Source: an uncultured Clostridia bacterium (GTDB lineage Bacteria > Bacillota > Clostridia > Oscillospirales > Ruminococcaceae). Taken from it: a stretch of 39,492 nt of DNA. Of this stretch, positions 1-39,492 are shown one piece after another. The notes under the pieces were generated by a model that worked only from the letters and a program-made list of their open reading frames with translations, was not told the DNA's origin and ran no database searches. Position 1 is the stretch's first letter. Each line of letters starts with the position of its first letter. The stretch is taken from contig CANPYR010000022.1 in the NCBI GenBank assembly GCA_947588805.1, forward strand, positions 1-39,492, written 5' to 3'. Made by a program: the position numbers and the translations under genes.

Positions 1-1284
1 AAACTCCCCGACGGCTCGGTGCTGCGAATGTCGGTCAGCCAAAACACGCTGCTGACGCTGCTTTTCGGCATGTCCCAGTCACTCGCCGCGATAATCCTTA
101 TTGCAATCGCGCTGTCGATGTTTTTGGCGTACAGACTGTCAAAACAAATCGTCAAGCCGCTTAATAATCTCAACCTCGACGACCCGCTTTCAAACGGGCA
201 ATACGACGAGCTCGCGCCGCTTTTGCACCGCATCGACAGCCAGCAGCGGCAGATTAAAAAGCAGGCTGACGAGCTGCGGAAAAAGCGGGAGGAGTTTGCC
301 GCCGTCACCGAAAATATGGTGGAGGGAATCGTCGTTCTCGGCACGTCGGGCGAGATTTTGAGCATAAATCCCGCCGCGGCAAGGCTTTTTGACTCTTCGG
401 GGGATGTTGTTGGGCGGCATATGCTGACCCTTAACCGCAGTCCCGAGGTTTCCGAGCTGCTTTCGGCGATGGAAAAGGGCGACCATGGCGAGAAATTTAT
501 TGATTTAAAGGGCAGAAAATTTCAGCTCGACATCAGCCCCGTTTCGGACGGCGAAAAGGCGTCGGGCGGGGTGCTGCTGGTGCTTGACGTGACAGAAAAG
601 GAGCGCGCCGAGCAGCTTCGTCGGGAGTTCACCGCGAATGTTTCGCACGAGCTGAAAACGCCGCTGCAAACGATTTCGGGAGCGGCGGAGCTTTTGGAAA
701 ACGGGCTTGTAAAAGAGCCTGATAAGCAGGAATTTTACACACGGATTCATGACGAATCGCAAAGAATGATTAGCTTAGTTGAAGATATAATCCGCCTGTC
801 GCACCTTGACGAGGGCGCGCAGGATATGCAGCGCGAGCGGGTTGACCTGTTTGAACTTGCCAAGGAAACGGCAAACCAGCTCTTGCCCGAAGCGGAGGCG
901 GCAAAAATAGTCCTTGAAGTCAGCGGCGAGCCGACAGAAATCAGCGGGATCCCGCAGCTTTTGAGCAGCATAATCTATAATCTGATTGATAATGCTATTA
1001 AATATAATCACGAGTGCGGGCAGGTTGACGTAAGCGTGAAAAATGCCGACAACAAAGCGATTTTAGCGGTCGAGGATACGGGCATTGGCATTCCGAAAGA
1101 GCATCAGGAGCGCATTTTCGAGCGGTTTTACCGCGTTGACAAAAGCCGCTCCAAAGCCCTCGGCGGCACGGGACTCGGGCTATCGATTGTCAAGCACGCC
1201 GCCATGATTCACGGGGCGAGGATTGAGGTCGAGAGCGAGGTGGGAAAAGGAACAAGGGTGGAGGTAGATTTTTCAAAAGAGTAA
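1..1284 (+). CDS. Sensor histidine kinase, PhoR/WalK type (5' end outside window)
   Basis: This is the C-terminal 427 residues of a membrane sensor kinase; the reading frame is open to the left edge, so the start and most of the sensing domain are missing. Residues about 26-44 form a membrane segment, followed by a HAMP-like linker (RLSKQIVKPL), a coiled coil, a PAS domain (about 96-195), the HisKA box with phospho-acceptor His216 in NVSHELKTP, and the HATPase domain with N box (NLIDNAIKYN), G1 box (DTGIGIP), F box (ERFYRVDKSRS) and G2 box (GGTGLGLSIVKH). All catalytic motifs are intact. The order TM-HAMP-PAS-HisKA-HATPase is that of PhoR and WalK/VicK kinases. The partner response regulator would be expected just upstream, outside the window. 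The stimulus cannot be read from this part. A hairpin terminator follows 14 bases after the stop. Confidence 0.95.
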   Translation, partial: KLPDGSVLRMSVSQNTLLTLLFGMSQSLAAIILIAIALSMFLAYRLSKQIVKPLNNLNLDDPLSNGQYDELAPLLHRIDSQQRQIKKQADELRKKREEFAAVTENMVEGIVVLGTSGEILSINPAAARLFDSSGDVVGRHMLTLNRSPEVSELLSAMEKGDHGEKFIDLKGRKFQLDISPVSDGEKASGGVLLVLDVTEKERAEQLRREFTANVSHELKTPLQTISGAAELLENGLVKEPDKQEFYTRIHDESQRMISLVEDIIRLSHLDEGAQDMQRERVDLFELAKETANQLLPEAEAAKIVLEVSGEPTEISGIPQLLSSIIYNLIDNAIKYNHECGQVDVSVKNADNKAILAVEDTGIGIPKEHQERIFERFYRVDKSRSKALGGTGLGLSIVKHAAMIHGARIEVESEVGKGTRVEVDFSKE

Positions 1285-1297
1285 ATTTGTAATGATA

Positions 1298-1336
1298 AAC
1301 ACAAAAGCCGTGATAATCGTTCGCGGCTTTTGTGTT
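1298..1336 (+). terminator. Rho-independent terminator after the histidine kinase
   Basis: Thirteen-base arms (1298-1310 and 1324-1336) pair perfectly around a 13-base loop. The outer A/T arm supplies the T-rich 3' side. It lies directly downstream of the kinase stop codon. Confidence 0.8.
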
Positions 1337-1389
1337 GTATTTTGTAAGCGTGGGATTTGGTTGCAGGTCTTTAAGTGTGGGGAACCCCC

Positions 1390-1497
1390 CGGCGAGTGTC
1401 TCCCCGTCCTGCGTTTGCTTACGCTGGGGGTGTTTCGCGGCCTGCGGGCTGCGGCCTTTTGAGGAAAGGCCGGCGAAACCTTTTTAGTTCCCGCTCT
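1390..1497 (-). repeat. Dispersed repeat module A, copy A1 (shortened)
   Basis: Shares long near-identical blocks with 14738-14986, 27909-28118 and 29673-29834. It keeps the GGCCTTTTGAGGAAAGGCC hairpin, the block beginning GGTTTCGCCGG (minus strand) and the GAGTGTCTCCCC end, but lacks the central 58-nt fold-back present in A2 and A3. It sits in the gap between the convergent histidine kinase and LTA-synthase genes. No B module is attached. Confidence 0.8.
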
Positions 1498-1538
1498 TAT
1501 AAAGCCGACTGCAAATCATCTTACTCTATTTCTCTTCC

Positions 1539-3569
1539 CTACTTCTTCCCGTTTAACTTCCAATAAGTATAATCATTATAATAATTCAAAATCTCGATCG
1601 GATAAACATCCTGTCTCTCGTTCCAAACCGAGTACGGATCAAAATATCCCCATGTCGCCATCGCCGGAGCTACTTCTTCGGCTTCTTTTATCAGCTGATA
1701 CTCCTCGTTGAGCGGTATCCCCGCCGCTTCAAGCGTTTTAAGACCGAGGAAATTCGCGCTCGTTACTCCCTGATCGATCTCAAGCCCTAAGTCGTAATTC
1801 GACCAGATCATAAACGGCGTTTCAAATCTCGTCAAATATGCGTTCACAAACTGCTCTCTGTACGGCGAAAGCTCGTCTATAAGCTCCGCTTCTACGTTCG
1901 GCTGGTGATCCCCGAAGAAAACGATTATCGTCTTCTCGTCAACGCCCTCGAAGTAGCTTATAAGCTCCTCAAGCGCTTCGTCGGAGTCTTTTATAAGAGA
2001 CAGATACTGCTCTGCTCTCGGATATTCTCCTTCCGGCCTTTTGATATGTACGTCGGTCTCAAAGTCTTCGCCGTCGTATTCGTAAGTGGAATGGTTCTGG
2101 ACGGTCACTCCGAAGATGAAGAGCGGATCGTCGTCCTTTTCTTCAAAGCGCTTTATGACCTGCTTGTAGAAAAAGCTGTCGGAAATAAGCGTTCTTATAT
2201 ATTCCACGTCGTCTCCGAATCCCTTTTCCCATCTTTCCGCGGATACGTATTTCCCCGCGTGCGAGCTCATGTCCTCGCCGCTTATAAAGTCGTCGAATCC
2301 CATCTGCTTATATACTACGTTTCTCTTCCAGCATACCTCGTAGAACGGGTGCATAGCTACGGTATCATAGCCGTGTTCGCCAAGATATGAAGCCATCGAA
2401 TCTACGTTTTGGGTGATGTGCTGCATGTACGCATAGCACCCCGACGGCATATTCATCATCGAAAGTCCGGTGAGGAATTCAAACTCCGTGTTGCAGGTCC
2501 CGCCGCCGAGAACCGATACCAAAAGCCTTCCGTTCGGATATTTGCTCGTCAGGCTGTCAAAGTATTCCATATATTTAGTATCGGTCCGAAGCCTTCCGAG
2601 ATAGCTTAGGTCCGAAAAGCTCTCGTTCATGATAACTATTATGTTCGGATAGTCCTCCTCCGGCTCTATAACCGTCCCCACGACGGTATCCGGTCCCACG
2701 TCCTCGCCGTCTGTAACCGCTGGGGCGGCGTTTTCATCCTCATAGTGAGAAAGAAACTCTTTGAGTTCTTTTGCGGAATACCCCTCCGGGGGATCGAATT
2801 CCATCTTCCTTAAGTTTATATAAAAACTTAGCGCGGTACCGTTGACGTTGTTGGTGGATTCTGTATCAAAGGTAGAAGTCGAAAAGCTTTCGTAGTCTAT
2901 GTTATAGATCCCGGCGCACCCGACTGTCAGGACCGCGGCCGAAAGAAGCGCCGCGCAGGGTCTTAACCAGCGCTTCGGATATCCCACCTTGAAGTTAGCG
3001 GAGAACGCGATAAGCATTATCGACGCGCATACTCCCATTATCATATTCGGGCTGAAGTGCCAGTCGGACGATGTCGTAACCTTCATCGCGGTCGAGATCG
3101 CGTAAAGATCGGTAGGCGTGAGCGGCGTTCCCCTTATCGCCAAAACCACTTCGTCTATAAGATTCAGAATACATGCCACCCCGACGGTTATACCGACGGA
3201 TACTCTTGCGGACTGAGTCAGAAGAAACGCCAAAGCCTGCAAAACGGCGTAGAAAAGAAGATTCAGCCAGTAGATCGAGGACTCGTATCTCTGTACCCCG
3301 ACTATAAGCTTAACCGTCTCAAACGCAAGCCACGGCCCTAAAACAAATATAACTCCCGCGACTATACCGTCCGCAAGCTTCGGAAGCTTTATCTCGGTTA
3401 TCAGCGCCGCGGACATGAGAACAAACAGCGCGACCGTCCTTATCGCCGCTTCAAGATCGAATATCCCGTCCGAGGTGTATTCGCCTAAGTTGTATAGGCC
3501 CAGCAGCGCGACGGCGAGTATCAGAATCCCGCTGAGCCATAATAATCTGCCTTTTTTGAATTTAACCAT
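1539..3569 (-). CDS. LTA synthase family phosphoglycerol transferase
   Basis: A 676-residue membrane protein of the LtaS/MdoB sulfatase-fold family, which moves phosphoglycerol from phosphatidylglycerol onto a lipoteichoic acid or related polymer outside the membrane. Several membrane segments fill residues 10-225. The extracellular domain starts near 305 with NIIVIMNESFSDL (metal ligand Glu316), then GGGTCNTEFEFLTG (likely nucleophile Thr358) and FFGDHQPN (551-558). These are the family's metal and catalytic motifs. An AGAAGG ribosome site lies 7 bases before the ATG. The CotH-kinase lipoprotein gene is 91 bases upstream on the same strand with no convincing terminator between, so co-transcription is likely. 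Which polymer is made cannot be told from sequence; a periplasmic-glucan-type or wall-polymer transferase is the alternative. Confidence 0.88.
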   Translation of the reverse strand: MVKFKKGRLLWLSGILILAVALLGLYNLGEYTSDGIFDLEAAIRTVALFVLMSAALITEIKLPKLADGIVAGVIFVLGPWLAFETVKLIVGVQRYESSIYWLNLLFYAVLQALAFLLTQSARVSVGITVGVACILNLIDEVVLAIRGTPLTPTDLYAISTAMKVTTSSDWHFSPNMIMGVCASIMLIAFSANFKVGYPKRWLRPCAALLSAAVLTVGCAGIYNIDYESFSTSTFDTESTNNVNGTALSFYINLRKMEFDPPEGYSAKELKEFLSHYEDENAAPAVTDGEDVGPDTVVGTVIEPEEDYPNIIVIMNESFSDLSYLGRLRTDTKYMEYFDSLTSKYPNGRLLVSVLGGGTCNTEFEFLTGLSMMNMPSGCYAYMQHITQNVDSMASYLGEHGYDTVAMHPFYEVCWKRNVVYKQMGFDDFISGEDMSSHAGKYVSAERWEKGFGDDVEYIRTLISDSFFYKQVIKRFEEKDDDPLFIFGVTVQNHSTYEYDGEDFETDVHIKRPEGEYPRAEQYLSLIKDSDEALEELISYFEGVDEKTIIVFFGDHQPNVEAELIDELSPYREQFVNAYLTRFETPFMIWSNYDLGLEIDQGVTSANFLGLKTLEAAGIPLNEEYQLIKEAEEVAPAMATWGYFDPYSVWNERQDVYPIEILNYYNDYTYWKLNGKK

Positions 3570-3660
3570 TTTTAACCTTCTTCTTTAAATTTTTCCCGCA
3601 GATCTGCGGTATATTTTTATCTCGGCAGTAATATTTGCCGCGATTATTACCATTAGTTTA

Positions 3661-6360
3661 TTATTTTTCCGCAAAAGACGCGATAAGACTGAGGTCTTTA
3701 TTCGGATCTATTTCTATAGTCGCCCCGTTTCCGCTCAGGTCTCCGCTCCAGCCCTTGAATTCATATCCAGAAGCGGCTTTAGCCGTGACGGTTATCTTAT
3801 AGCCGCCGAAGTATTCCCCGCTCCACTTTTTGCCCACCGTCGTGACCGGCAGCCCGTCGATATAGATATATCCCTTGCCGTCGATATTTATTTTCAGGGT
3901 GTTGGTGTTATTTCCCCCGAGCTTTAATACGCTGTTCATCTGAGTCGGGAAATAATCGTGTCGGTTTTTGAGCCATCCCTTCCAGGAGTTTTTGTTGTTT
4001 TCTATCCCTTGCAGGCTCTGCCAGAAAATATATCGCTTGAAGTGCTGAGAGATATAAGGCGAATACTTCTCGTGGAAACTGTCGAGCGCGGCTCCTGCGG
4101 AGCTCGGGTTGAAGGCTATATTCATCACGTCCTCGCAGGCGGTGATGAATTTTGTCCTGAAGTCGCCGTTTTTAAGAAGCGATTTAAGCATGGGTCCGAG
4201 ATGCCCGTCGCCGTTTGCAAGCTGCGTGAATATGTCGTACTTATAATCCCCGCCGTTTCCGTAGAGGTTCATGGAGAATTCCGTATCGTAGCACATGAAT
4301 CTCCATCTTCCGTCGGTGAATTTATTTTGATCCGAAACGTCCCTCGCTCTGAACGCCGCCCAGTTTCCCCAGATCCAGTCCTCGTTTCCTATGTAAAGAT
4401 TGAAAGCGATATACTCCGCGAAGCTGTCGATATCAAAATACTCGCACGCTTTTTTATAATTCTCGGGCTTTGACATATCGTTTCCTTCAACGAACTTCCT
4501 TGCGCTCTCCCAAAGCCCGAAATCGCTCTCCACGCCTTCCTCAAGACTTCCGGCCTTTATCATGACCGCGTTGTCCTTATCTATTCCGTAGTTTTCCTCT
4601 ATATAGTTGTCGTCGTATACCTCCATCGCGGTATAGAGTCCCCAGTATTCCCCGTCCAAGAAGCATACCACGGGCTCGTTGTCCTGAGTCGAGAAAGGAA
4701 ATCCTTTCACAAGCGACTGAGTCCATGCGTCCTTATAGAGAAGCGAGAAAGCGTCGTTTCCTCCGTTTCTTATCATGAAACGCTTATATTCCTTTATTTT
4801 TCCGTTTGAAACATAGTCGCGGTTCCCCTCAAAGAGCTCGAATTCAAGCTTTTTGCTCCCGTATTCCTCTCTGAAATAAAACTTCATCGACTTCTGCTGA
4901 CTGTTTCTTGACCAGCCGCCGTGAGTCCTCATCCCGACGTTTTCGGAAAAGCTCAGCTCGCCTTTCTTGAAGTAATCTATATGCGCTTCGCGCTCCCATT
5001 CTCTTCCGCGCTGGTTATAATTTCCCTGAGCGCTGCCGTCAAGCTCGGCGTTCGGGTTTTCCTTTCTCCACTTTGTGAACGTATCCCCCGCGACGAAAAT
5101 ACCGTCCTTGCTGTTATAAAGCCCGTCGGGGTCGGATACTACCGATATCACCGAAACGTTTTTATATTTTGAAGCTATGGACTGACCTATGAAGTAGGAA
5201 GCGGTGGTTATCCTGCTCGCCTTGCCGTCCTTATCGACAGCTACTGCGCGCAGTACCGTCGCCTTTTCAAATTCCTGATTCGGGAACTGCTCGGATTTTG
5301 AATCCGCGGTGACTCCCTTTTTGTATGTAAGAACCGCCTTTTCGGAGGTTCGGTCCTTTACGGTTATCGCTCCGGAATATTTATTCTTAGTAGCGTCCGG
5401 AATGCTCCCGTCAAGGGTATAATATATCTCGCAGCCGCTTCCCGCGGATATCTCCACGCTTATTTCATTGCCGTAAAATCCGCTCTCCATGCTGAACGCG
5501 GGCGCTGATGGCTCCAAAGCTTCAAGCGCGATATTTTCTTTTCCCGGAGTAGCCGAAAGCCGAGCCGGCTCTCCCGAAGGAGCGATTCCGTATGTAACGT
5601 CGTCCGGGAGCTCGGGGACGGTCAGGGAATCTATGCTTTTTCCGCTTTTGTCGAAAAGATAAACCGTCTCTCCCGCGCCGGAGATCTTAAAAGACGTATG
5701 AAGCTCGGGAGTATAGAGATCTTTATCGGAGCAGAATACTATAAGATAGCCTTTAGGCTCTATGACGGTATCCGGGAACTTCCATTTCATCGGCTCGTTT
5801 ATATCGTCCGAAAGCCCGCAGCCCGATAGGTTGACGGGAAGGTCCGACGTGTTCTTAAGCTCTATCCAGTCGGGATAGTCCCCGGAAAAATCTTCGATCA
5901 CGCTCTTGTTTTTTGCGCAGATTTCAATTATAATAATATCGGAAGGAGATCCGTATTCCGGCTCCGGCGCAGCCGTCGTGGCGGCAGCGGGCGCGGTCGT
6001 TGCGGCGGTCGTAGTAGCGGCAGTCGCGGAAGTCGTAGTCGCAGTCGAAGCTTCCGTGGTCGTCGCAGTCGTGGACTTCGCGGTCGTCGCCGCTTCGGAT
6101 TCGGTAGCAGTTACAGTTGCGGATTCGGCTTCGGTTTCGGCGATCTCGGTCTCGGCGGCGGTAGTCTCAGGCTCGGTCTTTAATTCTGTGACGGAGCTTT
6201 CAGGCGCGGAGACGGAATCTGTCTCGGCCGTAGTTACGCTTTCGGGCGCGGGAAGCTTTTCCGGCTCCCTTTCGGCGCAGCCCGACAACGTCGCGGTTAT
6301 AACGTTCAGAATGATCATCAGAACCGCAAGCACAACTTTCGCTCTTTTTTTTCGCAGCAT
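3661..6360 (-). CDS. Multidomain CotH-kinase lipoprotein with lamin-tail domain
   Basis: An 899-residue surface lipoprotein. The signal peptide ends in the lipobox LSGC (Cys28). Residues about 30-136 are a Thr/Ala/Glu-rich linker, probably an extended stalk. Next come a lamin-tail domain (about 138-255, with DYPDWIELKNTS and LSGCGLSDD), a chitobiase/hexosaminidase C-terminal-like domain (YYTLDGSIPD, about 285-350) and a CotH kinase-like domain (about 395-770, with RTHGGWSRNSQQKSMKFYF, FLDGEYWGLYTAMEVYDDN and RWRFMCYDTEFSMNLYG). It ends in an InlB-type beta domain (about 820-899, GYEFKGWSGDLSGNG). CotH-family proteins phosphorylate secreted or spore-coat proteins in Bacillus; other lamin-tail/CotH proteins are thought to be linked to surface polysaccharide or cellulose. 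The real substrate is unknown. An AAAGGAG site precedes the ATG and a sigma-A promoter lies at 6413-6441. Confidence 0.88.
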   Translation of the reverse strand: MLRKKRAKVVLAVLMIILNVITATLSGCAEREPEKLPAPESVTTAETDSVSAPESSVTELKTEPETTAAETEIAETEAESATVTATESEAATTAKSTTATTTEASTATTTSATAATTTAATTAPAAATTAAPEPEYGSPSDIIIIEICAKNKSVIEDFSGDYPDWIELKNTSDLPVNLSGCGLSDDINEPMKWKFPDTVIEPKGYLIVFCSDKDLYTPELHTSFKISGAGETVYLFDKSGKSIDSLTVPELPDDVTYGIAPSGEPARLSATPGKENIALEALEPSAPAFSMESGFYGNEISVEISAGSGCEIYYTLDGSIPDATKNKYSGAITVKDRTSEKAVLTYKKGVTADSKSEQFPNQEFEKATVLRAVAVDKDGKASRITTASYFIGQSIASKYKNVSVISVVSDPDGLYNSKDGIFVAGDTFTKWRKENPNAELDGSAQGNYNQRGREWEREAHIDYFKKGELSFSENVGMRTHGGWSRNSQQKSMKFYFREEYGSKKLEFELFEGNRDYVSNGKIKEYKRFMIRNGGNDAFSLLYKDAWTQSLVKGFPFSTQDNEPVVCFLDGEYWGLYTAMEVYDDNYIEENYGIDKDNAVMIKAGSLEEGVESDFGLWESARKFVEGNDMSKPENYKKACEYFDIDSFAEYIAFNLYIGNEDWIWGNWAAFRARDVSDQNKFTDGRWRFMCYDTEFSMNLYGNGGDYKYDIFTQLANGDGHLGPMLKSLLKNGDFRTKFITACEDVMNIAFNPSSAGAALDSFHEKYSPYISQHFKRYIFWQSLQGIENNKNSWKGWLKNRHDYFPTQMNSVLKLGGNNTNTLKINIDGKGYIYIDGLPVTTVGKKWSGEYFGGYKITVTAKAASGYEFKGWSGDLSGNGATIEIDPNKDLSLIASFAEK

Positions 6361-6412
6361 TTTATACTCCTTTCGTCGGTCGGGCGCTCTTTAAATGCTC
6401 ATAAGCACAGTA

Positions 6413-6441
6413 ATTATACACCTTTTTGTTCTGAAATTCAA
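6413..6441 (-). promoter_or_regulatory. Sigma-A promoter of the CotH lipoprotein gene
   Basis: On the minus strand, -35 TTGAAT (6436-6441), 17-base spacer, -10 TATAAT (6413-6418). It points at the CotH gene start 53 bases downstream and lies in the divergent gap with the YitT gene. Confidence 0.75.
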
Positions 6442-6477
6442 TACTTTTTTGCAATTTTTAATATTTCGGAGGGAAAC

Positions 6478-7347
6478 ATGAGAAAATTTAATAAATTTAC
6501 CGCAAACTTCAAAACGCTGTTTTTCTGCACCTTGGGTTCCGTTATCTACGCCGCGGCGGTGAGTCTTTTTCTCGATCCGAACGGGATAGTCCCCGGCGGT
6601 TTTACCGGTATCGCCATGATACTCGGGCGGTTTCTTCCTTTGCAGACCGGCACCCTGTCGCTGATCCTTAATATCCCTCTTCTTGCCGTCGGGATCTTCA
6701 TCTTCGGCGCGAAATTTTTAGCGACTACGGTATACTCCGTCGCCCTGAGCTCGGTTTTCATGAACCTTCTTCTCCCGTTCGGTCCCCTGACCGACGACAT
6801 TCTCTTGGCTTCGCTTGCGGGCGGGGCGCTTATGGCGGCGGGGCTGGAGCTTGTGCTTTTGCAGGGCGCTACCACAGGGGGAACTGACGTTATAGTAAAA
6901 ATAATAAGAAAATATTTCCGAGGGATCTCCGCGGGGAAGCTTTTTATTATCACAGACGGAATGATAGTGCTTCTTTCTATCTTTGTATTCAAAAACATAG
7001 ATTCCGGACTTTATGCGGCGATATGTATAATCGTGAGCTCCTCTTTGATGGATATGATGCTCTACGGAAGGGATCAGGCGAAGCTTATAATCATAATAAG
7101 CGACCGCCAGGAGGAGATAACGGAGCGGCTGATGGGCGAGCTCGACGTGGGCGCTACGCTCTTAGAGGGCAGGGGAGCTTACTCCGGAAGCGGAAAACAG
7201 GTTGTTTTATGCGTGGTGAAGAAGTGGCTGCTCGGCAGGGCGCTTAAGATAATTAAATCCGTCGATAACCGGTCGTTTTCCATCATCTCCACCGCGAGCG
7301 AAGTGTTCGGCGAAGGCTATAAGGCGCACGACGGGGAAACGCTTTGA
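6478..7347 (+). CDS. YitT family membrane protein (DUF161 plus DUF2179)
   Basis: A 289-residue protein with the YitT family layout. Five to six membrane segments fill residues 12-195, including the conserved LDPNGIVPGGFTGIAMI and QGATTGGTDVI stretches. A soluble DUF2179 domain follows (about 205-283, with GELDVGATLLEGRGAYSG). Length is normal for the family. The function of the YitT family is not settled; a transport role is often assumed. A CGGAGGG ribosome site is 4-5 bases before the ATG. The gene is divergent from the CotH gene and convergent with spoVG, with strong shared hairpins between the two ends. Confidence 0.9.
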   Translation: MRKFNKFTANFKTLFFCTLGSVIYAAAVSLFLDPNGIVPGGFTGIAMILGRFLPLQTGTLSLILNIPLLAVGIFIFGAKFLATTVYSVALSSVFMNLLLPFGPLTDDILLASLAGGALMAAGLELVLLQGATTGGTDVIVKIIRKYFRGISAGKLFIITDGMIVLLSIFVFKNIDSGLYAAICIIVSSSLMDMMLYGRDQAKLIIIISDRQEEITERLMGELDVGATLLEGRGAYSGSGKQVVLCVVKKWLLGRALKIIKSVDNRSFSIISTASEVFGEGYKAHDGETL

Positions 7348-7350
7348 GAG

Positions 7351-7378
7351 AGTCAGAAATCAGAGGTCAGAATGTCAG
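7351..7378. repeat. GTCAGA-type short tandem repeat, copy 1
   Basis: Degenerate 7-9 base units reading about GTCAGAA / GTCAGAAT occur four times in a row just after the YitT stop. The same pattern occurs at 32825-32856 and, reversed, at 35861-35897. Confidence 0.6.
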
Positions 7379-7438
7379 ATATCTTGGGAAAGCTTTGGCA
7401 TTAAAGTAAGAACCCGGGGATGAGCAGGGCGCTGCTCT

Positions 7439-7502
7439 GCGCGCTTCGCGCGCGACTCGCCGACCTTCGGGCGGCGAGTCCGTCCGGCCGTTTGGCCGGA
7501 CG
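7439..7502. terminator. Row of three G/C hairpins between convergent genes
   Basis: Three perfect or near-perfect hairpins follow each other: 7439-7453, 7454-7480 (GACTCGCC arms) and 7481-7502 (CGTCCGGCC arms). The last is followed by GGTTTTAG on the plus strand. They sit between the ends of the YitT gene (+) and spoVG (-), and probably end transcription in both directions. Confidence 0.65.
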
Positions 7503-7540
7503 GGTTTTAGATGGTTAAAAGATAGAATATTAAAATATAT

Positions 7541-7816
7541 CTAACTCTCGGGCTCCGTTTCAGAGCGGGCTTTTCTGTATGCGCTCAGCACTTCCTCCTC
7601 TATCTTCGCCCTCGCTTCCGTCGAGATCGGGTGAACTATGTCGCGAAAAACTCCGGAGTCGTCTCTGCGCGACGGCATCGCTACAAAGAGCCTGTCGTCC
7701 CCCTGCACCACTTTAATATCGTGGACCGCGAAGCAGTCGTCGAAGGTCACGCTTATTATCCCCTTTAATCTCCCCTCCGGGATTAGCTTTCTTACTTTGA
7801 TGTTTGTGATGTTCAT
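7541..7816 (-). CDS. spoVG: Septation/regulatory protein SpoVG
   Basis: A 91-residue SpoVG, the usual length. The conserved core is intact: ITNIKVRKL at the start, GIISVTFDDCFAVHDIKV, then LFVAMPSRR and RDIVHPIS. SpoVG is a small cytoplasmic nucleic-acid-binding regulator known from sporulation and septation control in Bacillus and virulence or envelope control in other Firmicutes. An AAAGGA ribosome site lies 7 bases before the ATG. It is a single-gene unit; no confident promoter could be placed upstream, but a long fold-back lies at 7943-7986. Confidence 0.95.
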   Translation of the reverse strand: MNITNIKVRKLIPEGRLKGIISVTFDDCFAVHDIKVVQGDDRLFVAMPSRRDDSGVFRDIVHPISTEARAKIEEEVLSAYRKARSETEPES

Positions 7817-8178
7817 TTTTTGATCCTTTCTTTACGTTAATAGTCCGGCGGCTTTTTACAGAATTATTCTTGGTATTTTTTCGGAATATTATGCATAAAT
7901 CGCGCCGCTTGATTGGGATCCGGAACGAAATAGCGGCAAAATCGACCGCCTGCATTTTCACCGTGAAAACGGCGCGCAGACGGTCGGTTTTTATTTATGC
8001 TGTTTACGGATAAAACTATTTCGATCCCGCTTCGGAGTGAGAATATTTCAAACGTCGTCTCCGACAAAGCCGCATTTTCGGTATAAGCGTTCCGGAACGG
8101 TTGCACGTCCGGTATTTATATCATACCGCTCAGATCCCGAAAATCAACTATTCGTTAAGCAGGTTATTTAATTCCCGA
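7817..8178. other. Intergenic region upstream of spoVG
   Basis: About 360 bases with no convincing gene. The main feature is a long fold-back: arms 7943-7953 and 7976-7986 pair with one wobble, with an inner TTTTCAC/GTGAAAA hairpin and a plus-strand T-run after it. This could be part of a long spoVG leader or an antisense terminator. The reading frames here show no recognisable protein. Confidence 0.5.
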
Positions 8179-8214
8179 CAAAAAAGCTCCGGCGGTTTTT
8201 CTATCCGTCGGAGC
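8179..8214 (-). terminator. Terminator of the ECF sigma / membrane partner operon
   Basis: Minus-strand hairpin with 10-base arms (8186-8195 with 8205-8214, one wobble pair) followed by six T residues. It ends the transcript 25 bases past the stop of the membrane partner gene. Confidence 0.9.
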
Positions 8215-8238
8215 GTTTCACGCCGCCGAAGCTTCATC

Positions 8239-9372
8239 CTATTTCAACGGCAGGTATACATAGCCGTCCGACTCGGTGGGCTCGGAATTATGAAGGTTCA
8301 GAAAAAGCTCTCCGAACACAAAGTGATCGCTCACGCAGTAGCCGAGCACCATCGTCTTTATTTCTCCCGGCTCGAATGAAAGGTTATGGAACTTCTTCAA
8401 ATCCGCTTGGCCGTCATATATTTCCTCCTCGGTGTGCTCGTTCATATAGCATATCCCGGTCTCGTATGCGTAAAAGGAATACGGAGCGGGCTCCCACACA
8501 GGCTCGCCGTCGATGATTTTGCTCGCGGTTATCGGGTGCTCTATATATTTCCCGCCGCAGAGATCCATATCGGCCATATATTCAAGCTGCTTCTCGTCGG
8601 TGAGATTTTCTATCTCTATCTTTAAGAATATCCAACGGTACGACTCGTCCGGAACGTCCATAGGACCCTGATAAAGCCCGTTTTCGTCGATTACGTCACC
8701 TACCGTCAAAGCGCGGCTGAATTTCCCTTCATGCGGATAAATCCTATCCGCTTCCTCCTGGTCTATAAGCTCCATCCCGTGCTCGGCGGCATAGGTATCA
8801 TAGTCGTAGACTTTATCGTAAAATCCCAATATCGGATCCGGCTCCCAATCGGAGCTCTCCGGCTCGTCATAATAAGCCGCCACGACGGGATAGTAATCTA
8901 TCTGATCCTTCGTTATTCCCTCCGGGAAGGTGGGAGATACGGTTATATCCTTTAAAGTGTATGCGAATCCCTGATGTTCTATCCTCTCGTCGATATGCGT
9001 TTCTATTCTTACGTCCTCGCCGCTTGCGATCCTTTCGTTATAGGAATGCTCGACCTCGACTATATCACCGGCGTTGTCCTGCGGCTCTGTTTCCCCGGAA
9101 ATTATTGGAGTCGAGGACTTGTCCGGAGCATTTTCCCGGATATCTTCAGACGTTGATATCTGCGGCTCGTTTTCCTTTGGGACGCGGCCTGAATAGAAAC
9201 AGATCGCCGCTCCGAAGGCTATGACCGCGCAGGCTGCTGCGGCCGCTGCGGCTCTGAGGATTCCTATCCTTCGGGCTTTGGATCTTTCGCTTATTTTCTC
9301 CTGATATTTAAACACTTCTTCAATATATTTTTCATCTACTTTTCCGATTTCCTCCGACAGGCGGTATTTCAT
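8239..9372 (-). CDS. Membrane-anchored partner of the ECF sigma factor (probable anti-sigma)
   Basis: A 377-residue single-pass protein: a charged cytoplasmic N-terminus of about 35 residues, one Ala-rich membrane segment (about 37-62) and a 300-residue acidic outer domain with no fold I can name. The cytoplasmic part (MKYRLSEEIGKVDEKYIEEV) resembles the short N-termini of DUF4179-type anti-sigma factors. It lies 5 bases after the sigma gene, with AAGGAG at that gene's end as its ribosome site, so the two are co-translated. This position and topology fit a regulator that holds the sigma factor at the membrane until an outside signal arrives. No zinc-finger anti-sigma (ZAS) motif is present, so the role is inferred from context. 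Confidence 0.7.
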   Translation of the reverse strand: MKYRLSEEIGKVDEKYIEEVFKYQEKISERSKARRIGILRAAAAAAACAVIAFGAAICFYSGRVPKENEPQISTSEDIRENAPDKSSTPIISGETEPQDNAGDIVEVEHSYNERIASGEDVRIETHIDERIEHQGFAYTLKDITVSPTFPEGITKDQIDYYPVVAAYYDEPESSDWEPDPILGFYDKVYDYDTYAAEHGMELIDQEEADRIYPHEGKFSRALTVGDVIDENGLYQGPMDVPDESYRWIFLKIEIENLTDEKQLEYMADMDLCGGKYIEHPITASKIIDGEPVWEPAPYSFYAYETGICYMNEHTEEEIYDGQADLKKFHNLSFEPGEIKTMVLGYCVSDHFVFGELFLNLHNSEPTESDGYVYLPLK

Positions 9373-9377
9373 TCAAA

Positions 9378-9941
9378 TCACTCCTTGTAATTTTTTGCAG
9401 CTTCTTCATAAACCGTTTTCTTAAGTCTGTTTCTCGCCCGATGCAGAGCCGATTTAACCTTGCTTTCGGAAATTTTAAGATCTCTTGCTATCTCTTTGAC
9501 GGAATCCATGAAAAAATATCTTTTCATGAACATCGCCCTTGATTCCTCGCCGAGCCCGTCAAGAAAATCCGAGATCAGAAGAGAAAAATCCACATCCCGA
9601 AGCCTTTCCTCCGCGCCCGCGTCGGATATCACCGCTTCAAGCTCCTCAAGCGCGACGTTAGAATTAACCGTCCGTTTTTTGGCGAGGCTGTACTCAAGCC
9701 GTTTCAGAGCGAGATTTCTGACGGTGCGGCAGGAGTACGCGCGAAGGTTTTCCGGTCTTGCCGGCGGGATAGCGTTCCAGAGATTAAGCATAGCGTCGCT
9801 CAGGCACTCCTCAGCGTCGGAGTCGTCCCCGGTGATTTTCCGAGCGACGCCGAGCAAAAGATTTCCGTATTTTTCGCAAAGAATTCCGAGCGCAGATTCG
9901 TCTCTTTTAAAAAGCAAAGCGATGATTTGACTGTCGTCCAT
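9378..9941 (-). CDS. ECF-type RNA polymerase sigma factor
   Basis: A 187-residue group IV sigma factor. Region 2 spans about residues 10-75 (GDDSDAEECLSDAMLNLWNAI) and region 4 about 120-180, with the helix-turn-helix MDSVKEIARDLKISESKVKSALHRARNRLKK. It directs RNA polymerase to a small regulon, usually for envelope stress. The ribosome site AAGGAGGTGA is close to perfect. The membrane partner gene follows after 5 bases. A GCAACCTTT element upstream (9992-10000) may be its own ECF promoter. Confidence 0.93.
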   Translation of the reverse strand: MDDSQIIALLFKRDESALGILCEKYGNLLLGVARKITGDDSDAEECLSDAMLNLWNAIPPARPENLRAYSCRTVRNLALKRLEYSLAKKRTVNSNVALEELEAVISDAGAEERLRDVDFSLLISDFLDGLGEESRAMFMKRYFFMDSVKEIARDLKISESKVKSALHRARNRLKKTVYEEAAKNYKE

Positions 9942-9967
9942 ATGTAGTCACCTCCTTGGGGCGTCAA

Positions 9968-10000
9968 TAATATGATCCGGAATGAAGGCGGAAAGGTTGC
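9968..10000 (-). promoter_or_regulatory. Candidate autoregulated ECF promoter
   Basis: On the minus strand, GCAACCTTT (9992-10000) is followed about 12-15 bases later by GGATCATATTATT (9968-9980). An AAC-containing -35 is typical of ECF sigma promoters, and ECF operons are commonly self-activated. The -10 side is not a clear match. Confidence 0.4.
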
Positions 10001-10057
10001 GGGGGCGCTTGAATTGTTATGCTGTAAAAACAGGCTTAGCAGGGGTGCGAAATGACG

Positions 10058-10345
10058 GTTAGGGGACACGGCGGCGGGATTTGCGGGGAAGGGCGGGAAA
10101 ACATTGCCGGTTTTGTTTTCGCTCGACCGCCCTCGACAAAAACGACAGTCTCGGTTGTCTCACGGACAAAACTCGGCAAGTTCGGCGGGCGCAGTTGGTA
10201 GAGATTCCGCAGAAAAGCAGCGAATCCCGCCGCCGCTTGCCGCATTTTGAATCTGCATGAAATGATATTCAGGAGCAGCGAGTTATAGCCGAGCTCGCCC
10301 AACTTTCCTCCTGCGCAAAATGAAACTCAATGCAGCAAGCTGTAA
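10058..10345 (+). repeat. Dispersed fold-back repeat module B, copy B1
   Basis: Outer stem arms at 10071-10084 and 10220-10233; inner stem arms at 10104-10116 and 10166-10179. The outer stem carries a G-C pair at the position where B2 and B3 carry A-U. It lies in the 462-base gap between the ECF sigma start and the K+ channel end; no gene is seen there. There is no attached A module. Confidence 0.85.
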
Positions 10346-10364
10346 GCCTACAAATTCCCCAAGA

Positions 10365-10389
10365 TGAAAAGAGACGGCATACCGTGCCG
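10365..10389 (-). terminator. Weak candidate terminator of the K+ channel gene
   Basis: Minus-strand CGGCA-CGGTA-TGCCG hairpin (10375-10389) followed by TCTCTTTTC, 14 bases past the channel stop codon. The stem has only five pairs, so it is a weak call. Confidence 0.4.
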
Positions 10390-10403
10390 CCCCTAAATAT
10401 GCG

Positions 10404-11159
10404 TTATTCCCCACCCGTCTCTTCGCCGCCCTCATCCTTTTTCTCCTCCTCTATCTTTCTTAGCTCATCCATATACCCCGCCGTGATAATACCTGCCGGG
10501 AGGGCGACTATTGCTATTCCGAAAATCGAGGATACCATCGTAACTATTCTCCCGATTTCCGTCACGGGATAGATATCCCCGTACCCCATAGTCGTCAGTG
10601 AAACCGTCGCCCAGTACACTGCGTCAAAAAAGGAATTAAAGCTGTCAGGCTCGACGTTGAAAACTATAAGCGCTGAGATAATTATGTATCCTATCGCAAG
10701 AATCAGAACGCAGCCGAGAGGTTCGCGCTGTTTTTTGAAGATATTTGCTATTATCTGAGCGTTTTTGGAATATCTTACAAGCTTAAAGGAACGAAATACT
10801 CTGAGCGCGCGGAACATTCTTAAAACTCGCAGAATCTTGAAGCCGCGGTTTATCACCGTAACAGACGGAAGTATCGAGACAAGATCGACGATCGCCATCG
10901 GCGAAAAAGGGTATCTTAAAAAGGAGATAACGTGCCGTCCGGAAAATTTGAAGTCGGCAGTCGCCCATCTTAAAAGATAATCTATAATAAAAATTCCCGC
11001 GCAGATTGTATCCAAAATTTCAAAAGCTGCATTTGATTCTTTGAAGATAAGCGGGATAAGACTTGCTATAATGACTGCCATCATGAAAAGGTCGTAAACC
11101 GAGCTGGGCAGGTCTTGACCGTTTGAAGCGGAAATTATTTCGTATATTCTTTTTCGCAT
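10404..11159 (-). CDS. Voltage-gated potassium channel, six-TM type
   Basis: A 251-residue ion channel subunit. Segments S1-S3 lie in about residues 20-100. S4 (about 105-130) carries regularly spaced arginines and lysines (RGFKILRVLRMFRALRVFR), the voltage sensor. S5, the pore helix and the filter TTMGYGD (189-195) follow, then S6 (about 200-230) and a short charged tail. It resembles KvAP/Kch-type bacterial channels and would work as a membrane tetramer conducting K+. A GGAG ribosome site precedes the ATG, and a consensus sigma-A promoter lies 28 bases upstream. It is a single-gene unit. Confidence 0.94.
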   Translation of the reverse strand: MRKRIYEIISASNGQDLPSSVYDLFMMAVIIASLIPLIFKESNAAFEILDTICAGIFIIDYLLRWATADFKFSGRHVISFLRYPFSPMAIVDLVSILPSVTVINRGFKILRVLRMFRALRVFRSFKLVRYSKNAQIIANIFKKQREPLGCVLILAIGYIIISALIVFNVEPDSFNSFFDAVYWATVSLTTMGYGDIYPVTEIGRIVTMVSSIFGIAIVALPAGIITAGYMDELRKIEEEKKDEGGEETGGE

Positions 11160-11187
11160 TTTTTACTCCGTATGGGTTTTTTGTTTT

Positions 11188-11216
11188 ATTATACATAAAT
11201 TTGGCAAGTATGTCAA
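11188..11216 (-). promoter_or_regulatory. Consensus sigma-A promoter of the K+ channel gene
   Basis: Minus strand: -35 TTGACA (11211-11216), 17-base spacer, -10 TATAAT (11188-11193). Both boxes match the consensus at all six positions. Confidence 0.9.
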
Positions 11217-11378
11217 TAGGATATCTGGAAATCAAATCTGACCTGCTGACTGTACCCTACCGCGTTTATCCCCTCTGCGCGCCGATCCCCCACGCGCTGC
11301 TTTCGCTCCCAACAACCTTCTGCATATCTTCCCCTTTTCAGTCCCCACGGCTTTCCGACGTTCTTTCCATCTTAACTC

Positions 11379-11407
11379 TTGCATTTTCTCTCCCGCTATG
11401 TTATACT
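11379..11407 (+). promoter_or_regulatory. Sigma-A promoter of the PepSY lipoprotein gene
   Basis: -35 TTGCAT (11379-11384), 17-base spacer, -10 TATACT (11402-11407), 40 bases before the start codon. The TTGCATTT -35 is also used by the GH30 gene at 35941. Confidence 0.75.
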
Positions 11408-11447
11408 ATATTACACCAAATCCCATCCAAATAAAAGGAGACTAAAA

Positions 11448-12374
11448 ATGAAACTAAAAATAATCGCAATTATTTTGGCGGCGCTTATGCTTGCTTCATG
11501 CGGCGCAAAGCCGGAGGAAAATTCCGACGAACCATCGACGACAAAATCTACCGCCGCCGAGGAGCTTATATCCCCGGAACAGGCGGCTCAGATCGCGCTT
11601 GACGACGCGATAGCGACAGCTCCCGCCACCGTATCCGAAAAGCTTTCCGCTCTCACCGCTTCGGACGCGGAAACGGAAATGTCCGCGCTCAACGGGATCC
11701 CGAAATACGACGTAGAGATCGACTGCGGATACCTTGAATTAAAATACGAGATCGACAGTCAGAACGGCGCTATAAGAAGCTATAAGCGGCTTTTTGACTT
11801 CAACGCCGCCGCAGAAGCCGAGGGCGGGAACGTAACTCTTGAGGAAGCGGGAGACTACGCGGTTTGGTATCTCGATCTTGATAAAAACAGCGTCAGCGAG
11901 GTGAGCGGAGAGCTCGACGAGGATTTTCTGGCATACATCCTGACGATCAAGACCGCCGACGGCGATATTCGCTGCTGGGCGGACGAGTACACGGGCGTTA
12001 TGCAGCGCTCGACGAAGGACATAGGTCCCTACCGCGCCGAGGAGCTTTGCTATGAGCATCTTCTTGAGAATATTTCGGAGGACGCGATAGACGGCGTTAC
12101 AAATCTTTTGCTTGCGGGCGATATAGATCAGAGCACCGAAGCGGAGGGGATATCTTCGGAGCGGCAGTACAAAATCGAGCTTTGCGTCGGGGGATATGAT
12201 TACGAGTATACGGTGGACGGTCTCAGCGGGCTTATCCTGACTGCAAGCTGCAATCCAGACGACGACTATGAGGGCGAACCCGTAGGCGGCTTTGAGAATA
12301 ACGCGGAGATAGTCCAGCCGACGCTCCCGGACATGCTGAGCGAAGACTTTGTGATCGAAGGAGAAGGGGAATAG
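11448..12374 (+). CDS. Lipoprotein with PepSY-like domains
   Basis: A 308-residue lipoprotein; the ATG at 11448 is chosen because AAAGGAG lies 7 bases before it and a signal peptide with lipobox LASC (Cys19) follows at once. A longer frame from 11379 would begin inside the promoter. The mature part contains PepSY-like segments (SPEQAAQIALDDAI, then YDVEIDCGYLELKYEID; a second around residues 210-280 with YKIELCVGGYDYEYTVD). PepSY domains are small, often paired, extracytoplasmic domains of uncertain role, in some cases protease inhibitors. It has its own promoter and is followed at once by repeat copy B2. Confidence 0.85.
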   Translation: MKLKIIAIILAALMLASCGAKPEENSDEPSTTKSTAAEELISPEQAAQIALDDAIATAPATVSEKLSALTASDAETEMSALNGIPKYDVEIDCGYLELKYEIDSQNGAIRSYKRLFDFNAAAEAEGGNVTLEEAGDYAVWYLDLDKNSVSEVSGELDEDFLAYILTIKTADGDIRCWADEYTGVMQRSTKDIGPYRAEELCYEHLLENISEDAIDGVTNLLLAGDIDQSTEAEGISSERQYKIELCVGGYDYEYTVDGLSGLILTASCNPDDDYEGEPVGGFENNAEIVQPTLPDMLSEDFVIEGEGE

Positions 12375-12377
12375 GGG

Positions 12378-12743
12378 TCTTCCCTTTTGACAGCTTCTGC
12401 TGTCAAAACTGACTACGCTTGGGTGCAGATGAAAATGAAATTTAGAAGCAGAAACCCCGTGCGGGTGCGAGATTCGCGGGATAGGGAGGGAAAACATTGC
12501 CGGTTTTGTTCCCGTTCGACTGCCCTCAGCAAAGAGAACCGCTTCGGTTGTCTCACGGACAAAACTCGGCAAGTTTGGATGGCGCAGTCGGTAGTGATTC
12601 CGCAGTAAAGCAGCGAATCTCGCCGCCGCTTTATGCAAGCCTGCCTTTCGCAAAAATGAAAAACAGAAGCAGAAGACTGTAGCTTCCAGCCCACGCCATC
12701 CTCCCGCGCAAAATAAAAAAAGAAGCAGAAATTTACAGCTTCA
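12378..12743 (+). repeat. Dispersed fold-back repeat module B, copy B2
   Basis: Begins with the small GACAGC-TTCT-GCTGTC hairpin right after the lipoprotein stop. Outer stem arms: 12467-12477 and 12613-12623 (A-U at the variable position). Inner stem arms: 12497-12509 and 12559-12572. GAAGCAGAA motifs occur at both flanks. No A module precedes it. The rest of the gap to 12960 is A/T-rich with no gene seen. Confidence 0.85.
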
Positions 12744-12964
12744 TCATGCCAAGTCCCAAACCCGCGCAAATCAAAAATCACCGTGCAAAACTATCAGTTC
12801 GTCCATCCCCTCCCCCCCGCTCTAACGTTGACACCCTCACCGCAAATCTGTCTTCTAATCGCCATTTATTAAAACGTAAATTTTCATCAACAAAAATTGG
12901 CTAAAACGCCGATTATGCAAGTTGAAATATTATAATATATCAAAAAATCCGTAGTATTTTATCA

Positions 12965-12993
12965 TTGTATTTTATCGCTAAAAGGTGTAAAAT
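12965..12993 (+). promoter_or_regulatory. Candidate promoter of the surface protein gene
   Basis: -35 TTGTAT (12965-12970), 17-base spacer, -10 TAAAAT (12988-12993), 47 bases before the start. A second TATAAT at 12931 lacks a good -35. Confidence 0.55.
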
Positions 12994-13040
12994 TAAATCA
13001 GGTTAAAACCTAAATTCATTTTAATCAGGAGGATTTTACA

Positions 13041-13763
13041 ATGAAAAAAATCATTTCCGTTCTTGTGGCGGTAATGCTTGTCGCTGCTCTTTCAGTAAGC
13101 GCTTTCGCCGCAGAAGCAACCGTGACCGGTTCTTGGACATGCACCTTCACCGATAACGATTACGATTCCGGCGTTACTGCCGGCTCGCTCACCGGCTATC
13201 AGGGCGAAGTCGTTTCCGCTTGGGGCAACGATTATCCCGAGCTCGTTTCCCTTATTGAAACCGTAGCTCCTATCGCCAGCGTTTCCCATGTAGCCGTAAC
13301 AGTCAAGGCTTCCAATACCGACGACTGCTGGTCCACCAACCCGAAGATTGAAGTTGACCTCAACGAAAGAGGCGGCGAGCATATTGCTGACGCAGTACCC
13401 TTCGACGGCGATACCGCTACCTTCGAGTTCGACGTTCCCGCCGATACCACCGCTCTCGTTCTGGTTCCCTACGCTTTCAGCGCTGACGCCGGCGAAATCA
13501 GCTTCGAGATCTCTATGACTCTTACCGGCGATTTTGAAGCTCCCGAGACTGCTCCCGCAGCAGAGACCGAGACCGCTCCCGAAGCCGAAGCTGAAGCTCC
13601 CGCCGAAGCCCCTGCAGAAACTCCTGCCGAGACTCCCGCTGAGCCTGCTGCTGAAGCCGCCGCTCCCGCCGCTTCTGAATCCGCTCCTGCTACTGGCCTT
13701 GCGCTCGCAGTTATTCCTGCCGTGATCGCTCTCGGAGCCGCAGCTGTTTCCAAGAAGCACTGA
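13041..13763 (+). CDS. Small secreted surface protein with sortase-like C-terminal signal
   Basis: A 240-residue protein that I do not recognise as a named family. It has an N-terminal signal peptide (cleavage probably after SAFA, residue about 23), a compact beta-rich domain of about 150 residues (starting TVTGSWTCTFTDND), a Pro/Ala/Glu linker (about 170-210) and a C-terminus of PATG, a 20-residue hydrophobic segment and KKH. That end has the layout of a cell-wall sorting signal with a non-LPxTG motif. Strong GGAGG ribosome site and codon use suggest high expression. The following terminator marks it as a single-gene unit. Confidence 0.75.
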   Translation: MKKIISVLVAVMLVAALSVSAFAAEATVTGSWTCTFTDNDYDSGVTAGSLTGYQGEVVSAWGNDYPELVSLIETVAPIASVSHVAVTVKASNTDDCWSTNPKIEVDLNERGGEHIADAVPFDGDTATFEFDVPADTTALVLVPYAFSADAGEISFEISMTLTGDFEAPETAPAAETETAPEAEAEAPAEAPAETPAETPAEPAAEAAAPAASESAPATGLALAVIPAVIALGAAAVSKKH

Positions 13764-13804
13764 TTCGGAACCGCTTTAAGCGGACTCTGAAAAAATAAGA
13801 GTTT

Positions 13805-13835
13805 AAAGGCCATGTCCGAAAGGATGTGGCCTTTT
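13805..13835 (+). terminator. Terminator after the surface protein gene
   Basis: Twelve-base arms (AAGGCCATGTCC with GGATGTGGCCTT, one wobble) around a GAAA tetraloop, ending in TTTT. A smaller CCGCTTTAAGCGG hairpin precedes it. Confidence 0.9.
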
Positions 13836-13890
13836 GCGTGAGAGATTTGAGGGAGATATTTTTAATGTGCAGAAATTTTCAAAAAAACAC

Positions 13891-13919
13891 TTGACAAACG
13901 GAGTTTTATCTGGTATAAT
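13891..13919 (+). promoter_or_regulatory. Consensus promoter of tRNA-Val
   Basis: -35 TTGACA (13891-13896), 17-base spacer, -10 TATAAT (13914-13919), both perfect. It ends 15 bases before the tRNA. Confidence 0.92.
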
Positions 13920-13933
13920 TCAAATGTTGACGC

Positions 13934-14009
13934 GAGGGTATAGCTCAGCTGGTAGAGCACCTGCTTGACGTGCAGGGGGTCATAGGTTCGAGTCCTATTA
14001 TCCTCACCA
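13934..14009 (+). tRNA. tRNA-Val (anticodon GAC)
   Basis: A 76-base tRNA with encoded CCA. Acceptor arms GAGGGTA and TATCCTC pair with one G.U. The D arm is GCTC..GAGC. The anticodon stem CCTGC/GCAGG holds loop TTGACGT with anticodon GAC, reading GUC (and GUU). The T arm carries GGTTCGAGTCC. It has its own promoter and terminator, so it is a one-gene transcript. Confidence 0.97.
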
Positions 14010-14029
14010 ATATGGGGCGAAAGCCCGAA

Positions 14030-14067
14030 AATAAACCTGTAAACTGCGGTTTACGGGTTTATTTTTT
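14030..14067 (+). terminator. Terminator after tRNA-Val
   Basis: Fifteen-base arms (14030-14044 with 14049-14063, one wobble pair) around a TGCG loop, ending in a T-run. Confidence 0.9.
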
Positions 14068-14084
14068 GGCGGGGAATATAATTG

Positions 14085-14280
14085 GATGGTTGCAGTTGCA
14101 CCGGTTAAAAGCAGCGTGCTTGCGGAGAGATTCGCTGTTTTTGATGTAAGTTATAGCGACTGCGCTCGCCAGACTGATGAACTTTTGCTTGTGAGACAGC
14201 TGAGATTGTCGTTTAACAATGCGATTAAAATTCTTTGAGGTTGTGTGGGCGGGAACAAAACCGGAAATGTTTTCTACCCT
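14085..14280 (-). repeat. Decayed module B copy (B5)
   Basis: Matches the minus-strand B pattern in patches: GAGATTCGCTG, CGACTGCGC, GTGAGACAGC, GGGAACAAAACCGG and AATGTTTTCT appear in the right order with many changes between them. It also carries GCGATTAAAATTCTTTGA from the module A fold-back. Confidence 0.6.
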
Positions 14281-14330
14281 TTACCGCACATCCCGTCGCT
14301 TTACGCGTCCTTCCTTTGTCGCAAAAATAG

Positions 14331-14734
14331 AAGCAGAATTATTTTGAGCCCTCGCTCTGAGCTTACGCCGGAGCGGATGGGATTATGCTTTCTGCTTCTT
14401 TTTTTATTTTGCGCTGGAGGATGGCGTGGGCGGGAAGCTACAGCCTTCTGCTTCTGTTTTTCATTTTTGCTAAAGGCAGGCCTGCATAAAGCGGCGGCGA
14501 GATTCGCTACTTTACTGCGGAATTATTACCGACTGCTCCCCATCAAACTTGCCGGGTTTTGTCCGTGAGACAACCGAAGCGATACTGCTTGCTGAGGGCA
14601 GTCGAACGGGAACAAAACCGGCAATGTTTTCTGCCCGGCCCGCGAATCTCGCCGCCGCACCGGGGTTTCTGCTCCTGAATATCACTTTCATCTGCACCCA
14701 AGCGTAGTCTGTTTTGACAGCATTAGCTGTCAAA
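14331..14734 (-). repeat. Dispersed fold-back repeat module B, copy B3
   Basis: Outer stem arms 14494-14507 and 14642-14655 pair perfectly over 14 bases (A-U at the variable position). Inner stem arms are 14549-14562 and 14612-14624. It is joined to module A2 through the GACAGC-ATTA-GCTGTC hairpin, the same order as at A4-B4 in the opposite orientation. GAAGCAGAA motifs occur three times in its outer flank. Confidence 0.88.
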
Positions 14735-14737
14735 AAG

Positions 14738-14986
14738 GGAGACACCCGGCGAGTGTCTCCCCACGAAAAAACAGTCCGCAGGACTGTTTTTTCTCCCCGT
14801 CCTGCGCTCGCTAACGCTGGGGGTGTTTCGCGCCTGCGGGCGCGACTCGGTGGTCGTTGCGATTAAAACTCTTTGAAAGGCTCCTGTGGAGCCTTGAAAA
14901 GCAAGTTTTAACGCTACGATTTCAGCCATTTGGAATCCTGCGGCCTTTTGAGGAAAGGCCGGCGAAACCTTTTTAGTTCCCGCTCT
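14738..14986 (-). repeat. Dispersed repeat module A, copy A2 (full length, with insertion)
   Basis: Contains all module A hairpins plus the 58-nt fold-back around GGCTCC/GGAGCC. Compared with A1, about 36 extra bases lie after GTGTCTCCCC. They form a perfect AAAAAACAGTCC/GGACTGTTTTTT hairpin (14766-14792) bounded by a repeated CTCCCC. Confidence 0.85.
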
Positions 14987-15021
14987 CTTCCCCGCTTCTT
15001 ATGACTTCCGACTTTCTCATC

Positions 15022-15051
15022 AAAAAAGCCGCAGGGATCTCTCCCTGCGGC
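15022..15051 (-). terminator. Terminator of the oxaloacetate decarboxylase operon
   Basis: Minus strand: perfect 10-base arms GCCGCAGGGA/TCCCTGCGGC with a 4-base loop, followed by six T residues. It lies 17 bases after the oadA stop. Confidence 0.95.
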
Positions 15052-15067
15052 TTCATAAATTCATAAC

Positions 15068-16495
15068 TCAAATCCCGCTTGCGTCTACATAAATCGTCCT
15101 GACTCCGTTATTCTTCGGGCTTTCCTTGACCTCTTCCTTCGGAGCAAGTCTTGAAGCGAAAAATTTCGCCGCGACCTGCGGGAACAGCGCGTAGCTTAAT
15201 ACATCCTCCTCCGAACCGTTGAATCCCGGGACAGACTTGCACTCCTCGCGGTACTTGTCAAGCTCGGGCTCCAAAAGATCCGCAGGACGGCAGGTTATAA
15301 GCTCGCCGTCGCCGATCGCTTTCTTTCTGACCTCCTCGTTGACCTCGCCCGGAAGCCTTCCGTATTCTCCCCTTAAGAGGGCTTTGGATTCCTTGGTGAA
15401 GACCTTGTATCTCTCTCCGGACAAAACGTTTAAAACCGCCTGAGAGCCTACGATCTGTGAGGTCGGAGTTACGAGCGGGGGATATCCGAAGTCTTTTCTG
15501 ACATTCGGGACCTCCGCTAAAACCTCGTAGTATTTATCCTCGGCGTTGGCTTGCTTAAGCTGGCTGATAAGATTTGAAAGCATTCCTCCGGGGACCTGAT
15601 ACATAAGCGTTTTGGTATCTACGTTCAAGACCTTCGGGTCTAAGATACCTTCGGCTTTAAGCTTGTTTGCGACGTTTCTGAAGTGCGCGGCCACGTCCGA
15701 AAGAGCTGCAAGATCGAGCCCGGTATCTCTGTCCGTACCTGCGACGGTGGCGACGAGGGATTCCGTGGCGGGCTGAGAGGTGCCGTTTGCAAGCGGAGAA
15801 AGCGCCGTATCTACGATATCTACTCCGGCCTCTGCGGCTTTAAGATAAACCATGTCGCCGGTGCCGGTGGTGTTGTGAGTGTGAAGATGGATAGGGATCT
15901 TTACCGCGGCTTTGAGCTTTTTGACAAGGCTGGCAGCGTCATATGGAAGAAGAAGGTTCGCCATGTCTTTTATGCAGATGGTATCCGCGCCCATAGCTTC
16001 AAGCTCCTTAGCAAGATTAACAAAATACTCCTCGTTATGAACGGGGCTGGTGGTATAGCTGAGCGCGGCTTCGCAGATACCGCCGTATTTTTTCGTCGCG
16101 TCGATAGCGGCTTTGAGGTTTCTTGTATCGTTTAACGCGTCGAAGATTCTGATCACGTCGATACCGTTTTCGATAGATTTCTTAACGAACGCGTCGACGA
16201 CGTCGTCGGCGTAGTGCTTGTATCCGAGGATATTCTGACCGCGGAAAAGCATCTGAAGCTTGGTGTTCGGCATCGCTTTTTTGAGCGCTCTTAAACGCTC
16301 CCAAGGATCTTCGCCTAAAAATCTCATGCAGGAGTCAAAGGTAGCGCCGCCCCAGCATTCAAGCGACCAGTATCCGATTTTGTCAAGCCTTTCACAGGCG
16401 GGAAGCATATCCTCAAGGCGCATACGAGTCGCGGCTTGCGACTGGTGAGCGTCTCTCAGGATAGTATCTGTAATTTTCAAGGGATTTTTTGCCAT
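15068..16495 (-). CDS. oadA: Oxaloacetate decarboxylase alpha (carboxyltransferase) subunit
   Basis: A 475-residue 5S-type carboxyltransferase. The HMGL-like TIM barrel (about 1-270) begins ITDTILRDAHQS and has IRIFDALND, CIKDMA (catalytic Lys region) and HLHTHNTTG metal ligands. A conserved carboxylase domain (about 290-440) follows. It moves carboxyl from oxaloacetate to biotin on the carrier protein, releasing pyruvate. No biotinyl domain is fused at the C-terminus; that domain is a separate gene upstream. A GGAGG site lies before the ATG. It is the last gene of the operon oadG-bccP-oadB-oadA, separated from oadB by 208 bases. Confidence 0.93.
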   Translation of the reverse strand: MAKNPLKITDTILRDAHQSQAATRMRLEDMLPACERLDKIGYWSLECWGGATFDSCMRFLGEDPWERLRALKKAMPNTKLQMLFRGQNILGYKHYADDVVDAFVKKSIENGIDVIRIFDALNDTRNLKAAIDATKKYGGICEAALSYTTSPVHNEEYFVNLAKELEAMGADTICIKDMANLLLPYDAASLVKKLKAAVKIPIHLHTHNTTGTGDMVYLKAAEAGVDIVDTALSPLANGTSQPATESLVATVAGTDRDTGLDLAALSDVAAHFRNVANKLKAEGILDPKVLNVDTKTLMYQVPGGMLSNLISQLKQANAEDKYYEVLAEVPNVRKDFGYPPLVTPTSQIVGSQAVLNVLSGERYKVFTKESKALLRGEYGRLPGEVNEEVRKKAIGDGELITCRPADLLEPELDKYREECKSVPGFNGSEEDVLSYALFPQVAAKFFASRLAPKEEVKESPKNNGVRTIYVDASGI

Positions 16496-16703
16496 AATAT
16501 CCTCCTAATATTCAATTTGAAACCGACCAGATGAAAAGAACACGGAATTCAACGGCGGCTCTGCTAAAGGGAACCTTAAATGAGAGACAGGGGCGCTTGC
16601 AGGGCTTCTGCGGTTGCAGCACCCTTCGCTTTCAGAAAGTCTCCGCGCAAGCGCAGCCCGCACCGAAGCTTCCGAAATCAAGCGCCGCAGCCTTCTCAAA
16701 AAA
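16496..16703. other. Spacer between oadB and oadA
   Basis: Unusually long for the operon. It holds short G/C-rich pairings (for example CTGCAACCGCAG on the minus strand) but no gene, clear terminator or promoter that I can support. Confidence 0.4.
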
Positions 16704-17963
16704 TTAACCGAGCAGAGAGATAAGCACGCCCGCCGCGATGGCCGAGCCGATAACTCCGGCTACGTTCGGACCCATCGCGTGCATAAGAAGGAAGTTTCCG
16801 GGATTCTCCTCCTGGCCGACCTTCTGAGAAACTCTTGCCGCCATCGGAACCGCGGAAACGCCTGCGGAACCGATGAGGGGGTTGATCTTTTCCTTTAAGA
16901 AGAGGTTCATGAGCTTCGCAAGTAAAAGTCCTCCTGCGGTTCCCATCGAGAACGCGACGATACCCATGACGATGATACCGATGGTGCGCCATGTGAGGAA
17001 GGTGGCGGCGGTGGCGGTAGCGCCGACTGAAACGCCCAAGAAGATGGTTACGATGTTCATAAGCTCGTTCTGAGCGGTCTTAGAAAGCCTGTCGCAGACT
17101 CCGCACTCCTTGATGAGGTTTCCGAGCATAAGTGAACCGATGAGCGGACCCGCGGAGGGTACGAGAAGCGTTACGAAGACGGTTACGATTATCGGGAAGA
17201 TTATCTTCTCGGTCTTTGAAACCGGTCTTAACTGCTTCATGACGATAGAGCGCTCTTTTTTGGTCGTGAGGGCCTTCATTATCGGCGGCTGGATGACTCC
17301 GATAAGAGCCATGTAGGAGTACGCCGCGACCGCGATAGGACCTAAGAGCTCGGCCGCAAGTATCATGGTGGTATATATGGCGGTAGGACCGTCCGCGCCG
17401 CCGATTATTCCTATGGAACCCGCTTGCTGAGGGGTGAATCCCAAAAGATTCGCGGCGATGTAGGTGACGAAGATACCGAGCTGAGCCGCAGCGCCAAGGA
17501 GCATGGACTTCGGGTTTGCGATAAGCGGGCCGAAGTCGGTCATAGCGCCTACGCCGATAAAGATAAGGCAGGGATATACGCCGAGCTTAACGCCTAAGTA
17601 TAAAACGTCCAAAAGCCCGGGGGTGACGGTCTGACCCAAAAGCCCGGCCATCTGATCGAGTATGCTCTGAGATACGCCGGAAGCCGCAAACTCGTCTATC
17701 ATTTCCTGAGTGATAGCTGCCCCGCCGAAGATATCCCAGTGAACGTGACCTCCCGCAAAGAGGAGCTCGTGGTACATCTCAGCGCCGGGAAGGTTTGTAA
17801 GCATCATGCCGAAAGCGATCGGCAGTAACAGCAGCGGCTCAAACTTCTTCACGATAGCAAGGTACATCAGCACGCATGATATCAGAAGCATGACGAGCAC
17901 GCGCGGGTCGTCGCCTATAAGGGCAAAGCCCGTAGTCGTGATAAATTCTTTGATTGCGTTCAT
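16704..17963 (-). CDS. oadB: Na+-transporting oxaloacetate decarboxylase beta subunit
   Basis: A 419-residue membrane protein with about nine membrane segments. It matches the sodium pump decarboxylase beta family, including the signature GIIGGADGPTAIYTT with Asp191, the residue linked to Na+ and proton coupling in the family. It decarboxylates carboxybiotin and pumps Na+ outwards. A beta subunit confirms that this operon is a Na+ pump rather than a soluble carboxylase. It lies 19 bases after the biotin carrier gene. The last membrane segments (MHAMGPNVAGVIGSAIAAG) are typical. Confidence 0.94.
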   Translation of the reverse strand: MNAIKEFITTTGFALIGDDPRVLVMLLISCVLMYLAIVKKFEPLLLLPIAFGMMLTNLPGAEMYHELLFAGGHVHWDIFGGAAITQEMIDEFAASGVSQSILDQMAGLLGQTVTPGLLDVLYLGVKLGVYPCLIFIGVGAMTDFGPLIANPKSMLLGAAAQLGIFVTYIAANLLGFTPQQAGSIGIIGGADGPTAIYTTMILAAELLGPIAVAAYSYMALIGVIQPPIMKALTTKKERSIVMKQLRPVSKTEKIIFPIIVTVFVTLLVPSAGPLIGSLMLGNLIKECGVCDRLSKTAQNELMNIVTIFLGVSVGATATAATFLTWRTIGIIVMGIVAFSMGTAGGLLLAKLMNLFLKEKINPLIGSAGVSAVPMAARVSQKVGQEENPGNFLLMHAMGPNVAGVIGSAIAAGVLISLLG

Positions 17964-17982
17964 TGTCGCACCTCTTATTCAA

Positions 17983-18333
17983 TTATTCAACAGTGCAGAG
18001 AAGATCGCCTGTAGCTACGGTCGAACCCTTCGAGACGGCGACGGAGGTGACTTTTCCGGCCTTCGGGGCCATGATCTCGTTCTCCATCTTCATAGCTTCA
18101 AGTATCATGAGCACTTCGCCCGACTTAACGGTCTGGCCGGCGATCACGTTTACCGAAAGGATGTTTCCGGGCATCGGGGCGGTGATCTTCTCGCCTGCGC
18201 CGGCGGCTGCGGGAGCGGCCTTGGGAGCGGCGGCAGTGGCGGGAGCGGATGTTTTCTTTACTTCGGAAGCCGAGATCTCTTCGATGGATACCTCGTATTC
18301 GGTCCCGTTTACATTAACGCGATAGTTTTTCAT
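17983..18333 (-). CDS. Biotin carboxyl carrier protein of the decarboxylase
   Basis: A 116-residue carrier: an N-terminal beta segment ([20 protein letters not shown]), an Ala/Pro linker (about 28-47) and a biotinyl domain with EAMKMEN, where Lys82 receives biotin. The start at 18333 is chosen because GGAGG lies 8 bases before this ATG; a longer frame from a TTG at 18348 would use the ribosome site itself as codons. It carries carboxyl groups from oadA to oadB. A separate carrier gene is common in Clostridia, as in GcdC or MmdC. Confidence 0.92.
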
Positions 18334-18354
18334 AGAATTTTCCTCCAAACAGAT

Positions 18355-18654
18355 TTACAGTTTTTTGATCGATACGATGCGAAACGCTTCTACGCTATCT
18401 CCGAGCTCCTCGGCAATAGCTGCTGAAACGGCGGCTATAAGTTCGCCCTTGTCGGCGATCTCTTCCTTTGCGCCCGCCGATTCTTCGGGCGCGGACTTCG
18501 GTTCGGGAGCTGCCGCGGCGGGCTTTCGGCTCTCAAAGGCGCGGATAACTGCGCCCATGATATAGCAGATCGCTATAATGCAGATAAGTCCCACGAAAAC
18601 GGTCCCGAGACCCATTCCGATAACAAGACCCATACCGGGTTGAGCGGTCGTCAT
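18355..18654 (-). CDS. oadG: Oxaloacetate decarboxylase gamma-type subunit (OadG family)
   Basis: A 99-residue protein: one membrane segment (about 9-32), an Ala/Pro/Glu linker and a C-terminal conserved segment (ELIAAVSAAIAEEL...FRIVSIKKL). That is the OadG/MmdD plan; the subunit assembles the complex at the membrane. The start at 18654 follows AAGGAGG by 6 bases; an extension to 18708 would read through this site. First gene of the operon; its promoter is at 18719-18747. Confidence 0.88.
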   Translation of the reverse strand: MTTAQPGMGLVIGMGLGTVFVGLICIIAICYIMGAVIRAFESRKPAAAAPEPKSAPEESAGAKEEIADKGELIAAVSAAIAEELGDSVEAFRIVSIKKL

Positions 18655-18718
18655 AAAAATCCTCCTTACTTTTACGGACATCATCAAAAAATAAAAAACA
18701 ATGCCCAAATTAAAAACT

Positions 18719-18747
18719 ATAATATCACATCCCGCTCAAAATTTCAA
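18719..18747 (-). promoter_or_regulatory. Promoter of the oad operon
   Basis: Minus strand: -35 TTGAAA (18742-18747), 17-base spacer, -10 TATTAT (18719-18724), 65 bases before the oadG start. Confidence 0.75.
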
Positions 18748-18809
18748 TAGGCAAAATGACGGCATTATAGAGCATTCAAAAAATAATTTATGCAATCTTT
18801 CAAAAAACA

Positions 18810-18838
18810 GTGGAAATTTTGATTCGACTGTGCTATAC
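18810..18838 (+). promoter_or_regulatory. Candidate promoter of the hydrolase-Mur ligase-ddl operon
   Basis: -35 TGGAAA (18810-18815), 17-base spacer, -10 TATACT (18833-18838). The -35 box matches the consensus at four of six positions. The leader to the first start codon is about 100 bases. Confidence 0.55.
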
Positions 18839-18941
18839 TGTAATAGAATATGAGTAAAAATCGGCGGGGGATATTATATTTCGCCCGGCTTTGGAATAGA
18901 TATACAAAAAATATACGATATATAAGAGAGCGGGAACATAT

Positions 18942-19709
18942 ATGCAGAAAGAGATTTTGGGGATAAAAACGGAATATATTGAAAAAGGGAGCGGGGAAAT
19001 CGTTCTTATGCTCCACGGCTGGGGCTCGAAAGCGGAGCTTTTTTCGGGGATAATAGATCTGTGCGGGAAAAAATACCTCGCCCTCGCCCCGGATATGCCG
19101 GGATTCGGCGGCAGCGACGAACCGCCCGAGCCATGGGACGTGGATAAGTACGCGGACTGGGTTCTGGAATTTCTAAAGCCGTACGGGCCGAAGAGGGCGA
19201 TACTTATCGGCCACAGCTTCGGAGGCAGGGTTATAATCAAACTCAGCGAGAAAAAGCTTCCGTTTGAGATATCTAAGATCATACTTATAGATTCGGCGGG
19301 GATAAAGCCGAAAAAAAGCCTTAAAAGCAAAATTTCGCTGATTTCGTATAAGCTCGGAAGGCGGGTGATGAGCGCATGGCCTTTTAGCAGGATATGGCCG
19401 AACGCCGTGGAGAGCATGAGAAAAAAGAGGGGGTCCGCGGACTATAACGCCGCTTCGCCGGTCATGAGACAGACTCTCGTGAAGGTGGTGAACGAGGACC
19501 TTAAACACGACCTGCCGAAGATAAGCGCTCCGACTCTTCTGATCTGGGGAACTGCCGATACCGCGACTCCGCTAAAGGACGCGGAGACTATGGAAAAGCT
19601 CATCCCCGACGCGGGACTTGTAAAAATAGACGGCGCTGGGCACTACAGCTTTCTTGAAGCGCCGGAATATGTAAACAGGGTAATAGGATCGTTTCTTGAT
19701 ATAAAGTAA
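18942..19709 (+). CDS. Alpha/beta hydrolase
   Basis: A 255-residue alpha/beta-hydrolase-fold enzyme. The oxyanion stretch LHGWGS comes first, then the nucleophile elbow GHSFGG (Ser92), the acid in GTADTATP (Asp206) and His234 in GAGHYSF, so the triad is complete. There is no signal peptide, so it is cytoplasmic. The substrate cannot be read from sequence. It is followed after 18 bases by the Mur ligase and then ddl, which suggests a link to wall precursor metabolism. The ribosome site (GAGCGGGAA) is weak. Confidence 0.88.
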   Translation: MQKEILGIKTEYIEKGSGEIVLMLHGWGSKAELFSGIIDLCGKKYLALAPDMPGFGGSDEPPEPWDVDKYADWVLEFLKPYGPKRAILIGHSFGGRVIIKLSEKKLPFEISKIILIDSAGIKPKKSLKSKISLISYKLGRRVMSAWPFSRIWPNAVESMRKKRGSADYNAASPVMRQTLVKVVNEDLKHDLPKISAPTLLIWGTADTATPLKDAETMEKLIPDAGLVKIDGAGHYSFLEAPEYVNRVIGSFLDIK

Positions 19710-19727
19710 CCTATGGAGGATACAGCT

Positions 19728-21308
19728 ATGACCAAAAGCCTGAAAATTATAATCGCGGTTTTATATCTTATAACCGCCCTGTTCCCCGTAAGGCACTATA
19801 TTCATATGTTCCAGCTCAATTCCTATAAACCGAAAGTGCAGCTGAAGTGGCTTCGGAAAAACAATCATTTCTGGCCGGCGTTTCTTGCCGCCGCCGCGCT
19901 TTTGTACCTTGCAGTAAGAAACCCCGCCAACTTAGGACTTCACCGCTCGCTGGCGTTCTATGCCGTCCTGCTCGCGGCGTTCGTATACTCGATAATCGCG
20001 CACTTCCCGAAAAAAAGCTACAAGATCCCGCTTAAATACACCGCCCGTGTAAAGCGGCTTCTTGCGACGACCGCGATAATTTATCTTCCGCCGCTGCTTC
20101 TGAATTTTTCAGCGTTCGGCGGGATACCCACGGCGGTTTTGGGGATAGTTTATATCGCGATGATAATCGCCGCGCCGTTTATAATTCTGCTCGCAAACCT
20201 AATAAACCGCCCGCTCGAGCAGGCGATCAACCGGCATTACATAAACGACGCGAAGAGGATCCTCAAAGAATGCCCGAACCTTACCGTGATAGGAATAACC
20301 GGAAGCTTCGGGAAAACGTCGGTGAAATACTTCTTAGATGAATTACTCAGCGTAAAATTTAACGTATTAAAAACTCCGGGTAATTTCAATACCCCACTCG
20401 GAGTCGTAAAAACGGTGCGCGGGGAGTTAAGGGCTACTCACGACATATTCCTCTGCGAGATGGGGGCGAAGAACATAGGGGATATAAAGGAGATATGCGA
20501 TATCGTTCACCCGAAGCACGGGATCATAACTTCCGTAGGCCCCATGCATCTTGAGAGCTTCGGGAGCATTGAAAACGTAAGAAAAACAAAGTTCGAGCTT
20601 GCGGATTCTCTGCCGGAGGGCGGGTATTTGTGGCTTAATACCGACGACCCGAACGTAAGAATAGGAGCCGAGGGAAGAAATTATATCGGCTACGGGACCG
20701 AGGACGGGAAGGGATACCGCTGCGAAGATCTTCGGATAACAAAAAACGGCTCGGAGTTTGATATCGTTTCCCCGAGCGGGGAGAGGTGCGGATTCAGAAC
20801 GAAGCTTATAGGAAAGCATAACGTTATAAATATCTGCGGCGCGGCCGCGGCTGCGAATACTCTGGGGATCCCGCTCGAAGCCTTAAAGACTGCGATCATG
20901 CGGCTTGAAAGCGTTCCGCACAGGATGGAGCTGAAAAAGAGCGGGGATGTGACCGTTATCGACGACGCGTACAACTCTAACCCGACGGGAGCCGAAGCGG
21001 CGCTTGAAACGCTTAAGATGACGGAGGGGTATAAGATACTCTGCACGCCGGGGATGATAGAGCTCGGAGAAAAGGAGTATGAGCTGAATAAAGAATTCGG
21101 AAGGCAGGCGGCGGGAGCGTGCGACTTTGCGGCGATAGTCGGAAAGACGAACCGCGAAGCCATAAGGGAGGGACTTCTAAGCGGAGGAATGGACGAAGAA
21201 AAAATATTTATCGCAGATACTTTAAGGGAAGCGATGAATAAAATATACTCTCTGCCCGAGAAGAACAAGATAATACTTCTTGAAAACGATCTTCCGGACA
21301 ATTACTGA
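19728..21308 (+). CDS. Membrane-embedded MurF-like Mur ligase
   Basis: A 526-residue Mur ligase family protein. Residues 1-165 hold about five membrane segments in place of the soluble UDP-binding domain of MurF. The central ATP domain starts near 183 with the P-loop ITGSFGKTS (192-198) and holds KTPGNFNTPLGV, the LCEMGA metal/ATP segment and GPMHLESFGS. The C-terminal domain includes HRMELKKSGDVTVIDDAYNSNPTG, as in MurF. The start at 19728 is chosen because GGAGG lies 8 bases before it; an upstream ATG at 19713 would overlap that site. MurF joins D-Ala-D-Ala to UDP-MurNAc-tripeptide, and ddl follows 29 bases later, so the same reaction is plausible. A different wall ligation at the membrane is also possible. 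Confidence 0.85.
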   Translation: MTKSLKIIIAVLYLITALFPVRHYIHMFQLNSYKPKVQLKWLRKNNHFWPAFLAAAALLYLAVRNPANLGLHRSLAFYAVLLAAFVYSIIAHFPKKSYKIPLKYTARVKRLLATTAIIYLPPLLLNFSAFGGIPTAVLGIVYIAMIIAAPFIILLANLINRPLEQAINRHYINDAKRILKECPNLTVIGITGSFGKTSVKYFLDELLSVKFNVLKTPGNFNTPLGVVKTVRGELRATHDIFLCEMGAKNIGDIKEICDIVHPKHGIITSVGPMHLESFGSIENVRKTKFELADSLPEGGYLWLNTDDPNVRIGAEGRNYIGYGTEDGKGYRCEDLRITKNGSEFDIVSPSGERCGFRTKLIGKHNVINICGAAAAANTLGIPLEALKTAIMRLESVPHRMELKKSGDVTVIDDAYNSNPTGAEAALETLKMTEGYKILCTPGMIELGEKEYELNKEFGRQAAGACDFAAIVGKTNREAIREGLLSGGMDEEKIFIADTLREAMNKIYSLPEKNKIILLENDLPDNY

Positions 21309-21337
21309 TAAAATTAAACTGCGAAGGAGAAATCAGG

Positions 21338-22510
21338 ATGAAAACAACAGTTGCGCTTATTTTCGGCGGCAAGTCGGTGGAGCATGAAATATCGGTGATA
21401 TCGGCGCTTCAGGCCGAGCAGTCGCTCGATAAGGAAAAATACGACGTTCTTCCGGTATACATATCAAAATCCGGGGAGATGTACTGCGGCGAAAGAATAG
21501 GGGATATCGAAGCGTATAAGGATATAAAGACGCTTCTTTCCGAGAGCTTCCGGGTTACGTTTGCAAGAATAGACGGCCGCCCTGCGGTGATAAGAACCGC
21601 GCCGAAGATGTTTCAGAAGCCGCTGGTAAGCTATATAGACGTAGCTCTTCCGGTGGTCCACGGAACAAACGTCGAGGACGGGACTTTAGCCGGATATCTT
21701 AATATGATAGGCGTTCCGTTCGCCGGCTGCGACGTTTTATCCGCGGCTCTTTCGATGGATAAATACGCGATGAAGCTTATTTTCCGCGAGAGCGGGATAC
21801 CGGTTCTCGACTGCTTGGTATTTGATTCCGAGGACGCGTCGGATATGGATAAGATCGCGGACGGGGTCGAGAAAAAAATTGGCTATCCCGTGATAGTGAA
21901 GCCCGTGAATCTCGGCTCCTCGGTAGGAATTTCAAAGGCCGACAGCCGTGAAAAGCTTACGGAAGCGGTAGAAGAAGCGTTCATGTACGCGGACAGGATA
22001 CTTATAGAGCGCGCGATCGTAAATCTCAAAGAGATAAACTGCTCGGTTTTAGGAGATAAAAACGAAGCAAGGCCGTCGGTGTGCGAAAGACCGGTAGGGA
22101 GCGACGAGATCTTAAGCTATGAGGACAAATATCTCGGAAGCTCAAAAGCCTCCGGCTCTAAGGGGATGGCTTCCACCAAGAGGATAATACCCGCGGATAT
22201 AGACGAAGAGACTGCGGAAAAAATCCGGGACTACGCAGTGAGAGCTTTCAAAGCCCTCGGCTGCTCGGGAGTTTCCAGAATAGATTTCATGATCGATTCC
22301 GATACCGGGGAGATATTCCTAAACGAGATAAACAGTATCCCTGGTTCTTTGAGCTTCTATCTCTGGGAACCCGCCGGGATAAAATATCCGAAGCTTTTGG
22401 ATGAAATGATAGCTTTAGCTCTTAAGCGGGAACGTGAGCGCGGAAAGATAACCTACGCGTTCGATACAAACGTCCTCTCGGGCGTGAAGCTAAAGGGGTT
22501 CAAAAAATAA
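21338..22510 (+). CDS. ddl: D-alanine--D-alanine ligase
   Basis: A 390-residue ATP-grasp ligase. It has the N-terminal FGGKSVEHEISVISA motif, LPVVHGTNVEDGT in place of the common HGxxGEDG, SMDKYAMK, the ATP-grasp lysine strand GYPVIVKPVNLGSSVGI and the C-terminal metal site FLNEINSIPGS. The omega-loop stretch SYEDKYLG resembles Ddl (Y/F-xx-KY) more than D-Ala-D-Lac ligases. It makes the dipeptide used by MurF, which is encoded just upstream. GAAGGAG precedes the ATG. It is somewhat longer than E. coli Ddl (about 306) because of inserts in the first 120 residues and a C-terminal tail. Confidence 0.92.
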   Translation: MKTTVALIFGGKSVEHEISVISALQAEQSLDKEKYDVLPVYISKSGEMYCGERIGDIEAYKDIKTLLSESFRVTFARIDGRPAVIRTAPKMFQKPLVSYIDVALPVVHGTNVEDGTLAGYLNMIGVPFAGCDVLSAALSMDKYAMKLIFRESGIPVLDCLVFDSEDASDMDKIADGVEKKIGYPVIVKPVNLGSSVGISKADSREKLTEAVEEAFMYADRILIERAIVNLKEINCSVLGDKNEARPSVCERPVGSDEILSYEDKYLGSSKASGSKGMASTKRIIPADIDEETAEKIRDYAVRAFKALGCSGVSRIDFMIDSDTGEIFLNEINSIPGSLSFYLWEPAGIKYPKLLDEMIALALKRERERGKITYAFDTNVLSGVKLKGFKK

Positions 22511-22561
22511 ATAGGCAAGTTTAAAATTTACTCGGACTTACAAATACTTGGAGGAATTATT

Positions 22562-25435
22562 ATGAAGAAGAAAAAATCGCTCGCCATTGTCGCGGCCGCG
22601 GCTATATGCATAGGGATCTTTTCGGGGTGCTCGGGAGGAAGCGAAGAAAGAGCTTCCGAATCGGTCCCGGAGCCGGATAAGGTCATATACGTATCCCCAA
22701 GCGGAAGCGATACCGAGGGCGACGGAAGCGCGGCTTCGCCTTTTGCGACTATCCAAAGAGCGAAGGAAGAGGTAAGAAACGTAAAATCAAAGGACGGAGT
22801 GGCGGTAGAGATCGCGGACGGATTTTATCAGCTCAGCGAGACTCTGACGTTTGACGAAAACGATTCCGGGACCGAAAAAGCTCCGGTTATATACCGCGCG
22901 GCCGAGGGCGCTCACCCTATAATAAGCGGCGGGGAGATATTTGAGGGAGACTGGGAAATAGCGACGGAGGTAGACTGGCTCCCCGAGGGGCTCACCGCGT
23001 ATAAAGCGCGTCTTGAGCGCGATAAAAAGCTAAGAGCGATATATGTGAACGGCGTGCGGGCCTCGATGACCAGAAGAAGCGCGACTCCGAAATATTCCAC
23101 GGGATTTTATTTCATAACCGCAGGTCAGGCCGACTGGGCATGGATATCTTCTACAAACGATCTTAAGACCGGAAACGTCTTCCCGGCTTCGTTCAATCTT
23201 CCCGTAGATACTCCTAACCCGGAAAATATCGAGCTTGAATCCGGCTCCACCTGGGTTAAAGCGACAGTATGCGCGGAGTCCTTGGAGCTTACCGACGACG
23301 GCGATACGAAGGTCAATTTCCAGATGCCCTACGCGGCTATAGCGCAGAATTTGGGATGGAACACAAATTATAACCCCGAGGGCAAAAACGACGTTGTGAA
23401 CGTCTTTGAATGGCTCGACAGCGAGGGACAGTTTTACTTCGATCAGGCGGGTTCCACGCTTTATTACATCCCGCGCGAGGGAGAAGATATAAATACCGCT
23501 CAGGTGGTGATCCCGGAGCTTGAGAAGCTGATTGAGATCTCCGGCTCGGAGCCTATGAAAAAGTACGCGGAGAACATCATCTTCGACGGGCTCACCTTTG
23601 CGTACTCCGACTGGAATTTATACGAGCTTGACGGCTCCCACGGAAACGCCACCACTCAGGGCTGCACGGTATATACGAAATTTTCGGATATAATGTGGCA
23701 TAACGACCTCTACCGCGCTTTCGACGTAGCTCCCGCGGCGGTCCATCTGTCTTCGGCAAGAAACGTGGATTTCATAAACGGCGGGTTTGAATCGACGGGA
23801 TATCTCGGGATCCATCTTGAAAACGACGTGAACGACTGCGACGTGACGGGAAACTTCATCGGCTACACGGGAGGAGCCGGGATAGTGATCGGGCATTTGC
23901 AGCACATATACGAAAACGATACCGAAAAGCAGCGCGTATCCGAAACGAGCGCGGGGCCGGATAAGGAGAAATTCCCGTTCGGGACCGAGTCCGTTCCTAA
24001 AAACATAACGGTAAAGAACAACTATCTTTTAGAGAACTGCTATTTCTTCCCCGGAAATTCGCCTATAACTTCATTCTTCACCTATAATCTCACGGTTGAG
24101 CATAACTTCATCTATAAATGCTCCTACAGCGGGATGTCAATAGGCTGGGGTTGGTGCAACTTCGACGGCACCGACGGCGCGCAGCTTCCGGGACAGCCTA
24201 CGACGACTTCAAGATTCAACCACGTAAACTATAACCGCGTAGAAGAGATCTGCTCGGTCCTTCAGGACGCGGGAGGGATATATACCCTCGGCCAGCAAGG
24301 AAACGAGGACTGGTCGGAGAAGACCGAGATGACTTATAACTATATAAACTGTTTCAGAAAGCCCACAGCGGCTAACGGCTCGCGGATGGTAAACGGCTTC
24401 CACCCGGACGAGGGTTCGGCGTTTATAGAGTTTGATCATAACGTCGTGACTAATACTATAAGAAACGTGTACGAGCTTAACGACTGGATGAGAAAGCACG
24501 ACTGCATAGTTACAAACGGCTTCTCGAATACCGACAGGTCCGAGACCACCGCGCCTAACTGCACGCTTGAACAGTATGTGAACGCGGACTATATCTGGCC
24601 CGTGGAGGGGTACGAGGTGGTGTTATACTCCGGTCTTGAGGACGAATACGTGGGGATGGTATCCAAAGACGTGATGCCGGACGACTATTACGAGCTTGCT
24701 TCAAACGTTTCTATCGCCTGCTCGGATATGCTGCCAAGAAGAGGACTTCTCTCGGCGGACGATACCGTATGGCTCGCGCCTTCGGGAACGACGGAATTTT
24801 CGGAGAGCGGGACCGTAACCTGCGCCAAAGGAAACGAGAAGTCGATAAAGATTCCGGACGAGCCGGGAGAGTATAAATTATACATAGAATACGCGGACGG
24901 AAGGATCTCTAACGAGAGCACGTTTACCGTCTACGCGGGAGATACGGGTTCCGGGGCGAACGTAAGGGACGGAGCTTCATATACCGTATCCAATCAGAAG
25001 CCGCTCGTAATAAAGATCAAGGAAGGATATACGGCGAAGCTTGACGGAGAAAATATCTCGGACGGATACGAAATAGACGGAAGCCGAGCGGGAGAGCATG
25101 AGCTCACGCTCGCAGGTCCCGGCGGGGAGGAAAAAATAAGCTTCACCGCCGAAGTAACCGCCGCAAACAGGCTTCTGCCGGATAATATGTCGGTATCGCC
25201 CGGCGCGGAGATAGTTTTAAGCGAGACTCTGCCGGAGGGATATACTCTATGGATAGCGCCTTCGGGACTTTCGGCGTTTGATAAAAACGATCCCGCGCAG
25301 TCCTGTCTTGAAGCCGACGGGAAGAAAAATACCGTCAACGCCCCCGAGCAGGAGGGAGAATATATCATGACCGTCACAGATCCGGACGGAAAGATAGATT
25401 CTCAGTCCGACGCGCATTTAGAGGTAAAGGGTTAA
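22562..25435 (+). CDS. Secreted right-handed beta-helix lipoprotein, probable glycan-active enzyme
   Basis: A 957-residue lipoprotein (Cys23 after IFSG). The mature protein starts with YVSPSGSDTEGDGSAASPF, the entry strand found in many pectate-lyase-like beta-helix proteins. The helix runs to about residue 700 and contains WHNDLYRAFDVAP, ENDVNDCDVTGNFIGYTGG and SVLQDAGGIYTLGQQGN. This layout resembles GH141-type and related plant-glycan enzymes, but I cannot assign a family with certainty. The last 230 residues hold two similar modules (TVWLAPSGTTEF... and TLWIAPSGLSAF...) flanking a third beta domain, probably binding or spacer modules. It follows ddl by 51 bases with no visible terminator, and has a strong GGAGG site. 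Confidence 0.8.
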   Translation: MKKKKSLAIVAAAAICIGIFSGCSGGSEERASESVPEPDKVIYVSPSGSDTEGDGSAASPFATIQRAKEEVRNVKSKDGVAVEIADGFYQLSETLTFDENDSGTEKAPVIYRAAEGAHPIISGGEIFEGDWEIATEVDWLPEGLTAYKARLERDKKLRAIYVNGVRASMTRRSATPKYSTGFYFITAGQADWAWISSTNDLKTGNVFPASFNLPVDTPNPENIELESGSTWVKATVCAESLELTDDGDTKVNFQMPYAAIAQNLGWNTNYNPEGKNDVVNVFEWLDSEGQFYFDQAGSTLYYIPREGEDINTAQVVIPELEKLIEISGSEPMKKYAENIIFDGLTFAYSDWNLYELDGSHGNATTQGCTVYTKFSDIMWHNDLYRAFDVAPAAVHLSSARNVDFINGGFESTGYLGIHLENDVNDCDVTGNFIGYTGGAGIVIGHLQHIYENDTEKQRVSETSAGPDKEKFPFGTESVPKNITVKNNYLLENCYFFPGNSPITSFFTYNLTVEHNFIYKCSYSGMSIGWGWCNFDGTDGAQLPGQPTTTSRFNHVNYNRVEEICSVLQDAGGIYTLGQQGNEDWSEKTEMTYNYINCFRKPTAANGSRMVNGFHPDEGSAFIEFDHNVVTNTIRNVYELNDWMRKHDCIVTNGFSNTDRSETTAPNCTLEQYVNADYIWPVEGYEVVLYSGLEDEYVGMVSKDVMPDDYYELASNVSIACSDMLPRRGLLSADDTVWLAPSGTTEFSESGTVTCAKGNEKSIKIPDEPGEYKLYIEYADGRISNESTFTVYAGDTGSGANVRDGASYTVSNQKPLVIKIKEGYTAKLDGENISDGYEIDGSRAGEHELTLAGPGGEEKISFTAEVTAANRLLPDNMSVSPGAEIVLSETLPEGYTLWIAPSGLSAFDKNDPAQSCLEADGKKNTVNAPEQEGEYIMTVTDPDGKIDSQSDAHLEVKG

Positions 25436-25447
25436 AGCGATATAAAG

Positions 25448-25476
25448 ATCAGGTCTTTCGGGACCTGATTTTTTTG
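25448..25476 (+). terminator. Terminator after the beta-helix lipoprotein gene
   Basis: Eight-base arms ATCAGGTC/GACCTGAT with a short loop, then seven T residues. Confidence 0.92.
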
Positions 25477-25685
25477 GTTATTTTGGGAATTTGCGGGTAT
25501 AATAGGCTGTGAAAGCGGGTAAGAAGACCGAAAAATCTTTGAATCTACAAAAACAATCAACATGTTAATCGTCAAATATTCCGCTTTCTTTCATACAGTT
25601 TTCACATCAATAGGTTACTATTTAAGCATAGAAACAACGCGGCGCATACGGCTCGAACAGTTTACGGTTTTGGAGGTAAACACAA

Positions 25686-27500
25686 ATGGGTGAATTTGAT
25701 ATGCAAAATATAGACAGCGAAGGCGTCGGCGAGACAGAAAATACCGAAGAGAAAAAGAGCGAAGTCCCGGACGCGGAGCCTACGGAAAATAATACCGCAG
25801 AGAACGCGGAGAGTTTTGAAGTCAAGAAGGATGAAAATCAAGAAGCGGGTTATGAAGCCGCCGAGGGTAAGGCGGGAGAAAAAGAGACAGAAAATATAAG
25901 CGCCGCCCCCGAAGAAGAAAAAATTCCGGATATGTGGAGCGAGAACGTGACCGTTACCAAAGCCCCGCAGGAAAACGCCGGAGCGAATGAAAATCCGAAG
26001 GCAGCGGAGGTCATATGGCAGGCCGAGCCGCAAAACGCTCAGTTTATCCCGCCGCAGCAAGGAAACCCCAATCAGAACTTCCGTCAGTACGGCTCCCAGC
26101 CGAATAATTACAATAATAATTATAACTATAACTATAATTATTCTCAGCAGCAGTATCAGAATCCATACCGCCAGCCGTCGCAGGGATACTACAAGCCCCA
26201 GACCAACGAATACGTATACGCTCCGCAGCCGCCGCAGAAGAAAAAAGGCCGCGGAAAAGCGATACTTGCGGTTATAGTGGCGGTGCTTTCGGTATTTGTG
26301 ATATCGGTGGTTTCGATATCTGCGTACACTTATATAAACAGGACCGAGCGTGAGCTTAACGGAAGCGATAATATCCGTTCAAAGGTCCCGATAGAAGAGC
26401 ATCAGTTTACTAACAACGCCGAGGATGAGACGGTAGAGGATTCCGACGAGAATCTTCAGAACACGCTGGACGAGAACGCGGACGGCGAGGAGAAGGTAAA
26501 CGCAGGAAGAACCAAGCTGCGCGACTTCCCGACTCTTGAACAGCTCGCAACGCCCGACGACGCCATGAAGATCCCGGACATATACGATAAAGTCAGCCCG
26601 TCGGTGGTCGGGGTATCCGCAAAGGTTTCGCGCGGCACCCAGCTCGGCACAGGATTTATAATCAGCGAGGACGGATACATCTTAACCAACGCCCATGTTA
26701 TCGAGGGCGGCCAGACGGTTATGGTAGTAGACGGCGACATGAACGAATACGAAGCCGAAGTCATCGGCTCCGACTCTCAGTCGGATATAGCCGTTCTGAA
26801 GGTCGATCCCTCGGGTATGGATCTTACGCCGGTTGAATTCGGAAAATCGGGAGATTTAAGGATTGGAGAGCTTGCGATAGCGATCGGGAACCCTCTCGGA
26901 TTCGATCTGTACGGGACTATGACTACCGGGATAATCTCCGGACTCAACAGGACCGTAACGGTAGAAGACAACACTATGACGCTTTTACAGACAAGCGCGT
27001 CTATAAATAACGGAAACTCAGGCGGTCCGCTTATTAACGCCTACGGGCAGGTAATCGGGATCACCTCCGCAAAAATCGATTCGACATACGGGGAAAGTCT
27101 CGGGTTTGCGATACCGATAGACGAAGCGCTTCCGATAGTTAAGAATCTCGTCGAGTACGGGTATGTGATCGGAAGGCCGAGTATCGGGATATCCGGCAAG
27201 GATGTAACGGAAATCCTGTCGCTTTACTGGAACGTTCCGAGGGGAGTGCTCGTATACTCCGTAGTGGACGGCTCCGGCGCGCAGAAGGCCGGGATACAGC
27301 CCGAGGACGTTATAATCGGGATCGAAGGCGAAACAATAACGTCGATGAACGAGCTCAACGAGATCAAAAACAAGTTCAAGGTCGGCGATACGGTAACGCT
27401 TACGATATACAGGACGTCAATGAGCGACTGGGGAGCTTCAAGCGGAAAGAGCTTCGACGTTGAGGTAGTGCTTTCCGAAGCTTCTCCGGACCCGCAATAA
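25686..27500 (+). CDS. HtrA/DegP-type membrane-anchored serine protease
   Basis: A 604-residue protease with an unusually long cytoplasmic front. Residues 1-190 are acidic (1-110) and then Asn/Gln/Tyr/Pro-rich (about 120-185). A membrane segment (about 194-219) anchors it. The trypsin-like domain has the full triad: His337 (NAHVIEGG), Asp367 (SQSDIAVLKV) and Ser445 (NNGNSGGPLI). One PDZ domain (about 500-590, with GAQKAGIQPEDVIIGIEG) follows. Gram-positive HtrA proteins degrade or refold damaged exported proteins and are usually controlled by envelope-stress systems. GGAGG lies 9 bases before the ATG. The 250 bases upstream hold no promoter that I can place with confidence. Confidence 0.93.
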   Translation: MGEFDMQNIDSEGVGETENTEEKKSEVPDAEPTENNTAENAESFEVKKDENQEAGYEAAEGKAGEKETENISAAPEEEKIPDMWSENVTVTKAPQENAGANENPKAAEVIWQAEPQNAQFIPPQQGNPNQNFRQYGSQPNNYNNNYNYNYNYSQQQYQNPYRQPSQGYYKPQTNEYVYAPQPPQKKKGRGKAILAVIVAVLSVFVISVVSISAYTYINRTERELNGSDNIRSKVPIEEHQFTNNAEDETVEDSDENLQNTLDENADGEEKVNAGRTKLRDFPTLEQLATPDDAMKIPDIYDKVSPSVVGVSAKVSRGTQLGTGFIISEDGYILTNAHVIEGGQTVMVVDGDMNEYEAEVIGSDSQSDIAVLKVDPSGMDLTPVEFGKSGDLRIGELAIAIGNPLGFDLYGTMTTGIISGLNRTVTVEDNTMTLLQTSASINNGNSGGPLINAYGQVIGITSAKIDSTYGESLGFAIPIDEALPIVKNLVEYGYVIGRPSIGISGKDVTEILSLYWNVPRGVLVYSVVDGSGAQKAGIQPEDVIIGIEGETITSMNELNEIKNKFKVGDTVTLTIYRTSMSDWGASSGKSFDVEVVLSEASPDPQ

Positions 27501-27908
27501 TCCACGTTGATAAAAGGGACGGTAATACCGTTCCGGGGTCGGAGGGGGAGACCCTAATATCCCCCGTCTAAAATCTGCGCAATGATATTACACTAAGTCG
27601 GTATATTTTTCCGGTATCTTAATCCAGACATCTTCATTGCTTTTTCATATTTTTTCCCTTTCTATGCGCGATAAAAAGCGCAGGGTCCGACCCGGAAGGC
27701 AGAGCGAGTCTCTGTCTTCTGAGACTCGGGCTTCCAAGGAAGGCACAAGGAAAAAAGGAAGCTGCAAACGGTTGCGGCAAAACAAAGCCCTCTTCCAGCA
27801 TTTTTTAGTGCGCTGTTTTCATTTTTTCCCTCTCGGAAGGCAGTCGGTCGCTTGCGGCCGGCTGTTTTCCTTTGCGCGGGCGGAGAATAGAGAGGAAGAG
27901 AGGGGGGG
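27501..27908. other. Hairpin-rich non-coding stretch after the HtrA gene
   Basis: No gene is supported. Several hairpins follow one another: TGCGC/GCGCA near 27665-27682, GGGTCCGACCC near 27690, a perfect 8-base CGAGTCTC/GAGACTCG stem near 27707-27730 and a G/C stem near 27840-27865. It ends at the start of repeat A3. This could be a structured RNA or decayed repeat; no known RNA family was recognised. Confidence 0.45.
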
Positions 27909-28133
27909 ATTAACAAGGTTTCGCCGGCCTTTCCTAAAAGGCCGCAGGATTCCAAATGGCTGAAATCGTAGCGTTAAAACTTGCTTTTCAAGGCTCCGCA
28001 GGAGCCTTTCAAAGAGTTTTAATCGCAACGACCCCTGGCCGCGGCCCGCAGACCGCGAAACCTCTTAGCGTAAGCAAGCGCAGGACGGGGAGACGCTCGA
28101 CGAGCGTCTCCCCTTTTTGACAGCTCTGCTGTC
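27909..28133 (+). repeat. Dispersed repeat module A, copy A3 (full length)
   Basis: Order of parts: GGTTTCGCCGG block, GGCC hairpin, 58-nt fold-back 27974-28031 with GGCTCC-GCA-GGAGCC at its tip, AGCGTAAGCAAGCGCAGGACGGGG-type block, GAGACGCTC/GAGCGTCTC hairpin, and the GACAGC-TCT-GCTGTC hairpin (28119-28133). The sequence after it (to about 28250) has patches of module B such as GAAGCAGA and GGGATTCGCTG, so a B copy has probably decayed here. Confidence 0.85.
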
Positions 28134-28272
28134 AAAAATACTGTAGTTGGATGGCTATATATACAGCATGATAATTAGAAGCAGAGACTTGTGACTGCGG
28201 GATTCGCTGCCTCTCATGTAATCACTTCCAACTGCTCCCACCCTCTCCCGCCAATCCCCCGCCATATACAGC

Positions 28273-28314
28273 ATTCTGCGACCGTCTTCCCCTTAAGAAA
28301 GCCGGTCGCAGAAT
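28273..28314. terminator. Perfect 12-base inverted repeat, possible terminator
   Basis: Arms ATTCTGCGACCG (28273-28284) and CGGTCGCAGAAT (28303-28314) pair perfectly around an 18-base loop. It lies downstream of the DUF4349 gene and its small overlapping ORF. No T-run follows on the minus strand, so it may instead stabilise the 3' end. Confidence 0.5.
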
Positions 28315-28352
28315 AATCCAATATCTATATCTTTATTCCCCGCCCCGTATTT

Positions 28353-28430
28353 TTAACTTCCCCACGAAAGCTCGTCGCAAACCGCCGGATCCTTCCTCGC
28401 CCATTCCTCGGCGACTTCATCTCCCCTCAC
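28353..28430 (-). CDS. Possible 25-residue ORF overlapping the DUF4349 stop
   Basis: Starts at a GTG that overlaps the DUF4349 stop codon by four bases (GTGA), a classic coupled arrangement, and ends at TAA. The peptide reads VRGDEVAEEWARKDPAVC then DELSWGS: charged, amphipathic and protein-like in composition. GGAGAG lies about 12 bases before the GTG. It may be a real small protein, or a remnant of a longer C-terminus lost by frameshift. No homologue is recognised. Confidence 0.35.
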   Translation of the reverse strand: MRGDEVAEEWARKDPAVCDELSWGS

Positions 28431-29464
28431 TTTCCCGCATTCTCTCCGTCGTTCTGAGCCTGCTCTTTCGCGCGGCGGTACGCTTCAATCTTTTTCTCCT
28501 GCCTTTTGCGGCTCGCTCTGAGGATCAACACTATCGCCGTGACGATTATCGCGATAACTATCGCGTAAACCGCAAGATACGGAAGCGATACTATCACTGT
28601 CACAAAGAAGCTCTTAAGACCTTCGACGACGTTGTATACGCTCTCGGAAAAGCCGGTCTTTATCCTTTCGCCTACCGTCTTAGGGGCTTCGGGAGTGATC
28701 CTCGCGACCTCGTATATGTCAAGCTGCACCGTCGAGTAGCTCACTTTGTTCGCAAGAGTTTTAAGCTGGGACGTGTAGCTTTCGATCTGGTAGTTCACAT
28801 CCGTGAGATAGCTCTGGATCTGTAGGATCTCGTCTATCGTCTCCGCTTTATCCATCAGCGCCATGAAGCTGTCTCGCTCGGATTTAAGCGCCGAAAGACG
28901 GGCTTCTATGTCAACATACTGAAGCGTTACGTTTTCAATCGATTCGTTTGAAGATGTGACCGTGCCGAGCGTTCCGACCTCGCTTATAAAGCTGTCGTAT
29001 TTCTGCGACGGTATTCTTACGGTATAGTTCGCCGAGCGGTAGTTCACCGAGCCTTGGCAGGAGGAATTTTCGACATATCCTCCGTATGTAGCGACGGAAG
29101 CTTCGAGATCCCTTATGAACTTGTCAAAACCGAGCGTTTCAACCGAGAGAAAGCCGTTTTTGATGATCTTGTCCCCGGAATCCTCCGAAGAGGCTTCGGA
29201 CGAAGATTTTCCGGGATTCCCTACCGTATTCGTATTCGGATTCGGGGCGATAGGCTCTTCCGCCTCCGCCGGCATTTCCTCGACGGAGTCCCAGCCGTAA
29301 TCATAATCCAAGAATTCGTCGTAAGCGGCTTCTGGAGCTGCAGACTGAGCGAAGCCGTTCGCTGCGTAGTTTGAGGACTTATCAACGCCGCCGCAGGAAG
29401 AAAGCAGGGCGCAGATCAGTGTAAAGCTTGCGATTAGAGATAACAGTTTTCGGATATTTTTCAT
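28427..29464 (-). CDS. DUF4349 lipoprotein
   Basis: A 345-residue membrane lipoprotein. The signal peptide ends in LSSC (Cys24). A low-complexity acidic/Ser-rich part (about 30-95) leads into the DUF4349 domain (about 98-310), recognised from YTVRIPSQKYDSFISEVG, LGTVTSSNESIENVTLQYVD and the heptad-rich ARLSALKSERDSF...DVNYQIES coiled coil. A membrane segment (about 288-315) and a Lys/Glu-rich cytoplasmic tail end the protein. The family is common in Firmicutes and its function is unknown. AAAGGAG lies before the ATG; the promoter is at 29519-29546. Confidence 0.88.
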   Translation of the reverse strand: MKNIRKLLSLIASFTLICALLSSCGGVDKSSNYAANGFAQSAAPEAAYDEFLDYDYGWDSVEEMPAEAEEPIAPNPNTNTVGNPGKSSSEASSEDSGDKIIKNGFLSVETLGFDKFIRDLEASVATYGGYVENSSCQGSVNYRSANYTVRIPSQKYDSFISEVGTLGTVTSSNESIENVTLQYVDIEARLSALKSERDSFMALMDKAETIDEILQIQSYLTDVNYQIESYTSQLKTLANKVSYSTVQLDIYEVARITPEAPKTVGERIKTGFSESVYNVVEGLKSFFVTVIVSLPYLAVYAIVIAIIVTAIVLILRASRKRQEKKIEAYRRAKEQAQNDGENAGK

Positions 29465-29518
29465 TTTTTCTACTCCTTTCGTGGACGCGCTGAACTTGTC
29501 CGTGGGGTTATAAGTAAT

Positions 29519-29546
29519 ATTATACCGTCGGATTTTTGGAAATCAA
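29519..29546 (-). promoter_or_regulatory. Promoter of the DUF4349 gene
   Basis: Minus strand: -35 TTGATT (29541-29546), 16-base spacer, -10 TATAAT (29519-29524). Confidence 0.7.
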
Positions 29547-29672
29547 GAACAGAGCGGTTACAATTCGGTTAATATTTGGTAACGAGGAACGAGGGCGTTT
29601 GTATATAAAACGAAGTTGGAGGGGAAAAAGTTGCATGGGGAGAGGAAAAATTTTTGGGCGGGGGAGAGAGGG

Positions 29673-29834
29673 AATTAAAAAGGTTTCGTCGGCCTTTCCT
29701 CAAAAGGCCGCAGGTGTCCGGGGGCAGAAATCGCAACGACCACCTGGTCGCGCCCGCAGGCGCGAAACACCCCATAAGCGAAGCGTATCGCCAAAGAGGG
29801 GCCCGGGGAGACGCCGCAGGCTGTCTCCCCTTTT
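29673..29834 (+). repeat. Dispersed repeat module A, copy A4 (central fold-back deleted)
   Basis: Begins with the GGTTTCGTCGG block and GGCC hairpin, then passes straight to AAATCGCAACGACC, so the 58-nt fold-back of A2/A3 is missing. It ends with a GGAGACGCC/GTCTCCCC part and continues into module B4 through the GACAGC-TAAT-GCTGTC hairpin (29835-29850). Confidence 0.82.
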
Positions 29835-30330
29835 GACAGCTAATGCTGTCAAAACTGACCAACCGGGGGGTGCGCACAAAGTAAAAATAGCGGCAGAAAA
29901 CTATCGGTTCAATTTATGAAGCTTTATGACTGTAGAATACTAAAGTCAGAAGCAGAAGCCCCGTGCGGCGGCGGGATTCGCGGGGAAGGGCGGGAAAACA
30001 TTGCCGGTTTTGTTCCCGTTCGACCGCCCTCGACAAAAACGACAGTCTCGGTTGTCTCACGGACAAAACCCGGCAAGTTTGGTGGGCGCAGTCGGTAGTG
30101 ATTCCGCAGAAAAGCAGCGAATCTCGCCGCCGCTTATGCAAGCTTGCCTTTTGCAGAAAGCGAAAGATAGGAGTAGTAAGGCGTAGATTTAGTAAGCCCG
30201 GCCTTTCTACTGCACAAAATAAAAAAAGAAGCAGAAAGCCTAAGGTCAGTCTGCTTCGGCGTTAGCTCGGAGCTACGACTTAAATTTGCCTACAGCTTTC
30301 TGCTTCTGTTTTTCATTTTCATGACAGGAA
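29835..30330 (+). repeat. Dispersed fold-back repeat module B, copy B4
   Basis: Outer stem arms 29968-29981 and 30117-30130 (G.U at the variable position). Inner stem arms 30001-30013 and 30063-30076. The right flank holds an inverted repeat GAAGCAGAAAGC (30228-30239) / GCTTTCTGCTTC (30295-30306). With A4 it makes a complete A-B composite of about 650 bases. A further B fragment (GGCGGCGAGATTCGCGG) lies near 30395-30420. Confidence 0.88.
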
Positions 30331-30494
30331 GGCAGAGCGAAATACAACTACACCCCCCTGTACCTATCTTTCATCCCGCTATGAAACAGGTCGCGCCAGC
30401 GGCGGCGAGATTCGCGGTAGAGTCGGCAGGTCGGTCGCGGTCAGCAGTAATTACATAAGAGCCAGCAACTCCCGCTCCCCCGCTTCTTTCCCCC

Positions 30495-30529
30495 AAAAAA
30501 CAACCATCGGCCCTAACGGAGCCGATGGT
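30495..30529 (-). terminator. Terminator of a candidate small RNA
   Basis: Minus strand: perfect 9-base arms ACCATCGGC/GCCGATGGT around a 9-base loop, followed by TTGTTTTTT. Confidence 0.85.
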
Positions 30530-30582
30530 GCCATCACGATACATCAAATTGGTAATTTCATAAATTCCAAATTGATTTATCA
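30495..30582 (-). ncRNA. Candidate orphan small RNA, about 88 nt
   Basis: Predicted from a good promoter (30589-30617) and a strong terminator (30495-30529) on the minus strand with no gene between them. The 5' half holds a perfect AAATTGA-TAAA-TCAATTT hairpin followed by GGAATTT-ATG-AAATTACC, then the terminator hairpin. The only open frame starting inside it with ATG is 5 codons. The next gene on that strand starts 1 kb away, so this does not look like a leader. Confidence 0.55.
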
Positions 30583-30588
30583 ATTTAA

Positions 30589-30617
30589 AGTGTATACCAT
30601 TTTTTCTAAAATGTCAA
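30589..30617 (-). promoter_or_regulatory. Promoter of the candidate small RNA
   Basis: Minus strand: -35 TTGACA (30612-30617), 17-base spacer, -10 TACACT (30589-30594). Confidence 0.65.
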
Positions 30618-30779
30618 GAGTAAATCAAGGCGTTTGAAGTAACTTTGTATATTTTCACAAATTCGCGCAGAAAAATTGCAGATTTTTGTATATATTTACC
30701 TCTGAATCCGCTCTTTCCGTCCCTAATTATCCTAAAAATTTACAGGATTATCCTTTCCGAATATATTCGGCATAAAAAT

Positions 30780-32657
30780 TTATTCCGCGCCGCCGATCTC
30801 GGCGTAGGTCTCATAGTAAATGTCGCGCCGCTGGGCTTCAAGAGCTTCTTCAAGAAGGTCGCAGAACTCCTCGTCGTCAAAGAGCGCCGTCACCTCGGGG
30901 GAATATCTCGTCCCGGAACCCTGCCGGAGCTCGCTGCAGAGGGTTTTAACGTCCTTCGGAGCGTTGAAGCACCGGCCGATGTTGTCTGTGCCCGCGTCGA
31001 GAGAGTCGGCCACCGTGATTATATCTACGATCTTTCTTACGCGCCTTGGGATAGGCGCGGCGTTTTCGGGATATCCCGCCGAGCCGTCGCTGTATCTGTG
31101 ATGAAGGAGCGCTACGCTCGCGTGATCCTCAAAGCCGCCTAATTTCTTTAACAGGTCGGAGCCGAGCTGAGGATGGATCTTTATAACGTCGAATTCTTCA
31201 TCTGTAAGGCTTCGCGAGTAGTTTCCGATGTGATCTATTATCATGCACTTTCCGATATCGTGATAGAGTCCGCACTGGCGAACGGTTATCGCAAAGCGCT
31301 CCTTTCCGCTCACTATCGTCTCGACATTCTCAACGCCTAAAATCCCTCTTAAGCATTCCGGATTTTTATCGCAGAGCTCCAAAAACAGAGTCTCTGCAAG
31401 CCATGCGACCATGTGGGAGTGGATATATGTAGGCGGGTGGCAGGCGAGGATGTATTCAAGAACTTGCTGGCGGTAGGTGGTATGATTTTTTGAACGGTAT
31501 AAAAGCGTCTCGCGCAGGTTTAAGCTGACCTCGTTCGCGTACTGGTTTCTCGGGATGAGGGTGAGATAGTCCGAGATCCCGTCGCGCGCCTTTTGCATTA
31601 TGGGATCGAATTTGAAGTGCCCCTCGTTGTCAAGGAATTCGGAATAAAACTGCATATAAAGCGGTACGCGTAAATTTGCAAAAATCCCCGCGGATGTAAA
31701 ATCATTCGGCGCGGCTCCGGAATAAAGATCCGCAAGCTCCTGCATAAGCTCGGAAGGAGTGATAAGACCGCTGTGATATTTAGCGGAGAAATAGCGGTAT
31801 TTTGATTCCGCAGATATCGGTCTTCCGGTTTTTTCGGCGCGCTCGGAGTCTATCGCGTACACATATTCCGCAGCCATCAGGACTTCTTTGGCCGTTTCGT
31901 CGTATTCCTCGTCGGTCATGATACTGCTGCGAAGCTTTGAGACCTGAGAAGTAAGAGCCTGAGCTGTGATATAAAGATATGTATCCCAAGGAAGCCCGGG
32001 AGCGCCCTTTTGCTTTTCGGGATCCGTAACAAGCTTTACGGTTTCGTGTATCATATCCCGATATCTTGTATACCAAGCAAAGGAAAGCTCGCCGCCGTAC
32101 GAGTACTCTCCGTCCTTGCTGAAATATTCCGGAACGAGCCTTCTGTTAGCGTGGGAGCGGATAAGATACCCTTTAGTATCCTCGTCGTCGAAGGAGTCAT
32201 ATTCCGGGACAAATTCTATGACTTTATTGATGTACTCCGCGACGCGCGCGGTAAAAAGATCTATCCCGATATCGGGGCGCTGGATCTTAAGATAATAAAG
32301 TGCGATAGACATCCAGTAGCAGGATCTGATGAAAAGCTTTTTATCCCCCTTAAGCTCCGCGTACCGGCTGCAGAGCAGGTACACGCGATAGAAAAGAGGG
32401 TAGTCGATTCTTCCGAGAGTATCCGCGAACTCCGCGAGCTCATACGCTTCCTCAGCGCTCATATTCTCGGGATTTTTCGAGAAGACGAGTTTTTGAAGGA
32501 TCTCGTCGTTTCTTGCATGAAGAGAAAAGATATTCGCCGAATTTTTCCGGACGGCTTCGATCGCCTTATCTTCCACCGTCTCCGGCGAGACGGAGATCTT
32601 AGAAGACTCGGAGATTTTTTTAACGTTTTCGATATATTCGGAAAAAAGCCTGTTCAT
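30780..32657 (-). CDS. HD-GYP-like protein with long helical N-terminus
   Basis: A 625-residue cytoplasmic protein. The start at 32657 is chosen because GGGAGG lies 7 bases before this ATG; a GTG 18 bases earlier would include the ribosome site. Residues 1-390 are mainly helical, with spacing like TPR or other solenoid repeats, and match no domain I can name. The C-terminal HD domain (about 410-600) has YHDIGK (His466, Asp467), IHPQLGSDLL, HHRYSDGSAGYP (519-530) and VADSLDA. This is close to HD-GYP cyclic-di-GMP phosphodiesterases, but HHE is HHR, a residue is inserted before GYP and the TSxRPY stretch is replaced. Activity on cyclic di-GMP is therefore uncertain. It is a single gene with a strong promoter inside an inverted repeat. 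Confidence 0.82.
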   Translation of the reverse strand: MNRLFSEYIENVKKISESSKISVSPETVEDKAIEAVRKNSANIFSLHARNDEILQKLVFSKNPENMSAEEAYELAEFADTLGRIDYPLFYRVYLLCSRYAELKGDKKLFIRSCYWMSIALYYLKIQRPDIGIDLFTARVAEYINKVIEFVPEYDSFDDEDTKGYLIRSHANRRLVPEYFSKDGEYSYGGELSFAWYTRYRDMIHETVKLVTDPEKQKGAPGLPWDTYLYITAQALTSQVSKLRSSIMTDEEYDETAKEVLMAAEYVYAIDSERAEKTGRPISAESKYRYFSAKYHSGLITPSELMQELADLYSGAAPNDFTSAGIFANLRVPLYMQFYSEFLDNEGHFKFDPIMQKARDGISDYLTLIPRNQYANEVSLNLRETLLYRSKNHTTYRQQVLEYILACHPPTYIHSHMVAWLAETLFLELCDKNPECLRGILGVENVETIVSGKERFAITVRQCGLYHDIGKCMIIDHIGNYSRSLTDEEFDVIKIHPQLGSDLLKKLGGFEDHASVALLHHRYSDGSAGYPENAAPIPRRVRKIVDIITVADSLDAGTDNIGRCFNAPKDVKTLCSELRQGSGTRYSPEVTALFDDEEFCDLLEEALEAQRRDIYYETYAEIGGAE

Positions 32658-32748
32658 AAGTTCGCCTCCCGGCACGAAACACAGCAGCCGCGGCGCGCGA
32701 TCGAAGTCCTGAACGCCAAAGACATGGCGTGCGCCGCTTGATTTTGAT

Positions 32749-32785
32749 AATTACAGTCGTTATGTTTATATTATACACTGTAATT
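32749..32785. promoter_or_regulatory. Inverted repeat around the -10 box, probable operator
   Basis: AATTACAGT (32749-32757) and ACTGTAATT (32777-32785) are perfect inverted copies, 19 bases apart, enclosing the -10 box and start site of the HD-GYP-like gene. A repressor bound there would block transcription. The regulator is not identified. Confidence 0.55.
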
Positions 32786-32798
32786 CCGAAAAAATCAA
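32770..32798 (-). promoter_or_regulatory. Promoter of the HD-GYP-like gene
   Basis: Minus strand: -35 TTGATT (32793-32798), 17-base spacer, -10 TATAAT (32770-32775). Confidence 0.85.
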
Positions 32799-32824
32799 GA
32801 GGGAGGGAGAAAGATGTCCGAGGT

Positions 32825-32856
32825 TAGAAGTCAGAGGTCAGATTATCAGATGGGGG
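32825..32856. repeat. GTCAGA-type short tandem repeat, copy 2
   Basis: Reads about GTTAGAA-GTCAGAG-GTCAGATTATCAGAT: degenerate 7-base units in the same orientation as copy 1 at 7351. Confidence 0.6.
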
Positions 32857-32961
32857 TTATAATGATTTGCGTTTAAACCAATACTCCTCTCCCACAAATC
32901 CACTCGCCCGCGTCTCACGATCCGTCAATCGCTAACCCTCTAATCATATTCCCGCGGGTAA

Positions 32962-33070
32962 TTATCCACGCCCTATCTCCTCCCCGTTGTTGAAAACTTC
33001 CTACCCCATTCGCAAAAATCGCCCCTCAAACAGCCGACTTATCAACATTTTCAACAGCTTTTTCAACACT
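32962..33070. other. Cluster of DnaA-box-like 9-mers
   Basis: TTATCCACG (32962), TTATCAACA (33039), TTTTCAACA (33048 and 33062) and one reverse TTTTCAACA (32988-32996) lie within 109 bases. The first two differ by one base from TTATCCACA, the others by two. The rest of the gap 32799-33100 holds no gene. No perfect box and no dnaA/dnaN are present, so an origin is not claimed. Confidence 0.35.
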
Positions 33071-33100
33071 TTTGCCGCCTATACCACGCGTAATTGTGAA

Positions 33101-33134
33101 AAGCTCCCGTCAGCCAAAACAGCAGACGGGAGTA
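33101..33134 (-). terminator. Terminator of the GH94 gene
   Basis: Perfect 8-base arms CTCCCGTC/GACGGGAG with CTTTT on the minus side, and TATTTTTT on the plus side. It lies about 85 bases past the GH94 stop codon. Confidence 0.75.
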
Positions 33135-33217
33135 TTTTTTATCAATATTTATTTTCCGGGTAACGCCGAATTATGTAAAATCATAGACGCCTGAGCAGAT
33201 AAATCCCCTAAAAATCC

Positions 33218-35656
33218 CTACCCGAGCGTTACCTCTACCTCATGCTCGCCGGAGGAAAATACGGGAAGAATATTTCCGGAGATCCGAACGCCGTCGCAGA
33301 TTATAGACTTTACGCCCTTGCAGACTCCCGCCGGATTTTTCACCGAGATGTTATACCTCGCGCCGCGGAAGAGCCTTGAAACCTCGAATCCCTCCCACTC
33401 CGACGGGATCGACGGGTCGATCTTAAGACCGTCGTAGTCGGGGATTATCCCTAAGATGTACTGCGAGATCGCGACGAAATTCCAGGCGGCGGTCCCTGTG
33501 AGCCAGGAGTTCTTCGCTTCGCCCATCTTCCCCTCCGGCGCGTCCTTGCCCGCAACCATCTGCGCGTATACGTACGGCTCGGTCTTGTGAAGGTCGGAAA
33601 TGTCTTCCAAAAACGCCGGCGCGATCTTTGAATAGTATTCGTACGCCCGATCGCCGTGGCCGACGAAAGCTTCCGCGCAGATTATCCACGCGTTGTTGTG
33701 GCAGAACACCCCGGCGTTTTCTTTATAGCCCGGCGGATAGGTTGATATTTCGCCGTATTCGACGTAGTATTTTGTGTATGCGGGATTGTTGAGGACCAGT
33801 CCCCGCTCGCAGTCAAGATATTTCCTGACGCTTTCAAGCGCTCTTAAATTTTTCCCGGATTCCTTTCCGAGACCCGAAAGCACCGCGAAGCCCTGCGGCT
33901 CGATAAAGATCTTTCCTTCCTCGCAATCCTTTGAGCCGACCTTTCTCCCGAAATCGTCGTACGCTCTTAAGAACCATTCCCCGTCCCAGCCGTCGCGCAT
34001 GATAGCGTCTGCCATCCGCTTTACTTCATTTATCGCTTCCTCGGCTTCGGAGTCAAGCCCCTCGTGGCGGCAGATCCTGATATATTCCGGGATGATAAAC
34101 GTGAACATCGCGGCGACAAGGACCGATTCCGCTACCTTGCCGTCTTTGGATGTGGTAGTCTGGAAGCTCTCGCCGGATTCGTAGGAGAAGCAGTTGAGAT
34201 TAAGACAGTCGTTCCAGTCCGCGCGCTGTATAAGCGGAAGTCCGTGAGGACCGAGATTATCAGCTACGCGACGGAAGCTCATGGTAAGATGATCCATCAT
34301 AGGACGCGCGAGGGAGATATCGTTATCGTAGGGAACGCTTTCGTTAAGGATTCCCCAGTCCCCGGTCTCTTTTATGTACTGAGCGACCGCAAGGATCATC
34401 CAGAGCGGGTCGTCGGAGAAGTTGCCGCCAATTTCGCCGTTGCCTTTTTTGGTCAGAGGCTGGTACTGATGATAGCAGGTTCCGTCCGGCATCTGAGTCG
34501 AAGCGAGATCTATAAGCCGCTCGCGCGCTCTGTCCGGGATCTGATGGACGAAGCCGAGAAGATCCTGGTTAGAGTCTCTGAAGCCCATCCCGCGGCCTAT
34601 TCCGCTTTCAAAATAAGAAGCGGAGCGCGACATATTAAACGTCACCATGCACTGATACTGATTCCAGATATTTACCATTCTGTCCGCGCGGGGATCCGGC
34701 GACTTGAGAGCGAACTGAGAAAGAAGTCCGTCCCAGTACTCTTTAAGCTCCGCAAAAGCCTTATCGGCCTTTTCGGGAGTATTCATTTTTTCTATCATCT
34801 CATGAGCTTTTTCCTTGCGGATACTGCCGTCGGGATTAAATTTTCTGTCGGCGGGGTTTTCAGCGTATCCCAGGATAAACACCATTTCTTTGACTTCGCC
34901 CGGCTTAAGAGTCAGCTCTACGCGGTGGGAAGCTATCGGCGACCAGCCGTGCGCTACGGAGCAGCGGGGCTTATCCGAAAAGACCGCGTCGGGGCGCTCG
35001 AAGCCGTTATAGAGCCCTAAAAATTCCTCGCGTGACGTATCGAAGCCGGTTATCTTTTCGGAGCAGTGGAAGAACGCGTAGTGATTTCTTCTCTCGCGGT
35101 ACTCGGTTTTATGATAGATCGTCGAGCCTTCGATCTCGACCTCGCCTGTTGAGAAGTTTCTCTGGAAGTTGGCGGAATCGTCGTTTGCGTCCCAAAGGCA
35201 CCACTCCACGAAGCTGAAAACCGAGAAGGTCTTTTCCTGAGCGGAGGTATTCGTAACGCGGAGCTTATGGACTTCGCCGTTATAGCCGACCGGGACGAAA
35301 TAAGTTGTCTCCGCTTTTATCCCGGCGTTTTCTCCGGTTATCACGGTATAGCCCATACCGTGGCGGCAGGAATAGCTTTCAAGATCGCGCTTTACCGGAG
35401 ACCAGGACGGGCTCCAGACTGCGCCGCCGTCGTTGATATAGTAGTAGCGGCCGCCCATGTCGATAGGGACGTTATTATAGCGATAGCGGGTAATACGTCT
35501 GAGTCTTGCGTCGCGGTAGAAGCAGTATCCCCCGGCGGTATTGGATATAAGTCCGAAGAAGCCGTCCGAGCCGAGGTAATTTATCCAAGGGTAGGGAGTT
35601 TTAGGCTCGGTGATAACGTATTCCCGATTTTCGTCGTCAAAGTAGCCGAATTTCAT
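33218..35656 (-). CDS. GH94 cellobiose phosphorylase
   Basis: An 812-residue cytoplasmic enzyme, the same size as known cellobiose phosphorylases (about 810-820). The N-terminal beta-sandwich (about 1-290) includes [20 protein letters not shown]. The helical (alpha/alpha)6 barrel carries [35 protein letters not shown], and [10 protein letters not shown] near residue 412, where the general-acid Asp lies. It splits cellobiose with phosphate into glucose 1-phosphate and glucose, saving ATP. No signal peptide is present, as expected. AAGGAGG precedes the ATG. It is divergent from the GH30 gene. Other GH94 specificities (cellodextrin, laminaribiose) cannot be fully excluded, but length and motifs favour cellobiose. 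Confidence 0.93.
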
Positions 35657-35689
35657 GATATATCCTCCTTAGTATAGGTTATCGAGTAC

Positions 35690-35718
35690 AGTATACTACT
35701 TTTTCCGGCGTTTGTAAA
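35690..35718 (-). promoter_or_regulatory. Promoter of the GH94 gene
   Basis: Minus strand: -35 TTTACA (35713-35718), 17-base spacer, -10 TATACT (35690-35695), 33 bases before the start codon. Confidence 0.8.
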
Positions 35719-35860
35719 TATTTTTTGGAAAAAAATAAATTGGAGGGGGATGGAGCCTTCCGTACGCGTCGTAATTCCGACCTCCGACTTCTTGCCCTTC
35801 CGGGAGTGTCTAAATCGCCCGCATTATTCATTATTTTTAAAATCGTCGCCATAGGCGACG

Positions 35861-35897
35861 CCTTGAAGTTCTGACATCTGACTTCTGACTTCTGTAT
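35861..35897. repeat. GTCAGA-type short tandem repeat, copy 3 (reverse)
   Basis: Plus strand TTCTGACATCTGACTTCTG followed by ACTTCTGTATTCTTG; reversed, this reads CAGAAGTCAGAAGTCAGATG, the same units as at 7351 and 32825. The rest of 35719-35940 holds no gene. Confidence 0.65.
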
Positions 35898-35940
35898 TCT
35901 TGATGTGGCCGCCTTGGCCACATCTGCCCTTCCGCGCCAC

Positions 35941-35969
35941 TTGCATTTTCCCGTAGAATGCGTTATAAT
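35941..35969 (+). promoter_or_regulatory. Promoter of the GH30 gene
   Basis: -35 TTGCAT (35941-35946), 17-base spacer, -10 TATAAT (35964-35969), 35 bases before the start. Confidence 0.82.
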
Positions 35970-36003
35970 ATCCTTAAACCCTAAACTTCCGGGAGGTATT
36001 AAC

Positions 36004-38022
36004 ATGTCAATCTTTAAAAGAATCCTTTCTCTAATTCTTGGACTCAGTATGCCGTTTTATATGTTCGGCTGCTCGGCGGGCGGGACTGCGCCTTCGGGTG
36101 AAAACGCCGGAAACGGCGAGGTCTCGGAGCCTTTTACAGGTCAAACGCCGTCGGATGTGAATGCTGACGTCACGATCACGGTCTCTCCTCTTAACGTCGA
36201 TGATTTTACCTTCGACGGCTGGGGAACGAGTCTCTGCTGGTGGGCGAACCGTCTCGGGTATTCCGACTCGCTCGCTCAGAAGTCTGCGGATCTCTTCTTC
36301 GGCGAATCGGGTCTTGGGATGAATATAATGAGATATAACATCGGCGGCGGCGACGATCCTTCGCATAAGCATATCACAAGAACCGATTCCGCAGTGCCGG
36401 GCTGGGCGGTATATGATGAAAAAACCGGCGGCTTCAGCTATGACGAGGAAGCGGACAGGGATCAGCTGAACGTCCTGAAAAGATGCTTCGAAGCGGCGGG
36501 GGATAACGCCCTTGTGGAGGTGTTTTCCAATTCGCCTCCGTACTTCATGACGGTATCGGGCTGCTCCTCAGGCGGGTTTGATCCCAATAAAAATAACCTT
36601 AAAGAGGAAAGCTTCGGAGATTTTGCGGACTATCTTGCATATGTGACCGACTATATCCAGAATAAGCTCGGGATAACAGTTACCAGTGTGGCTCCGATGA
36701 ACGAGCCGAACACAAATTTCTGGGGCGCTAACAGCTACAAGCAGGAGGGGTGCCACTTCGACGCGGGAGACGCGCAGTCTAAGATCATCACCGAGCTATC
36801 AAGAGCTATGAAGAATTACAGCCTTGAAAACGTTATCATATCCGCAAGCGACGAGACCAATACCGGCGGGCAGATCGACGAATACAGGAAATATTCCGAC
36901 GAAGCGCGTTCTTTGATCGGAAGGATAAATACTCATACCTACGGGACCGACAGGATAGGAGAACTCGGAGCTCTTGCCAAGTCGGAGGGATTCAAGCTCT
37001 GGATGAGCGAGGTTGACGGAAACGGGACCGCAGGCGAAAACGCGGGCGAGATGGGCTCGGCGCTCTGGCTCGGCGGGAAGATAATCTCGGACATAAACGC
37101 TCTTACTCCGTCCGCTTGGGTGATGTGGCAGGCTATAGACAATCACATCTCAAAAGAGGGCAGGAACGGAAACGCCGATAAGGGGATGGTAGACGTAAAC
37201 GGCGGGTTCTGGGGGCTTGCGGTCGCGGATCACGATAACGACGATATAATTTTAACTCAGAAGTATTACGGCATGGGGCAGTTCACGAGATTTATCCGTC
37301 CCGGGATGAAGCTTATCCACTGCGGCGGCGACAGTCTTGCGGCGATAGATACCGATACGGGAAGCCTTTCGCTGGTAGTTATGAACCGCACGGCGAAGGA
37401 TAAGATTGCAAACATCGATCTCAGCCAATTTACAAAAATAGGGCGAAAAGCGAGCGCGACAAGAACGAGCGGCGGCTCCGAGGACGGCGAGCAGTGGGCG
37501 AAGCTTTCGGATATCTCCTGTTACGACGGGGGATTTATCGCGGAGCTTAAAGCAAACTCGATCACTACTTATGTGCTTTCCGGCTGCGAGATGGGGGATG
37601 TAAAGCTTAAAGAGGTATCGATAAAAGGCGCAAAGGTGAGCGGTTCGGACCCGTGGAACAATTCCTCCGACATAGCGGAAAATGTTGCCGACGGCGATCC
37701 CGCGACATTCTTCGACGGAGTTTCCGGGGGATGGGCGGAGCTTGATCTTAAAAAGAGCAAGAGCTTCAATGTTTTCGCGTTCGCGCCGCGCGGGGGATTT
37801 GAGCAGAGGATGCTCGGCGGGCGGTTCTACGGATCGACGGACGGCGAAAGCTGGGAGGAGATCTATACGGTTTCGTCGGCTCCTGCGGCGGGGATGAATT
37901 ATATTTTCCTCGGCAAGGAGCTTGAGTACAGATATATAAGGTATGACGTAGCCCACGCGTCGGAATACGGCGGCGAAGGCCTTGCGAATATCGCGGAGAT
38001 AGGACTCTTCATGGCGGGGTAA
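36004..38022 (+). CDS. GH30 family glycoside hydrolase lipoprotein with C-terminal F5/8-type domain
   Basis: A 672-residue surface lipoprotein. The start at 36004 follows GGGAGG by 7 bases; a longer frame from 35905 would span the promoter. The lipobox is MFGC (Cys19). The catalytic barrel (about 60-420) contains FDGWGTSLCWWANRLG, GLGMNIMRYNIGGGDDP, acid/base Glu234 in APMNEPNTNFW and nucleophile Glu336 in LWMSEVDG. A beta domain follows, then a discoidin (F5/8, CBM32-like) domain (about 535-672, with ENVADGDPATFFDG and YRYIRYDVAHASEYGG). The GWGTSLCWWAN entry is typical of endo-beta-1,6-galactanase-like GH30 members (subfamily 5), suggesting arabinogalactan side chains as substrate; this specificity is inferred. 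Confidence 0.88.
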   Translation: MSIFKRILSLILGLSMPFYMFGCSAGGTAPSGENAGNGEVSEPFTGQTPSDVNADVTITVSPLNVDDFTFDGWGTSLCWWANRLGYSDSLAQKSADLFFGESGLGMNIMRYNIGGGDDPSHKHITRTDSAVPGWAVYDEKTGGFSYDEEADRDQLNVLKRCFEAAGDNALVEVFSNSPPYFMTVSGCSSGGFDPNKNNLKEESFGDFADYLAYVTDYIQNKLGITVTSVAPMNEPNTNFWGANSYKQEGCHFDAGDAQSKIITELSRAMKNYSLENVIISASDETNTGGQIDEYRKYSDEARSLIGRINTHTYGTDRIGELGALAKSEGFKLWMSEVDGNGTAGENAGEMGSALWLGGKIISDINALTPSAWVMWQAIDNHISKEGRNGNADKGMVDVNGGFWGLAVADHDNDDIILTQKYYGMGQFTRFIRPGMKLIHCGGDSLAAIDTDTGSLSLVVMNRTAKDKIANIDLSQFTKIGRKASATRTSGGSEDGEQWAKLSDISCYDGGFIAELKANSITTYVLSGCEMGDVKLKEVSIKGAKVSGSDPWNNSSDIAENVADGDPATFFDGVSGGWAELDLKKSKSFNVFAFAPRGGFEQRMLGGRFYGSTDGESWEEIYTVSSAPAAGMNYIFLGKELEYRYIRYDVAHASEYGGEGLANIAEIGLFMAG

Positions 38023-38063
38023 TGAGGGGGGAACAGGGAAGATGGGGCATACGAAATAGAGAC

Positions 38064-38101
38064 GGGACGGCAGGAGCACAACGCTCCCTCCGTCCCTTTT
38101 T
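38064..38101 (+). terminator. Terminator of the GH30 gene
   Basis: GGGACGG/CCGTCCC outer arms (38064-38070, 38090-38096) with an inner GGAGC/GCTCC stem, followed by five T residues. It also lies 16 bases from the end of the convergent sleB-like gene. Confidence 0.9.
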
Positions 38102-38116
38102 CACTCTTACGCCCCG

Positions 38117-38830
38117 TCAGCTGCAAAACAGGTGGTCCCCGATAGTAGTAATGACCGGCCGCGACCGTATCCACTTATTCGAGGTCTTCTTCGGGTTGTA
38201 ATAATATATCGCGCCGCCGGTAGGGTCCCAGCCGTTTAGCGCGTCCCTTGCGGCGTTGTAAGCGGAATCCGAGACAGGCTCCCAGAATTGCCCGTCGTCT
38301 ACCGCCGTAAACGCGCCCTTCTGATATATCACTCCCGCGATAGAATCCGGAAACGAGGGATGTCCGACGCGGTTCAGTACGACCGCTCCTACCGCTACCT
38401 GCCCGGTGTAAGGCTCTCCGCGCGCTTCCGCGGAGATTATCCTCGCAAGAAGATTTACATTCGCTTCGGTAGCTTCGGGGGCCGACCCTATGCTTATCCC
38501 GAGCGCCGAAAGCGTAGCGGGTCCGGCTATGCCGTCAACTGCAAGACCCTTCTGTTTCTGGAATTTCCGGACGGCAGCCTGAGTCTGGGTGCCGTAATAT
38601 CCGGTTATATCCGAGGTAAAAAGCCCACGGTCCCGAAGCGCCTCCTGGATCGCGGAAACCTCTTTGCCGGAGGAACCGATCTTTGAAAGAACTTCCTGCC
38701 GGTCAATATTTTGACAGATCAAATGAACTAATGACATACATATAACAAACGCCGTCAGCAGATAATAGAAAGAGCGGGGGCTCCGTAAAGAATCGGCGAA
38801 GGCGTCCGAGGATGATAATTTTCGCTTCAT
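38117..38830 (-). CDS. sleB: SleB-type spore cortex-lytic / cell wall hydrolase
   Basis: A 237-residue exported protein. A membrane/signal segment (about 21-40) is followed by a peptidoglycan-binding domain (about 52-112, with EVSAIQEALRDRGLF and AAVRKFQKQKGLAVDGIAGPAT) and a hydrolase_2 domain (about 125-237). That domain has LLARIISAEARGEPYTGQVAVGAVVLNRV, where Glu135 is the probable catalytic residue, and ends in the family's IGDHLFCS. This is the domain order of SleB, which cuts muramic-lactam cortex at germination. Vegetative paralogues exist, so the exact role is inferred. AAAGGAG lies 7 bases before the ATG. Confidence 0.88.
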   Translation of the reverse strand: MKRKLSSSDAFADSLRSPRSFYYLLTAFVICMSLVHLICQNIDRQEVLSKIGSSGKEVSAIQEALRDRGLFTSDITGYYGTQTQAAVRKFQKQKGLAVDGIAGPATLSALGISIGSAPEATEANVNLLARIISAEARGEPYTGQVAVGAVVLNRVGHPSFPDSIAGVIYQKGAFTAVDDGQFWEPVSDSAYNAARDALNGWDPTGGAIYYYNPKKTSNKWIRSRPVITTIGDHLFCS

Positions 38831-39105
38831 TTTGATTTCTCCTTTGGTTTTTGATTATTTGGAATTTTGGTATTATTATGCGGCGGCCCCCGCTAAACAT
38901 ACATACCAAAAAATAGAAAACGAAACCGTGAGGTCGTATGAATAAGGCGAAGACTTTGGCGTTGAATTCAGCTTTGTCGGGCATGAGGGTATGCGCATAT
39001 AATATATAAGGTGGTGGATGTGAGGTCAAAACGCCCTAAATCGGCGAAACAAAGCACGTGTAAAGTTGTGCAAAGTACCAAATCCGAAAAATTTGCGAAA
39101 AAGGC

Positions 39106-39134
39106 TTGACAAAAGGGGAAAAAGGTGGTACAAT
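39106..39134 (+). promoter_or_regulatory. rRNA operon promoter P1
   Basis: -35 TTGACA (39106-39111), 17-base spacer, -10 TACAAT (39129-39134). A GTAAAGC-GAAA-GCTTTAC hairpin lies shortly after the predicted start. Confidence 0.88.
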
Positions 39135-39229
39135 ACAAAAGCTGTCCCGCGAGGAAGTAAAGCGAAAAGCTTTACAGGCGTTAGCGAGGACGGTCGGCTA
39201 TGAAGGACATGAAGTCAAGTCCCGGGGCG

Positions 39230-39288
39230 AAAAAAATTAAAAAAATTTTTAAAAACCCCTTGACAAAGACGAAAAGATGTGTTACAAT
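39230..39288 (+). promoter_or_regulatory. rRNA operon promoter P2 with UP-like element
   Basis: -35 TTGACA (39260-39265), 17-base spacer, -10 TACAAT (39283-39288). An almost pure A/T stretch (39230-39255) just before the -35 box has the place and composition of an UP element. Confidence 0.9.
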
Positions 39289-39324
39289 AGTCGGGCACCC
39301 TTGAAAAAGGGGCGAAAAACAGTA

Positions 39325-39340
39325 CCTTGAAAATTGAACA
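39325..39340 (+). promoter_or_regulatory. boxA-like antitermination site in the rRNA leader
   Basis: CCTTGAAAATTGAACA resembles the CTTTGAAAACT-type boxA of Firmicutes rRNA leaders and follows P2 at the usual distance. A small CCCTT-GAAA-AAGGG hairpin lies just before it. Confidence 0.6.
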
Positions 39341-39469
39341 ATGAAACGAACCAAGACCCTAAAATTACTTTGAGTAACCAAGTAATTAAACGAAGTCAGA
39401 CAAGACTATAAAACAAAAAGTCAGATTTATCTGAGATTTTACAGCACGAAAGTGCTATAGGATACAACT

Positions 39470-39492
39470 ATAATTAAGAGTTTGATCCTGGC
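39470..39492 (+). rRNA. 16S rRNA, first 23 bases (cut by window end)
   Basis: The window ends in AGAGTTTGATCCTGGC, the universal 5' end of bacterial 16S rRNA (E. coli positions 8-23). Counting back gives a mature 5' end near 39470. The two promoters and leader upstream support an rRNA operon. Confidence 0.95.

Follow-up and report, generated by a model that had tools for sequence, protein, structure and literature searches.

Copies of module B in the window

The window, that is, the whole stretch of 39,492 nucleotides analysed here, comes from an uncultured Clostridia bacterium and carries module B, a dispersed repeat built of inverted repeats nested one inside the other; its four copies B1 to B4 are all confirmed. 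Each copy combines an outer GC-rich palindrome, with arms of 17 nt, and an inner stem with the arms TTGCCGGTTTTGT and ACAAAACYCGGCAA (four of four copies), which forms a separate hairpin of 83–85 nt inside the palindrome. Copy B1 spans positions 10068–10236 of the forward strand (arms 10068–10084 and 10220–10236), with a single inner hairpin of 83 nt at 10100–10182, also forward, that scores 71.3 bits with covariance model R1 and has a fold z-score of −2.4. On the same strand, B2 occupies 12461–12629 (arms 12461–12477 and 12613–12629), with an 85-nt hairpin at 12492–12576 (73.8 bits with R1), and B4 occupies 29965–30133 (arms 29965–29981 and 30117–30133), with an 85-nt hairpin at 29996–30080 (83.4 bits with R1; fold z −4.1). 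Copy B3 (14491–14658, reverse strand; arms 14642–14658 and 14491–14507) is inverted with respect to the other three, and its 85-nt hairpin at 14545–14629, on the reverse strand, scores 75.7 bits with R1. The RNA fold of B4 reaches −80.1 kcal/mol, whereas shuffled sequences average −62.6 (z −4.1; −4.2 with DNA parameters), and its pairing exceeds chance.

All four copies listed in the original prediction are present, and to them we add the inverted orientation of B3, a fifth, decayed copy (14122–14299, reverse strand; two BLAST pieces to B4 at 70% and 82% identity) and a fragment holding only the right part of the outer palindrome (28197–28242, reverse strand; one BLAST piece). The intervals given for the copies were too long: the repeat proper measures about 170 bp and the rest consists of flanking repeat modules. 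The 1-base indels described between copies are real, but the reading frames that they break say little for intergenic copies.

Elsewhere in the genome module B is abundant: across the window and the stretches examined from its own genome, 62 BLAST pieces were found, which join up into 46 copies, complete or partial. Seven of these lacked an arm and were dropped, leaving 39, three of which (L036, L043 and L052:5932) are chains running into a neighbouring copy. At position 7 of the outer stem the window copies show the pairs already quoted for them (G-C in B1, A-T in B2 and B3, G·T in B4), and over the 39 copies the counts are A-T 19, G-C 16, G-T 3 and A-C 1, so that this position mostly divides two subfamilies, with a few extra compensations. 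The claim that pairing survives substitution is strong for the inner element, while at this outer position it reflects mainly the subfamily split. The GC-rich outer palindrome looks species-specific.

Length, fold and covariation of the inner hairpin

The hairpin is exactly 84 nt long in 97 of the 118 copies sampled. It is laid out as a 5-bp end stem followed by short helices split by pyrimidine internal loops, mostly unpaired, in which TC faces TC or TT, and CTC or TTC faces TC. The 91 distinct 84-mers have a median identity of 64%, and standard pairs fill 2,356 of their 2,457 paired cells (96%). Pairs 31/55 and 32/54 are unpaired in 27 and 26 of the 91 copies, coinciding with a second tip type that was recognised by eye. 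Complementarity ends at the element boundary in 50 of 57 flank-nonredundant copies, and the A at position −1 (52/57) is the only strongly conserved base among −8 to −1 and +1 to +8.

Relatives contributed 80 copies, 78 of them with full flanks; 77 differed from one another, and 35 were retained as non-redundant. In an alignment of 29 of these 35, from which L077, L145, L147, L156, L176 and L198 were left out, 96.8% of 812 cells were paired and 110 double changes were counted, while slid controls gave no more than 46.6% and 20; the result is somewhat flattered, since some of the six omitted copies have poor or shifted ends. Covariation was assessed with a home-made analogue of R-scape, using 60 null alignments of each kind. 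Under the tree-aware null, the 16 best-scoring of 3,916 column pairs include 13 that lie within the structure, and only four structure pairs, three of which belong to the end stem, have E < 0.2 under both nulls. Some pairs are significant in a wide alignment, and the absence of covariation that would have told against the original prediction was not seen.

Pairing of this kind could be maintained by mutation itself, if quasi-palindrome templating (arm-to-arm copying in replication) rewrote one arm from the other. Templating would suit the end stems, which change as a whole and yet stay complementary (16 perfectly inverted types among 38 end combinations), as well as the standard pairs, almost all of which are Watson-Crick. 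However, it should erase mismatches, and no more than 13, 8 and 15 of the 91 copies have a standard pair at columns 24/62, 25/61 and 6/79; the mismatches kept at the first two argue against simple arm-to-arm copying, and the prevailing length of 84 nt also stands against it. We regard this explanation as very improbable: templating may add to the turnover of the stems, but it leaves the conserved loops and the insertions unexplained.

Alternatively, the hairpin might be a functional RNA (a regulatory element, a processing site or a small RNA) and its copies a paralogous RNA family, a reading with which the strong covariation and the conserved internal loops agree. Among the hairpin cells of the 91 distinct 84-mers, G·T intermediates outnumber A·C by 28 to 13, an excess compatible with some one-strand selection, RNA included, although G·T makes up only 28 of the 2,457 cells. 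Covariation by itself is no proof of functional RNA where the repeat is mobile.

Distribution, nesting and insertion sites

As the original prediction had proposed, related genomes were searched with a covariance model; the hairpin was matched 545 times, in 15 of the 31 genomes of the genus. Without the GC-rich palindrome, the hairpin occurs across one sub-clade of the genus, where sister species carry anywhere between 1 and 104 copies, and the sister group is nearly free of copies. A copy from the window has matches in 11 other congeneric genomes, nearly all of them covering the inner part only, with varied flanks; the inner stem is an independent element. Among 245 genomes of the order, the RNA model matched the window's own genome alone, under strict filters and with 18 candidates scored per genome, so that distant relatives were possibly missed. 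BLAST against 297 genomes of the family found the window's genome and two congeners, plus one other genus in a match of just 23 bases. In genome contigs, one sequence pattern gave no match and another gave 28 stretches. These 28 stretches all belong to uncultured Clostridia of isolate 'Lapin', a name that suggests a rabbit host.

The Rfam search, also named in the original prediction, yielded only tRNA matches at the gathering score for the window and nine loci, with two sub-threshold hits otherwise, and a known RNA family was set aside on this ground. By blastn there was no match in plasmid and phage collections, nor did a 27-base pattern match viral contigs, and a phage or plasmid origin was likewise set aside, with the proviso that each of these collections may omit records near the window's genome. 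No paper on the 84-nt element was found in the literature searched, whose coverage excludes most subscription journals.

The reading as a functional RNA gains from one copy that has near-identical flanks in three species (L192, L075 and L172). It sits poorly with the spread in copy number between sister species, with the lack of an Rfam match and with the placement of the copies: relative to co-directional neighbours, 13 lie in sense and 11 in antisense, with no fixed direction, and those within coding sequences occur in different frames and on both strands. On balance, we consider a functional RNA unlikely.

Hairpins of this type are also found within one another. The hairpin of the window's genome contains a further 84-mer, a level-2 unit with the same fold that matches the covariance model with filters off; it is 84 nt long in 11 of its 16 own copies and 152 nt in the other five, which hold a level-3 unit inside. 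A plausible order of events would begin with one 85-nt hairpin entering the loop of the GC-rich palindrome in the window species, after which the composite of palindrome and hairpin may have reached about 40 locations; another 84-mer would then have entered the loop of the first hairpin, and a 68-nt relative would have entered that 84-mer.

Compared with uninterrupted relatives, a SIR2-like gene, a DUF4440 gene and a MobV gene (L305) carry in-frame insertions of 84 bp, and a fourth intragenic copy (L182) shifts the frame of its gene. These four are the intragenic copies with a usable homologue, and all insertion comparisons are between species, from metagenome assemblies. The N-terminus of the MobV gene at L305 is unaligned and the gene possibly truncated; given this and the frame change at L182, the genes are clearly whole in just two of the four cases. 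Open reading frames of at least 90 aa span 47 of 117 copies, and among the longer ones Pfam, run on nine, and NCBIfam, run on seven, identified nothing but the two MobV genes; these frames are probably spurious for the most part and were excluded from the gene-insertion count. Next to B3 lies an OadA gene, and in 29 relatives the DNA downstream of this gene (two stretches being shorter than 300 bases) is unlike that of the window, except that three share short stretches of neighbouring modules with it; the insertion at B3 is therefore neither polarised nor refuted.

No target duplication was found at the insertion sites compared in the three genes, and identical flanking k-mers occur in at most 2 of 57 copies for k = 2 to 9 and in 12 of 57 for k = 1. 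An ordinary MITE, derived by deletion from a DDE-transposase insertion sequence and bounded by terminal inverted repeats, would resemble the hairpin in those repeats, in its many copies and in its sub-clade distribution. However, such an origin is quite improbable, given the lack of a consistent target duplication and terminal repeats that vary among copies of one genome, unlike ends that are read by sequence.

Regarding candidate enzymes, the Y1 transposase family PF01797 is present in 7 of 14 clade genomes versus 1 of 17 others, and hairpin copies adjoin IS200 copies at L200, L201 and L206. PF01797 was not found in the window's genome, which is 86% complete. The Y1 genes whose flanks were read appear IS200-like by eye and have end hairpins of their own, unrelated to the element. 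A Y1/HUH transposase as mobiliser was provisionally set aside on account of this absence and of the unrelated IS200 end hairpins, but it stays a candidate in view of its distribution, the adjoining IS200 copies and the incomplete genome.

Interpretation and comparison with known systems

Module B is probably a nest of small non-autonomous mobile hairpins, with the 84-nt hairpin as the working unit, recognised by its fold. This hairpin inserts precisely, without target duplication, between genes and sometimes inside them. As the stems can be rewritten while remaining paired, and the internal loops and the length are fixed, the machinery most likely reads the folded single-stranded form and not the sequence; a putative trans-acting enzyme would move the hairpin, acting on DNA rather than RNA. 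The original prediction had left a choice between selection on an RNA fold and a fold-back DNA element, of which we favour the second, in the form of an independent unit that inserts precisely, genes included.

More tentatively, the system could be guided by shape: a putative enzyme or RNA-protein complex would read the 84-nt geometry and the pyrimidine loops, with most stems rewritten, helical modules swapped, units stacked in or beside their own kind and 28 codons added in frame. Mobile elements recognised by fold in this way would possibly form a class of their own, new and found outside Rickettsia. The Rickettsia elements (RPE), for which we know of no established means of spread, raise the question of how small palindromic repeats move around genomes and how some of them come to lie in frame within genes. 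The present lineage combines many copies and a near-free sister group with matched filled and empty sites, a single dominant length and abundant covariation, and makes two questions directly testable, namely which enzyme moves the hairpins and whether fold or sequence is recognised.

RPE are described as short many-copy palindromic repeats lying in frame inside unrelated protein genes, with ten families of about 150 bp in Rickettsia conorii (PMC10969869). The hairpin is likewise a many-copy palindromic repeat, in frame in three unrelated genes (one possibly truncated), with one more copy shifting the frame. It differs from the length of about 150 bp given there (PMC10969869) in being 84 nt long in most copies. 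Its stems are rewritten between copies, its units nest and abut, and most of its copies are not in demonstrated real genes, by which description it is set apart from RPE.

REPs measure 20–40 bp, and two of their super-families take their names from a GTAG or CGTC tag (PMC3733652). Like the REP/REPIN-RAYT system, for which mobilisation in trans by a single-strand-acting enzyme has been proposed, our element consists of many-copy imperfect hairpins. In contrast, it is 84 nt long, its flanks have only the A at −1 in place of a conserved tetranucleotide, and the 86%-complete genome of the window yielded no Y1 transposase.

In architecture, which is all that is compared here, module B resembles the BOX element of Streptococcus pneumoniae, a modular composite whose internal repeat units vary in number and which folds into a stem-loop (PMC3049150). 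The boxB tandem module lies between boxA and boxC, whereas the internal unit described here also occurs in other species, where no outer palindrome surrounds it. Unlike in BOX, this internal unit carries further units within itself.

The attC sites of integrons are hairpins too, imperfectly paired and variable in their stems, with unpaired bases that are conserved, and it is their folded single strand that is recognised. The hairpin of module B is similarly imperfect, with variable stems and conserved unpaired bases, but no R boxes of the attC consensus were seen by eye at the 38 end combinations, and some copies interrupt genes. On the best reading, which is by analogy and short of established membership in either group, the 84-nt element would work like the hairpins of RPE or REP.

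Module B and its outer palindrome

The four window copies of module B proposed in the original prediction (B1 to B4: 10058-10345, 12378-12743, 14331-14734 and 29835-30330) are real, with B3 on the minus strand, each carrying an outer GC-rich pair of 17-nt arms and an inner pair. The window is a single contig of a 2.0 Mb genome (86% complete), in which a BLAST search with B1 gave 62 pieces; chaining these, within the window and the sequence retrieved on either side of the pieces, yielded 46 full or partial copies. Both outer arms are present in 39 of them, three of which run into a neighbouring copy. By motif, the inner hairpin is absent from 4 of the 39, contains no further unit in 17, encloses a second unit in 10, and holds a third as well in 8 (with one second unit in five copies, two in two and three in one). 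The 4 outer palindromes lacking the hairpin serve as internal empty sites, though they may instead be deletion products.

In the outer stem, 14 of 17 pairs are standard in at least 33 of the 39 copies, and the remaining three in 30, 24 and 26. The position for which compensatory change had been claimed does vary with pairing largely kept (A-T in 19 copies, G-C in 16, G-T in 3, A-C in 1), mostly as a split between two subfamilies: one with arms GAGATTCGC and GCGAATCTC, the other with GGGATGAGC and GCGAATCCC and two mismatches. Extra compensation occurs in a few copies (loci L034, L045:1045, L049, L052:2317 and L062). In 13 other element-bearing congeners the outer element came up only as one weak match of 40 bases, in G017, and a search of three more congeners gave nothing; on this sequence evidence, the outer palindrome looks species-specific. 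By eye, GGGCGCAGTCGGTAGTGATTC in its right half (e.g. window 30086-30105) resembles a tRNA D-arm; neither ARAGORN nor Rfam called a tRNA there.

The inner hairpin: distribution, fold and covariation

With a window copy as query, matches were obtained in 12 of the 31 genus genomes, its own included; of those in other genomes, nearly all were confined to the inner part, and a match in G020 extends further left. The flanks of the inner hairpin vary among relatives' copies. Judged from these comparisons, the inner hairpin is an element separate from the outer palindrome. A relative's copy as query matched all 14 genomes of one group and none of the other 17; this group is probably a clade, because OadA identity to the window's is 95-96% within it and 85-90% outside. 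The titles of the element-bearing relatives, all MAGs, read uncultured Clostridia, isolate 'Lapin', a name from which we infer a rabbit host.

The search of relatives envisaged in the original prediction, run with a covariance model based on 29 copies (E <= 0.001), returned 545 matches in 15 of the 31 genomes, a count that may miss copies, since at most 146 candidates per genome were scored, and may include a few copies twice, once per strand (in one model search this applied to 7 of 125 matches). The window genome (G000) holds 38, and G017 to G029, in order, 1, 62, 26, 30, 63, 19, 18, 12, 48, 39, 104, 31 and 53. Outside the clade, the model hit once in G004 (E 4e-11), whose group is otherwise free of the element, and the remaining 16 genomes gave none. 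One hairpin copy has nearly identical flanks in three species (L192, L075 and L172, from G000, contig C19; G025, C16; and G020, C6): L192 and L075 share the core, L172 is altered at paired positions with pairing preserved, and the copy is possibly an old, kept insertion.

Applied to the window and 82 loci (83 sources), the model found 118 distinct elements, 97 of them exactly 84 nt. The 91 distinct 84-mers have a median ungapped pairwise identity of 64% (minimum 23%), yet standard pairing across the 27 pairs holds in 2,356 of 2,457 cells, a figure leaning towards the structure model that found the set. In 29 of 35 non-redundant copies, found by sequence without that model, 96.8% of 812 cells are paired (slid controls, at most 46.6%), and both sides have changed at 16 of 28 pairs in 110 cells (controls, at most 20). 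Covariation was scored on 77 BLAST-found copies (92 columns, 3,916 column pairs) against two kinds of tree-aware null, 60 alignments each, with substitutions from a Fitch reconstruction reassigned to other columns. Thirteen of the 16 top-scoring column pairs fall in the structure. With either null, E is below 0.2 for four structure pairs (three from the end stem, one from the tip), which supports covariation at these; most others are individually non-significant.

The ends occur in 38 combinations, 16 perfectly inverted, including ATGAA/TTCAT (24 copies), GCAGA/TCTGC (20), ATGCA/TGCAT (11) and TTACA/TGTAA (8). Internal-loop columns are mostly unpaired, with standard pairs at 24/62 in 13, 25/61 in 8 and 6/79 in 15 of 91 copies; pairs 31/55 and 32/54 are non-Watson-Crick in 27 and 26 of 91, where the tip is of an alternative type. 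To the eye, the three parts of the hairpin (lower stem, middle stem, tip) reappear in varied combinations. Counted frame by frame, stop codons are absent from 45 to 80 of the 91 copies, the corresponding share of letter shuffles being 28-38% (a descriptive count, the copies being related). Each of the six frames thus exceeds the shuffles, as if read-through were tolerated or favoured.

Boundaries, insertions in genes and nesting

Among 57 flank-nonredundant copies, complementarity stops at the element ends in 50 and base -1 is A in 52, while the same k-mer seldom lies on both sides (k = 1 in 12; k = 2 to 9 in at most 2). The SIR2-like gene of G021 (318 aa) has extra residues, both sides of which are matched by 14 congeneric genomes; by coordinates, 28 residues are missing in 12 of these and 27 in two (G002, G004), the closest relative (G017) being 94-96% identical. 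Aligned with seven relatives, its DNA has an 84-nt insertion and no duplication, and PDB 5a3a aligns on both sides of it, not across. In-frame 84-nt insertions are also present in a DUF4440 lipoprotein gene of G019, relative to its 93% identical G027 counterpart, and in a MobV relaxase ORF of G024, relative to that of G021; the G024 gene may be truncated, as its N-terminus is unaligned. The frame in which the insertion is read differs between the three cases, one of them being translated from the other strand. As a counter-case, a copy near the 3' end of G021 MobV alters the frame. Separately, L166 (G018, contig C16) and L068 (G020, C75) carry copies at apparently one site immediately upstream of a gene that is serine recombinase-like by eye, with an open frame through the element.

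Inside the inner hairpin of the window genome, the second-level unit, read by script, measures exactly 84 nt in 11 cases out of 16; the other 5 reach 152 nt owing to an enclosed third-level unit (net 68 nt). Its fold geometry is that of the inner hairpin; the model matched it once with default filters (L045, 5154-5237), missing it elsewhere, and at 46-50 bits with filters off. The third-level unit, with a shorter tip, was also matched. In relatives, elements abut head-to-tail (L302, 1029-1112 and 1113-1196; L196, 1267-1350 and 1351-1434).

Short hairpins also make up a second dispersed module, which lies at window 14792-14996, 27889-28136, 1356-1497 and 29664-29773. Two of its copies share GCGTTAAAACTTGCTTTTC with the second-level hairpin, whose lower stem it forms, and continue differently (14896-14914, minus; 27971-27989, plus). 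Further short recurring modules, such as AGCTTTATGACTGTAGAATACTAAAGTCAGAAGCAGAAG (window 29920-29958; several own-genome copies), flank module B, and intergenic DNA here resembles a mosaic of repeat modules.

Putative mechanism and relation to known systems

The original prediction had offered an RNA fold or a fold-back DNA element. DNA is favoured as the form acted on, because orientation is balanced (13 sense and 11 antisense in 24 co-directional gaps) and G.T pairs are few (28 of 2,457 cells in the 91 distinct 84-mers). The 117 copies counted also include 16 in convergent and 9 in divergent gaps, the others lying inside ORFs or at contig ends. An RNA role for the hairpin is thereby less favoured, with room left for it by the excess of G.T over A.C (28 vs 13) and by the hairpin copy whose flanks are almost alike in three species. 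Freely changing stems, fixed loops and length, precise joints and the lack of target duplication point to an enzyme that probably reads the folded single strand, as is proposed for TnpA-REP and integron integrases.

Y1 transposases are present in 7 of the 14 clade genomes vs 1 of the 17 others, and were not found in the 86%-complete window genome. At L200 (G023), L201 (G027) and L206 (G029), hairpin-like or flank-like pieces adjoin IS200-type transposase genes.

The element has neither the length and tag that define REPs nor the target duplication that defines classical MITEs, and matched no Rfam, plasmid, phage or viral-contig sequence. With Rickettsia palindromic elements it has in common the in-frame habit. 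We therefore class it among the small palindromic mobile repeats.
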